From positions 248,001-312,000 of the forward strand of contig SAXG01000022.1 of assembly GCA_012932865.1 (NCBI GenBank): a DNA stretch of 64,000 bases. The letters are read 5' to 3'. Both the position numbers and the translations under genes were made by a program. This document shows positions 1 to 64,000 of the stretch, piece after piece. Positions within the stretch are counted from its first letter, which is position 1, and the number at the start of each line of letters is the position of its first letter. This stretch comes from Amylostereum areolatum. Lineage: Eukaryota; Basidiomycota; Agaricomycetes; Russulales; Stereaceae. The notes below the pieces were generated by a model. It had not been told where the DNA came from, did not search any database, and was given only the letters and a program-made list of their open reading frames with translations.

Positions 1-2
1 TC

Positions 3-3000
3 ACAGCTGGGAGCGGCAAGACGATCATCGCGTACGTTGCGCGAAATTCACTACACCACTTCTTCCTAACACCTGTCGCTTCCATGTAGATCAGTCCTTA
101 TCGACCACTTCCTACGCACCAGCACGAACGACGAAAGGGTGGCATACGTATTCTGCGACTTCCGTCAACCGGCCAGCACCAGTCCAATCCGTCTTTTTCG
201 CACCTTACTCGCTCAACTTCTTCCAAGCTATCGCGAGGACTTCTCGGTCGACTTCAAGACGCTTATCGACGATCAAAGGTTCGGAAGAAGCCCACCTGGA
301 ACATTCTCAGAGCTCGTCAAATGGATCAAACTGGCCGCGAAACCGCTTCATCGAACATTGATCATCATCGACGGCATCGACGAGTGTGAGAAGGGCAAGG
401 AGCGCGAGAGCTTCCTCAAGCTGCTCCCAACATTGACACGCGACAGCGCGCTGTCGGTGCTTGTCGCAAGCCAAATCCACGCGGATATCCGCTCCGCCTT
501 CCAGCCCGCAACCGAAATATCTCTGCGCGAAGAGCACGCCAGTGTCACCCGGGACATCCTTCGACACATCCAGCAAGAAGTTGAGCGACGGGACGACCTT
601 GCGGTCCTGGGCACGGACCTCAAAGACAATATCTGCTCTAAACTAGCACAGAAGGCTGATGGCATGTGAGCTGCATTGAAGGCTGGTACCGTTGTCCTCC
701 AGCTCATGGATTATTGCAGGTTTCGATTGGTCGAATGTCAGCTGGACCTCTTGGAGAATGAGCCTACGTTCGGTGAAATCAAGGATGCTTTGGACCGCTT
801 GCCCGAAACCCTGTTCTCTACCTACGATCGCATCCTCAGTCACATCGCAGGAATAAGCAAACGGGCCCCCACGATCGCAAAGCGTGCGCTGCACTGGTTG
901 CTCGGCGCGTCTACACCTCTTCGTCTCTCCCAAATAGCCGAAGCTATCAAGATTAAACCGCGTAGTCGGGACCTTGACGAAGGATACGGTATCCCGAGAA
1001 AACACCACCTCCTCAAGATTCTCTCTAGCCTGGTACTGCATGACAGAGAGACGGATGTTGTAGTACTGTCTCATTCGTCAGTTCAGGTGAGGGTCTGCGT
1101 TTATACTAGAAAAAGCTCGCCCACTTATACACCTCGTAGGAATACTTGATCTCTCATGACCTGCGGGAGGCAGCTGCACTTTCCATCTACCACATCGATA
1201 TGCCAGGGCTGAACGACCGGATCCTCGCCTTACTTCTGGACTACATGCTTATCAACGCATTTGACCGCCTCATGCTGAAAAATCGCGATGAAATCACCAA
1301 CTTCTGCAACGAGGAACACCCACTTTTCCCCTTCGCGGCTAGCTCGTGGGTTGTTTACCTCAAGGCCATGGACCCCAACTCGGAAAAGCTTTTCGACGCC
1401 TTGTGTCGCTTCTTCCTCGATGACCCTGTTAAACGGGGCAACCACAAGCTTCGTCGACAAATCCGCGCATATGTTCGCGAAGGATTTGGCGACCATTGCC
1501 TCCCGAAGAAGGTCGAAGAGGCGTACCATCACCCACTTCTATGTCTAGTGTTGCACGACGCCCCTGTGTCGTCGATCCAGCGCATAATGACACAGCTCCC
1601 ACCTCAGCTACCTCGCGAAAGATGTTTGTACTGGTCACTCTGGGGAGCATCGTCCAAGCGCGAACGACAAGTCACGGATCTGCTCCTCGCCGCCGGTGGC
1701 GACGTCAACGCGTTTTACGACCAATGGCCGCCCACCCTTCTCTGCAGTGCGATGGATTCCGGAAACATCGATGTCGCGGAAAACCTCCTCGATCACGGTG
1801 CGCTCGTCAATGCCGTCGGTGGTGGATGGACGCCGCTCCACTTCGCAGTACGGACAAGGTCGCTGGAAATCGTACGAAGAGTACTCGCAATGAACAAAAG
1901 CGCTTTGAACATGAAGGAGAGGTGGCATGGGAATACGCCCCTTGCAATCGCAAATCAAATGGGCTTGCAAGCCATCTCGGACCACCTGATCGCCCACGGT
2001 GCTACACCCGAGCGCAATCCGGGCGACAAGCGCCCCGCCCGCAGGGCATCCGTGGACATAGTGCAGGTTGCGGAGCGGATTGCATCCCTGTTTGAGACTG
2101 GGCAGGACGACGAAGAGTACCTTGTCACATGCGACATCCCGCTGGACGACGTTACTCTCGAAGACGACGAACAGAAACAAAATCAGGCCTTGGGGCAGGT
2201 CATGCAACGGGTCATACAACACGTCAACCTCCTTTTGTCGGATTCTCAACCTAGCGACGTCCAACTCAGCGTTGGTTCCTTCCAAGGGAAGAGCAGACCC
2301 GAGGCTCCGCCAGATGAAGAGGCGGTCGTACTGTTTCGCGGGAGAGAGCTTCGGGCACCCGGTTCGGAGCTGCGAATTAGCGAGGAGCACCTTGTTCAAG
2401 ATGATCGTTCCCCAGAGTACGATATCCTTGGGGATGGGCTTCCGTCTCGCAACAGTCCACGGGACGTGAAACAGGTCGCCCATCTCCTTGAATCCAAGCT
2501 TCAGCACGGGACGCTTGAGTCCAAGCTTCATCCCCGTGAAATTGTATCCTTCATCTTGGATCTTGCGGAGTACTGGTCCATCTTCATCGCGGAACGAACC
2601 GACAATGTCACTGTAACTCAAGATACCGACGATATCCCATACTTATCCCTCGAGATTGCAGGCAGGAAGGGATCACCCTTGCGCCTCGTGATCATCACGA
2701 CTACCTCCCATGACCAAGGTTAGTACTAGTTCAACCCGGCAAATATATACACTCACCCTTTTGCGACAGGATGGAGCGACAACTTCCCTTGGGATCACGG
2801 CACATATCGGTCCTCGTCAACCTGGTTCGATGTCGCCAACTCAGGCTCGCACCGGCGTACAGTTCAACGGAACATAAACTCTTCTCTGGAAAGGCGCACG
2901 CATCGTAATGTCTGGGACCATATAGCACCTGTGCATCGCGAATGGCTCGAAACGTTCGAGCCAGGAGACTTGCTGCAGGTATATCCCAAAGCATTGTTTC

Positions 3001-3059
3001 CTGCGTGGATGAATTACGTTTATTCCGTGCGTATCGTGGCATACACAGCGTATATGTAA
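3..3059 (+). CDS. NACHT-ankyrin NLR-like protein, 5' end outside the window
   Basis: Fungal NLR-type receptor, a class linked to non-self recognition and heterokaryon incompatibility. The window opens in the NACHT P-loop (TAGSGKT at 3-23). A Walker B-type segment (LIIIDGIDEC) lies at about 358-387. A winged-helix-like segment follows, then about three ankyrin repeats (1677-2010). The tail reads GWSDN..STWFD..PGDLLQVYPKALFP, which resembles the C-terminus of other fungal NACHT proteins. Introns read from splice sites are 32-89, 666-719, 1087-1139 and 2719-2769; all restore one frame. The stop is TAA at 3057-3059; an extra intron from 3056 with a stop near 3119 is an alternative. The N-terminal effector domain is not visible. 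The family call is confident; the function is inferred from the family. Confidence 0.85.
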
Positions 3060-3310
3060 CTATACCCGGTGTGACGTCGTCGAAAAGTAGAACTTACTCC
3101 TCAGATCATCGGTGCACTAGCAGCATAACAAACCCCAGGGTAGACGATCCAGAACTACAGAATTATGTGTCTTGGGGATGGATGGGACAGATGGTGAATA
3201 ACATTCAAGTTGGAAGCAGTAGTGAGATTCCCCGACCGTCTTTTATGTAGACCTGGCCCCCAGTCTCCGATGGAGTGGCACGCTACATAGACAGGCCAGC
3301 CGCTATGATT

Positions 3311-4348
3311 TCAAAAGCGAAGTTTTGGCGACTTGATCTGCACATCGACCTCAAGTAAGCATACGATCAAGTCTGTCCATATAGATCTGAAATGACTCAC
3401 TGTAGTCAACTTCAATTCAGTTGCATTTCTCAACATGCCATGTAATGGCTCCATCGAAATGTCAGGAAATGTGCAATTATGGCACCGTGTACACAAGCCA
3501 TGCGGAATGGAATCAAGGGAAGTAATAGCCTGCACTCCCTGAGTGTGCATACCTTGGTGAACCTTGCTTAGGTACTCCCATATGTAGTGATGGGCATAAT
3601 ACCTGGTCCCCGCAGCATGTGCCCAACTTGAATTGCACAGACTGGAATCCATCGTGATGAGCCCCCCCACATTCCTGAACCAGGAAAAGTCCATGGTGAC
3701 ATTCGAAACAACCTTCCACGAGTTGAGGTAAAACAATAAAAGTTGTTGGAGGTGGTCACCAAGAAAGGGGAATGGGACAGCTTGTGTCGCCAACGATGCC
3801 AATGGCAATCGCAAACACGCCACCGCTGCCTTCTCCGCAACATCACCCAGTTCGTAGAGCATGGCTAGCAGATACGCCTTCAATGGTTCCTCTTCTACGG
3901 CGAGCCCAAGGTTCGAACGCACGATATGTCTGACGGCTGACACATCATACTTGCGAGAGATCTCGAGTAACTGTAAGCCGTAGATATCCACGAAGTCCGT
4001 GGAATGAAAGTCAGGGATATCGGTTGGGTAGAGCGTGCGCAGGAAGAGGTCGATGATAGGCGCTGATTCGGACAATGTTATGACAGGCAATCCATCCTTC
4101 ATTTCATCGCAGTCTTTTGACGGCGAGGCCCTCATGGAGTCGGATGGAGCGGGGAGACAAAACATGGTTTTGAAAACGGGCGATGCCATCGACAGGATGA
4201 GCTTGTGGACGTGGAAGTCCATGTTGTCCGCGGACCGTAAGATTATGTCTGCGCTATTGTCGGAGCCATCGAAAGGTATGCTCGCCTCTATGATCGAGGG
4301 CGGCGTTGCAGACGGCGTTGGGGTATCGTCGGATAGCATGCCCGACAT
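3311..4348 (-). CDS. BTB/POZ domain protein 1
   Basis: 345-residue protein with an N-terminal BTB/POZ domain, a protein-interaction fold often found in substrate adaptors. The block ADIILRSADNMDFHVHKLIL followed by ASPVFKTMF is the BTB core (about residues 25-65). A C-terminal CTRCHNC cluster could bind metal. A 51-nt intron (3400-3350 on the minus strand, GTGAGT..AG) is a multiple of three, so the frame stays open either way. Removing it aligns the tail with the paralogue at 4690-5613. No function beyond BTB adaptor or scaffold is claimed. It is one of five paralogues in the window. Confidence 0.8.
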   Translation of the reverse strand: MSGMLSDDTPTPSATPPSIIEASIPFDGSDNSADIILRSADNMDFHVHKLILSMASPVFKTMFCLPAPSDSMRASPSKDCDEMKDGLPVITLSESAPIIDLFLRTLYPTDIPDFHSTDFVDIYGLQLLEISRKYDVSAVRHIVRSNLGLAVEEEPLKAYLLAMLYELGDVAEKAAVACLRLPLASLATQAVPFPFLGDHLQQLLLFYLNSWKVVSNVTMDFSWFRNVGGLITMDSSLCNSSWAHAAGTRYYAHHYIWEYLSKVHQGMHTQGVQAITSLDSIPHGLCTRCHNCTFPDISMEPLHGMLRNATELKLTTVSHFRSIWTDLIVCLLEVDVQIKSPKLRF

Positions 4349-4689
4349 GGTTGAACGTAGGAGAAGATGAGGGCGATGAAGAAGGCGGAGGCGAGATGCA
4401 CGGCAACGTGGGGACCCACCTTATAAAGTGTCCTTGGGCGTAATCTCGCTCCCCATCGTGGTCCGGGAAAAATGTCGAATGTATTAGGTATATCGATAGC
4501 GAACTTTCCTGTACAAACTTACTCTTTCGCATGGCTCAAGATGAAACAAGACGAACTCGTCATACATATTCCGGGCCACTCCACAGAAAGCTGGGTACAT
4601 CTGGCAATGCCAATCATTTACTCGAAGTTCGGTAGCGGTACCTGCAGTATCTCCAAGTCAATAACCCAACAGATACATACCAGTCGAAG
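4349..4689. promoter_or_regulatory. Intergenic spacer between BTB1 and BTB2 with a TATA-like box
   Basis: The spacer lies between the BTB1 start codon (4348) and the BTB2 stop (4690). A TTATAAAG element at 4421-4428, read on the minus strand, sits about 75 bp upstream of the BTB1 start and is a candidate TATA box. Nothing else is recognisable. Confidence 0.4.
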
Positions 4690-5613
4690 CTACCTCACCT
4701 TCGCCAGCTCCTTCTCGACTTGCACTCGAAAGAGAGCTAAGAATTCTTCCCATTGCTTCGCCGCGCCGTTGCAATAAGAGCATTTATGCAGGCAGTACTT
4801 GTCTTCTTCGTCGAGTTCAATCTTCAGCGCATCCATCCCCAGATGCTGACATGCGTACCGGACCCGCGTGAGGTATGCCCACACATCACGCCGGGCCCAG
4901 AACGTGCGCGTGCTGTCTGCCCTAAAACACGCGCAGTCAATGTGCCCCAGCACGATGTACTGCTTCAAGGGCTGGAGCCAGTCGACGACGCGCGTCGTGA
5001 CAACGGAGATCGCATTCCACGACGCGATGTAGAAGTCCAGCAGGCGGTGGTACTGGTCTCCCGAGAGGAGGCGAATATCGGGCGTGTTGAGCGCGGACAG
5101 CGGGAGGCGTAGGCAGGGGAGGGCCGCCTGGGAGGCGACCTCGTGTAGCCCGTACGTCATCGCGAGTGCATACACCGACATGGGGTTGTTCTTGGGTAAG
5201 GCCTTCAAAAGGCTCAAGTGCCCAGAGACACGTACGGCGCGTACGTCAAACTTGCGGGATATCTCGAGGAGTGCGTGAATATCCTCTAGCGCGATGAGGT
5301 CGGGGGTGTCGACTGGGTAAATCATGCGGAGGAAGAGTGCGAGGGTGTGTGCGTCTCCGGGGAAGGGCACCGCTTGGATGGCGCTGTGGTTGGCGTCGTT
5401 CGATTTGACACTGAATGGAGGGGTGGGGGAGATGAACATATCTCGGAGAATTGGGGACGCGATTGCGAGGAGGTTCTTGTGGGCATGAAAGTGAACATTG
5501 TTGGATGAACGCAAGATCACGTCTGCGCCCGGCAAGGAAGAGTTGAAGGGTGCTTCAGCGTCAAGGGAGGAGGTGGATGTTGGGGTGTGTACAACGTCTT
5601 CGGAGATTGACAT
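4690..5613 (-). CDS. BTB/POZ domain protein 2
   Basis: 307-residue paralogue of BTB1, same strand, 341 bp downstream of it. The BTB core reads GADVILRSSNNVHFHAHK then ASPILRDMF. A helical middle part contains DQYHRLLDFY, WARRDVWAYLTRV and a C-terminal CLHKCSYC cluster, all shared with the other paralogues. The reading frame is open from ATG to stop without introns. Specific function unknown. Confidence 0.8.
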   Translation of the reverse strand: MSISEDVVHTPTSTSSLDAEAPFNSSLPGADVILRSSNNVHFHAHKNLLAIASPILRDMFISPTPPFSVKSNDANHSAIQAVPFPGDAHTLALFLRMIYPVDTPDLIALEDIHALLEISRKFDVRAVRVSGHLSLLKALPKNNPMSVYALAMTYGLHEVASQAALPCLRLPLSALNTPDIRLLSGDQYHRLLDFYIASWNAISVVTTRVVDWLQPLKQYIVLGHIDCACFRADSTRTFWARRDVWAYLTRVRYACQHLGMDALKIELDEEDKYCLHKCSYCNGAAKQWEEFLALFRVQVEKELAKVR

Positions 5614-5849
5614 GTCGGATGAAGGCTTCGACGAAAGAGAGAGGGAGGGGGGGAGATGCCGCGAGGCTTTGGTGAGGCCAGTCGAAGGTTAGCGAAGAAA
5701 GCGTGGAACCTGCAGTTTTTCAGCTTATATGGCATGTGCGGGCGCAAGATGCCTTCCATTTCCAGGGTATTGTGGTTGTGAAAAAATATATTGCCACTGT
5801 ATGGTGCCACATCTGAAAGCCTTCCATATATTGTAGAATGCCGTGTCGG

Positions 5850-6250
5850 TCACTGCGCTAGACTCTCACGAACGACCTTCGCAAACGCAGGTGAGACCTT
5901 CGACAATATATCCACCAACTCGTCCTGCAGCTCGTCAGCATACCGATCAACTCACAACCGAAAGCACTCACCCAAATCCTCCACTGCGCCTCCTTCCCCT
6001 TCTCGCTGATCGCGAAGTCGCTGGGCTCCTTCAAATCTGCGTCGCTTACGTACCCGCCCTTCAGCTCGTCCTCCCTCCCGCTTCCGCCAATAGCGGCCCA
6101 TACGATCTGGCGCGCGCCTTCCTCCGTCGTTCGGGCGAGCACAAGCTTCATCAGCTTGTCGAGGATGCGCACGAGTAGAGGCAGGTTCCTGCCCAATGCC
6201 GAGACGCAGTAGCCTGGGTTGACGGAGACGGAAACGACGGGAAGTTTCGC
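5850..6250 (-). pseudogene. SDR gene, fragment 4 (C-terminal exons)
   Basis: C-terminal part of a short-chain dehydrogenase/reductase, an NAD(P)-dependent oxidoreductase of the Rossmann fold. It reads SVNPGYCVSALGR, LARTTEEGARQIVWAA and GYVSDADLKEPSDFAISEKG. A 47-nt intron (5971-5925) precedes the last exon DELVDILSKVSPAFAKVV; TGA is at 5852-5850. Upstream (rightward) the piece stops at the 8-bp duplication AGTTTCGC bordering the KDZ transposon. Joining it to the fragment at 16997-17469 through the shared target sequence restores an uninterrupted frame ..CLEHAKLPVVSVSV... The gene cannot make a full protein here because its exons are spread over 52 kb. Confidence 0.85.
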
Positions 6251-6570
6251 ACCTGGCCCTCTACATACTAATATCTAATTAGATAGTGTGATCCCCCCCC
6301 CTTGGCATTATCTAGCTAGGTATCAAACCTAAGCATATGCCGCCCGCGCGGGCCAGCCCGCCAGGCGCCTTCCTATAATGGTAAGAGGAAGGTACCGTCA
6401 AGGCCAAGGGGCGTGGGGCCGTCCGGCTACCCGGCATGCCAGTCCCGACACCCGCCAGGTCCGGCGGCATCATGCCCGACGCCCGCTAGGTCCCTCGGCA
6501 TCTCCCGCAAAGTCGTCGTCGCCGTCGCCGACGACGAGCTCGACGTTCTACGCTCCCGGCTCATTGCTCG
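6251..6570 (+). repeat. KDZ left terminal inverted repeat
   Basis: About 320 bp, nearly identical to the reverse complement of 14631-14950. The match fades after a CGAGCTCGACGTT block near 6536-6546. It contains a GC-rich stretch (6340-6530) and a C run at 6293-6301. It encodes nothing convincing; the open frame here is a by-product of GC richness. Confidence 0.85.
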
Positions 6571-6771
6571 TCTTACCTAGACGTATTATGTATATTTAGA
6601 AAGCGCTTAACCAGTACATTAACGCTGTAAGCATGTCTTAGAGGCTATCTTCTCGTCGTAATACGAATACCTCACATTCGCCCCTCACACGCTCACGTGA
6701 CTTTGTTGATCGGTTTGTTCAGCGCTAAGTCAGAAGCCGAATAGCTTACTCTTCCCTTTCCCACTCCCTCC

Positions 6772-9700
6772 ATGTCTAGCACACACGACGGCTTTCGAAA
6801 AACGTCGAGGAAGATCGACGTTCACGTTTCCCGTGGCCTGAAGGCATTCAACCCGTCCCGATCGGCTCTCCCCACCATCAGCAAGTCGCGACTCGGTCAA
6901 GCGGGTCAAGATGACTGGACGCGGCAACTCGACTCCAGGGCACAGAAGGCCCTACAAGGTGAGTAAAGATGATATTATATGTACTATACTGTGTAATCAT
7001 CTGTGTTTGTCTTGATTAGGTATCTCAGCTGGCAGCAAACGGGCCATAGCGAATATCTCAGGTGGTCCACTCGCAGCATCGGACCCTACTCCACAACGAG
7101 CGCGGACCGATGATATGGACGACGAAGGCCCATATGGGGATATCTGGGTAGACGAGGAAGACGAAAGTCCGCTCGACATGTCGGTTGAGCTCTCGGCGGA
7201 AGGAGGCGAAGCGGGGCTCCTCCGTGCATATAACGGGAGGTAGGGTTTTTTTAATACTGTATCCTAATGTTCTCATTTATTTTTGAAGGCCTACTCGTCG
7301 ACGCTCGACACAGCCATGGTCGGAACGCATCAGAAATGCCGATCAGGCTTGGGAGGAGCAAATGCCGGCCTTGATTGACGCGTACCTGTGGTATATGAAT
7401 GACCCCACGAGTGCGCAAGTGGGCGGTCATGACGAGTTCAGTCTGCCATACATAGACGTTTATGGTGCGATATTTTTTCTTCACGCGCTATCTCACTGAC
7501 ATGGTGCGTCGAGACTACGATCCGAAGAAGCCGATATGTCAGCTCCCACAGAGCTTGCATCCGAACACCACACTCCTCCGGCAAGGCTGCCTGAGCTCTG
7601 CGCCGAGGACCGTGTCGTTCGCGATCTCGCTACGCACGCTGGATCTTTACCGACGACTACGCGTGCGGCAGCCCCGAGTCAGCGTTCAAGCATGGGTTCA
7701 TGTCCTTTGCGACCTTCATAATGTGAGTCCCTTGATCGCACCGTTATCTCAAGCTGACCAGTGGAACCATACTAGATGCCTTACAGCCGGCAGCTCTGGC
7801 GAATGTTCACGGACACCTTCGACATCTACCTACGGATTTTACGGGGCGTCGCCACGCGCGTCAACTCCGTCTTGAAGCGCACGGACGCGAATTGGCGTGT
7901 AACGCATTCTTGCCCGTCATGCCAGTATAAAGTACGTGCTTCATACCTTCTACCGAGCGGTACCACTAATTACGTCATCACGTAGCTAGTAGACGACCCG
8001 CCGCTACGGGTGGCCATCATTGGCGCCCTCGATGGCAATCAATCCCTCAAGCGTGTGCGACTCCGCGAAGGTCTTGAGGCTGATCCCCGCACATTTCAAA
8101 GCACATACTACATTCCAGAAGAGGAAGTAAATCGCTTTCGGTACGATGTCAAGGCCCGGGCTGAACGCCCCAAGGTATGTTACGAGTTATGCGCTCTCGC
8201 AGATGGCTAAAAGAGGTGTAGGCACCCGATAAGGACAAGGAAAAGCCCATGCCGTGGACGGCTGATGCACAGGAGGCGACGGCGGCCGACGGCGATGACA
8301 ACGACACTACATGCACGGATCGATGGAAGGCAGCGATGAACGACAATCTGAAGAGAATGTGGGCAATCTATCGCGAGACTGGTATCTTCCTTTCTGCCTG
8401 TCGACACGGTATAATCTGGTGGTTCTGTGATATGGTGGAAAGTGGCGAACTGTACGTTTATGTCGCCTTTCATACGAGTATCATTGAGACCTTTCGCTTG
8501 AAGGGCAAAATATCCTCTCGCCCTCCTCGAGCTTATTCTCGATATCTTCGGCGACGACGTCGGATTGGGCTATGATATCGGGTGCTCATTTACGGCCACA
8601 ATCAAGAAGAGCTCCCTCGCACGAAAGGCTCTCCTCCGTCGCCTTCGCATGGTCGTACCCGCCTTCCACGGATACGCGCACAATCGCTTATGTCAGCTCC
8701 TTTTCCATCCACTAATGCTCCTCGGATTCGGTATCGAGGATCTCGAGCTTTGTGAGCGCATCTTCGCCGCGTTCAATGGCCTTGCCAATATCACCCGGTA
8801 TGCCTCCCTGTTCCACCGCCTCCAAAGTATCGACCTCTTCGCACGACAATGGGACAACGACAAATATTCTGAGCTGTGTAAGTCACTTTGCGCGTACACG
8901 GAGTGCTTGTCTCTGACGTAATTTACATAGCAAACTTTCTGATGAACAACTATAAGCAAGTCGAGCAAATGCTCGACGAACTCCCCGTCGCTATCGCCGC
9001 GTTGCAATCCGGCAAGGCGTCTACTGACACCGACTACCACCAGCACCTTCAAGCCGAGCGGAAGTTCCTTGAAAGTCGCAAGAAAGAGTCTGAAGAGGAC
9101 AGCTTCGCGTGCGAGTACGTAGCCCTACTTATCTCACACCAGAAAGCGAGGTACGCTCGCTGTTAGTTGCTCCTTACGACACCGAGTTAATCCACTGGCA
9201 GCGAGATGTTCGATCGCGCGGTGGCGATGCTGGCTGACCCGTCGAAGAAGAAGTCGTTGAATGATCGCACAGGTATTCTGAAGAACCACGCATTTGAATC
9301 GCTTCAAACCCTTCAAAGCATGCTACAAAAGCTCGAGATCGAACGCGGCATTGAGCGTTGGACGCCGGACTCACAAGAATGGAAAGATGCCGCACGGTAC
9401 CTCGCAACGCGCGACTACCAGAAGGCCCTCAACAAGCTCGAGGGACTGGTCGTTCAGCGGCTGTTTGAGCTTGCAAAGGCGGGTATGACGGGGACAGGTA
9501 TGATGCATGTGGCTATCTCGTTCTTGCCGATGACTCACATATCCTGTAGGATACAAGATGCGTACACATATCAACAAGTCCCTAAAGACTCGATGCAAGG
9601 CGATTCAATCCGCACTGAAGAAGTACAATGCGGCCGCCAAGTCTATCGACAGGCCCATGCTCGAGTGGAAGGATATATCCACCTACGGTAGTCTCGCCGA

Positions 9701-10250
9701 ATTCGAGCTCCTTCGGACAACTCGCGAGGATATCCTCGCTCAACCGTGGGCAAACAGTGCTAATCGGCAGGCAGCAATCTACTCACTCAAGCTCGAGCAC
9801 GCTCAAGAGGAGCGAGAGCGCCTTAACGTCGAGATCCGTCGTCTCGTAACCTGGATGCGCGACGAGGAGACTCAGTTGCGCGCTGCTGTCGAAGACACCC
9901 GAGGTCAAGGTTCACACTTGGCGCGTGAGCTCGAGCATATGCTCACCCATCGTGTTCGACAAAACCGTGTCCATCGAACAAGGATACGATGGATTAGCGA
10001 GAATGTACGGTGCTACACCGGTACCCGCGAATGCGGTTTCGCTGTCCATGCCGTTTCCGGACCACTCGGCGGCGACGCAGGAGCGGGCCTCGATGTCGAG
10101 GACGAGCATGCACATCCCAATTACGATGGAAACGACGAGGATGGTACGCTTGTTGACGAGACAGTGGTGGATGCGGACGAGGATGACCGTTTCGGCGACG
10201 AGTTGGATGCTCTACATACTTACCTACAGAATATGTCGCTTTTGGAATGA
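6772..10250 (+). CDS. KDZ family transposase (KDZ-1)
   Basis: Transposase of the Kyakuja-Dileera-Zisupton superfamily, which moves the element by DNA cleavage and joining. The N-terminal part carries WEEQMPALIDAYL and Y..F/H patterns typical of fungal KDZ proteins. The middle has RVAIIGALDGNQSLKRV (near 8010), corresponding to the family's LxxxDGNxSLKR block. The catalytic region reads GYDIGC (about 8575) and PAFHGYAHNRLCQL (about 8660), then GFGIEDLELCERIFAAFN. Several short introns interrupt the gene (for example 6961-7019). The C-terminus is acidic (DEDDRFGDELDAL). No disabling mutation was noticed; exon joins were not all verified. Confidence 0.8.
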
Positions 10251-10763
10251 CTACCTGTGTTCAATGACCTCGTATTTCTGATTGCGTGAAAGGCTCATGT
10301 TTTGATATGAACTGTGACTACATTAAGTGCTACTGCCAATGAGGTGAGTACGGGTTTCGCGCGCTGAAGGCATACAAAATCAGAGCGCGACCAACTTGCG
10401 CGACGGTCATCAATGAACCGTTGAAAGTATAATCTCGTACTACAAAAACATGTCAACTCAGAGTAGACATACAGTATACACAGATCTAGTATTTTATGTG
10501 CTTGGGATTGTGTTGAAAGCGTTGAGTGTGAAAGATTGGGTCAACCCACGCGCGCATTGAATAGACGCGGCGTCGAGTGCATAACTGGTCGACTCGTGAA
10601 TTGGGACAAGCGCGCATCAACTTGATCTCAACTGCCATCATCTCCCTCTCCTCACCTTCGTCTCGTCCTCTCTCGTCCCTCTCCTCTCCTCTCCTTTTCA
10701 TTCTCGGCCTGCACACTCTTCTCTTTCTTATCCCTCGCTTTATTCTTCTGTTCTAGTACAAAT
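10251..10763. other. Spacer between KDZ genes 1 and 2
   Basis: A 513-bp spacer inside the KDZ element. It is pyrimidine-rich just before the next gene (CTCTCC runs at 10640-10730), a common feature of fungal core promoters. No open frame or repeat is supported. Confidence 0.5.
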
Positions 10764-12188
10764 ATGTCTACTCCTTCTCGTGGAACACCTCAGCGCGCTC
10801 GTGGTTCTTATCGAGGCGGAACACCTCACCGTGGCACCCACACCCCTCGCGGTGGCACTCCTTTCAATACCAGCAGTGCCCATACATCCTCCAATGGTCC
10901 ATGGCCCTCCGATATTCCGGCCGAGCCGTGGGGCTCGGTCACAGAATCCAGTATTGTCGAGCTCATCCGCTCGCTCGAAATCGAATGGGACAACAGCCGG
11001 CCTACGTTGTGGGCAGAAACGGCGCGCGCCGTTCAAGGCTGGTCAGAAGATGGGAACCCCTCCCCCGAGGATAGATGGCATGAAGGGTACGACCGCCATG
11101 CCGGTGATCGTAGGTTAACGCGCCTACGTCTCATGGCTCTCATTAGAGACTTGGTACGTGTTCCCGATCCGTTTCGTGTTCGATTTTGACTCATGTTCGC
11201 GTTGCGACATCAGACCGCCGCGCTCGACCGTGTTTGTGGCGTTGGCACCATGGTGGTGCACCTTCATGGCGAGCTCAACCCCGAACTTGGGTTGGAGGCC
11301 ACAACGGCGGAAATGATGGCGCACAACGTGAGCATCACCCTCAGCGACATTATTCAAGGCAACAGCGCGTTTCAAGACGTCGTCGACAACATCGTGAACC
11401 TCGTTCGCCACCGCCTCGCGCCGATGTTCGGTCGGGACTGGAGGCAGCGTGTGGTTGGATCGCGATACATCGATCCCCGGCGCATGCGTATGGATCCTGT
11501 CGACCAGGACGTCCCGTCGCCTCCTAGAACATTGTCTCCAAACCCTTCCCCACCAAGAACACCTTCCCCGCCATCTCCGCCGTCTCCCCGTCCCTATTCT
11601 TCACGCGTGCCGTCCCCCGACACTCCCCTCCCATCGTTTTCCCTTCCAGGTGGTTCCCCCCCATCGTCGCTTTCTCATGCTTTCTCTGGTGCACCATCGG
11701 AGAAGGGGAAAGGGAAAGGGAAAGGGAAAAGCACGGCCAAGTCCTCTTCATCGGCCACACTTCACGGCTCGATCGGCGACCCCCGTTCATCGTCTGTATT
11801 GTCATTCTTATCGGGCCTGTCATCGGCCGCGTCCTCAATTTCATTGGACTCCGTACCTTCCGACATGTCACCACCCTTGTCTCCACTCCCGACTAGTGCT
11901 TCGGCCGGCCCCGTCCCCCCTGCCCACCAGATGGCGGGGCCGTCATCGTCAAGGACCGCCCCATCACAATCGGAGCCAGAGCAAGATGTTTTCTCCAGCT
12001 ACGGGTACACGAACCTCCCCGTCTACGTGATGGACCTTCTCCAAGCACTTCAAGCATCTGAAGCCGTCGTCACACGTGTCGAGGAGATCTATAATAATGT
12101 CGGGCGTGCTTGGCAGTTGGACGAACTGGTATCTATGGGGTTTAACTTGGGTACCGCGCGTGCGTTGGCCCGTTTCATGCGCGGCTAA
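10764..12188 (+). CDS. KDZ passenger gene 2, Arg/Gly-rich and Pro/Ser-rich protein of unknown function
   Basis: Two exons (10764-11153 and 11214-12188; intron 60 nt with GTACGT..CAG) give about 454 residues. The N-terminus has RGG-like repeats (RGTPQRARGSYRGGTPHRG). An alpha/beta-looking segment follows, then a long Pro/Ser tract and a GKGKGKGKGK stretch near 11701-11730. The C-terminus (VMDLLQALQASEAVVTRVEE..LDELVSMGFNLGTARALARF) is well ordered and slightly UBA-like. I do not recognise the family. Its place inside a transposon suggests a role in the element's life cycle or a captured cargo. Confidence 0.7.
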
Positions 12189-12416
12189 TGCGGGTGGCAT
12201 CTAATGTCTCAGATGGTAGTGCTCTCCCGTCTAACATAGTGTCCCCTTTCTGATTCAAATTGAACGGACAGATCTCCTGCAATGGAACCGGCCGTAGTAT
12301 TATTTCCTTATTCCTAGTTGTTTTCATACTCCGTCGGGGGCTCGTATTTCGCCCGTCCCCCTCTTGTTTGTAACTTCTTGTATTGCTACGCCCAGTCCCC
12401 CTCCCCCCCCTTTGCT

Positions 12417-14393
12417 ATGACCATTGGTAGTACCTCGTCCTCTCGCCCCCGCAAGCGCGCAAAGGCTGCACCAAAATCAGACGAGCAGAAGGCCGCTCAA
12501 AAGCAAGTCAGCTTCGAGGCGAACAAGGCATACCACGACGCCCTTACGAGCGCCATCAACAAGGTCACGGAGCTTGTCAGCGGCGTGGCCGTCGCCCACC
12601 AGAAGTCCTACGACAAAGTCGCCTCGGACCTCTCGCTAACAATGAAGGAGTTCAGCGAACGCCGCGCCTCAAACATTTACAACGCGTACAACTTTTGTTG
12701 GGCACGCGTTGTCCGCGGTGACTGTACGTTCGCCGTCCGTGCTTGTTGTTCTCGTGCTGAATTATTTTAGGGGACAATGACCTGTCAAAAAAGGATGTTA
12801 TAGACATTATCAAGGAGGGCGAGGAGGGTGGAGGTCACGAGTGCCTCTCCGAGGACCAGCGCGAGACACTCCTTCAAGTGCTCCAAGCTGACCATCAAGA
12901 GCGGGATACCGGTGTCGTTCGCAAGCCAATGAAACAGCTTCACGATATCCGGACGTCGTTAGAGAAAATCAAACGAGAGGTACGATATCTATTCACCTTT
13001 GTCTGCGGCCGACGCTCATTGCGTTCATCAAGCTCGATGGCGTCCACACGCGAAGCGGGCTTGAATACATCCTTCTCACCAGTCGGAGCAGCGGTTCGCA
13101 GCTGAGCGTGCCAAGTGTCTACACCTCAGCTCAAGGCGCGGACTTCATGCTACAAGTCCTTCGTATCGCGCCTGTCGAGGTGGGCATGAGGTTTGAGGCC
13201 TTCGCCATCGGTTCTGCTAGAATACAAGGTAAGCATTAGCTGGTCCTTCTTCCGCGATCACTTACCCGTGACGGCTGGCAGGTGTTATCAAATACCTTTC
13301 TCAGCAAACAATCGGCAAATCCGACAGGAAGGGCGCAACAAAGATGCTCGTTCAAGACATCTTGCGTAGCCAGATGGGTACGTGTTCTTCCTTTGTTGTG
13401 GCCCGTTTCCTCATGTTCCGTCAAGAACGCCTTACTGGGAAGCCGGGTTCTCGTATCGAGTACACGCACTGGTACACAAGGATGATCCTCCAGCTACACA
13501 TCAACATGCGTGGATGGCCCCTCAAGGGAAAACCGGTTTCTCCCTCCGAGATCAAGACCAACAAGGAGATGTCGACCCTCTACCAAGCCCTGTTCACTGG
13601 AACGTGCCATCTTTACCGCATCTCGGACGAAGAAATGGCCATTCAAAGAGCAACTCCCGGCGGCCTGTTTCCCATGCCAGCCGAGGCTCCCGCGCTTCCC
13701 TCTCCTTCGTTACCCTCAACTTCAACCTCAACATCGGCAGTGGTGCCCTACTCGTCCTCTGACCCCGTTCATCCCGCCTCCCCCTCTTCTCCGTTCCCCT
13801 CGCTTTCCTCCCCTCAGTCCTCGACCCAGGTCCCATTGCCGTCGATCCCGGCCCCATCACCATCAGTGAGCCCAACACCGCCGCTGTCGATCCCAACCCC
13901 GTCATTGTCGAGCCCAGCCCTGCCGTCGTCAGTCCCGACCCCGCCGTCGTCAGTCCCGACCCCGCCATCATCAATCCCAGCCCCGTCGCCTTCGTCAACT
14001 ACACTTGCGGCGATGGAGAGTGCCAGTGTTTGGCCTGGGGCTCCTTCACCCTCGGCCCCTGCGATCCTATTGACTACAACTTCCACGCACACCCAGTCAC
14101 ACGAACGTGCTCCCGTGGCTTCGACGTCGGTCTCACCACTATCGGATCTCGCAGCGTTGATGGCCAACGACAGCTACATGAGCTCCGGTACCAAACGAAC
14201 TTATGAGGCTGCGATTGGCGATGACAATGGTCATACAGTAACGGTGCGGGGTGCCCCGGCACCTTTAGGTGATGTTTATACAGGAGATTCATCGGAGCTT
14301 AGTCTCCCAGCTCCGTCGACGGCGTTCAGTAACCAGGACTGGACTTTCTCCTCCGACTTCTTATTCACTCTACCTGATTACCAGTTTAGTTAG
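12417..14393 (+). CDS. KDZ passenger gene 3, unknown protein with coiled N-terminus and Pro/Ser repeats
   Basis: Multi-exon gene. The start ATG 12417 opens a basic, nuclear-localisation-like stretch (SRPRKRAKAAPK). A helical region follows, then after splice sites at about 12724/12770 a segment WDNDLSKKDVIDIIKEG..ECLSEDQRETLLQVLQADHQ. Later exons read VIKYLSQQTIGKSDRKGATK and EYTHWYTRMILQLHINMRGW. The last 250 residues are Pro/Ser/Thr repeats (13680-14010). The stop is at 14393. Exon borders after 12980 are approximate. Family not recognised. It is co-oriented with the transposase, ending about 240 bp before the right inverted repeat. Confidence 0.65.
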
Positions 14394-14630
14394 CCATTTG
14401 TAATCCATTACAATATTTACTAGTCCCATAACAATCAAAACATAGTCCAATTTGATGGCCCTTGTACACTGAATCTGACTTGTCATTTTTCTTCTCACAC
14501 AGATTATGTAATCACCTTGAGGGCTCTCATAATGGCTAAGTCACGCTCGGTACAGCGGCTGATGGATAGCATAATCAAACTCTACATGGTAAACACTCTC
14601 TAAGCATATATGATATGTCTAGGGTGCGGT

Positions 14631-14950
14631 GGATATTGAGTTGGGAGCATGCAACGTCGAGCTCGTCGTCGGCGACGGCGACGACGACTTTGCGGGAGAT
14701 GCCGAGGGACCTAGCGGGCGTCGGGCATGATGCCGCCGGACCTGGCGGGTGTCGGGACTGGCATGCCGGGTAGCCGGACGGCCCCACGCCCCTTGGCCTT
14801 GACGGTACCTTCCTCTTACCATTATAGGAAGGCGCCTGGCGGGCTGGCCCGCGCGGGCGGCATATGCTTAGGTTTGATACCTAGCTAGATAATGCCAAGG
14901 GGGGGGGATCACACTATCTAATTAGATATAAGTATGTAGAGGGCCAGGTG
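14631..14950 (-). repeat. KDZ right terminal inverted repeat
   Basis: Reverse complement of the left repeat 6251-6570, ending GGGCCAGGTG next to the target duplication AGTTTCGC at 14951-14958. Small differences (for example in a G run near 14897) show that the two repeats have drifted slightly. Confidence 0.85.
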
Positions 14951-15023
14951 AGTTTCGCTAGTCTAGTAGAATTCGTCGGGCGTTGATAGGGATTTGCGAA
15001 ACGACCGATTGCGTCATCAGGTA

Positions 15024-15573
15024 AGGTAGGCGACACCAGGAACCAGCACCCCCTTATATAAGCATTCCCGACCCCGTCTCGCTGCCTCAATAAGTTCCAC
15101 AACATCCATCCTTTGCTCATTCTGACTCCGGAGATGTATAGAGGAGGGGTGTATGATATTGTCTCTGCAGCTACTTTTTTGAAAAAATAAATTCCGGGAG
15201 AGTTATTACAATCTTTAAGTAAAAGTCGGAAAACACCTCAAAATGCACTTAGCAGCTCAGCCAACCTGATTTAAAAAATTTCGTATACGACAACCTCGCA
15301 GATTTTGCCGCTTACTAAGCACATCACGTGCCTACTGCCTGCCTTATTTGGCCGTAGGTACTAGGTAGGTACGAAACCAGGCTCAAAACGGCATCATACG
15401 TGCCAAATGGTGCATCAAGAAACGCAGGGTAAAGCCATTTGAGGATTCCGAACTGTGGCCCAAGTTTATTCATCAAAAAAAAAACCGGGTCGGACCCATA
15501 CCTCCCAGATTTGCCGCCCACGTGACCTGTGCCTGATTACATAAGGGGTGCTGGTTCCTCGTGTCGCCTACCT
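15024..15573. mobile_element. 550-bp MITE with TA target duplication
   Basis: Terminal inverted repeats of about 33 bp begin AGGTAGGCGACAC. They are flanked by TA at 15022-15023 and 15574-15575. The related element B2 (51674-52204) has the empty site CATCAGG-TA-CGTCCG at about 51731-51743, proving the insertion. The interior is AT-richer and non-coding. TA duplication suggests a Tc1/mariner-type mover. Class is inferred from the duplication only. Confidence 0.8.
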
Positions 15574-15717
15574 TACGTCCGAATATGGGTACGCCCTGCA
15601 CGTGATGCCGCTCCCGACTCGATGTCGGACGGTGCGACGTGCGACTTGCGACTCGCGACTCCAGTGCGACGACGCGTCTCAAACCATGTATAGATACTTT
15701 CTCTTCCTACAATCACA

Positions 15718-16017
15718 ATGGAATCTTTGCCCTCATGAGAACCATCGAACACTCCAGCCCCTCGCTCTTCATACAAGCCTAGCCCTCCCGTATTTCTACG
15801 TGCCGATGACACGTTCACCCCGGAGTCCGTCAGACCGTCGAGGCCTCCACCCATCATCGTCGCCGACAGTTTTATTTCTATGAATCAAAAGTTCCCGGCT
15901 ATCCCTTGTGCTCCGACTTCTTTTGCACTTGCCGCCCGCCCGTTTTCTGAGGCAGTCGACGAGATCTCATCCAGGTGTGAGACAAGACTTTCGGATAGTG
16001 GGTCATCGTGTGTGTGA
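15718..16017 (+). pseudogene. B1 copy of the 99-residue element ORF, with early stop
   Basis: Collinear with the open 99-codon frame of B2 at 51880-52179. Here the seventh codon is TGA where B2 has CGA, a C-to-T change at a CpG. The remainder is nearly identical to B2. Function unknown. Confidence 0.55.
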
Positions 16018-16103
16018 TCATCTCCTCCATCTTCATTGGGTTCCATGTGAGGAGAAGGGATGGTAGCAATATGACGAAGTAGGGTAAAGGAGTGGGACAC
16101 GTC

Positions 16104-16807
16104 TAAGGCTCCAACTGTATAGTTTATGTCTAGTGAGATTGGGGTAGCTAGATAGTATACTATACTAAACAGTAAACAGACAGTAAACAGACAGTTTAGA
16201 CAGTTAATGCATCATTACTGAGGTAAAGAAGTCAGCAGTGTAGAGTTTAGTACACATAAGCTCTGAGATAGTCTTAGCCTTTAGTAATGAGCATGCATCA
16301 GTACATATATGGCAAGCATCTGAGAACAAGCACTCAACAGACATCAAGGTAGCAGGAATTACTAAAAAATCCTGGGCCATGCACATGATGACCAGAAAGT
16401 AGTCCTTATGTTCCTGTGTATAGTCATAAAGTGCACATAAATAGAACAAATGAATTATATATCTTCCACTGTTTTAAGGGTTCCAAAGGTTTTCATATCC
16501 CCCCTCATTAGCCTTCTAACAATTGAGTTCTAGGACCTCTGGAAATGTGGAGATGGGTGCTGAGAATGACAGCTGAGATGGCTGAAAGAATCACCAGAGT
16601 TGGGCATGAGTGTAATAGGTGTAGTAGAGGCTGATAGCTTACACCTGGTAGCACCTACGGGCATGTCACACACTGCCACTTTGGATAGGGTTTACTGTCT
16701 AGTATACTCACTACTTACTGTCTACAGCTGATGGGGTAGCTAGATAGTAAAACTATACCATATAAACAGTTTATAGACAGTAAATAGACTATAACGTTGG
16801 AGCCTTA
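16104..16807. mobile_element. 704-bp hAT-type element inside B1
   Basis: Ends TAAGGCTCCAAC and GTTGGAGCCTTA are inverted repeats. The 8-bp target duplication GACACGTC is exact (16096-16103 and 16808-16815), as in hAT elements. The related sequence at about 21070-21085 in B2 carries the unoccupied version of the site. The interior has many ACAGTAAACAGACAG-like subterminal repeats and a fragment of hAT transposase. Confidence 0.8.
16204..16449 (-). pseudogene. hAT transposase C-terminal fragment
   Basis: An 81-codon frame reading DFLVIPATLMSVECLFSDA then SELMCTK, matching the hAT dimerisation region (..LxIPxxxxSxExxFS..). Too short to be active. It identifies the surrounding 704-bp element as a deletion derivative of a hAT transposon. 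Confidence 0.6.
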
Positions 16808-16996
16808 GACACGTCGAAGCCTGAGACGCGTTTCCGCTGGCTATCACGTGCAGGACGTGCCCAAATCGGGACGGGGTCGATGACACGGCCGAGGTGTTGC
16901 AGATCCCTATCAACACCCGACGAATTCTACCAGTCTTTAACTAGACACTACCTGCTCGCCTCGTCAGTGTCCGTTAAAGACTCGGCCTCCAGTCTA

Positions 16997-17469
16997 GAAG
17001 TTTTGCGTGTTCAAGGCAGGCGGCGAGCTCGCGGACAAACCAGATGTTGAAAACTGTTTGTGCGAGGCCATTCGTGGTGTCAGTTGGCCATGCACGACGA
17101 GAGGAAAAGAACAAACATACGTTTGGAAACATTGTAGCGGTCTGCCATCACGCTGAAGTGGATTCAGTCGGGAAGTGGACGGCGAGGAAGGCGAGGCCTA
17201 CGAGAAGGTGCAATGTTTCTTATCATTCAGTCTTTCAAGGATCTTTGGGGCCTGCATGTCTTCCTTGGAAAATTTGGACAAATAATGAGCGTCGCTAGCG
17301 ACGACCACGACGCGAGGCTTGCCGCCCGCTTCGGACGCGCGTAGAAGGGAGGGAAGAAGAAGCACAGAAAGGAGCATGTTAGATAGGTGGTTCACCTGGA
17401 GGCTAATCACCTGGTCGTGAGATTTCCAAGTCAAATGTGTGATTCATGTTGTACGCACGTCGTTTCCCA
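16997..17469 (-). pseudogene. SDR gene, fragment 3 (middle exons)
   Basis: Middle of the SDR: LQVNHLSNMLLSVLLLPSLL, PRVVVVASDAHYLSKF, then after an intron the active-site motif YNVSK (the YxxxK of SDRs). A second intron starts GTATGTTTG and ends ACAG before FNIWFVRELAACLEHAK. The right edge (17461-17469, CGTTTCCCA) is the 9-bp duplication of B2; the left edge is the duplication of B1. Reading from fragment 2 across the B2 duplication gives DGWETTLQVNHL after splicing with acceptor GATTAG. Confidence 0.85.
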
Positions 17470-17621
17470 TAGACTGGAGGCCGAGTCTTTAACGGACACT
17501 GACGAGGCGAGCAGGTAGTGTCTAGTTAAAGACTGGTAGAATTCGTCGGGCGTTGATAGGGATCTGCGACACCTCGGCTGCGTCATCAACCCCGTCCCAA
17601 TTTGGGCACGTCCTGCACGTG
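17470..17621. mobile_element. MULE-like element B2, right terminus
   Basis: Starts TAGACTGGAGGCCGAGTC beside the SDR. It is an inverted copy of the B1 terminus at about 16845-16996, so the two form a roughly 150-bp inverted repeat around SDR fragment 3. Interrupted at 17622 by element C1; B2 resumes at 21044. Its other terminus is at 51674. Confidence 0.7.
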
Positions 17622-17879
17622 CATCAGGAAAACTCCCGGTACTTGAGACACACTGAGAACTTGGGCCAGCCACTTAGAATTGGAGAGCAGCCTTAGGTGC
17701 ACTTGGACTTGGGACAAAATGACTGACTACCTTGGTGAAATAAGTGGAACTTGGTGGGATCCTTGAAAATATAGTAGTTTACTTTCATACTTGAGAAATT
17801 TAGCATGTTACTTAGTTGAATGTGTCAATACTTGCAAGGTCACGACTTGGTGGATTTCGAGAACGGGAAAGTCACGTGA

Positions 17880-19110
17880 CTCGCCACTGTTATCGGCGCT
17901 CAACACCGAGTCGACTCTTTGTCTTCAACCACGACATCCGTCGTCGTTGGGACCTGGCTTCGTCGCTGTTGCCGTCACCTCCGCCAACGCGGACGCCTTC
18001 ATCGCCCTCAACACGGGTGCCTTTGTCATCCTCAAGCATTCACGACCGTCACCCTCCCCGCCCACGTCGCCGTCAAGTCTAATGCCAGCACACGCGTCTC
18101 CCTCGTCTCCCTCAAACACCTCGTCACCGTCACCGCACCCGTCCCCGTTGCTCTCACGCCCCCGACCCCGTTGCTCTCAACGCCCCTGACCATGTTGCCC
18201 TCAACACCCGTACCCGCGCAGCTTCAACACACCAACCATCGTTGTCGTTGACGCTTTCGCCACCGTCGCCCTGAACGTCCACGTCACCAGCGCTCGAACG
18301 GCCACGTCACAGCGACCTTCAAGGTCCGTGAACAAGCCCGTCTACCTCACACTCTACGTCTCCTTCAACGCCCGCGCCCCCGTCGCGAACGTCCACGCCC
18401 TCAACAACCTCCTCGCACGGACCCTCGACACCTGCAACGTCTACACCCCGTTGTCCCCCGTGCTCAATGCGCAGGCCTCCGTCACTCCCCACATCAACGC
18501 TCTCATCACGCTCAACGCTCACCCAACCCAAACCTCCCTCAGCGCCCTCAAGACCTGCATCCCTCCGCCGCAATGACGACGCCGTCACCCTCAATATCTG
18601 TGCCCCGTCACCTCAACGCCCCCGACCCACCGTGCTCAATGTCCGCAACCCCGTCGCGCTCAATGTCCGCAACCCCGTTGCGCTCAATGCCCGCAATCCT
18701 GTCGTGCTCAACACCCACACCCGTCGCGCTCAACGCCAATGCGCCCGTTGCCCCCAATGCCGACGCGCGTCGCCCCCAATGCCGACGCGTGTCGCCCCCA
18801 GTGCCCACGGCCTCGTCACCCGCCAATGCCCACGGCTTTGTCACCCCAAAGGTACCACTCATGCGTGTGTGCCCCCGCCCATGTCGCGCGCGCACCTCTG
18901 TCATGTGCGCATGCCCTCGCCCCTGCCGCGCATGCGACCCCCGTCCTGCATGTCCTCCCGCCCGGTCGCACGCCTTCAGTGCGCATCCCCCTCCAGCCTC
19001 TATGCTTACAGCACTAACCTCCACACCTCATTATATAGTGTGTACGGCTTCAGATGTCTCCGCCCGCGCGCGATCCCTCGCGTATGTCAGTGCTACCACT
19101 GCTCTGACCC
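17880..19110 (+). repeat. C-rich, coding-like tandem repeats in C1
   Basis: Degenerate tandem repeats of about 24-27 bp, clearest at 18640-18740 where GTCGCGCTCAATGTCCGCAA recurs. All frames are open for long stretches because stop codons are rare in this composition. I do not call a gene here. Confidence 0.6.
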
Positions 19111-19126
19111 TGATGTTGGGTTACTT

Positions 19127-20637
19127 CATCAGCAATCTAATACATTGAGTTAAGGCATGTTTTGGCTAGTTGCCAGGTTGTACAACCTATAAAACAGGCG
19201 AAACACCCAAACTTCGAAACTGGTCTGAAACCTACGTATTCATTGGGCGGTTGGTCAACTGAACAGTAATTGAAGTATAACCTAGGTAAACTAGGGACCA
19301 AGTACTTACCAACACACCTTCAACCTACACCGTTGAATTTCTTATTTGCTTGTAGACCCAGAATCACACAATATGATGACCAAACAAGTTATATTGTGCA
19401 TGATATCATAACAAAAATAATAAAAGGTATACTATATAATAATGTCTGATAAGTGAAATAGGGCAACTACAGCAGCAAGGTAGGGTGACAACACGGCAGT
19501 GGTGACAAGAAGCAGGGGACAAGACAGCAGTGTGACAAGACAGCATTGGCGACGAGACGGTGTGGGCGAGATGGCGGTGGTAGCGGGATGGCAGGGACTG
19601 CAAGAGAGCGCAGGTGGCGAGACAACGGGGGTGGCGAGGCAGCACGGGCGGTGAGACGGCAGTGGTGGCGAGACAGTGCATGTGGCGAGATAACGGGGGC
19701 AGCGAGAGGGCGCGGGCGAGGCGGTGGTGGTAGCGAGACGGCGAGGGCAGCGAGACGGTGCGGGCGGCAAGGCAACGCGGGCAGCGAGGAAGCACGGGCG
19801 GCGAGGAAGCGCGGGTGGTGGGGAAGCGCGGGTGGCGGGGAAGCACGGGTGGCGGGGAAGCGCGGGTGGCGGGGAAGCGCGGGTGGCGAGGAAGCGTGGG
19901 CGGCGAGATGGCGGGGGTAGCAAGGCAGCGCAAGCGGCAAGACGGCGGGGGCGGTGGAAGTGAGGCAGCATGGGCGGCGAGACAGCGCGGGTGATGAGAC
20001 GGCGGTGGTGGCAAGATGGTGCGGGTGGCGAGTTGATGCGGGCGGTGAGACGACGTGGGCAAGACGGTGCGGGTGACGCCGGCAGCGAGATGACGTGGGC
20101 GAGAGGGCAGTGGTGGTGAGAGGACGGTGGTGGTGAGAGGGCGGTGGTGGCGAGACGGTGTGGGCGAGACGGCGGGGACGGCGGGGATGGCGAGATGGCG
20201 TGGGTGGTGAGATGGCGTGGGTGGCGAGATGATGGGGGTGGCAAGACAGCACGGGTGGCGAGACGGCGCGGGCAAGATGGCATTGGTGGCAAGACGGCGT
20301 GGGTGACAGAGTGAGGGGGGTGGCGAGGCCCAGGGAGTGGCGAGAGTAGGGAGGGAGGGAGGGACGACAACAGTGGGAGTGGTGGTGGGAGTGATGAGAG
20401 AAGGTGTGCGCTGGCACGATGAGTGAAGTAGCCGCGTGAGTGAGTCAGCTATCCCACGGTTAAATGGCTTTAGGGCAGGCTTGATTTAGCCTTCGGGCAA
20501 ATCCCGAGGCGCGCGCGGCAAGGTGCGAGAAGTTGCCAAGTTTACCGGAGTTTCCTTAACCGGCCAAACCGCGGAAGAAGCTAACTGTCTATCAATTACC
20601 ATCAAACTCTCCAACTCAATGTGTCAAGTTGCTGATG
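19127..20637. mobile_element. Satellite-filled element D1 (Plavaka-like ends)
   Basis: Ends CATCAGCAATCTAATACATT and, inverted, CATCAGCAACTTGACACATT; flanked by TT at 19125-19126 and 20638-20639. Element D2 (52255-53303) is a shorter relative. The ends and 2-bp duplication resemble C1 and C2, so D is probably another non-autonomous Plavaka-type family. The middle is a purine-rich satellite (19440-20420). Confidence 0.7.
19440..20420 (+). repeat. G/A-rich minisatellite inside D1
   Basis: Degenerate repeats of about 15-18 nt built from GGCGAGACGGC-like words. The clearest block (about 19800-19900) has a 17-nt unit GGGGAAGCGCGGGTGGC. The minus strand is open in all three frames for about 290-316 codons (PRHLA/SPPALPRHPRF-type peptide repeats), which follows from the repeat, not from a gene. 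A shorter version is at 52590-53080. Confidence 0.7.
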
Positions 20638-21043
20638 TTCCGTGCTTGCTGTTTGTGTCTGATTGGCTTTATCTATTTTATATCCATTCCATATCATGTA
20701 CATGTGCTCAGTACTATATGAATGGATGAATTATGATTTGCTTTGTGCCCCCTAAACTGTGTGTTTCCAGTGCTTGGAGTGACTGGACAATGACTGAGTG
20801 ATTCATTGCAGTATCTGAAACCACTGGACCATATACTTGGGTACTTGAGCCTCCTGTCTCATGGCCTTCCCTACCTTGACATCTACTTACCAAGTGTGTC
20901 CAAGGCTAGCCTCAAGTGAAATGGGTACTTGGGCCAGAAAGTGGCCCGGCTTAGCCAATGTCCACATTGCTGGGGACTTGGGGCTCTGGGTGACTTGCCC
21001 AAGGACCCCAAGTCACTGTCAAGTACCGGGAGTTTTCCTGATG

Positions 21044-21142
21044 TGATAGCCAGCGGAAACGCGTCTCGGGCTCCGACGCGTCCCACTCCTTTACCCTACT
21101 TCATCATATTGCTACCATCCCTTCTCCTCACATGGAACCCAA
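21044..21142. mobile_element. MULE-like element B2, continuation after C1
   Basis: Continues the B2 sequence broken by C1 at 17621 (TGATAGCCAGCGG onward). It matches, in inverted orientation, the B1 stretch at about 16030-16103 plus 16808-16850. It ends at AACCCAA (21136-21142), the left copy of the direct repeat bordering element E; the right copy (as TTGGGTT) is at 52198-52204. Confidence 0.65.
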
Positions 21143-21780
21143 CACATAAGACAGTCAATTAGTGCTGTTGTCAACACATAATCCATGAGTCTTTTATCCC
21201 TCCCTCAACACAAACCCCACGGTGGGCCCAAGGTGCCATATGCAACACATGGGCCCATGTGGGGTCCCCCTATGCTGATGTGCCAGGATAGTTCCCTGGG
21301 CCCACCAGGACCGTAAAACAGTGTTCGGACCCTTCTAGACTCTCCAGGACCCTTGAAGCAGGTTCGGACCCGCCGGACCTGCCGGACCCGCCGGACCTGC
21401 CGGACCCGCCGGACCTATCGGACCCATTGGACCCACCAGACCCACCGGACCCATTGGACTCACACCCATTCTCTAAATATTACGTCTTGGATACTCAACC
21501 TCTCCGAGCACTTTAGTACACACCTTGTAGCCTCAGTCCTACATGAGAATCATAATGATAAGCTACAGTGTTCCTTGACATGAATCCCACCCCTCCGAGG
21601 CAATCACTTGGAATGGATTATGTTGAAAAGGTACCCATTTCACGTGGTCCACCTTCAATCTGATAACCTCCGCCCACTGCCCTATCTGTCTCTTCCCATC
21701 CACCATACCTGTCAACGACCACTGTTCATACATCTCAATCCAAACCTCTTAGACACCAATATCCATTCTCCTTCACACCG
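21143..21780. mobile_element. Element E, left end and leader
   Basis: The end reads CACATAAGACAGTCAATTAG. It resembles the inverted end at 52205-52254 (GACCCCAGACAGTCAAGTAA), and both are bordered by AACCCAA. E therefore appears to be a large element inserted in B2 that carries the KDZ-2 gene. A GGACC(C/T)GCC-type minisatellite occupies 21355-21470. The limits of E are inferred from these two ends only. Confidence 0.45.
21355..21470 (+). repeat. 9-bp minisatellite, GGACCYGCC units
   Basis: About twelve imperfect copies of a 9-bp unit (GGACCCGCC / GGACCTGCC / GGACCCATT) lie upstream of the KDZ-2 gene. No function is evident. Confidence 0.7.
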
Positions 21781-22440
21781 ATGGGCAGGAAAACTGTGTA
21801 CTCGGAGTCCAGAGTCACCCAGCACAAGGCCAGGCGGAATTGGTATGGGAAAGTCAAATTTCAAGCAGGACCAATGGGAGAGGCATTCAAGAGCCGAGCA
21901 CTCAGCCCACTAACCAAGCAAAGACTGGAACGCAACCAAAGCCAGGCCCTGGATGATGATGATTCCCCTCCGAACGACTTCCCACAAGATGATGACACCG
22001 ATCACCTACGATTCGTGGACCCTCCGGTCCTTCCACATCCAACCAAGTGCATGGCTGGCAAGGTGAGTCCGTACATTCTTTTCGTCCCCCAAGAGGAACT
22101 CACAGCATCCGTCGGCCAGTCTCAGAATGTGTTTATGAAGGAGTGGAAGCCAAGAATTCCCCAGTATACCTCCGTGATGTATAGTCACGAGGCTCCAATG
22201 TCAGTCAAGTGTATCGACTGTGGTGTCGAAGATGGTAACTGGCGGTGCAAGCAGTGCTTCGGCTGTCCCAATGTTTGCGCAGAGTGCCTTCGGAAGGCCC
22301 ACCTCCGTCATCCTTTCTATCGTGTGCAACGGTGGACAGGAGAAAGGTTCACTGATGCTTGGCTACATGACGTCGGTCTGGTAGTTTGCCTCGGACATGG
22401 AGGACAGCCATGTCCGTCCAGTCCTAGTATCCCATCTGAG

Positions 22441-23313
22441 TAGGGAGGGACACGGGTACTCCCGCGGGTCCCGGAGGCCAACCCGCACCCGTCCCGCAAA
22501 AAACCCGTACCCGTTCTTACGGGTCCGGGTTTGCTGCGGGTCCGGGTACTCCCGCGGGAAACCCGCACCCGTCCCTCCTTCACTACCACCTACCACCACC
22601 CACGCTCCCTCACGGCCCACACCCCCACACTGCCCACACTCCCACACAACCCGCCACCGTCTACCCACCGCCGCCGTCTACCCACCGCCACCGTCTACCC
22701 GCCGCTGCCGCCTACCCGCGACCGCCTACCCGCTGCCACCGTCCACCCACTGCCGTCGTCCACCCACCACTGTCGTCGGCTCTCCTGCTGCTCGCAACAC
22801 CCCGGCACCACTTTCAACACCCCGCACTTGCAACGGCCTCACCGCCTGCCCCGCCGCCGCCGCCGCTGCCTTCCCCGCCACCGCCGCGTGCACTCCCTCC
22901 GCCGCAGCCCCCCCCTTCTCTTAGTGACCCCACTACCGCTGCCGCCGCCGCTCGCGAGTCGCCGCTCGGCGCTCGTGACACGGCGCCCCTTTTTTTTCTT
23001 GCACCCCTTTTTGTTATCTATGCTAGTTTCCTTACATCTTTCTAATGGCTAACCCTAACCCTACCACAAACTTCTACTTACATTTTGGGTTTTTTTTGGT
23101 ACGAAATAGGATTGAACTGAGTAGAATTAACTACATAAGAGTCGGAATAAGCAAAATAAGCAAAAGGAAGATTCAAAAATGGCCCGGAAAAACGGACAGG
23201 TCAGCGCGGGTGCCCGCGGGAGGCCCCGGGTTCCGACAGGCCGACCTGCACCTGTACCCGCGTGACCCGTACCCGTGACCCGCCACGGGTTGGCAGACCC
23301 GTGTCCCTGCCTA
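22441..23313. mobile_element. 873-bp hAT-like non-autonomous element in KDZ-2
   Basis: Terminal repeats TAGGGAGGGACACGGGT / TAGGCAGGGACACGGGT (one mismatch) with an exact 8-bp duplication CATCTGAG (22433-22440 and 23314-23321). Subterminal regions are packed with ACGGGT/ACCCGT words, and the centre is C-rich and non-coding. The 8-bp duplication suggests hAT. Confidence 0.8.
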
Positions 23314-23619
23314 CATCTGAGGTGTCCTCCCTCCAGTCTAAACATCCGACTTATTGATCCGTCTATCCGACCCCTCCCCCTACACATCCGACACCTCCTC
23401 TTAATGATCCCCTCCATTATCCTGATCCTACGATGCAGACACCGGAGCCAACCCCCCCACCAGAGTCTATCTCCACCCCTTCAGACAATCCTGTTGGTCT
23501 TACGATACCGACACCGGAGCCAACCCCACCACCGGAGTCCCCCCCCACCCCATCCCATCCCATCCCACAACAAACCTCAGTACTCCTACATCATCACGAC
23601 CTTCCACCCCCGTCCCATC

Positions 23620-23685
23620 CACCCCAACCACACCCACCCCAACCACACCCACCCCAACCACACCCACCCCAACCACACCCATCGC
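23620..23685 (+). repeat. 15-bp tandem repeat (CACCCCAACCACACC)
   Basis: Four near-perfect copies in the Pro-rich linker of KDZ-2 encode PQPHP units in the plus frame. Confidence 0.7.
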
Positions 23686-26032
23686 ACTACAAAGTGACGA
23701 CATTCTGAAACTGCCATCTCCCGCATCCGATCAACCCGTCTTCGTGAATCCATTCACAAACAGGATCATGGTGGTCGTCCATTCAACTGGCGCTCACCGC
23801 ATAGGGGTCCACTTCTGCAAATGCGAAGGAGCAGCTGCCGATGACCTTCAGTTGCTTAAACTGGGATTGTATCCAGCCAGCGTCAAGACCCCCAAGTCCG
23901 CATTCACATTTGCGGCATTGGATGATGCTAGTGACCAGAACATCATCTCTCATACAACACTCAGCTCGTATTTTCAACAGGTGAAAGTGAAAACACATCG
24001 AAGGTCTCCTGGGAAAACACCGGTAAGTCCCTATTCCACTTCGGATACCATTCGGACCCATAACAATGATCCAGACTCGCTACCAGGAACTCCGCCGAGC
24101 AAATCGACAATATCGCTATTTAACCTTGCTGAAACGATTTCACGCATCAGTCGGGACTCCTCTACACTGGCCCCAGGACAGCTGACACTTGGATGCATAA
24201 CCTGTCCTCGACCTGGCATCAATCTGGAGGTGAATTGGAAGGACGATCCGGACAAGTGCATCAGCTTCCCACATCCCCTTGCAAGTACTGAAGTACTGTT
24301 GATCTAGGTACAAGTACATTGCCACTGCCGTCCTAGATGGAAACTACAGCGCACAACATCTCGCGTCTGCAACCCCGCAGAAAAAGGAAGTCCGATTGGG
24401 TCATGGAACTGGGTATTTTGTCCCGGAAGCGCGTTACCAAACCCATCTTGCGAATGTGGTGGAGACCAAGGTCCGGATATCTTGTCCTTCGTAATGTAAA
24501 TGTTGAACTTATGAATTTTCAGACCACCAGAGTGAAGTGTGTCAACCACCGTGCAGTGTTGCAGGCGGACTCCGAACACAAAGGAAGGGATGTGTCTGGT
24601 ATAGTCTCTGTGGCATGCGCAGACCACGAATGCTGGCTCCCTGTCGGAACCGTCAACTTGCAGAAGGGAGAAAAGTCCGTCACCATCCATATCCTCCCTG
24701 CATGCGTATCACTGACTATGTACCCCGCTCTAGGCAGGCAAATGTTGATTATGCATTGTGCAGTGCACTCTAGCACAGTCTCGGAGGTATTGAAGAAGTT
24801 ATGGTATCGTACGACATTATGTGCAAGTACGGAATCCACCTCCGGCGCCGAGTCGATGGCAGCATGTATCTCAAACTCCCTCCGGGCCTCAAGATAAAAC
24901 AGGGTGTCGGCGTCTTTCACATCCACGGACATGTGGATGACTGCTTCGCCAAGTTTGCGCCAGTTTATATCCCTGGGGTAGGATACATCGATGGTGAGAT
25001 CGTGGAAACGCTTTGGTCGATCCTCAACGCCGCCTCCCGAAATGCTCAGGCCATGACACCCGCAGCTTGTGAAGAGCATCTCAACTGGCATATACTTAAC
25101 ACAAACTGGAGGAAGGCCATTGGAATGCGTGCGTCCACAACCCTCACATCCGGAATCTACTTAATTTCCATCCAGCCGCAATGTTGGACCGCCGCCTCCG
25201 CGAAGCCCAGACCAACCTCCCAGACCGAGACAAGTATTATAAGGAGCTCAAAGCCCAAGCGACAGAAGAACAGGTGGAAGGGTGGCTGTCCAAGATGGAC
25301 GAGGCACTCAACTGTCGAGAGACAGATCGTGAGAAAATGACCATTTTTGATGTCCGCCTTGAGCTTGGTACGACAACATCCCATCCATATTATCTCCATA
25401 CTCACCAAGTCCTAGCTCCGGGGAAGAAGGAGCTACAGATGCGATTAATAGAGAAGGAAAAGGCTCTTGGGGGAGGGGTCCACGTGAAATGGCTGGCAAG
25501 TGGAATCCGCCTCCGGGGGGCACAGTGAGTTTCCCCACCTGCCTTCTCATCCCACTGTAACATTCTCTATAGACTATCTCTACAGGCAGAAAAGAGGCGG
25601 CCGAGTCAGGACTCATTGACAATTGCCGGACGCCAGTCAAAATTGAAGCAACAAATCATGTCCTTCAACGGTGCTGTACGGAAGCAGCTCGGATGGTCCG
25701 GGGTCCGACCCGCTTCAGACTTTATTCCCCAGTTGGACGAGGTTGGCGAGATCGAACTCCTTCCCGTTGCAGATTCCCCTCCAAAGAAAATGTCAACTCA
25801 AATTCCAGCGGAGTGCCTACCAATCCTGCTTCCATCCTCCATGTCTGAAACATGCTCGGACCCCGAGGCTCTGGATATTGCGGACGTCACGCAGAAGGGA
25901 TCACGACCCCCGCCCGGACCCCCAATGCCGTCGCCCTCCGCAACCACATCGAAGGTCCCCGCGACCTCCACCAAGGTCCCCGCGTCTGCTCCCCCTGCTG
26001 TGCAGACACCGACATCCGAGGGGCTCCCTGCC

Positions 26033-26455
26033 TGTCAGAAACGCAGTTTATGAGACCGATGGAACCGCCTAAGTCGCGACGATGGGAGGAGCGAGGAGAA
26101 ACAATAGATTCGAGAGTGCCGGGGTCTAGGGTAGTGCAACGTGCGCTACAGTACCGTATGACGAGATGGACAGTCTAGGGAAAAGGGAAGAGAAACACTG
26201 TCCTTATATACAAGTGGGAACGATGGTGCGATGTGATGCAATAGTGGTGCAAGCGGGGGGAACAATAAGAAAGGAGTCATGGGGAGGAGGACGGAAGTCC
26301 GGAGCAATGATGTCATAGATAAGGATACGGAACACCGTTCGGAAGTCCGGGCAATGACGTCGTTGGAGCATGTGATGCGAAGGAAAGTCATGTGCCGTGA
26401 TGCGTCGCGTGTACAAGGTCTGCAAACGAAGAAAGAAATGGAGCGATCCGTGACA
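26033..26455 (-). repeat. Copy 1 3' LTR
   Basis: A 423-bp LTR with TGTCA..TGACA ends. It differs at many positions from its own 5' LTR (32710-33129). It carries a TATATAAG box (reverse complement at about 26204-26211) and is preceded by a G-run polypurine tract in the element. Confidence 0.85.
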
Positions 26456-29400
26456 TTACCCCCCCTTTAAGACGCGCTTTCGCCTGGAGCGCGATGTCAT
26501 CTGCAAGGGTGGATGCGAGAAAATTGTCAAAGGAGATGCCGAGGGAACGCACAGGGCGGGGCGCATTTGGATGGCGCTTGTGGAAAGCGTCAATCATGTC
26601 GGTAACCTTTGAGAGCGACAAACACGGGAGCCAGGTGTTTTCGGAGTCGGGATAGCCGGCCCACTTGACGAGGTACTGAATACCTTTCTTGTTACGAGTT
26701 GGTTTAGAGTCGACAATGTCTTCAACGTCGTATTCTTCTTCATCATCAATGAGGTCTGGTGGCGGCTGTTCATAATTTGGCCCGTGAACGGCTGTCTCCT
26801 TGTACGCGGTGAGCAGCGAGGCATGGAAGACTGGATGGATTCGCCACATCTTCGGCAGCTTCAAGCGGTAGTTGACTGGGCTGATGACGTCAATGATTTC
26901 GAAGGGTCCAAATCGTTTGGCAGCAAGCTTAGCTTTCAGTCTCGTCGTCTTCAGGTTTTTGCCTTCTAGCCATACTTTGTCTCCGACGGCAAACTGTGTT
27001 GATTCGCTGACCGTGTCGCCATTGTAGTGCTTCATCAAGTCTGATGCGAGGGCAAGGCTGGCCTTGATCTCCTGTCGGACTTCTTCAAGTTGACGGAGGT
27101 GTTCTTCAACTGCGGGGACCTTTGAGGACGGGTTTACGGATGGGTACATTTTCGGGAGGAAGCCGTAGAGGACTTCAAAGGGAGCCTTTCCAGTAGCTGC
27201 ATGGGTGCGAGAGTTGTGAGAAAACTCGAAGAAGGGCAACCACTTCACCCAGTCGTCTTGACGGTAGTTGCAGAATACTCGCAGAAACTGCTCGAGGTTC
27301 TGGTTCTCGCGTTCGGTTTGGCCGTCTGTCTGTGGGTGATACGCTGTGCTGAGGGCGGACTTGATCCCGAGCTTCTCGTTGAGTGTACGCATCACCTGTC
27401 CAGCAAATTGGGGTCCACGATCCGAGATGATCTTGTCTGCTAAGCCGTAGTGTCGGTATACCTTATCGAAGAGAATGTCGGCCGTGCCATCGCTGGTGAT
27501 CTTCGTTGTACATGGGGTGGTAACCACCATCTTGGTGAGGCGATCGACCACGACATTGACGGTGTTATAGCCTTCGCAGTCAGGGAGTTCGACAATGAAG
27601 TCGGTGGAGATGACGCCAAATGGTCGATCGGGTACTTCGTTTGGGATCATGTCGATGTGGGGTCGGCTGCTCTGTGTCTTCGTCGACTGGCAGGTTGCGC
27701 ATCCTGCTACAAAGTCGCGAACAAAGACAGACATGCCAGGCCACCAATATTCACGACTCACAAGCTCGTAAGTCTTGAAGCGACCGGGGTGTCCAGCCAG
27801 GGGCGATTCATGGTACATTTTGACAATGTCGCGTCGCAACTCGTCATCTGCAGGGACATATACCTTTCCTCTAAACAGGACCAGGCCTTCTTCGTAGTTC
27901 CACTCTTGAAGGTTCTTGACGAGTGTACGTGGTCCGTTTCGTAAGATGGCGTCCAGGGCTTGAACGACCTCGATGTCCTTGGTTTTGCAGTCGCGGATAC
28001 GTCGTCGGAGTTCGACATCACCGAGGGAGGTTACTGCTCCTGGCCTTGTTGCGCGTACTTGGAAGTACTTGGGGTCAAGCAAGACGCGCTCCTTGTTGTC
28101 GTTTTCAACACCATCCTTGTGATCGGGTCGTCGAGACATTGGATCCGGGCGGTGGGAAATTCCTGGTTTATGAACGAGCGAGAAGTCAAATCGAGTGAGG
28201 AATAGAGCCCAACGTGCCTGTCGGCGGCTCAGCTTCTGTGCCGTCTTGAAGTGCTCCAGGTTCTTGTGATCTGTCCAGATTTCGACGGTGTCGGGGGCGC
28301 CTTCAAGGTAGTGGCGCCAGGCTTCAAACGCACGGATGATCGCAAGCAGCTCCTTGTCGTAGATGTCGTAGTTCCGTTCCGGTTCCGATAGGGCCTTGGA
28401 CAGATACGCCACTGGATGCCAGTGACCTTCGTCGCCTTTCTGCGAGAGTATACCTCCAGTAGCAAAGTCCGAGGCATCGACTTCAACGAGGTAAGGCTTC
28501 TTTGGGTCAGGCATGACCAAGACGGGGGAGGAAGTAAACGCAGCTTTCAGTGCGTCAAACGCAGTTTGGCAGTCCGTCGACCAGTCCCATGTGCAGTCCT
28601 TCTTTGTCAGATCAAATAGGGGCCGTGCAACCTTGGAGAAGTCCTTGATGAAACGTCGGTAGAAGTTGCCAAAGCCGAGGAAGGATTGCACATCTTTGAC
28701 CGTTCGTGGTGTCGGCCAGTCCTGAATACCTGCTACCTTGACGGGGTCCATAGCGATCTTGTCGTGCGAGATGATGAGTCCGAGGTATTCGACAGAGTCT
28801 TGCTCAAAGACGCATTTCTCCGGTTTGAGGAAGAGGTCGTTGTCTTGCAAACGCTGCAGAACCTGCCGCACTATGGCACGGTGTTCGTCCATGGTGCGAG
28901 TGAACACCAAGATGTCGTCCATGTAGATGATGACCTTGCCCGAGTCGATGAGATCCTTGAACAGTTCATTCATCATTGCCTGAAATGTCGCAGGGGAGTT
29001 CATAAGCCCGAAAAACATCACCGTAGGTTCGAAGAGACCGCGATTCGTCTTGAACGCAGCCTTCCACTTGTTGCCTTCCTTGATGCGGACATTGTTGTAG
29101 CCCCAGCGAACATCCATCTTGGAGAACATCTTTGCACCTTTGAGACGGTCGACAATTTCAGAGATCAGTGGCAAGGGGTATTCATTCTTGACAGTGCCCT
29201 TGTTTAATTCTCGATAGTCCTGTACGGGACGCAGCTTTCCATCCTTTTTCTTCACAAAGAAGAACGGACTCGCCTGAGGTGACTTCGATGGGCGGATATA
29301 GCCCTTCTTCAGGTGGTCGTCGAGGAAGGTGTCGAGTTCGATCTGCTCGGAAGGTGAGAGGGGGTAGATCTTGCATGGTTTGGGTTCAAAGCCGTCTTTC

Positions 29401-30479
29401 ATGTCGATAGCATGGTCCCATGGCCGTCGGTCAGGAAGTCGCTCGGAGGTTTTCTTGTCGAATACAGGCGCAAAGTCGCGGTACGGCGGGGGGACTAAGT
29501 CTTCAAAGGTTTGCGGGCGTGCGTTCTCTTTTGAATGCTCTGCAAGCTCCTGCGCTTTTGTAAAGCCCGCGCGGATGGGTATTGCATCTGGATTAGGACC
29601 ATCGGTTTCAGGGAGGATTCCGGCACGGCGTAGTCCATTGATCTCCCAGTCTCGGAATACCATGGGCCGCTCGTCGTCGTCTTCAGTGAAGAGTCGTGCG
29701 GGTAGAGGGGAGCGATGGACCATGCGGACGCGAACACCTTTGACTCTGCGTGCAGGAATAACATAAGTGGGGACTGGGGTCCAGGACACATATGTCGGCT
29801 CTGGGAAGGGGTCGTCCAGAACGAGAGGTGTCCTCGGGGTTTTACCTGCTTCAACCTTACGCTGTGATTGGACCGATGATGGTCTCCATGGCTTGGTTGT
29901 GAGGTTTGTCACAGGAGGTTTGGACAGAGTGCATGAGGGGGGGCAGCGGAGCATGTCAACATGGTCTCGTTGCCAGTCTATGGTGGGATTGTGCTCATCG
30001 AGCCAGTCTGTTCCAAGGATCATGTCATGATCGCCGATGTCGGTGATGAAGAACTCAGCTTCTTCCTCATGGTACGCCTTTGAATCTTGCGAGTATATCC
30101 GGATCCGCTGGGTCATTGTGTCACGTACCCAGCCCATGATGTTCTCGGTGCCGTCCACATTACGCACGGGGAACGGGTTTTCTAGTTTTCTTGTGGTAAG
30201 CTTCTTGCGTTCAACGAAGCTTCGGTTCAGGATAATTCCTTCTGTGCCGCTATCAAGCAGCGCGTCTGCGTCGATTTCTCTTTTGGTAACTCGTCCGATC
30301 AGCTTGACTTTGAGCGTGATCGATGGTGTTTGCCTGTTCTTGGTGACAGTAGACAGATACAAACACGGGGGATACGATTGCTCACAGGTATGCATGGATG
30401 ATAATACAGCGAAACGATTCGACGATGATACCAAAAGTCCTTTGCCTCCACCAGACGACGCGACTGGGGGGTGTTTCAA
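26388..30479 (-). CDS. Ty3 pol polyprotein, copy 1
   Basis: 1,363 codons counted from the presumed frameshift site. Order: aspartic protease (LLDSGTEG), reverse transcriptase with YMDD (about 28915-28926), RNase H (VDASDFATGG), integrase with HHCC zinc finger and DDE (STDF, SDRGPQF, TERENQ), then a chromodomain (YLVKWAGYPDSENTW). The frame runs through the polypurine tract and ends 68 nt inside the LTR. It is identical to the copy 2 protein until the WVKW/WVKS difference (about 27243); the last 285 residues then diverge. Confidence 0.9.
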   Translation of the reverse strand: MKHPPVASSGGGKGLLVSSSNRFAVLSSMHTCEQSYPPCLYLSTVTKNRQTPSITLKVKLIGRVTKREIDADALLDSGTEGIILNRSFVERKKLTTRKLENPFPVRNVDGTENIMGWVRDTMTQRIRIYSQDSKAYHEEEAEFFITDIGDHDMILGTDWLDEHNPTIDWQRDHVDMLRCPPSCTLSKPPVTNLTTKPWRPSSVQSQRKVEAGKTPRTPLVLDDPFPEPTYVSWTPVPTYVIPARRVKGVRVRMVHRSPLPARLFTEDDDERPMVFRDWEINGLRRAGILPETDGPNPDAIPIRAGFTKAQELAEHSKENARPQTFEDLVPPPYRDFAPVFDKKTSERLPDRRPWDHAIDMKDGFEPKPCKIYPLSPSEQIELDTFLDDHLKKGYIRPSKSPQASPFFFVKKKDGKLRPVQDYRELNKGTVKNEYPLPLISEIVDRLKGAKMFSKMDVRWGYNNVRIKEGNKWKAAFKTNRGLFEPTVMFFGLMNSPATFQAMMNELFKDLIDSGKVIIYMDDILVFTRTMDEHRAIVRQVLQRLQDNDLFLKPEKCVFEQDSVEYLGLIISHDKIAMDPVKVAGIQDWPTPRTVKDVQSFLGFGNFYRRFIKDFSKVARPLFDLTKKDCTWDWSTDCQTAFDALKAAFTSSPVLVMPDPKKPYLVEVDASDFATGGILSQKGDEGHWHPVAYLSKALSEPERNYDIYDKELLAIIRAFEAWRHYLEGAPDTVEIWTDHKNLEHFKTAQKLSRRQARWALFLTRFDFSLVHKPGISHRPDPMSRRPDHKDGVENDNKERVLLDPKYFQVRATRPGAVTSLGDVELRRRIRDCKTKDIEVVQALDAILRNGPRTLVKNLQEWNYEEGLVLFRGKVYVPADDELRRDIVKMYHESPLAGHPGRFKTYELVSREYWWPGMSVFVRDFVAGCATCQSTKTQSSRPHIDMIPNEVPDRPFGVISTDFIVELPDCEGYNTVNVVVDRLTKMVVTTPCTTKITSDGTADILFDKVYRHYGLADKIISDRGPQFAGQVMRTLNEKLGIKSALSTAYHPQTDGQTERENQNLEQFLRVFCNYRQDDWVKWLPFFEFSHNSRTHAATGKAPFEVLYGFLPKMYPSVNPSSKVPAVEEHLRQLEEVRQEIKASLALASDLMKHYNGDTVSESTQFAVGDKVWLEGKNLKTTRLKAKLAAKRFGPFEIIDVISPVNYRLKLPKMWRIHPVFHASLLTAYKETAVHGPNYEQPPPDLIDDEEEYDVEDIVDSKPTRNKKGIQYLVKWAGYPDSENTWLPCLSLSKVTDMIDAFHKRHPNAPRPVRSLGISFDNFLASTLADDIALQAKARLKGGVMSRIAPFLSSFADLVHATHHGT

Positions 30480-31501
30480 AAATCCTGCGATTCCAGGATG
30501 TCCTTCAACAGCGCTACTGCCTGCTCCTTGCCTTCCGCGTCCAGATCCTTCAGCTGGCGAGTGATCGCCGCGATGGTTTTGGATGGGTTGGGAGCTGCTT
30601 TCGCAGTGGACGGAGCCGTGTTCGTCGGCAGGGGGGGGGCCTTGGACCCAGTCTCTACTGCGCCCACCCGTCGCGCGCTCGAGTCGCGGTTGGGGCAGTC
30701 GTGAGAGACGTGACCGGCTTGTCGACACATGAAGCACTTGCCTTCGCGCATCATCTTTGCGGGCTCGTCGTCCGTCAGCTTTGCAGGGCGGGTCGAGGTG
30801 TTGGTGAAGGCGCCGACTCGGCGCGACGAGGAGTCGTTGGTCGAACCGTTCGAGGTGAGCGCGACAGCCCCCTTGGACTGACTGCTCTTCCTCTCCGGGT
30901 TCTCTTCGAGCCACTGGTGGTTGATGCGGCGGGCGCGCTCCTTCCACTCCGCGAGTTTGGTGGGGAATGGGTACGACCGGGCCACCTGCTTGCCGAGGTC
31001 ACGCTGAAGTCCCTTCTTGAAGAAGTGGATTAGCGCCTCGTCGTCGTACGCTGACATGGTTGCCAGCATCTCAAACTCGGTGATAAAGTCAGTGACGTCC
31101 CGGGTGGTCATTGCGAGCTCGTTGATCTTACGCTGAGCCTCTATCTTCGGATCGACAGGCACGAAGTCTTTGCCAAACCTCTCGAAGAGCTCTTTGTAGG
31201 AACTATAGTGGAGTGTTGGGGGCGTGGGGTCGGGGGTTTCAGCGTCTTCCTTCTCGTCTTCGTCGGCGAAGAGTTCCATGCGGCGATGCGTGGCCCAGAC
31301 TTTCGCCATGTCGTCCTCCATCAGGCTGAGGAGGAGCATCATCTTGGCGTCGTCTGTGGCATAAACATCCTTGTTAACGTGTAGGAACATACGGAGCTCG
31401 AGGGAGAACCGGAGGGTGTCACCTCTATCGCCTTTGAATGGCTTTGGCTTGGGGCCGATCTCCCGCTTGGAGACGGCAGGTTTGGATTCGGCGTCGGACA
31501 T
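30476..31501 (-). CDS. Ty3 gag, copy 1
   Basis: 341-residue capsid/nucleocapsid protein with a retrotransposon gag core (HYSSYKELFERFG..DVTDFITEFEMLA) and a CCHC zinc knuckle (CFMCRQAGHVSHDC). The stop TGA follows a run of five T, and pol is in the -1 frame. Sequence identical to copy 2. Confidence 0.9.
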   Translation of the reverse strand: MSDAESKPAVSKREIGPKPKPFKGDRGDTLRFSLELRMFLHVNKDVYATDDAKMMLLLSLMEDDMAKVWATHRRMELFADEDEKEDAETPDPTPPTLHYSSYKELFERFGKDFVPVDPKIEAQRKINELAMTTRDVTDFITEFEMLATMSAYDDEALIHFFKKGLQRDLGKQVARSYPFPTKLAEWKERARRINHQWLEENPERKSSQSKGAVALTSNGSTNDSSSRRVGAFTNTSTRPAKLTDDEPAKMMREGKCFMCRQAGHVSHDCPNRDSSARRVGAVETGSKAPPLPTNTAPSTAKAAPNPSKTIAAITRQLKDLDAEGKEQAVALLKDILESQDF

Positions 31502-31714
31502 CTTGTCGAAGGGGAGGGGGACGGTGAGGGATTGGGCGAGTTCTTGATCAAGGCGGTGTAGGGTTTCTCGTCGGTGTTCTTCTGCTTCTTCAACTTCGTC
31601 CTCGACTTGTTTTGCGACAAGGAAGTCGGCGGGGGTGAGGAATTGCTGGTTATGATGCCACGACCAGTGATCTTGGACGGGACTGAACGAAGTGGGCTGC
31701 CACTCAACTACTGA

Positions 31715-31993
31715 TCATCCTGGGGTTCCGTTCTTGTTCCGTCTATAGGCGTACCACTTCCCAGTTGTGTCGTTGTGGTTGATCCCTTCTGGGACTTCGA
31801 TTACAGTGCGTCGACGGGGTGGGGGCGGGTTGGTAGGAGGGGGGTTCAGGAAGCGCTGTAGAACGTCCGCAGCGGTGGCAAAATCCGATTCTTCGACGTA
31901 GGGTTGTTCGTCGTGGTCGTCGAAGTACCAGTCTCGACGTTGCCGGTTTGGTTCGTCGTGCAGCCAACGTACAGATTCCTTAGTCTGCTGCAA
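31715..31993 (-). CDS. Segment upstream of gag, same frame, closed by TGA (copy 1)
   Basis: 92 codons (WLHDEPNRQRRDWYFDDHDE..). It is in the same frame as gag and separated from it by one TGA and an otherwise open stretch. Identical to 42243-42521. It may be a gag N-terminal extension made by readthrough, or a decayed part. No known domain. Confidence 0.5.
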   Translation of the reverse strand: MQQTKESVRWLHDEPNRQRRDWYFDDHDEQPYVEESDFATAADVLQRFLNPPPTNPPPPRRRTVIEVPEGINHNDTTGKWYAYRRNKNGTPG

Positions 31994-32092
31994 GGTGAGG
32001 ATATAATATTCTTCGGGACAGTAGTCTCGAAAAACGCCTGGGGGGAGGTTTGGAGTGGGGGGACGAGGGGCTGTGGAGGACGTGATGATGGT

Positions 32093-32887
32093 CTAGAAGA
32101 AGTCCGCCGCGATGGGGCGACGGCCAAGGAGTTTCTTGGTGAGGTAGCCGGCTTTTACTGCCTGGCAGATCTTATGTTCGTGGTGGCGGCGACGAAGGGT
32201 CTTACCCTTGATGGTGGGACGGAGGACTGGTGGCAGGGTGGATTCGGGGGTCCGGCGGTTAAACTGGGAGACGGAGGTGAAACTGGTTTGGAGGATCGGA
32301 TTGGGGGCGTCCTGGATGAGGTATGTGTGGTAGGTGGGGGCGTGGAGGGTGAATTCAAGGCGTTCGAGATCTACGTTGATGCACGTAGTGATCCGGACGT
32401 ATAGGGCGAGGACGACAGTACCGTGATCCTTGTGCCACCTCCACTCGAAGATGCGGAAGTTGAGGCCGTGCGCGGTCCAGGGATCTTTCTTGCAGAGGTT
32501 CTGTACGGGGACGAGGCAGTTGACGGTGACAGCGTCGGACCGAGGGTAGGGGAGTGGTGCGTCGTCGCGGGGGGTGATCGGCTTTCCGTTGAACGGGAGG
32601 AAGACCGGTGCGTTCGGGAGGTCCGTGGTGGGAGTTTTTAACGTCGTAGAGACGGCAGAGGTAGATGGAGAGAGGGGTGCGAGGTAGGCGTAGGGGTAGA
32701 CTGTCCAGGTGTCAGAAACGCAGTTTATGAGACCGATGAACTGCCTAAGTCGCGACGATGGGAGGAGCGAGAAGAAAATAGATTCGAGAGTGCCGGGGTC
32801 TAGGGTAGTGCAATGTGCGCTACAGTACCGTATGACGAGATGGACAGTCTGAGGAAAAGGGAAAAGGGATACTGTCCTTATATACAA
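32093..32887 (-). CDS. Leader ORF of unknown function, same frame, closed by TAG (copy 1)
   Basis: 264 codons starting inside the 5' LTR. The internal part contains VFLPFNGKPITPRDDAPLPY and WTAHGLNFRIFEWRWHKDHG and is composed like a folded, basic protein. Identical to 41349-42143. No family recognised; see copy 2. Confidence 0.5.
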   Translation of the reverse strand: MYIRTVSLFPFPQTVHLVIRYCSAHCTTLDPGTLESIFFSLLPSSRLRQFIGLINCVSDTWTVYPYAYLAPLSPSTSAVSTTLKTPTTDLPNAPVFLPFNGKPITPRDDAPLPYPRSDAVTVNCLVPVQNLCKKDPWTAHGLNFRIFEWRWHKDHGTVVLALYVRITTCINVDLERLEFTLHAPTYHTYLIQDAPNPILQTSFTSVSQFNRRTPESTLPPVLRPTIKGKTLRRRHHEHKICQAVKAGYLTKKLLGRRPIAADFF

Positions 32888-33129
32888 GTGGGAACGATGG
32901 TGCGATGCGATGCGATAGTGGTGCGAGCGGGGGGAACAATAAGAAAGGAGTCATGGGGAGGAGGACGAAGGTCCGGAGCAATGATGTCATAGATAAGGAT
33001 ACGGAACACCGTTCGGAAGTCCGGGCAATGACATCGTTGGAGCATGTGATGCGAAGGAAAGTCATGTGCCGTGATGCGTCGTGTGTACAAGGTCTGCAAA
33101 CAAAGAAAGCAATGGAGCGATCCGTGACA
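32710..33129 (-). repeat. Copy 1 5' LTR
   Basis: 420 bp. It matches the 5' LTR of copy 2 except for several changes in the outermost ~180 bp. The start of the element's RNA is expected downstream of the TATATAAG motif. Confidence 0.85.
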
Positions 33130-33183
33130 GAAGACACCTCCGATATCTTACACGACGGTCTGATGGTCTGACCGCATCGCACA

Positions 33184-34349
33184 CTACTTGGGGATTTGAG
33201 CCGTCAATTTTCGCGCCTGAGAGCGTAACCTGGCGGGACAAGATATAATCAGCAAAGAAGAAAGATACACAACGCGTGAGGACTTACACTCGGGAGCTCC
33301 CTGGAGATGCTGAGCCTAGACGACGCGGTGTACGAGGTAGGGGCGAGGGGGGCCTGGAAAAGGCATCCTCAAAGCAAACATTGACCGGGTCGAACACGGG
33401 AAGCTTCTCCGATTTCTGCTCGTCGGAGGGAACACCGAACATGCGGCGAATGCGACCATATTCGGGTGCTTCGTCAAAACCGAGGCTCCGCGCGTGCGAC
33501 AGGAAAGTAGCGTATACCGGAGGGAGGCCACAACACAGTGTCTCCGGGGAGAGTGAGCGTTTCACGGCAGCAATTTTTTCGTCGCCTTTCATTTTCTGCC
33601 ACGGAAGAGAGCCGTGAGCAAAGTAGATCAAGACGTACGCGAGGGATTTCAGGTCGTCGCGACGGGATTGTTCTATGCCTGAATGCGCGTTGATTGATGC
33701 CCAGCGTGGTGTTCCAATAAGCTCCTTGGTATGGTTAAACGGTATGTGTCGACCCGAGTCGGGATCAATGTAGCGATGAGCAAGACCAAAATCGATGAGG
33801 AAGACGCGCATTGATTCTTCTTCGAGCCCGAACAGGAAGTTCAATGGTTTGATGTCACGATGAATGTAGCCGCGAGAGTGTAGAGATTCCAGGTGAGATA
33901 TCTGAGCGGGGACAGCAGTAAGTTAACAGAAAGGAAGAGATGAGTGTTTTCACGTACCATCTGGTTTGCAAGAACTGCCACAGTCTTCAGAGAAAGAGTC
34001 CGAGAACAGTCTTGGAACCTCTCCTCGAGAGACGGTCTAAGAAGCTCGAGCACCAGCGCATCGTATGCGTCCTCTGTACCGAACCAGTATACACGAGGTA
34101 TACCAGGGGTGCCGACGATATCTCTATAGATGGCGATTTCGCGCTCGAGACTGGAAAACCTGCGGGTGGCCTCGACCTTGATTGCGACACGGGTCTTCGA
34201 AAAAATGTCGAGACCTTCGTGAACCTCCCCTGAAGCGCTAATGAGGACACTGGCAGAAGTTAATATATAGATAACGTACCAAAAGATCCTGCTCCGATCA
34301 CTTTCCACAGCCGAAATCTCCCTCCGACTCGCTTCAAATCAGCAACCAT
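33184..34349 (-). CDS. Casein kinase 1-like protein kinase
   Basis: Ser/Thr kinase of the CK1 family, 333 residues in four exons: 34349-34280, 34229-33958, 33901-33288 and 33229-33184. The introns are 50, 56 and 58 nt with GT..AG. The coding sum (1002 nt) is a clean frame. Gly-rich loop GAGSFG is at residues 19-24, the ATP lysine (VAIK) at 41, catalytic HRDIKP at 128-133 and DFG at 151-153. GIEQSRRDDL is the CK1 signature in place of APE. Unlike most CK1 proteins it has LNFLFG and GTPRWASINAH variants. It looks intact and ends 54 bp from the Ty3 copy 1 LTR. Confidence 0.88.
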
Positions 34350-34946
34350 CTTTCAGGACTATTGTACAAACAGCTGCTTGTGATTAGTACGGGAAGGCTG
34401 CAGAGATTTAGGAGAAAAACGCACACGGGGGACAACGGAGTAAGTAGGGAAAACCAAGCCAGCGAGCAGTTAGTGGGAAACAGTGTTGACCAGACGGACT
34501 GCTGCCTGTTGCTGGCATTGAACCAACATTCTCACGATCACATGTAGAGCGGAAGCTTGAGGATGAACAAGTCAAAAAATCTCGGTCGCTCAGCAATAGA
34601 TTCTTAGAGCAGAGTTCACAACATAAGCATATAATACAAACAAAATTTTTGTACAGAGCACCAGTACAGAATAAGTACCACCTCGACAAGGTTCATCATG
34701 CATACCACCCCGGGCCCGTCACAGTCCTATAGATGCACAGCCGCACGATGAGCGGCTTGGTCCCCGACATCCGCAACACAATATCGTCACTGTAGGCACG
34801 TCGATGTGGCTCTGCAACGCAATGATTATCTGAGAAATCAACTGTGAAGCACCTTGGAACGGAAATACAATATCCCCACCTTTCGTCAGTACGAGCAGCG
34901 TCTCGATGACCGAAGGCGAGAGTGTTTGTACAGGCGTGTTTGACAG
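34350..34946. other. Spacer between the CK1 gene and the SEC31 copy
   Basis: The CK1 promoter side lies at 34350-34600. The rest shows short open stretches on the minus strand (about 34700-34900) that may be exon-like, but I recognise no protein and no complete gene. The expected C-terminal solenoid of SEC31 is not here. Confidence 0.4.
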
Positions 34947-37900
34947 GCGTGAGGAGGAGGAACACCGCCAGGACCAGGTGGCGAGGGGGCGGCGCCCGGT
35001 GGAGGCGTAGCGCGAGCATAAGGACCCGGAGGGGGAGGCCCCGAAACGTGTCCGCGCTGAGGAGGGGCGTACGCGGTAACCGGTGGCTGGCGCGGAGGCA
35101 TCTGTTGTCCTGGAAGTCCCATGTTGCTCTGTGGTGGCACCTGGTAAGGACCGGGCTGGCCAGCTGGCGGGGGTGCGATCAATATCCTCTGGCCTCCAGG
35201 CGGTGGAGGAGGTTGCTGTCCACGAGCTGTGACCAACGCTGGGCGGGGAGGCGGTGGCATGGGAGCTGACGATTGTCCCCGACCAAGTACGTCGGACTTG
35301 CCACTCCAGGAGACGACGACGGGAAAGGCGAGGTGATGGCTCGGGGTACCGCGACGTTCAGTGGGGAGAGAAGGTGCGTCGTTCCAACCTCCACGGTCCT
35401 GACGTTTGGGGGGAGGTCCGAGGGGAGGAGCAGTGTTGCCCACGCCACTGAAAGGTTGAGGTGGCGGCGGCATCGTCGGCGGCTGGGGAGGACCGGCAAG
35501 GTGAGACGGAGGGAGCGGCGGGTTGTAACTGCTGTTCGCGCCATATGCGGAAGGCGCCGTAGGCTGGTAGGTTGGCCTGATGTTCTGCTGTGGAGGAGTA
35601 TACACCCCTCTCGCAGGGGGGACCGCAGGAGCCGCGGGCGCAAAAGTATCGTGTGGAGTTGCAGCTGGGGGAGCTGGTGCAGCTGGAGGGTGATGGATAG
35701 GAGCTCCGTAGGCACCGTAGGGGTTGGTGGTCGGAGCGAGGGGTGTGTTGCGCGCTGGAGCTGTTGGGACGGTAAAAACGATGGAGGTGGGGACTGCTGC
35801 AGCCAAGGGCCCTGCCAGCGACGAGGTCGCAGTAGGAACACGAGAAGCGCCCGCTGCGACGAACAACCATTCCCGACCGACAGCCAAGTTGAAACGAGAG
35901 CCGGACGAACCGCTGTATGCGGACAGCGTGAGGCTTAGGAAGGTGATGTCAAGAACGACCGACTAAGGAATGCATCCAATAGCCTTCTAAGTCGCGACAC
36001 AGGCAGTGGCTCAGAGGAAGGGGGAATCAGGGAACAAAGGGAGAACAGTACATTGCACTCTAAGCCGGTAAAGACTAGGAGGAAAGACTAAGGAACTAGA
36101 TACATGCAGGCCAGCTATATATACTAGGGAGGGGATGTGCACAGACCAAGGGGCACATCAGCGATGCCATCAAAGGGGATTGATCCACAGGTGTGAGATC
36201 AGATAGCGCGAGAAAGCAAGGAAAAAGCGGAGCAAAAGGGCGAACCGTGACAGGTGACCGCGTCCTGGATGAGGCCTTGCGTTGCCAGCAGGTCCGCATA
36301 CTCGAAGTAGCGATCATATAACCCGGCCAATTTGTACGCTCTGACGTTGGCCTCTTCACTCGACGCGGCACTTTGAAGGTCAGGGTCGACATATTTGGTG
36401 GCGGCACGAAACACGGTAACCTTCTCGATGAATTCTTGCAGGGCTTGCGCATGGGCGGTGTACTGGGAGACTCCATTTCGACCTTCGTCCGCAACGACGC
36501 ACGACTCCACTTCTGACAGTTCATCCACCCAGATATTCACAAGGCGCTCGAGACGGCCCGCCGCGAGATACGTCAACATCGCATTCTTGCGGAAGTAGTG
36601 GCCGTCGGCCCCCTCAGCCGCATTTGCGACACGGCTCTGGAACTCCAATCGCGAGCCAAGCTGTTTGGCCAAGTTGGAGAACCCATCCTGGGTGGCAAAT
36701 GTGCACAACACGACAAAGATCTCCTGCCATTCCCTCAGGTCGGCATTTTGGACGATGTCGGCGAGGTCGTTGGTCACAATGGACTGGAAAAGACGGAGGT
36801 AGGGAAGAGAGGTAGTGCAACGCTCGAAGTACGCCTTTTGGGTGCGTGCAAGGAGGTCAGGGCCACCCTTGACGGCCAGGAGGATGGCATTGGCGAATCG
36901 GTCCGAGGAGAGGCACAAGGAGACAGCGGACTGGAAGTCACCAACCACGAGAGCCTTGGTGACGAGACGATCGGTCTCAGACTCGTCGGAAGGATAGATG
37001 TGGAATGTGTTGCCTTTGAGCGTTTCCGAGGCTACGGAGGAGGGCCCAGATCCGATGGTGGCAGCGACGGACGAATCAAGGCCGTAGTTGGGGTGGGGAA
37101 CGACCTGGTCGCCTTCATTGCTCAAAGGCAAAAGACCCATGGTGCTGAAGAAGTCGGCGGCAGGCGTCCCAACCGTGTTGTCATTGCCGAACAGGCTGGG
37201 TGCAGTGGTGGTCGACTTTCCGTCGGGGATGGGCGCGGCATTGGTCGTATCGGACATCGCGCTCGCGCTAACCTCCGAAGGCGTCTGCTCGAATACGCTG
37301 ACAGTGCCTTCCACATCGTCGCTGATGCCCGGTTCCACAAAGGAAACCACGGGCTCGTGGCGCTTGGTGTCGATGGTGTCATCCTCGACCTGTTCGACAG
37401 GCGATTTTGGCGGAGTGGAGTCGTTGTCTTCCTGAGACGCCGTGTTGATCTTCTCGACGGCCTCCGCAACACGCAGGGTGATCTCGGCCTTGGAGAAACC
37501 CAGGAGGGTGACGAGCTCATCGCGCGAGTCGGCGCGGAAGAGACTCAGCAGAGCCTTCCAGCCAGCTGCGCTACTATCCCCGGCATTCTTAGCCTCCTTG
37601 CTCCGTTCCTCGGCCAGCCCAGGAAGGTCCTGGGCCTCTTGGGCATCCCTCAACCTTCCAGCACGTTCAACAATGTCCTCCTCCGTGATGACCTTGCGCA
37701 GATGGACGGCGCTGCTCTGGTTTTTGCCTTGGGCTGACGGAAGGTTGGAGACCGTGACCAGTTGGCCACCATAACCGAATGAAACGGACGTGGGGCAATG
37801 GAGCCACTTCGGTGGCTGCTTCAGCGACAACGTCGCCTGAGTCGTGCGTGTGAACCCAGGGTCGTCGAAAACATCCGCGCCGTTCGCTTGTGGAGCAGCA

Positions 37901-38870
37901 GTGAGCGGCGCACCAGGGGCGGGTTCATTTGTGGACTGGATGGAGTGGACGCCAACGGTACCGTCGAAGAATGCAGCAGCAAGAAGGTCAGGGTTGTGGG
38001 GGCACCATTGAACTTGGAATGCCCAGTTATCCGCGGAGGGGAGCTGTTGACAGTGTTTAGATAGGACATCAGATCAAGCATTGTCGACGGACATACCTCG
38101 CCAATGATCTCAGATGTTTGAGGATTCCAGCATAATGCACAGTTGTCCTTTCCACTGGACAGCAAGAGGTCCGGATCTTGCTTACACCAAGAAAGCGAGA
38201 GGACGCCCTTCTCGTGACCAGTGAGGATCTAGAGAAGACTGAGCAAGAGTCTTCTGACGTAGATCTATATCACAGACCTTCTCAGGAGCGCGGGCGTTGC
38301 GCAAATCCCAGACCATAATGACAGGAGAGGCATCATCTTCCGAGGACGTAACAAGTCGGGTAGCCTGAATGAGTTTATCATCAGAGATGACCAACTGCCG
38401 AGGTGAAGAGCGACGTACATTTTCGGGATGCCATGCGACATCACTTATGCCACGACAACCGCCAATGGCCATACCGTTGCCCTGCATGCTGCCAGCGATA
38501 GTTCCCGTGCCGCCACCATAAGCCAATGCAACAACTTCCCGCTTGCCGCGGAGATCCCATACGACAGTGTAGCCCGTGCTGCTTGAGGGCGAGAGGACGT
38601 GCGGGACTTGGTTATTCCAAGCCAAGGCGGTGATTTTGTCCAGCTTCGAGCTTCGAGCACCTGGCGAGTACGGTTTGCTCGGATCCTTGAGGTCCCAAAT
38701 GTATATCTATACGAACAACCGCAAAGATGAGATACGACCAATGCATGGCGCATAAGCAAGTATACCTTGCCATTAATGCTTCCCGAAGAGAAGATGTTTG
38801 CTTGGATAAGATTGGAGTTGGGGGGGCAAATGCGGTGGGTGTGTGTGCTGTTCTTGAGTGAATATGTCGG
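34947..38870 (-). pseudogene. SEC31: SEC31-like COPII coat gene copy, broken by a solo LTR
   Basis: SEC31 is the outer COPII coat subunit for ER-to-Golgi vesicles. WD40 part: [65 protein letters not shown]. Introns are 38765-38707, 38418-38365, 38277-38229 and 38096-38044. A long exon (38043-36253) holds the linker and ancestral coatomer element, and GGWNDAP in the Pro-rich part is a SEC31 hallmark. A 306-bp solo LTR (35947-36252, duplication GGTGA) interrupts codons for DAVT-FLSLT. The first WD repeats are degraded, and the C-terminal solenoid is missing. Most likely a duplicated, decaying copy. Confidence 0.8.
35947..36252. mobile_element. Solo LTR in SEC31
   Basis: A 306-bp LTR (TGTCAAGAACGACCG..ACCGTGACA) with an exact 5-bp duplication GGTGA (35942-35946 and 36253-36257). 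A near-identical copy with its own duplication is at 55922-56227. This LTR family differs from the 7.1-kb Ty3 elements, and no internal region is in the window. Confidence 0.9.
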
Positions 38871-39673
38871 GGAAGGATATATTCGAAGGTGGAGGACCGG
38901 AGTAGGGGGCGGAAATATTGTTGGAGAAAGGAAAAACAGTCTTGTTGACGAAGGAATGGAGGGTCGACAGACTCCGCGATGTGTTGAGCAACGCTAGGAG
39001 ATGGCAATAAATATGTAGTACTTTCAGTGGATTTGCCTTACTCACCTTTTCCGCCAGCATATCACATGTTCCTTGAGAGTGATTTCCTCCTCTCGAACAT
39101 ATCTTCCAACCCATCCCCCACATATGCCCCTTGCCTTTCTGCACCTTGATCTTTGTCCGAAACTCACAGAGCCGTCCTCCCGGCGATATTCTGTGAGCAG
39201 CGTAAGGTGAGGATCAACGCGTGTGGAGCATAGGTGATACAGCTGACATGGTACTCACCCTTTGAAATTTTGTGATTGATATTGTCTAGATGTGCTCCTG
39301 TGTGGACGTAGATTGTGTGGAGGGTGTTAAGGCGGAAGAAGGGTATGGAAGTGGACCGCGTGAACGTGCGACCGCTTGATGGTGCGTATCTCGGGCGCGC
39401 TCCTGCTGAGTACCTTCTAGATGAATCTAAGAGCGGCAAGATGCGATGGGGAAGGCTTTGTGGAAAGCAGTAGGACAATGTGGATGGAAGTTAAGAGATA
39501 CCACATAGGACTTAAGTCACACCAACGAACGATTGCCACGTGATTCACACCTGTTGCCAGTGATCACACAAAACATAAAATATGCATACGAAACATACGA
39601 AAGTACAGGTTGGTAACACATCGCGCTACAGTATCGTACATGCACAAGGGTCGTCAAAGATTGTAAGCTACAC
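38871..39673. other. Degenerate region between the SEC31 copy and the hAT remnant
   Basis: The SEC31 5' end should lie here. Only faint WD-repeat similarity (SLKNSTHTHRI.., about 38800-38860) remains. The rest has splice-like motifs but no protein I can name. The right part (39480-39673) may be the 3' flank of the hAT element. Confidence 0.35.
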
Positions 39674-41106
39674 CTAATGCAAAGGAGGCACCGGAGTCAA
39701 GTCGTGGTCATTGCCGAAGGAACTGAGGATCCGGTCAAGCAGCACATCCCGATCTGCTGCAGAAGACGCAGAAGAAAAACGACCTAGAAGGCCGGACCTG
39801 TCCCTTGGCGGAGCGGGCTTGAATTCCAGGTCTTTCTCGTTTGTCGCCCAACCGGTGGTGAAGTTGGTGTGGGGGTCGCTGTGTTCCCACCTGATAGAAA
39901 ACTTGGTCATCTGCAATGCCTCCATCAGTGCGGGTGCGATGCGATTCCTGCGCTTTGTATCAGCTTCAGCGCTTGAAGAGAACACGCGCTCGCTCGGGAC
40001 AGACGACGGCTGGATGGGAAGGTAATCCATCGCCACGGCATAGATTGTGGGCCATCTCGTCTGATTCGACTACAAGGAGAACTTCTGCATCAGACACGCG
40101 TTCAACATCTTTGTGAGAAGGTGCACATACCTTCCAATACGCGAGGAGATTAACTCCCATTCCTTCCGGTCGCGAGGTGAGATAGTCTTGCATCTCCTGC
40201 TCGACGGTCACACCACCATCGCCTGCGGCCTCCACTTGTTCTCCCATGATCATAGGGACGTCGATGCCTTCATCGGCGAGCATCTGGTGGAGGAAAGTGT
40301 ACGCGGGTGCATCATTGTCCGCAGGCGGTTGTGGCGGCGGCATGGTGGGAGTTGTGTCTTGGGGTTTAGAAGTGGCGCGATACTTCATAAGCTGCTGTAG
40401 GGAAATATATTAATATACTATGCATAACACGACACAAGAAAACGCGACGTACCAGCTGCCGTATGGTGTTCTCGGCCTCGGAGATGTAGTGCGCATCCCA
40501 CTGACTGCGAACCCACGAGAGCCGTAAGCCAGGATGGATGACTAGAATAGAAATAATAAGTATAACAGAGCCAAGAGGAGTACAACAGAGGTAAAGGCAC
40601 GTACACATGTTGATGACATAGGCCTTCGTCTTGTCCATATATCCGTAATACCGAGTGGCGTACTTCAAGCCGAGGTTGACGTACGGCCTCAGTTTCTTGT
40701 ACTTCAACCCGGTTGACTGCCATGCCACCAGGAAGAATTCAAAGGCGGGGATGGCGCCGGCGAGCGTGGGTACCTTCTTCTTCGACATGCTCGTCTGCAC
40801 GGAGTGGGGGGCCTTTTGAAGAGGTGAAAAAAAAACATATATTTCAGAAACTAGTACCAGATCTGCCAACGCAAGTAAAGCTGACTGACAGCTAACAGCA
40901 TGATGAAGTCATTGACGGAGTTCCAGTCCGCCTGAGTGAACCTCAGGCCCATCTCGTTATGCGGAGGCAACAAGAAAAACATGTCGAGAGCCTAAAGATA
41001 TCATAAGAAGTGTATATCAAAAAGCGGAAGTAGAGAAGATATTGACCGGGCGGAGGGAGCGGCAGCGCCTGGCCATGTGGTAGGTGGAGTCCCATCGCGT
41101 CGGAAC
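39674..41106 (-). pseudogene. hAT transposase, 5'-truncated
   Basis: C-terminal half of a hAT transposase. RRWDSTYHMARRCRSLRP-like text is at 41040-41106. Then come LRFTQADWNSVNDF, KYKKLRPYVNLGLKYATRYYGYMDKT (in two blocks) and W..QWDAHYISEAENTIRQL. The dimerisation domain reads MAMDYLPIQPSSVPSERVFS then NRIAPALMEALQMTKF. Short introns are present. The 5' part is cut at 41107 by Ty3 copy 2, and its other half was not found in the window. Confidence 0.8.
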
Positions 41107-41526
41107 TGTCACGGATCGCTCCATTTCTCTCTTCATTTGCAGACCTTGTACACACGACGCATCACGGCACATGACTTTCCTTCGCATCACATGCTCCAAC
41201 GACGTCATTGCCCGGACTTCCGAACGGTGTTCCGTATCCTTATCTATGACATCATTGCTCCGGACTTCCATCCTCCTCCCCATGACTCCTTTCTTATTGT
41301 TCCCCCCGCTCGCACCACTATCGCATCGCATCGCACCATCGTTCCCACTTGTATATAAGGACAGTATCCCTTTTCCCTTTTCCTCAGACTGTCCATCTCG
41401 TCATACGGTACTGTAGCGCACATTGCACTACCCTAGACCCCGGCACTCTCGAATCTATTTTCTTCTCGCTCCTCCCATCGTCGCGACTTAGGCAGTTCAT
41501 CGGTCTCATAAACTGCGTTTCTGACA
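41107..41526 (+). repeat. Copy 2 5' LTR
   Basis: 420 bp, TGTCACGGATCGC..CTGACA. It has a TATATAAG box at about 41352-41359. It differs clearly from the element's own 3' LTR (for example CTGCGTTTC versus CTGTGTTTC near the end). Confidence 0.85.
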
Positions 41527-42143
41527 CCTGGACAGTCTACCCCTACGCCTACCTCGCACCCCTCTCTCCATCTACCTCTGCCGTCTCTACGACGTTAAAA
41601 ACTCCCACCACGGACCTCCCGAACGCACCGGTCTTCCTCCCGTTCAACGGAAAGCCGATCACCCCCCGCGACGACGCACCACTCCCCTACCCTCGGTCCG
41701 ACGCTGTCACCGTCAACTGCCTCGTCCCCGTACAGAACCTCTGCAAGAAAGATCCCTGGACCGCGCACGGCCTCAACTTCCGCATCTTCGAGTGGAGGTG
41801 GCACAAGGATCACGGTACTGTCGTCCTCGCCCTATACGTCCGGATCACTACGTGCATCAACGTAGATCTCGAACGCCTTGAATTCACCCTCCACGCCCCC
41901 ACCTACCACACATACCTCATCCAGGACGCCCCCAATCCGATCCTCCAAACCAGTTTCACCTCCGTCTCCCAGTTTAACCGCCGGACCCCCGAATCCACCC
42001 TGCCACCAGTCCTCCGTCCCACCATCAAGGGTAAGACCCTTCGTCGCCGCCACCACGAACATAAGATCTGCCAGGCAGTAAAAGCCGGCTACCTCACCAA
42101 GAAACTCCTTGGCCGTCGCCCCATCGCGGCGGACTTCTTCTAG
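41349..42143 (+). CDS. Leader ORF of unknown function (copy 2)
   Basis: 264 codons, with about 206 in the internal region after the LTR. It is closed by TAG at 42141-42143. Frame 0 continues open past that stop into 42243-42521 and then gag. Contains LPFNGKPITPRDD and HEHKICQAVKAGYLTKKLLG. Basic C-terminus. No known retroelement domain. Conserved without change in copy 1. Confidence 0.5.
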   Translation: MYIRTVSLFPFPQTVHLVIRYCSAHCTTLDPGTLESIFFSLLPSSRLRQFIGLINCVSDTWTVYPYAYLAPLSPSTSAVSTTLKTPTTDLPNAPVFLPFNGKPITPRDDAPLPYPRSDAVTVNCLVPVQNLCKKDPWTAHGLNFRIFEWRWHKDHGTVVLALYVRITTCINVDLERLEFTLHAPTYHTYLIQDAPNPILQTSFTSVSQFNRRTPESTLPPVLRPTIKGKTLRRRHHEHKICQAVKAGYLTKKLLGRRPIAADFF

Positions 42144-42242
42144 ACCATCATCACGTCCTCCACAGCCCCTCGTCCCCCCACTCCAAACCTCCCCCCAGGC
42201 GTTTTTCGAGACTACTGTCCCGAAGAATATTATATCCTCACC

Positions 42243-42521
42243 TTGCAGCAGACTAAGGAATCTGTACGTTGGCTGCACGACGAACCAAACCGGCAACGTC
42301 GAGACTGGTACTTCGACGACCACGACGAACAACCCTACGTCGAAGAATCGGATTTTGCCACCGCTGCGGACGTTCTACAGCGCTTCCTGAACCCCCCTCC
42401 TACCAACCCGCCCCCACCCCGTCGACGCACTGTAATCGAAGTCCCAGAAGGGATCAACCACAACGACACAACTGGGAAGTGGTACGCCTATAGACGGAAC
42501 AAGAACGGAACCCCAGGATGA
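42243..42521 (+). CDS. Second leader segment in gag frame (copy 2)
   Basis: 92 codons, closed by TGA at 42519-42521. The frame is already open from 42144. It is followed by 71 more open codons (VEWQPTSFSPVQDHWSWHHN..) up to the gag ATG at 42735. Acidic and Trp-rich. See the finding on stop-separated frames. Confidence 0.5.
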   Translation: MQQTKESVRWLHDEPNRQRRDWYFDDHDEQPYVEESDFATAADVLQRFLNPPPTNPPPPRRRTVIEVPEGINHNDTTGKWYAYRRNKNGTPG

Positions 42522-42734
42522 TCAGTAGTTGAGTGGCAGCCCACTTCGTTCAGTCCCGTCCAAGATCACTGGTCGTGGCATCATAACCAGCAATTCCTCA
42601 CCCCCGCCGACTTCCTTGTCGCAAAACAAGTCGAGGACGAAGTTGAAGAAGCAGAAGAACACCGACGAGAAACCCTACACCGCCTTGATCAAGAACTCGC
42701 CCAATCCCTCACCGTCCCCCTCCCCTTCGACAAG

Positions 42735-43760
42735 ATGTCCGACGCCGAATCCAAACCTGCCGTCTCCAAGCGGGAGATCGGCCCCAAGCCAAAGCCATTC
42801 AAAGGCGATAGAGGTGACACCCTCCGGTTCTCCCTCGAGCTCCGTATGTTCCTACACGTTAACAAGGATGTTTATGCCACAGACGACGCCAAGATGATGC
42901 TCCTCCTCAGCCTGATGGAGGACGACATGGCGAAAGTCTGGGCCACGCATCGCCGCATGGAACTCTTCGCCGACGAAGACGAGAAGGAAGACGCTGAAAC
43001 CCCCGACCCCACGCCCCCAACACTCCACTATAGTTCCTACAAAGAGCTCTTCGAGAGGTTTGGCAAAGACTTCGTGCCTGTCGATCCGAAGATAGAGGCT
43101 CAGCGTAAGATCAACGAGCTCGCAATGACCACCCGGGACGTCACTGACTTTATCACCGAGTTTGAGATGCTGGCAACCATGTCAGCGTACGACGACGAGG
43201 CGCTAATCCACTTCTTCAAGAAGGGACTTCAGCGTGACCTCGGCAAGCAGGTGGCCCGGTCGTACCCATTCCCCACCAAACTCGCGGAGTGGAAGGAGCG
43301 CGCCCGCCGCATCAACCACCAGTGGCTCGAAGAGAACCCGGAGAGGAAGAGCAGTCAGTCCAAGGGGGCTGTCGCGCTCACCTCGAACGGTTCGACCAAC
43401 GACTCCTCGTCGCGCCGAGTCGGCGCCTTCACCAACACCTCGACCCGCCCTGCAAAGCTGACGGACGACGAGCCCGCAAAGATGATGCGCGAAGGCAAGT
43501 GCTTCATGTGTCGACAAGCCGGTCACGTCTCTCACGACTGCCCCAACCGCGACTCGAGCGCGCGACGGGTGGGCGCAGTAGAGACTGGGTCCAAGGCCCC
43601 CCCCCTGCCGACGAACACGGCTCCGTCCACTGCGAAAGCAGCTCCCAACCCATCCAAAACCATCGCGGCGATCACTCGCCAGCTGAAGGATCTGGACGCG
43701 GAAGGCAAGGAGCAGGCAGTAGCGCTGTTGAAGGACATCCTGGAATCGCAGGATTTTTGA
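42735..43760 (+). CDS. Ty3 gag, copy 2
   Basis: 341 residues with a gag core and CCHC knuckle (about 43500-43541). Ends GAT TTT TGA at 43752-43760. Pol opens in the -1 frame across the five-T run (43754-43758). Acidic/charged C-terminus (LKDLDAEGKEQAVALLKDIL). Confidence 0.9.
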   Translation: MSDAESKPAVSKREIGPKPKPFKGDRGDTLRFSLELRMFLHVNKDVYATDDAKMMLLLSLMEDDMAKVWATHRRMELFADEDEKEDAETPDPTPPTLHYSSYKELFERFGKDFVPVDPKIEAQRKINELAMTTRDVTDFITEFEMLATMSAYDDEALIHFFKKGLQRDLGKQVARSYPFPTKLAEWKERARRINHQWLEENPERKSSQSKGAVALTSNGSTNDSSSRRVGAFTNTSTRPAKLTDDEPAKMMREGKCFMCRQAGHVSHDCPNRDSSARRVGAVETGSKAPPLPTNTAPSTAKAAPNPSKTIAAITRQLKDLDAEGKEQAVALLKDILESQDF

Positions 43761-46700
43761 AACACCCCCCAGTCGCGTCGTCTGGTGGAGGCAAAGGACT
43801 TTTGGTATCATCGTCGAATCGTTTCGCTGTATTATCATCCATGCATACCTGTGAGCAATCGTATCCCCCGTGTTTGTATCTGTCTACTGTCACCAAGAAC
43901 AGGCAAACACCATCGATCACGCTCAAAGTCAAGCTGATCGGACGAGTTACCAAAAGAGAAATCGACGCAGACGCGCTGCTTGATAGCGGCACAGAAGGAA
44001 TTATCCTGAACCGAAGCTTCGTTGAACGCAAGAAGCTTACCACAAGAAAACTAGAAAACCCGTTCCCCGTGCGTAATGTGGACGGCACCGAGAACATCAT
44101 GGGCTGGGTACGTGACACAATGACCCAGCGGATCCGGATATACTCGCAAGATTCAAAGGCGTACCATGAGGAAGAAGCTGAGTTCTTCATCACCGACATC
44201 GGCGATCATGACATGATCCTTGGAACAGACTGGCTCGATGAGCACAATCCCACCATAGACTGGCAACGAGACCATGTTGACATGCTCCGCTGCCCCCCCT
44301 CATGCACTCTGTCCAAACCTCCTGTGACAAACCTCACAACCAAGCCATGGAGACCATCATCGGTCCAATCACAGCGTAAGGTTGAAGCAGGTAAAACCCC
44401 GAGGACACCTCTCGTTCTGGACGACCCCTTCCCAGAGCCGACATATGTGTCCTGGACCCCAGTCCCCACTTATGTTATTCCTGCACGCAGAGTCAAAGGT
44501 GTTCGCGTCCGCATGGTCCATCGCTCCCCTCTACCCGCACGACTCTTCACTGAAGACGACGACGAGCGGCCCATGGTATTCCGAGACTGGGAGATCAATG
44601 GACTACGCCGTGCCGGAATCCTCCCTGAAACCGATGGTCCTAATCCAGATGCAATACCCATCCGCGCGGGCTTTACAAAAGCGCAGGAGCTTGCAGAGCA
44701 TTCAAAAGAGAACGCACGCCCGCAAACCTTTGAAGACTTAGTCCCCCCGCCGTACCGCGACTTTGCGCCTGTATTCGACAAGAAAACCTCCGAGCGACTT
44801 CCTGACCGACGGCCATGGGACCATGCTATCGACATGAAAGACGGCTTTGAACCCAAACCATGCAAGATCTACCCCCTCTCACCTTCCGAGCAGATCGAAC
44901 TCGACACCTTCCTCGACGACCACCTGAAGAAGGGCTATATCCGCCCATCGAAGTCACCTCAGGCGAGTCCGTTCTTCTTTGTGAAGAAAAAGGATGGAAA
45001 GCTGCGTCCCGTACAGGACTATCGAGAATTAAACAAGGGCACTGTCAAGAATGAATACCCCTTGCCACTGATCTCTGAAATTGTCGACCGTCTCAAAGGT
45101 GCAAAGATGTTCTCCAAGATGGATGTTCGCTGGGGCTACAACAATGTCCGCATCAAGGAAGGCAACAAGTGGAAGGCTGCGTTCAAGACGAATCGCGGTC
45201 TCTTCGAACCTACGGTGATGTTTTTCGGGCTTATGAACTCCCCTGCGACATTTCAGGCAATGATGAATGAACTGTTCAAGGATCTCATCGACTCGGGCAA
45301 GGTCATCATCTACATGGACGACATCTTGGTGTTCACTCGCACCATGGACGAACACCGTGCCATAGTGCGGCAGGTTCTGCAGCGTTTGCAAGACAACGAC
45401 CTCTTCCTCAAACCGGAGAAATGCGTCTTTGAGCAAGACTCTGTCGAATACCTCGGACTCATCATCTCGCACGACAAGATCGCTATGGACCCCGTCAAGG
45501 TAGCAGGTATTCAGGACTGGCCGACACCACGAACGGTCAAAGATGTGCAATCCTTCCTCGGCTTTGGCAACTTCTACCGACGTTTCATCAAGGACTTCTC
45601 CAAGGTTGCACGGCCCCTATTTGATCTGACAAAGAAGGACTGCACATGGGACTGGTCGACGGACTGCCAAACTGCGTTTGACGCACTGAAAGCTGCGTTT
45701 ACTTCCTCCCCCGTCTTGGTCATGCCTGACCCAAAGAAGCCTTACCTCGTTGAAGTCGATGCCTCGGACTTTGCTACTGGAGGTATACTCTCGCAGAAAG
45801 GCGACGAAGGTCACTGGCATCCAGTGGCGTATCTGTCCAAGGCCCTATCGGAACCGGAACGGAACTACGACATCTACGACAAGGAGCTGCTTGCGATCAT
45901 CCGTGCGTTTGAAGCCTGGCGCCACTACCTTGAAGGCGCCCCCGACACCGTCGAAATCTGGACAGATCACAAGAACCTGGAGCACTTCAAGACGGCACAG
46001 AAGCTGAGCCGCCGACAGGCACGTTGGGCTCTATTCCTCACTCGATTTGACTTCTCGCTCGTTCATAAACCAGGAATTTCCCACCGCCCGGATCCAATGT
46101 CTCGACGACCCGATCACAAGGATGGTGTTGAAAACGACAACAAGGAGCGCGTCTTGCTTGACCCCAAGTACTTCCAAGTACGCGCAACAAGGCCAGGAGC
46201 AGTAACCTCCCTCGGTGATGTCGAACTCCGACGACGTATCCGCGACTGCAAAACCAAGGACATCGAGGTCGTTCAAGCCCTGGACGCCATCTTACGAAAC
46301 GGACCACGTACACTCGTCAAGAACCTTCAAGAGTGGAACTACGAAGAAGGCCTGGTCCTGTTTAGAGGAAAGGTATATGTCCCTGCAGATGACGAGTTGC
46401 GACGCGACATTGTCAAAATGTACCATGAATCGCCCCTGGCTGGACACCCCGGTCGCTTCAAGACTTACGAGCTTGTGAGTCGTGAATATTGGTGGCCTGG
46501 CATGTCTGTCTTTGTTCGCGACTTTGTAGCAGGATGCGCAACCTGCCAGTCGACGAAGACACAGAGCAGCCGACCCCACATCGACATGATCCCAAACGAA
46601 GTACCCGATCGACCATTTGGCGTCATCTCCACCGACTTCATTGTCGAACTCCCTGACTGCGAAGGCTATAACACCGTCAATGTCGTGGTCGATCGCCTCA

Positions 46701-47848
46701 CCAAGATGGTGGTTACCACCCCATGTACAACGAAGATCACCAGCGATGGCACGGCCGACATTCTCTTCGATAAGGTATACCGACACTACGGCTTAGCAGA
46801 CAAGATCATCTCGGATCGTGGACCCCAATTTGCTGGACAGGTGATGCGTACACTCAACGAGAAGCTCGGGATCAAGTCCGCCCTCAGCACAGCGTATCAC
46901 CCACAGACAGACGGCCAAACCGAACGCGAGAACCAGAACCTCGAGCAGTTTCTGCGAGTATTCTGCAACTACCGTCAAGACGACTGGGTGAAGTCGTTGC
47001 CCTTCTTCGAGTTTTCTCACAACTCTCGCACCCATGCAGCTACTGGAAAGGCTCCCTTTGAAGTCCTCTACGGCTTCCTCCCCAAGATGTACCCATCCGT
47101 AAACCCGTCCTCAAAGGTCCCTGCAGTTGAAGAACGCCTCCGTCAACTTGAAGAAGTCCGACAAGAGATCAAAGCCAGCCTTGCCCTCGCATCTGACTTA
47201 ATGAAGCACTACAATGGTGACACGATCAGCAAATCGACACTGTTCGCCGTTGGAGACAAGGTCTGGCTCGAAGGCAAAAACCTGAAGACGACGAGGCCGA
47301 AAGCTAAGCTTGCTGCCAAACGATTTGGACCCTTCGAGATCGTTGACGTCATTAGCCCAGTGAACTACCGCCTGAAGCTGCCAAAGACGTGGAGAATCCA
47401 CCCAGTCTTCCATGCTTCGCTGCTCACCGCGTACAAGGAGACAACGGCACATGGTCCAAACTATGAACAACCGCCGCCTGACCTCGTTGATGACGAAGAA
47501 GAATATGACGTTGAAGACATCATCGACTCGAAGCCGACCCGCAACAAGAAAGGCATACAATACCTCGTCAAGTGGGCAGGCTATCCTGACTCCAAGAATA
47601 CCTGGCTCCCTCGCTCCTCGCTCTCAAAGGTCGCCGACATGATCGACGCCTTCCACAAACGCCATCCAAAAGCGCCCCGCCCTGTGCGTTCCCTCGGCAT
47701 CTCCTTTGACGATTTTCTCGCATCTACCCTTGCAGATGACATCGCGCTCCAGGCGAAAGCGCGTCTTAAAGGGGGGGTAATGTCACGGATCGCTCCATTT
47801 CTCTCTTCGTTTGCAGACCTCGTACACGCGACGTGTCACGGCACATGA
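43757..47848 (+). CDS. Ty3 pol polyprotein, copy 2
   Basis: 1,363 codons from the T run. Protease DSG at about 43982-43990. Reverse transcriptase YMDD at 45311-45322. RNase H around 45750. Integrase HHCC at about 46425-46550, with catalytic Asp in STDF (about 46636), SDRGPQF (about 46815) and Glu in TERENQ (about 46922). Chromodomain at about 47490-47620. The stop lies inside the 3' LTR. No disabling mutation was seen. Confidence 0.9.
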   Translation: MKHPPVASSGGGKGLLVSSSNRFAVLSSMHTCEQSYPPCLYLSTVTKNRQTPSITLKVKLIGRVTKREIDADALLDSGTEGIILNRSFVERKKLTTRKLENPFPVRNVDGTENIMGWVRDTMTQRIRIYSQDSKAYHEEEAEFFITDIGDHDMILGTDWLDEHNPTIDWQRDHVDMLRCPPSCTLSKPPVTNLTTKPWRPSSVQSQRKVEAGKTPRTPLVLDDPFPEPTYVSWTPVPTYVIPARRVKGVRVRMVHRSPLPARLFTEDDDERPMVFRDWEINGLRRAGILPETDGPNPDAIPIRAGFTKAQELAEHSKENARPQTFEDLVPPPYRDFAPVFDKKTSERLPDRRPWDHAIDMKDGFEPKPCKIYPLSPSEQIELDTFLDDHLKKGYIRPSKSPQASPFFFVKKKDGKLRPVQDYRELNKGTVKNEYPLPLISEIVDRLKGAKMFSKMDVRWGYNNVRIKEGNKWKAAFKTNRGLFEPTVMFFGLMNSPATFQAMMNELFKDLIDSGKVIIYMDDILVFTRTMDEHRAIVRQVLQRLQDNDLFLKPEKCVFEQDSVEYLGLIISHDKIAMDPVKVAGIQDWPTPRTVKDVQSFLGFGNFYRRFIKDFSKVARPLFDLTKKDCTWDWSTDCQTAFDALKAAFTSSPVLVMPDPKKPYLVEVDASDFATGGILSQKGDEGHWHPVAYLSKALSEPERNYDIYDKELLAIIRAFEAWRHYLEGAPDTVEIWTDHKNLEHFKTAQKLSRRQARWALFLTRFDFSLVHKPGISHRPDPMSRRPDHKDGVENDNKERVLLDPKYFQVRATRPGAVTSLGDVELRRRIRDCKTKDIEVVQALDAILRNGPRTLVKNLQEWNYEEGLVLFRGKVYVPADDELRRDIVKMYHESPLAGHPGRFKTYELVSREYWWPGMSVFVRDFVAGCATCQSTKTQSSRPHIDMIPNEVPDRPFGVISTDFIVELPDCEGYNTVNVVVDRLTKMVVTTPCTTKITSDGTADILFDKVYRHYGLADKIISDRGPQFAGQVMRTLNEKLGIKSALSTAYHPQTDGQTERENQNLEQFLRVFCNYRQDDWVKSLPFFEFSHNSRTHAATGKAPFEVLYGFLPKMYPSVNPSSKVPAVEERLRQLEEVRQEIKASLALASDLMKHYNGDTISKSTLFAVGDKVWLEGKNLKTTRPKAKLAAKRFGPFEIVDVISPVNYRLKLPKTWRIHPVFHASLLTAYKETTAHGPNYEQPPPDLVDDEEEYDVEDIIDSKPTRNKKGIQYLVKWAGYPDSKNTWLPRSSLSKVADMIDAFHKRHPKAPRPVRSLGISFDDFLASTLADDIALQAKARLKGGVMSRIAPFLSSFADLVHATCHGT

Positions 47849-48200
47849 CTTTCCCTTGCATCACATGCTTCAATGACGTCATTGCCCGGACTTCCGAGCG
47901 GGGTTCCGCATCCTTATCTATGACATCACTGCTCCGGACCTTCGTCCTCCGCCCCATGACTCCTTTCCTATTGTTCCCCCCGCTCGCACCACTATCGCAT
48001 CGCATCGCACCATCGTTCCCACTTGTATATAAGGACAGTGTTTCTCTTCCCTTTTCCCTAGACTGTCCATCTCGTCATACGGTACCGTAGCGCACGTTGC
48101 ACTACCCTAGACCCCGGCACTCTCGAATCTATTTTCTTCTCGCTCCGCCCATCGTCGCGACTTAGGCGGTTCATCGGTCTCATAAACTGTGTTTCTGACA
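47781..48200 (+). repeat. Copy 2 3' LTR, inversion breakpoint
   Basis: 420 bp. It reads as identical, in opposite orientation, to the solo LTR at 53304-53723, and unlike its own 5' LTR. Flanked on the right by CCTGC. Confidence 0.85.
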
Positions 48201-48220
48201 CCTGCCACATCCCACTTGCA

Positions 48221-50816
48221 ATGCCCCCTCGAACAAGGCCTGATGCTCCGCCCCTCTCGACCCGCGCGAAAAACAAGGACACCCATCCTAGTGCTCCCGA
48301 CGCGCCTAGGCCCCGCAAAACAACGTCCGAGGTCAAGGCCAGCAAGGAGGCGAAGGCCAAAGCCACGCACGCTGCTGACGCCGCTCAACGGGTCAAGGTG
48401 AAGCGTCTTGCCGCGATTGAAGACCGTCTCGCAAGGGAAGACTTCTCGTCACCGTCGATATCCCAGTCGTCAGCTCCGAACAGAGCGAAAACATCGTCTA
48501 CAAGGGGACAGCCACCGGGCAGTAAGTTTCTCTACATCTTTGAGCAAGTCATATTGAGTACGTACCTCTTGTTCAGGGAAGAATATTTCGGGTGAGGATG
48601 TTCGCTCTCGGGGGCCCGGGAACGACACCGAGGACTATGATGCTGCCGAGGCCGAGGAGCGGAACGCTGAAGGCAAAGAGTACGCCGCTGAGGACGAGGA
48701 CGACGGCCCCAGACGACTTTTTCGCCGGAGCAAATTTTCTCGTGTCGACTCCGCCGAGGAACAGGAAGAGGAAGACGAGCTTGATGAGGAGGAAGAGGTC
48801 TTCGTCAAAAATCAATCAGGTGCGAATCTTCGTTGTGTTCAGACCTCTCCCAAGGCCGCAGTGGAGGACGAGGCCGTCGAGGGCACGCCGATTGCAGCGG
48901 TCAACCACCACAAGACGTCGAAGAGTCGTTCTCAAGTCGACGCTGTTCGACGCGGCACGGCCGGATCAATTCTCAAATCGGTCCCCGAGAAGCGTTCCGC
49001 ACCTGACACACGTGGCTCAACAACCAAGTTGTCAGCGCTGGCGTACGTGTTCTTTCCTCTGTCCTCTATTTGTCTCACTGCCGCACAGGCCTCCCGCCAA
49101 ACGAGCACGTCTGATCGGGGGGCTCAACTCCCACTGGACTCCCGCTGCCGGAAAACGCCAGATGGAACGGCCCCTGTCAGCATCACCCGAGTGTGAGCTC
49201 TTCGACGAAGGTCCCGACGGCGACCAGTTTCAAGACTCGGCGCCGCCCATGGTTCAAATCAAGACCCCTACTCCACGACCGCGTCCCCGTCCCGTGCAAC
49301 GCTCAGCGACTCTCCGCAAGGAGGCACCAGCCGCAAAGTTCGACCTCGACACTACAAACAGCGAAGATGTTATTGACAATGTCCGCGACCAGGTATAAAT
49401 ATTTCTCTTAAACTTCCTCTCGTGTTTAACCTTTCTATAGAGCACACCTGCAGCGGCCCACTCCGCTAACCAGCCGCCTTCCAAGAGTGCTCGCGTATAT
49501 GCATCGAACAGGCGTGTTTCCCAGCCGGCCGTCCGTCAGGTACGTTGTTACTCACTCGAACTTGTGGTAAAGGCTGACGTGCTGACGCATGACCCCAAGG
49601 ACACGAACACCCTCACTCAAGTCTCAGCCCCGGTAGCTGCAAAGCTGGGAACGAAGCCTCACGCCGTCGACGGAACACCCAAACGTGCGCGCAAGCCTCG
49701 GTGGACCACAGACGCATTGGACGAATCTATCCGGCCAACCTTCAATGGCGTATTCATGCCCAGCGTGCGTGAGTTTGCGGGCGCGTTGCCGCCTTGGGAC
49801 GAGCCGACCGTCGAAGAGGTTCAGATGTTGTTTGACAAGATGTACCCTGACGTTGAACTCATCATTGCGAAGGGGGAGATCATCTACGATCTTGTATGTG
49901 ATTCCTCATCCCATCAAGCCCCGCTCACCCATACTGTATCAGACGATGCAGCGGCTCAAGGAATGGCGATCCATGCTCGGTACTGAAGCTCTCAACAATG
50001 TGAGAACATACCTCGAGGCTGGCGTGCTCAAAGGCGACATCAACCCCGATTCCGGCATACATCAGTCTTTCGTTAGCGCCGCCGCGTACATTGAGTGGGC
50101 GCTCTCCAGCGAAGACGGCAAGAATGCTCCTATGTACTGGGCTACCTGGAACAATGGGGTCAAGAAGGAGGTATGGTCAGTTGGTGTGTAAGACAGTGTC
50201 GGTATACTCATCCTTCAACCTTTTTAGGGCCGTTTCCAGTTTCATCTGATCCTGAAGACCTTGTCGGCGCACCTCGCAGGCATACCGGCCAACTTCCTCC
50301 TGTTACCAACCGGGGTGCTCATACTCTGTATCGTCGCGGTATGTGTGTCCTATTCCAATCCTGATCCTGCAGACTGATTACTCCCAACAGGTTGAGCGTG
50401 CATTGAAATTCTGGGTGACCGGCGTCCAGGTCATTCCGCGCGGCCCGCAAGGTTTCTTCTCACGAGAAAACTGGGGTGACAAGACCGTCCGTACTGAAGA
50501 AGGTCACACAAAGCGCCGCCGCAAGGCTGGCAAGTTCGTGCCCGCTGTCGACAGTCTCGATGAGGACTGCTGGTTGAAGATCATTGATGGTGCCTTTGCG
50601 TGGCTAGATAAGCCCGCCGTTGCTGAATCCGATGATGTTACTGAACAATCTGACAATGACTCGGACTTCGAGATGACATCTGATGCCCCACCTCCCGAGT
50701 CCGACAATATTATGACATCTGATGCCCCACCTGCCGATTCTGAGGATGCATGGTATGTTCCGTGTTCTCACTCTGCAATAGATCCTGATCGGGGTTTTCA
50801 TTTAGATCTCACATGA
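48221..50816 (+). CDS. Plavaka-associated accessory protein of unknown function
   Basis: Multi-exon gene starting MPPRTRPD at 48221. The first exons are basic, then strongly acidic (EEQEEEDELDEEEEVF near 48760-48805). The conserved C-terminal half has FMPSVREFAGALPPWDEPTV, YIEWALSSEDGKNAPMYWAT, GRFQFHLILKTLSAHLAGIP, then ERALKFWVTGVQ and GFFSRENWGDKT. The tail repeats SDAPPPESD. Several introns (for example 49895-49943). I recall similar hypothetical proteins from mushrooms but know no function. Before the inversion it was transcribed divergently from the transposase. Confidence 0.7.
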
Positions 50817-51341
50817 CCCATTGATTTCCATTCTGAGTGCTTGCTATATTAGAGTGGCAGGTACCACATTCTTGCCACATTCCATGAATTTATGTATACA
50901 ATTGATTTGAAATATTATTCATTTCATTGTTATTATGGTTGAAAACTAAGCTTGAAGCCTCCTTCATGTGTGATTGTAAGTGACCTTGGGGAACCATAAG
51001 GTAGCTTGTGAATGCTTGAAGTAGAACTTATGTAGACTTTGGCCAGACTTGTCAAGCTTATGATGTACTTGACAATACAATTATAAAGTACTTGATGATG
51101 TTGGTCCTAACTTATACACACTGGGGCCAAACCTTGCACTATACTTGGGTACTTGAAAGACACCTTGGCAGGTCTCCCAAGTACTCCCCAAGTCTCTTGT
51201 CAAGTACACTCAAGGCATATGGGGCTTGTACAAGTAAAGGGACATGGCTTGGCCAAGCAACTACTTACTTAGAGCTTGGAACCTTGAATGACTTGCCCAA
51301 GGGTCCCAAGGTGGTATCAAGTAAGTGGAGTTTTCCTGATG
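50817..51341. repeat. Subterminal ACTTG-rich region of C2 (left)
   Basis: Many CTTG/CAAG words (for example 51040-51330, ACTTGGGTACTTGAAAG, CCCAAGTACTCCCCAAG), ending in the terminal repeat. Such subterminal arrays are typical transposase-binding regions in CACTA-like elements. Binding here is inferred. Confidence 0.6.
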
Positions 51342-51673
51342 TTTGCGGCTATGAATCCTGAGTGACTCATCCTTGCGTGCAGGAACAAGGACAAAGGGGA
51401 GGCTGCCATCTGCAGTGCGTGTGCTTCTCATTCGTGGTTCATCTCGCGCTCTCGGACTCACGTCCGAACTCGTCTTTCCAGGCATTAAAGATAAGACTGG
51501 TTATTAGAGGCAGAACTTCGCATTGTCAACCTTTCGAGCTTCGCGTCCGTCAACGCATTTGGAGAAGTGTGTGAGAAGCTGTGAGAAGGACGCGCTCCGG
51601 GTCGATATCCTCGTCTACAATGCTGGGGGTGGGCATGCTGTCATATGCAGCAACGACCGACGGGTGGGAAACG
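51342..51673 (+). pseudogene. SDR gene, fragment 2, on the inverted segment
   Basis: Reads FAAMNPE, a TGA stop where Arg (CGA) is expected, then LILACRNKDKGEAAI. An intron (GTGCGTGTG..CCAG) follows, then degraded text ELRIVNLSSFASVNAFGE and VDILVYNAG with frame breaks. The left edge (TT at 51342-51343) is the Plavaka duplication and joins fragment 1 as MRF-AAMNPE. The right edge (TGGGAAACG, 51665-51673) is the B2 duplication. It lies on the plus strand, whereas the other three pieces are on the minus strand, as expected from the 48201-53303 inversion. Confidence 0.85.
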
Positions 51674-52204
51674 TAGTCTAGTAGAATTCGTCGGGCGTTG
51701 ATAGGGATTTGCGAAACGACCGATGCGTCATCAGGTACGTCCGAATATGGGTACGCCCTGCACGTGATGCTGCTCCCGACGCGATGTCGGACAGTGCGAC
51801 GTGCGACTCGCGACTCGCGACTCCAGTGCGACGACGTGTCTCAAACCATGTATAGATACTTTCTCTTCCTACAATCACAATGGAATCTTCGCCCTCACGA
51901 GAACCATCGAACACTCCAGCCCCTCGCTCTTCATACAAGCCTAGCCCTCCCGTATTTCTACGTGCCGATGACACGTTCACCCCGGAGTCCGTCAGACCAT
52001 CGAGGCCTCCACCCATCATCGTCGCCGACAGTTTTATTTCTATGAATCAAAAGTTCCCGGCTATCCCTTGTGCTCCGACTTCTTTTGCGCTTGCCGCCCG
52101 CGCATTTTCTGAGGCAGTCGACGAGATCTCATCCAGGTGTGAGACAAGACTTTTGGATAGTGGGTCATCGTGTGTGTGATCATCTCCTCCATCTTCATTG
52201 GGTT
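51674..52204. mobile_element. MULE-like element B2, left terminus and body
   Basis: Starts TAGTCTAGTAGAATTCG. Very similar to B1 but lacks the MITE (empty TA site at about 51738). Ends at TTGGGTT (52198-52204), where element E interrupts it. Confidence 0.7.
51880..52179 (+). CDS. 99-residue ORF carried by B2
   Basis: Open frame MESSPSREPSNTPAPRSS.. with a Pro/Ser-rich start and an ordered C-terminal half (FALAARAFSEAVDEISSRCE). B1 has the same frame with one nonsense change. No known domain. It could be a remnant of a longer captured gene. Confidence 0.45.
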   Translation: MESSPSREPSNTPAPRSSYKPSPPVFLRADDTFTPESVRPSRPPPIIVADSFISMNQKFPAIPCAPTSFALAARAFSEAVDEISSRCETRLLDSGSSCV

Positions 52205-52254
52205 GACCCCAGACAGTCAAGTAATAAGCAGTTAACACATAATCTACGCGTCTT
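52205..52254. mobile_element. Element E, right end
   Basis: GACCCCAGACAGTCAAGTAA and the downstream ACACATAATCTACGCGTCTT resemble the inverted left end at 21143-21195. D2 is inserted directly inside it. Confidence 0.45.
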
Positions 52255-53303
52255 CATCAGCAATCTAACACATTGAGTTAACACATGTTTTGGTTAGTTG
52301 CCAAGTTGTACAACCTATGAAGCAGGTGAAACACCCAAACTTCGAAACTGGTCTGAAACCTATGTATTCATTGGGAGGTTGGTCAACTGAACAGCAATTG
52401 AAGCATAACCTAGGTAAACTAGGGACCAAGTACTTACCAACACACCTTCAACCTACACCTTTGAATTTCTTATTTGCTTGTAGACCCACAGTCACACAAT
52501 ATGATGATGACCAAATAAGTTATATTGTGCATAATATTGTAACAAAAATAACAAAAGGTAAGTATACTATATAATAATGTCTGATAAGTGAAATAGGGCA
52601 ACTACAGCAGCAAGGTAGGGTGACAACACGGCAGTGGTGACAAGATGCAGGGGACAAGACAGCAGTGTGACGAGACAGCATCGGCGGCGAGACGGTGTGG
52701 GCAAGATGGCGGTGGTAGCGAGTAGCGAGACGGCAGGGACTGCAAGAGGGCGTGGGTGGCGAGACGACAGGGGCGGCGAGGCAGCACGGGCAGCGAGACG
52801 GCGGTGGTGGCGAGACGGTGCGGGTGGCGAGATAACGGGGGCGGAGAGACGGCGCGGGCAAGACAGCGGTGGTAGCGAGACAGCGGGGGCGGCAAGACGG
52901 CGGGGGCGGCCAGACGGCGGGGGCGGCCAGACGGTGGGGGAGGCGAGGCGGCGTGGGTGACAGAGTGAGGGGGGTGATGAGGTAGCGGGGCGACAAGGCC
53001 CAGGCAGTGGTGGGAGTAGGGAGGGAGGGAGAGACGACGATGGTGGGAGTGGTGGTGGGAGTGATGAGAGAAGGTGTGCGCTGGCACGGTGAGTGAAGTA
53101 GCCGTGTGAGTGAGTCAGCTATCCCACGGTTAAATGGCTTTAGGGCAGGCTTGATTTAGCCTGCGGGCAAATCCCAAGCTGCGCGCGGCAAGGTGTGAGA
53201 AGTTGCCGAGTTTACCGGAGTTTCCTTAACCGGCCAAACCGTGGAAGAAGCTAACTGTCTATCAATTGCCATCAAACTCCTCAACTCAATGTGTTAAGTT
53301 GCT
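52255..53303. mobile_element. Satellite-filled element D2, truncated
   Basis: Starts CATCAGCAATCTAACACATT like D1 and carries the same G/A-rich satellite (52590-53080). Its right terminus stops at ..AAGTTGCT, four bases short of the complete GATG end. The inversion-breakpoint LTR begins there. Confidence 0.7.
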
Positions 53304-53723
53304 TGTCAGAAACACAGTTTATGAGACCGATGAACCGCCTAAGTCGCGACGATGGGCGGAGCGAGAAGAAAATAGATTCGAGAGTGCCGGGGTCTAGGGT
53401 AGTGCAACGTGCGCTACGGTACCGTATGACGAGATGGACAGTCTAGGGAAAAGGGAAGAGAAACACTGTCCTTATATACAAGTGGGAACGATGGTGCGAT
53501 GCGATGCGATAGTGGTGCGAGCGGGGGGAACAATAGGAAAGGAGTCATGGGGCGGAGGACGAAGGTCCGGAGCAGTGATGTCATAGATAAGGATGCGGAA
53601 CCCCGCTCGGAAGTCCGGGCAATGACGTCATTGAAGCATGTGATGCAAGGGAAAGTCATGTGCCGTGACACGTCGCGTGTACGAGGTCTGCAAACGAAGA
53701 GAGAAATGGAGCGATCCGTGACA
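53304..53723 (-). mobile_element. Solo Ty3 LTR, inversion breakpoint
   Basis: 420 bp, reverse orientation, apparently identical to the copy 2 3' LTR. The right flank GCAGG (53724-53728) is the complement of CCTGC at 48201-48205. Before inversion this was a solo LTR with a perfect GCAGG duplication, sitting between the two genes of the Plavaka element. Confidence 0.85.
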
Positions 53724-53934
53724 GCAGGAAAGGACGCGCGTAGGTTTGCGTGGAAGGTAAGGTTCTTGTGACATCGCGTATTTGGTGCTCTTACCAAAAC
53801 TCGTCACAGGCTTTCTCCCTCTGAGTCTCAAACGTTCGCACCGGTTGCCGGCGTTTCAACGTTCATTCGTCAACCCCCTCGCTCTTGCCGCCCCCTCCAC
53901 CTCGCCCGCCTCCTTCCCAACCAAGGTCCTCGAT

Positions 53935-56900
53935 ATGCCGCTCGCAAAAATTCGATGTTCGGCGACGGCAAGAACAATTCCGTGCAAAGCTCGAGGTTGC
54001 CATCAGTGGTTCAAAAACCTTTCGGGACAGACACGACACTTCAACGCATTCCATACCAACAGCCTGGTACCTGCTCCCGCGCCCCGTATCATTCAACACC
54101 GCGTCCCAACACCAGTGCCGGAGGACAAGGATTACGACTACGCAATGCCAGATGTTGACTATGGAGACGGCGCCGCTGGCGTGTACATGGGCGCGCGCGC
54201 GGAGATGCATCCCCATCTGACCGGTAGGTACAAACTTGCCCGCTTAGCATGTACTATACTTACACTACATCCAGGTAGACCTTGCGACCGAGATGGCGCA
54301 TATCTTCCAGCAGGGTCTCCCCCTTCGCCCCCCTTGCGTCCATCCAATGACGACTATACGCCATTCAACAATCGTCAAGAGTTCGAAATCGGCGAGTTCT
54401 TGTACCGACAAGTTCAAATGAGCGGGGCGAACATCGATCAGCTCATGGCCCTCTGGGCCTCAACGCTTCCTGAAGGCTCGGAGCCACCGTTCGCCGACAA
54501 TAAAAATCTGAACGAAACTATTGACACTAGCAAGCTCGGTGATGTCGCATGGCAGTCCTTTTCAGTAACATACAATGGGCCCCTTCCTGCGGGTGAAGTA
54601 CCGTCATGGATGCTAGCCTCGTACGAGGTTTGGTTTCACTGCCCACGCGAGGTGATTCGCAACCAGCTGTCGAACCCGGACTTCGCGTCAGACATGGACT
54701 TCTGTGCAAAGCGGGTCTACGACGCGAACAACAAGCGGGAGTACCGCGATTTCATGTCTGGCGACTGGGCATGGAAGCAATCTGTGCGTATATCTTGAAA
54801 GGTGCTTACCACTCGACACTCACTCCTTGTTTGCAGGATATACTTGCTGAAGATCCACAGAACCACGGCGTGACGTTCTGCCCCGTCATTTCGGGAAGCG
54901 ATAAGACCACGGTGTCTGTGGCGACGGGGCAGAACGACTACTATCCGTTCTATATCTCGAACAGCCTCATCACCAATGGGGCTCGGCGTGCCCATCGTGA
55001 GGGCATTTCACTTGTCGTGTTTTTATCTATCCCCAAAAGTGTGTATCTTTTATCATTCATTCACCTTTGATTTCATTCTGACCGACGGCACAAACAGCGG
55101 ACCAGCAATATCAAAATGATAGTCACTTCCGCAAATTCCGACGACAGCTTTTCCACTCCTCAATACACATGATCCTTCAACCGTTGCGTCCTGGAATGAC
55201 GAAGCCGGAGGTGACCTTATGCGCGGACGGCCACTACCGCCAAATCATCTTTGGGCTAGGGCCATATATTGCCGACTATCCCGAGCAGGTACTGCTCACG
55301 TGTGTAGTACAAAATTGGTGTCCAAAGTACGTATGTTCTTCTGTCTGTGGTTTACTGTCATCTAACCTCTGCTCTCCTTTATAGATGCACCGCGATGCCA
55401 TGGGACTTGGACGGAGTCGGGACACATCGATGTCCGGAGCACACCGACGCCGTTCTGGACGTGTTTGGCATCAAGCCTGCTTGGGAGGACTACGGAATTG
55501 TCGGCGACGTCAAGGTATGCCTTTACGCATTGTACTTACCTTGTGCTGGCCTCTAACAATTTCACAGCCTTTCACTGTAGATTTTCCGAGGGCGGATATC
55601 TACGAAATGCTTTCCCCGGATCTCTTACATCAAATCATCAAGGGAACATTCAAGGACCACCTCGTCGAATGGGTGAACCAGTATCTTATCGAGGAACATG
55701 GCCAGGCGCGCGCGCTCGCAATTGTCGTAGACATCGACCGTCGGTACGCTAACATGCTTTTGGTCAAGCTACGCCATATACTTACGTGTGCTGGATCGCA
55801 AGGATCGCTGCTGCACCGAGCTTTCCGGGGATCAGGCGCTTTCCCGAAGGGCGGGGCTTCAAGCAATGGACCGGCGACGACTCCAAGGCCCTTATGAAGG
55901 TAAGGAGATCTTCATGGCAAGTGTCAAGAACGACCGACTAAGGAATGCATCCAATAGCCTTCTAAGTCGCGACACAGGCAGTGGCTCAGAGGAAGAGGGA
56001 ATCAGGGAACAAAGGGAGAACAGTACATTGCACTCTAAGCCGGTAAAGACTAGGAGGAAAGACTAAGGAACTAGATACATGCAGGCCAGCTATATATACT
56101 AGGGAGGGGATGTGCACAGACCAAGGGGCACATCAGCGATGCCATCAAAGGGGATTGATCCACAGGTGTGAGATCAGATAGCGCGAGAAAGCAAGGAAAA
56201 AGCGGAGCAAAAGGGCGAACCGTGACAGCAAGTGTGTTTTCTCGCTAACCATTTGTTTTGCACCAGGTTTACCTACCCGCAATTGCAGGTCATGTACCTG
56301 CGCAGATGGTTCACGCGCTCGGCGCTTTTTTAGAGTTTTGCTACCTAGTACGAAGATCGACGATCACCGACAACACTCTGATCGCCATCGACGCTGCCCT
56401 CAAGCGGTTTCATTGTGAACGCGAGATCTTCCGCCACGTTGGTGTACGTCCAGATGGGTTCTCACTTCCGCGACAACACGCCATGGTGCACTATGTTGCC
56501 CACATCAAGCTGTTTGGTGCTCCAAATGGGCTATGCTCATCTATAACGGAGTCCAAGCATATCAAAGCAGTCAAGGACCCTTACCGGCGGACCAACCACA
56601 ACAAACCCTTGGGGCAGATGCTGCTCATTAATCAGCACCTCGACAAGCTGACCGCGGATCATTCCGACTTCACCGCTCGCAACATGCTCGTCGGGCCTTG
56701 TCCTCGCATCCCACCTGCCATGCTTGCTGTCATGCAGAGTGCGGCTGCTGTGCCACCTCCGGTCCCCTTCGACGATCCCATTCCTCTCGACGGAGAGGAC
56801 AACGAAGATGACAACGGAGGTGATGTTGATGGGCCAGCTATATTGGGAGAGGTTCAACTTGCAAAATGTCGAGGTGAGCTAATCCCATACTCATCTTTCT

Positions 56901-57594
56901 CTGCTGAGCTGACCAAAAATGCTGTACAGTTCGTGGTCTTCCCCGCCCTGTTGATATGCTCGCCGCTGCGATAGATATCCCCCGCCTTCAAGAGCTCATT
57001 TGTCGATTCCTGTATGATCAAAAATTCCCCGACTCCGACATATCTTCTGCGGATATTCCTCTCACTAGCTGTCCAGCTTTCGACGGGCATGTGGCTGTTT
57101 TTCCTTCCGCCGTTGCATTATTCTATGCACCCAGTGATGCTTCCGGCAGTGGAGGCATGCACCGCGAACGGATCCGGTCCACAGCATCTTGGCGCCATGG
57201 TCCCGCACGACGCGACTGTGCGTTTATCGAGAAGGATCCCGATCTTCCAGGTTTCAGGGGTCTGTATGCCGTCCGTGTCCTCCTCCTCTTCCAATTTACG
57301 GTGGATGATACTGAGCACCCATGTGCATTGATATCATGGTTCTCACCCATTTCGGATGCCCCGTGTCCCGACACCGGCATGTGGATCGTCGAACCGGATC
57401 TGGACAGGAATGGTGACCATGAGATATCGGTCATCCATCTTGATTGCATGCTTCGTGGTGCGCATCTGATGGGGGTGTCTGCAGGGGCCGAGTTTCTTCC
57501 GCCTTCGCTAACAGAGTCGGATACTTTGGATGCATTCCGTGCTTTCTATGTAAATAAATATGCAGACCACCACTCCCATGAAATCGCATTTTAG
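53935..57594 (+). CDS. Plavaka family transposase
   Basis: Transposase of the Plavaka group (CACTA/CMC-like, common in Agaricomycetes). Zinc finger: IPCKARGCHQWFKN..TRHFNAFH. Conserved blocks: GEFLYRQVQMSG, DVAWQSFSVTYNG, ISGSDKTTVSVATGQNDYYP, GLGPYIADYPEQVLLTCVVQ, FPRADIYEMLSPDLLHQIIK then GTFKDHLVEW, CSSITESKHIKAVKDPYRR. Eight or so short introns; one (55900 to about 56264) contains a 306-bp solo LTR. ATG 53935 was chosen because it opens the zinc-finger exon; an upstream ATG at 53782 is an alternative. No clear disabling mutation was noticed. Confidence 0.85.
55922..56227. mobile_element. Solo LTR in an intron of the Plavaka transposase
   Basis: A 306-bp LTR with exact duplication GCAAG (55917-55921 and 56228-56232), nearly identical to 35947-36252. 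It lies between splice donor GTAAGG after ..SKALMK and the acceptor before VYLPAIAGHV, so splicing could still remove it. Confidence 0.9.
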
Positions 57595-57927
57595 AGTCTT
57601 TAAATATATTATTATTGTGTTTGAGGTTATAGAAATATTGGTGCTTCAAGGAACTGTAAGTTCTTCGAACATGGCCAGGACTTCTGATATAAGCACAAGT
57701 CATCCAGTGAATCTACTTGTCCCCAAGCCAGTCTACTTGTCCCCCAGTCAGTATATTTATCCCCAAGTCAGTATATTTATACCCAAGTATATCTCTAAGG
57801 ATCAATTGTTTTACCAAGTGCACAAGTGTTCTCGCTCCAGTCTAAGTCGGCTCCAAGGAGGATCTCCAAGTCCAAGGTGTAGGTTCCAAGTCCAAGTAGG
57901 GCTCAAGTACTTGGAGTTTTCCTGATG
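57595..57927. repeat. Subterminal repeats and terminus of C2 (right)
   Basis: Repeated CCCCAAGTCAGTATATTTAT-type and CCAAG words up to the terminal repeat. Counterpart of 50817-51341. Confidence 0.6.
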
Positions 57928-58064
57928 AAGCGCATCGTCACCTCGAAACCCAGCCTAACATTCGCGCCGCCGACGAGGATCGTTTTCCCTGAAAGGTCGG
58001 CGCACTCGACGGGGGAAACCTTCTTGAGCTGGTCCCGAATGAATTGTGCGGTTGAGAGCTTCAT
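57928..58064 (-). pseudogene. SDR gene, fragment 1 (start codon and NAD(P)-binding motif)
   Basis: Begins MKLSTAQFIRDQLKKV at 58064, then ADLSGKTILVGGANVRLGFE. The SDR TGxxxGxG motif appears altered (GGANVRLG, expected GANTGLG). Ends TMRF at the Plavaka insertion. Transcription would start from the 58065-58460 spacer. Confidence 0.85.
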
Positions 58065-58460
58065 GTTGACGACGACAGTGTGATTGATAAGTAAATGGAG
58101 CCTGCGCCCTCCTGCACCACTCCTGGTTTGCTTTGTGTACATCCTCCGACTGCCGGGCACACACGCATGCCCTACGAGTTCGATGTGGGTCCTCCGCTCG
58201 TGGTCGGCATCATTGGCCTTGAGCAATATTTGTGAGTCAGATAGATAGACAGCATCCGTCGGAAGAAGTCTAAAGGAAAGGGGTGGCTGATGATGATAGA
58301 CATGGATGTCGGACTGTGAGACTCTGTGAGAGATGGAAAAGGATGGAAGCCTCCCAAGAATCTTTTCCAAGCAAGAATCATGGTCGGCGGCGGTCCGAGC
58401 GGTCCGATGACGTCGACGCAGATTGAAAGGCGCGGATCTCAAAGGCTCGAGCTCACCACC
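58065..58460. promoter_or_regulatory. Divergent promoter region, SDR (-) and BTB3 (+)
   Basis: A 396-bp spacer between the SDR start (58064) and the BTB3 start (58461). No TATA box is clear on either strand. An in-frame ATG at 58326 could lengthen BTB3 but adds a non-conserved N-terminus. Confidence 0.4.
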
Positions 58461-59500
58461 ATGGACAGTGCAGAGCGCGATCCGCCAGCGACAAGCACGC
58501 GCGCGGGGACCCCCTTCGACGACGAGAACGCCGAAATCATCTTCAGATCCTCCGATGCCGTCGATTTCCACGTCCACAAGCTTATCCTCTCCCTCGCCTC
58601 GCCTTTCTTCGCCGACATGTTTGCCTTTCCTCAGCCCCCCGCCCCCTCGCGCCCCGACATCGATGCCACAGCGGATCTCGACACCTCTCACGACGGCGCA
58701 CCCATAGTACACCTGTCAGAGCCTTCCTCCGTCCTCGACACGCTCCTCCGCCTCCTCTACCCCGTCGTGCCCCCCACCCTCACAGAGCTCCCCGCCATCT
58801 GCGCGCTGCTCGAGGCCCTCAATAAATACGACCTCGACGCGTTCATTCACAGTGGATATGTTTCCGCTGCCCTTGCCACAGCAGCGTCGGCGGATCCCGT
58901 CGGCGTCTTCGTGCTCGCCATCCGCTTCAACCTCGAGGACGCCGCGCAGACCGCCGCGCGATGCTCCCTGTGCCTCCCCACACTCGCCCTCGACTCGCCC
59001 GCGCTCTCCCAGATCTCCGCCTCGTCCTACCGCGCTCTCTCGAAATACCACGTCCAGTGCTCCGACGCCGCGTACACCGCCTGCGCCTCGCGCACCTGGT
59101 TCATCCCGATCGACAACGTACTGCAGCACCACAAGCCGCCCTGCGTCCGCTGCTGGCGCCCCGACAGCGGTCTGACCGCCCGATCGGGCTGGGTCGCGCG
59201 CGCGTTCGTGTGGCGCTACCTCGACCTCGCGCGTTTCGTGCTCGCGCGCCAGCCGTTTGGAGGCGCGATTTTGGTCAAGGAGGACGGAGGCGACGCGTTC
59301 GATGTGTCCGGGAAGGACCGCATCTGCACGATGTGCGGGAAGACGATCCCGGAGAGCAGGCCGGCGCTGGACGCGCTCAGTCAGATGTTGGCCGACAAGG
59401 TGGACGACGCCGTGCGTGGTGTGCGTGCTCCCACTTTCGTCCGTGGTCTGCCGATGATGACCGGACTGCACAGATCCCGATGCCCAAGTTTACTTCTTGA
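58461..59500 (+). CDS. BTB/POZ domain protein 3
   Basis: Starts MDSAERDPPATSTRAG; BTB core NAEIIFRSSDAVDFHVHKLI then ASPFFADMF. Further shared blocks: SSYRALSKYH, AFVWRYLDLARF and the cysteine pair ICTMCGKTIPE. An intron near the end (59421-59473, GTGCGT..CAG; donor 59412 also possible) leads to a short last exon IPMPKFTS, aligning with the BTB1 tail. Looks intact. High GC (about 65%) in the coding part. Confidence 0.8.
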
Positions 59501-60138
59501 AGATTCATACTGATGCATATTCTCAGCGGTCCTGTCTCCCACTGGGCGGGATGCGCGACGCGATCGAAAGATTCGAAACCCACGAACTCGACGATCAGTC
59601 AAAGTAAGTACATATTTGCTAAGTATTGCGCATATATTCTCCACTTGAAGAGCGCCACGGCCTCTAAGTACCTTGCTTGCATCGTAGCGATACCGACAAA
59701 CCATGTCGCTCTTGGTACAAGTACTACTCTCATGAATACACCAAGTTCATGACAATATGGCATGATGGCATAGGTTTACGCATGCGAGATAAAACGCTCT
59801 GAGACCGCCACGCGTACGCGTACGTCTGTCAGGTCCCCAACAAGCGTCCACAGCGGCCGAGCTGACGAAAGGGTGTTTGCAACTCAAGTTGCAGTTGCAG
59901 TTGCAGTTGCAGAACCTCCCCAGGCAGAGGTCTCTGATACCCAGCAGTGTACCACCCACAACTGCTTATAAGTGCCTTTGTCTCTAACTCAAGACTATAG
60001 AGCCAGGGAGGTTAACCGCCATAGGACATGCGCACCCATGCAGAGCTTCGCATTTATTTAATCGTACTAGTATATTGTTCCATCCCATATTGCGGTTCAT
60101 CGAATAACATAGCACATCCGCTCTGCCACCGCGCGCAT
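59501..60138. other. Intergenic region BTB3-YIF1
   Basis: Contains four copies of the hexamer GTTGCA at 59887-59911. No gene recognised; the 3' flanks of two convergent genes. Confidence 0.5.
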
Positions 60139-61524
60139 CTACACGCGTACCAGAATCGTCATCCACGCAATCTGCGCGACAGCAACGAGAAAGAGGAACG
60201 TGATGCGCCGTGACCGCTGCGCCTGGGACACCGTACCGGCCGATGCGGGCGCGCCTGCTGGATCCGGGAGGACGACAGAGCGAAGAGAGCGGAGCTGGAG
60301 GCAAGCAAGAGTATCCAGAGCGAAGCGGAGAACCCGACGTTGAGATGCAGTGGTGTAAGAAAACGAAGGGGTAAGCGCCATACCGAGGAGGTGGGAGATT
60401 TGCATCACCTACCAGGAAAAACGCGTTCGCGAAAAAGACATAGAAAAACACCAGCGTGTACAGCGTCGTCGACGTCGTCAGCAGCCCCATCAACAACGTC
60501 GCGATCACCCTGTTGAATCACCGCACCGCGTGAGCACAAAACAATATAGCGCCCATGCATACAGGGCACGCACCCTACAAATTTGTACCCTCCGTACGCG
60601 AGAAGGTCGACCATCGGACTCGAGGTTTGCACGCCGAGGAGATAGCACCCGCCCTTGACAAACAGGAAATCGACCAAAAGCACGAACACAGCCTTGCTCC
60701 CGGTGATGCCGAGGATCTCGGGGTGGAAGCGCTGTTGCAGACCGGACTGTACACCGACAAGGAGGATGTACGTCACGAATGCCATCACTGTAACATCCCA
60801 TATCAGCGCCGCGCACACCAGGAAGGATGGGAGGACGCACTCGGGATGTAGAGGTCGGGCGAGTTGAGGTCCTCGCGCGGGGACAGGAACTCGGTCGCTG
60901 CCCTGCTCGTTTCTAGACAGTTTGCGCGTCCAGGGACGGTGCCGCCATGGGAAGAGAACGAGCCGGAGTTTGTGCACGACGTATGAGTTGGACACGTTGA
61001 AGTGGTGCTTCAGATGAGTGATGGGGACCAGTCCGCCGAGCTACACGTGTCCCGGTCTCAGTACACGCTGCGATACACACACGCGCCTTCGCGCAAAGGG
61101 TGGAGGATGGATAAAGCCAAAGGCAGTACACAGAGACATGAAGTGTGTGGGGAGTGGATTGTATACTACACGCACGTTTTTCTGCATATACTCCTGCCCG
61201 GCCGTCATCGCGTTCTGCCCGAGCTGCATCCCAAACTGCGCTGTCGCGCCGTCCAATCCCCAGGCGGCGAAGTCGGGGACGCCTCCATTCAGATGCTGCT
61301 GTTGCGGAGGTATTGGTTGGGAGTGTTGAAAGGCGGGGTGGGTGTACGCCTGAGGTTGGTGGAAGGACTGCTGATGGTGCTGGGACGGGACCGGAGGCGA
61401 GGAGGTGTAGCGTTGGTAACCCTGGGGTGAGGCAGGCGTTGAGGGAGGTTCTGGTATAAACTGCGGGGTGTGTCGGGACAGGATGTTGGAGAGGCGGGGG
61501 AGAGCGGGAGTAGAATTGGGCCAT
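60139..61524 (-). CDS. YIF1: YIF1 family ER-Golgi membrane protein (two apparent 1-nt insertions)
   Basis: Yip1-interacting factor, a multi-pass protein of ER-Golgi vesicle traffic. Exons: 61524-61176, 61007-60841, 60787-60574, 60509-60413, 60294-60139; introns 168, 53, 64 and 118 nt. Landmarks: FGMQLGQNAMTAGQEYMQKN, HHFNVSNSYVVHKLRLVLFP, EDLNSPDLYIP, LAYGGYKFVGVIATLL and the tail RRITFLFLVAVAQIAWM. Two frame breaks, each one extra C, occur at 61465-61468 (CCCC run) and near 60891-60896. Removing both gives exactly 981 nt and 326 residues. An essential-type gene with only +1 errors suggests sequence errors rather than decay. Confidence 0.8.
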
Positions 61525-61967
61525 GTCGTGTGGGGGTCGTCGAGAACGATGAGCGGGAGAGCGCGCGCGTCGGAAGAGAGGGGGACAAACAAAGCCAAAT
61601 AGTGGCGGGCGACTCGCGAGGCGCGCGTCGGCAAGTGCAACAGATTTCGTGCAACTTGACCGCCACCACACTCACCTTCTACAAACTTTCCCCTCTCTTT
61701 CTGAAACAACTCAATCTACCATGCGTGTGCATCCGCGCCCGCGCTGGACATCATGCAACGTGCCTACCGGTACTCTGCATGCCATCTTTGCCGAAGCCGG
61801 TCAGCGAAGCTCGCGAACTTCGAAGCAGCGGGGCCTGATGCAGATGGACGGTCCAGTCACCTGAGGTCCAAGGAAGAAGGCGAGCGTCTCGTCCGACCCA
61901 TAAAAGCTGCTGACTCTCGCCCCACAATCTAGCTGATCCCCCGCATTATTTTCCCTCACCACTACCT
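61525..61967. promoter_or_regulatory. Divergent promoter region, YIF1 (-) and BTB4 (+)
   Basis: The stretch AAGGAAGAAGGCGAGC (61870-61885) and CATAAAAG (about 61909-61917) lie before BTB4. A near copy, AAGGAAGAAGGCAAGC, lies at 63201-63216 before BTB5, showing the two genes share a duplicated promoter. Confidence 0.5.
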
Positions 61968-62925
61968 ATGGCGTCCAACATCAGGAAGATCGAGCCGACG
62001 GATGCGGCCGCCCCCTTCAACGATCTCACTGCGAATGCCATCTTGCGTTCCTCCGACAATGTCGACTTCCGCGTCCACACAGTCATCTTAACCATCGCAT
62101 CTCCCATTTTCATGGACATGCTCTCTCTCCCCCGTCCCACCACCGCGACTGTCATGACACCAATTGACGACACCCGTGACGGCGTGCCCATCATCATCCT
62201 CACCGAGTCCTCCCGCACCATAGACCTTTTTCTCCGCTTGCTCTATCCTGTCTCCTCACCCAGGGTCGCCGAGCTCGCCGACATTCGGATCTTGCTTGAG
62301 GTCTCGCGCAAGTACGAGATCGAAGCCCTCGCCGGCATTATCAGGCACGGACTTTTGTCCACCCTCGAACAAGACCCCGTGGGTGTGTTCGCGCTCAGCA
62401 TATCCTACAGACTGGACGGTATCGCAGCCAAGGCAGCCCACCGCTGCCTTCGTCTGTCTATATACACCCAAGACTCTCCGGAGCTCAAGTACATCACTGC
62501 CGATCCAATACCGTCGGTTGTTGCAGTTCCACTCCGACGCGTCCAAGAAGATCGGCGCAGCTCTGGATGAAACTGGCTGGCTTCGCGAAATCGAGGGGGT
62601 GATCGAGCGCGAACGAACCCATCACTATGAAGCACATGTGAGGCCGAGGCGTTGCAGGTATTGCTGGGTGTCGGCCTGGCAACGGGTGGACTGTGCGAAG
62701 GTTTGCCTGGGACTACATCCACCGCGTCCAAACTCTGCTTCAGGCCTCGCATGGGGTGGACGCGCTTCTCGCTTAGGAATGCTCTAATAAGTATCGAAAG
62801 CTTGACCTGCCATGATTGCGGAGGCGGCTGGGTTACCACACTCAGTGCAAGACAGCGGAAATGTAGCCAAGTTTACACATATCTTGGAGGCGGCAGTGCA
62901 GGACGCCATGACTGCAGTGGGTGTC
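61968..62925 (+). pseudogene. BTB/POZ protein 4, frame-broken
   Basis: Opens MASNIRKIEPTDAAAPFNDL with a good BTB core (ANAILRSSDNVDFRVHTVIL). The frame moves by +1 near 62506 (before QYRRLLQFHSDASK) and again near 62697 (before RFAWDYIHRVQTLL). It moves a third time near 62775 (before ESLTCHDCGGGW) and probably a fourth (before FTHILEAAVQDAM). All shifts are in the same direction. Either a pseudogene or a poorly resolved sequence. Confidence 0.65.
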
Positions 62926-63286
62926 TCCTTTACATGCATCTTTGCGATCTACGTTGACCCCCCTCCCACAGATTCCACTTCCGATCGGACGTTTTTTTGA
63001 CCTTCAGGCTGCTCGTACGCACTAGCTCCCAGGCCTCAGGCTTCTGCTGTCATACTCGTGCATGCATGTACATTTTCCGAATACCATTGACCACGGTTTC
63101 AGTCGCAGATAACACCGATAAGTAGAGACTGAACACAATGGACCTTAAATGGATGTCGGCCAATGCTCGCGGAAAAGTGGAACCTTATAAGACTGACCTA
63201 AGGAAGAAGGCAAGCAGCGCCCTCATATCGGTTAAAGGCTGGCGACTTCGCTGTCCTAAGCGCCATTCCTTCTTCTTCCACATATC
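62926..63286. promoter_or_regulatory. Spacer and promoter of BTB5
   Basis: TTATAAGA at 63185-63192 and the AAGGAAGAAGGCAAGC block are shared with the BTB4 promoter. No other gene. Confidence 0.45.
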
Positions 63287-64000
63287 ATGGCATCCGTTTC
63301 GACGATGTCCCAGCCCATGGATGCGCGGGCCCCCTTCGATGATCCCACTGCCAATGCCATCCTCCGCTCCTCCGATAACGTCGATTTCCGCATCTAGACC
63401 GTAATCTTGACCATCGCATCTCCTATCTTCAAAGACATGTTCTCCCTCCCACGAGCGGCCACTACGATCGCAGTCGATGAAACCCGAGACGGCTTACCCA
63501 TCATCAGCGTCACCGAGTCCTCTCACATACTCAACCTCTTCCTCCGCATCCTCTACCCCGTAGACTCCCCGAAGATCACAAAACTAGCCGATGTCCGGGC
63601 GCTGCTCGAGGTCTCGCGCAAATACGAGATCGAAGCATTCAAGGCCCCTGTCAGTTCCGTGCTTGAGGACGCCCTCGAAGATGATCCCTGTGGGGGTCTT
63701 CGCGCTCAGTCTTGCCTACGGATTGAACAATATCGTAGCCCATGCAGCCCACTGCTGCATCCTCCTTCCCATATCCAAGCTCGATTCCCCTGAGCTCGAA
63801 CAAATATCCATTCACCAGTATCGTCGGCTACTGCAATTCCACTTCGACGCGTCTCAAGAAATCAGCGCGGTCCCTAGCAAAAACCAATTGGTTCCGGGAG
63901 GTCGAAGGAGTCATTGAACGTGAACGTGATAAAAAGAAACACTCGGTAATCGGGGGTCTTCCACGGGGAAGCAGCGCTGCCACCACTGTTGGGTGTCGAA
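63287..64000 (+). pseudogene. BTB/POZ protein 5, stop codon and frame breaks, runs off the window
   Basis: Opens MASVSTMSQPMDARAPFDDP. The BTB core has TAG at 63395-63397 where the paralogues have His (VHK position). +1 frame shifts lie near 63688 (before VGVFALSLAYGLNN) and near 63870 (before NWFREVEGVIERERD). Closest to BTB4. The 3' end is beyond the window. Confidence 0.7.

Follow-up and report, generated by a model that had tools for sequence, protein, structure and literature searches.

Nested transposon insertions and an inversion in a single short-chain dehydrogenase gene of Amylostereum areolatum

How did pieces of a short-chain dehydrogenase (SDR) gene come to lie scattered over 52 kb of Amylostereum areolatum DNA, with one of them on the opposite strand? 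The DNA analyzed (the window) comprises 64,000 nt, positions 248,001-312,000 of the forward strand of contig SAXG01000022.1 in assembly GCA_012932865.1. A first-pass annotation had attributed the separation of one gene to nested transposon insertions. The four SDR pieces were all found at the coordinates it gave and read as it had described them; those coordinates reveal the opposite strand of one piece without explaining it.

Fragment 1 (57928..58064, - strand) runs from the Met to ..GFEVTMR(F), where TT at 57928-57929 is the target duplication of element C2. Fragment 2 (51342..51673, + strand) is inverted with respect to the other three and ends in the target site duplication (TSD) TGGGAAACG. 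Fragment 3 (16997..17469, - strand), whose exons would be separated by GT-AG introns, has the TSD TGGGAAACG at its start and GAAGTTTTGC at its end (+ strand), and fragment 4 (5850..6250, - strand) starts in the TSD GAAGTTTCGC (+ strand) and runs to the stop codon. The reading frame of fragment 2 contains one stop and is broken three times; fragments 1, 3 and 4 have no such lesions. With the gene in four separate pieces, one inverted and one carrying these lesions, no intact SDR ORF is present here.

Each gene join runs through a target duplication, as had been proposed: TT for C2, TGGGAAACG for B2 and GAAGTTTYGC, with 9 of 10 bases matching, for B1. Fragment 1, in frame 0, ends in MR(F), and fragment 2 begins with FAAMNPE. 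Fragment 2 ends in TTDGWET and fragment 3 begins with WETT, the 9-bp TSD being common to both, while fragment 3 ends in LEHAKL and fragment 4 begins with AKLPVVSV, with a common 10-bp TSD (GCAAAACTTC / GCGAAACTTC, 9/10). C2, B2 and B1 are the three primary insertions that split the gene, and the proposal that they carry these target duplications, with transposons nested inside transposons, was borne out, as was the gene being older than the nest.

The first part of C2, C2a (53724..57927, - strand), carries a transposase ORF at 53782-54798 on the + strand, with the Plavaka domain PF18759 (1.4e-28), and has the Gypsy TSD GCAGG at 53724-53728. The second part, C2b, occupies 48201..51341 (+ strand). 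The termini of C2 are CATCAGGAAAA..TTTTCCTGATG, and the TSD is TT in the window and TG in the copy on contig C115. This complete C115 copy, the one in which both ends were checked, ends at 57927 and 51341, the exact borders of fragments 1 and 2. Matches to both halves were found in six contigs besides the window. In five of them (C115, C136, C128, C56 and C99) the halves follow directly on each other and overlap by 5 bp, read as GCAGG in C115; in C132 they keep the same order and orientation without exactly abutting. Hypermutation of the inverted segment as the cause of the fragment 2 lesions was unsupported, since C2b (97.3-97.5%) and C2a (97.3-97.7%) are about equally diverged from the C115 copy.

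B2, of a 0.77-kb TIR family, is also in two parts. B2a, the left part (51674..52204, + strand), adjoins fragment 2, and the right end, B2b (17470..17621, + strand), adjoins fragment 3 and resumes at 21044..21142 (+ strand), up to a 7-bp duplication AACCCAA that is common with the end of B2a (TTGGGTT). Among the best 40 of 96 candidates scored, two other B copies with both ends, on C101 and C1, have these parts joined with a 7-bp overlap. B1 (14959..16996, + strand), the second B-family copy, lies between fragments 3 and 4 and contains TIR inserts at about 15023-15575 and 16107-16808. The B TSDs in the window match at 9/9 and 9/10; the 0.77-kb C101 copy, without a clear TSD, looks non-autonomous.

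Since insertion alone cannot flip fragment 2 onto the + strand, and since the C2 halves in five copies and the B2 halves in two are joined elsewhere and reversed here, an inversion is needed besides the insertions. The C2-side breakpoint is the site of a Gypsy insertion. A lone LTR (53304..53723, - strand), identical at 420/420 bases to the 3' LTR of the Gypsy copy R2, joins C2a to element G'; GCAGG flanks this lone LTR and CCTGC flanks the R2 3' LTR, and together they make up a single target duplication. The 5-bp length of the Gypsy TSD is shown by the empty sites in the C2 copies. One TSD pair is exactly split between two LTRs, and the reciprocal pair is missing. The inversion was most likely mediated by LTRs, through recombination between retrotransposons.

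Both full Gypsy copies have mismatched flanks. R1 (26033..33129, - strand) encodes RT, RNase H, integrase and a chromodomain, as detected by Pfam on its ORF, to which R2 has an equivalent. RT-RNaseH precedes integrase in R1, and the LTR is of the form TGTCAC..CTGACA, as in Ty3/Gypsy elements. R2 (41107..48200, + strand) is read as chimeric, given LTRs that differ at 29/420 positions and flanks that do not match. For the second breakpoint, the flanks TTGCT of G', GAAGA and GGAAC of segment E and CTGCC of R1 have no mate in the window. Three of these four junctions (all but GAAGA) were searched genome-wide with a tolerance of 3 mismatches, which produced 1, 2 and 0 hits; every hit keeps the LTR part and has 3 mismatches within the 9-11 flank bases, and none is a convincing mate. 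A translocation that left the missing flanks elsewhere was rejected on this search, and further deletion or exchange must be invoked for the missing mates.

Alternatively, the long inverted repeats R1 and R2 might have misled the assembly into an inverted layout. R1 and R2 share an identical stretch of 5,724 bp that short reads cannot resolve and that could reflect assembly trouble in the inverted repeat, and there is a precedent in the maize centromere, where the part of PMC4806543 available describes mismatched-TSD elements and solo LTRs as improperly assembled in an earlier reference. However, the 420-bp lone LTR by itself already separates fragment 1 from a reversed fragment 2, and C2a from a reversed C2b. 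An inversion would thus still be required if R1 or R2 were misjoined, and the window contains no N. Assembly error is considered improbable.

Nested insertion without any rearrangement, the whole account given by the first-pass annotation, fits the target duplications at all three gene joins and the TSDs of the nested elements themselves. The insertions into one gene stand, but not their sufficiency: the strand of fragment 2, the contiguity of the C2 and B2 halves in other copies and the single Gypsy TSD split between two LTRs already refute this reading, unless the assembly is wrong, and its chance of being correct is very slight.

The fragments could also have been captured from one or more SDR genes by transposons and carried here. 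Mutator-like elements (MULEs) have 9-11 bp TSDs and short TIRs and are known to take up gene pieces, and the B elements resemble them in their short TIRs and 9-10 bp TSDs. This Pack-MULE-like origin was ruled out, being barely credible, because no SDR piece falls within the ends of an element and every border carries a TSD. In addition, the C101 and C1 copies of B match none of the SDR fragments, and the genome search found no closer donor gene elsewhere in the assembly. That search, performed with the SDR, gave 12 matches: 8 in the window, 3 in contig C106 and a weak one with stops in C34. No second copy of the locus was found in the assembly.

The nearest paralogue within the assembly is the one on C106, where the four fragments map in order and without overlap at 1258-1384, 1391-1698, 1743-2141 and 2163-2559 (numbered within a stretch of 3,945 bp). 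Strong matches were obtained for fragment 1 (E = 3.7e-6), fragment 3 at 1743-1967 (3e-17) and fragment 4 at 2263-2436 (3e-17), with weaker ones for fragment 2 (2e-4 to 6e-4; 0.007 for its last part). The mapping of the end of fragment 3 rests on its last two exons, whose matches are weak (0.97 and 0.19). Further matches up to E = 1 fit no order and were set aside as chance. Since the mapping is ordered and non-overlapping, the TSDs are common across each join and no closer SDR match exists in the assembly, the four pieces form one SDR gene, now dead, that extends from Met to stop as had been claimed. An origin from different paralogues, for which only the greater number of disabling lesions in fragment 2 would speak, was rejected as scarcely plausible against consecutive, non-overlapping places on one paralogue and TSD-matched joins.

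The read-through protein matches PF00106 (6.6e-12, 45.7 bits, cut-off 26.6), and its best match among solved SDRs is 3rd5 (5.1e-19); five single pieces given apart had no PF00106 match. It resembles the SDR family in both profile and solved-structure matches and differs in that the gene here is broken.

Several further elements enlarge the nest. Element A (6251..14950, + strand; 8.7 kb), with 361-bp TIRs (93.6%) and a 7-8 bp TSD AGTTTCG(C), lies inside the B1 target duplication. H (17622..21043, + strand; CATCAGG..CCTGATG, TSD TG) is inside B2b and contains the minisatellite-rich G (19127..20637, + strand; CATCAGC..GCTGATG, TSD TT), both PlavakaB-like. G', a second G copy (52255..53303, + strand), is 4 bp short at its end, where it meets the lone LTR. 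Neither H nor G yielded a transposase in a scan that covered one ORF, at 18467-19153 inside H. The large element F inside B2 (21143..26032, + strand) has an 874-bp insert (22441-23314) and, compared with other copies, missing sequence at 25854/25855; its far end (52205-52254) is unconfirmed in relatives and was not found in a further 6.4 kb of the C139 copy. Pfam detected no families in three ORFs of A (two versions) and two of F. A short retroelement left a 307-bp solo LTR at 35947..36253 (+ strand, TSD GGTGA) inside the SEC31 copy described below, and the same 307-bp LTR recurs at 55922..56228 (+ strand, TSD GCAAG) inside C2a.

Not all of the 52 kb is transposon. The transposon nest that had been held to separate the pieces is present, but 33130..41106 (- strand), segment E, is copied host DNA of about 8 kb that contains SEC31-like and casein kinase-like sequences and part of a hAT-like ORF. 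It ends at R1 and R2, between the two inverted Gypsy copies, in a nest that also has unpaired target duplications. A plain transposon was ruled out after reading its ORFs. For four ORFs, NCBIfam gave nothing beyond generic kinase matches and weak ankyrin ones, each of which scored far under the curated cut-offs.

Insertion followed by inversion is, as a whole, a highly probable account. The DNA transposons C2, which is PlavakaB-like, B2 and B1 jumped into one SDR gene that lay on the - strand. The later events would have run as follows: B1 received A and two TIR inserts; B2 received H, G, F and probably G'; and C2 took in a young Gypsy and the short-LTR element. This Gypsy and a further Gypsy or LTR copy in G' would have stood in opposite orientation, and their recombination would have inverted the intervening C2b, fragment 2, B2a and G', with the outcome that fragment 2 now lies on the + strand and that neither C2 nor B2 has its halves in matching orientation. 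Further LTR recombination may then have cost F much of its sequence and either introduced segment E between the inverted Gypsy copies or left it there.

More tentatively, and rather unlikely than likely, the nest may be a recombination trap in which inverted Gypsy copies have recombined repeatedly, both mutually and with other loci. E would then have entered by way of LTR homology at each end, taking the place of part of F, and conversion between R1 and R2 would be continuing. If so, the segment between them could flip between nuclei or strains.

Taken together, the SDR fragments and the intact copies of the elements document, to the exact base, the growth and later reshuffling of a fungal transposon nest, and the locus is a good benchmark for nested-transposon annotation. 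Strand must be read besides order, since insertion alone would have passed although an inversion is needed. The locus is unusually readable and well documented; the genome decay is of a known kind, and each process is known.

Among known systems, the ORF of R1 has the same domains as fungal Ty3/Gypsy chromodomain retrotransposons, from which R1 and R2 differ by their unlike LTRs and mismatched flanks. PlavakaB transposons (CMCT clade) are defined, in the available portion of PMC12730594, by CATCA..TGATG termini and 2-3 bp TSDs. C2 fits this definition, and H and G share with it termini of this type and 2-bp TSDs (TT or TG); C2 also matches the Plavaka transposase and, unlike PlavakaB as described there, has been broken up by an inserted Gypsy element and by inversion. 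For maize CEN10, the excerpt of PMC4806543 consulted reports chimeric LTR retrotransposons whose TSDs do not match, together with solo LTRs and inversions, and both loci are transposon-rich with these same features. As far as that excerpt goes, the difference is that one inversion breakpoint here can be linked to a TSD that has been split and to uninterrupted copies of the element it lies in, with a gene fragment serving as an extra marker.

The first-pass annotation had proposed that four SDR fragments, namely fragment 1 (57928-58064, minus strand), fragment 2 (51342-51673, plus strand), fragment 3 (16997-17469, minus strand) and fragment 4 (5850-6250, minus strand), are pieces of one gene, and their ordered, non-overlapping matches on a paralogue confirmed it. 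In piece-by-piece comparison, fragments 1-4 matched the nearest paralogue, on contig C106, consecutively at 1258-1384, 1391-1698, 1743-2141 and 2163-2559, a span of about 1.3 kb. The top three E-values were 3.7e-6, 3e-17 and 3e-17, fragment 2 gave 2e-4 to 0.007, and the two final exons of fragment 3 matched weakly (0.97 and 0.19); further matches with E up to 1, inconsistent with any order, were disregarded. All DNA comparisons were made within the same genome (57.1 Mb assembly, 182 contigs), in which the window (C98:248001-312000) has a G+C content of 54.5% and zero N.

The fragments translate as MKLST..VTMR(F), FAAMNPE..DGWET, WETT..LEHAKL and AKLPVVSV..SLAQ-stop, respectively. The read-through protein matched PF00106 (6.6e-12) and solved SDR structures (best, 3rd5, 5.1e-19); the five pieces given singly showed no PF00106 match, and a single piece searched against PDB chains gave none. 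Against the genome, the read-through protein produced 12 matches, eight in the window, three on C106 without internal stops and a weak one on C34. Fragments 1, 3 and 4 retain open frames between plausible, putative GT-AG introns. The pseudogene's four disabling lesions, an in-frame stop and three frame breaks, are all in fragment 2, the inverted piece. The element part adjoining fragment 2 (C2b, below) is not clearly more diverged than its counterpart C2a.

Target duplications were found at all three joins of the gene, in agreement with the earlier annotation. C2 (C2a, 53724-57927, and C2b, 48201-51341) separates fragments 1 and 2 with the duplication TT, B2 separates fragments 2 and 3 with TGGGAAACG (9/9), and B1 separates fragments 3 and 4 with GAAGTTTTGC/GAAGTTTCGC (9/10). 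C2 shows a Plavaka transposase match, CATCA..TGATG termini and a 2-bp duplication, features which agree with the PlavakaB definition in PMC12730594. Its copy on contig C115 ends precisely at 57927 and 51341, which are both SDR borders. B1 and B2 belong to one TIR family, whose 0.77-kb copy on C101 had no match to the SDR fragments and no clear target duplication. Since element A (6251-14950, 8.7 kb, 361-bp TIRs) is positioned within B1's own target duplication, it is most simply later than B1.

Secondary insertions were also identified. B2 contains the PlavakaB-like element H (17622-21043, duplication TG), which itself contains G (19127-20637, TT), as well as F (21143-26032), marked by TTGGGTT/AACCCAA and interrupted by an 874-bp TIR element with an 8-bp duplication. 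A second G copy, G' (52255-53303), was probably inserted in F. A minisatellite of 17-bp period lies within the G elements (19531-20337 and 52705-53000) and differs in length between the two copies. B1 holds two TIR elements, the first with the duplication TA and the second with one of 8 bp, and C2 holds a Gypsy element (GCAGG) and a 307-bp solo LTR (GCAAG). This LTR occurs in the window at 35947-36253 and 55922-56228, and the matches listed include dozens of nearly identical copies. Some of them are paired at a spacing of about 955 bp, which points to a very short, TRIM-like retroelement with recent activity. BTB/POZ-domain ORFs flank the nest on both sides (3311-5613, 58326-59513 and 61968-63926); in this ORF region, 61993-62615 is duplicated at 63312-63926 (71%). 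An ankyrin-repeat ORF lies at 1146-2723. The BTB-domain ORFs, together with the chromodomain Gypsy and PlavakaB-like elements, would be consistent with an agaricomycete genome.

Nested transposon insertion, the explanation first offered, holds for the three insertions with target duplications but cannot account for fragment 2 lying on the plus strand when the other fragments are on the minus strand. Insertion cannot flip a strand, and an inversion is required unless the junction at a lone LTR (53304-53723) is misassembled. With C2a and C2b as separate queries, both matched on six other contigs. Five of these (C115, C136, C128, C56 and C99) carry the halves side by side on a single strand, overlapping by 5 bp (GCAGG on C115), and C132 has them in that order and orientation though not in exact contact. 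In the window, one half is reversed relative to the other. Independent evidence comes from the halves of B2, which adjoin each other, with a 7-bp overlap, in the copies on C101 and C1 and are likewise reversed here. The breakpoints therefore fall in the Gypsy element of C2 and, probably, at an LTR in G'. GCAGG adjoins the lone LTR where it meets C2a, and the complementary CCTGC adjoins the 3' LTR of the Gypsy copy R2 where that meets C2b. Since these LTRs are also identical over 420 bp, we interpret them as the two LTRs of a single young Gypsy insertion that have since been separated.

A much less likely alternative is that the inverted layout is an assembly error, a misjoin within R2 (41107-48200, plus strand) or the inverted Gypsy copy R1 (26033-33129, minus strand). 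These share 5,724 bp without any difference, preceded by eight differences (5' LTRs, 8/420) and followed by 98 in 1,209 columns (3' 1.2 kb); either a recent conversion of one inverted copy by the other or an artefact of assembly would produce such a pattern. However, such a misjoin would alter the orientation of the left half of the window, and the reversal of fragments 1 and 2, and of the C2 parts, occurs at the 420-bp lone LTR, so that an inversion is still needed unless this junction is also wrong.

Some junctions lack counterparts. No partner was found for the reciprocal duplication TTGCT at G', nor for the R1 flanks CTGCC and GAAGA and the R2 left flank GGAAC; a genome-wide search for three of the four missing junctions gave three 3-mismatch matches in total, none convincing. 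In C4 and C139, F extends at least 4.1 kb past the point equivalent to 26032, a part absent here, and its loss is most simply explained by recombination between LTRs. F also lacks, at 25854/25855, sequence found in other copies, about 2.6 kb (C4, C139), 2.8 kb (C53) and 10.3 kb (C130).

Segment E (33130-41106, 7,977 bp), between R1 and R2, is, taken as a whole, a copied host segment rather than a transposon. It contains SEC31-like (best E 1.6e-23) and casein kinase-like (3e-48) sequences, and its right end falls inside an ORF, presumably a hAT transposase, that continues on C108. A 98% copy at C108:203303-210968 is gapless except for the 307-bp LTR, and the SEC31 part has a further copy on C66 (91-94%). 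The SEC31 open stretch has 1,096 codons on C66, compared with 958 on C108 and 624 in the window.

At the level of titles and abstract openings, no published case was recognised as identical. In maize CEN10, for example, chimeric LTR elements with mismatched target duplications, solo LTRs and inversions are documented (PMC4806543), and the processes seen here belong to this already documented type of event.
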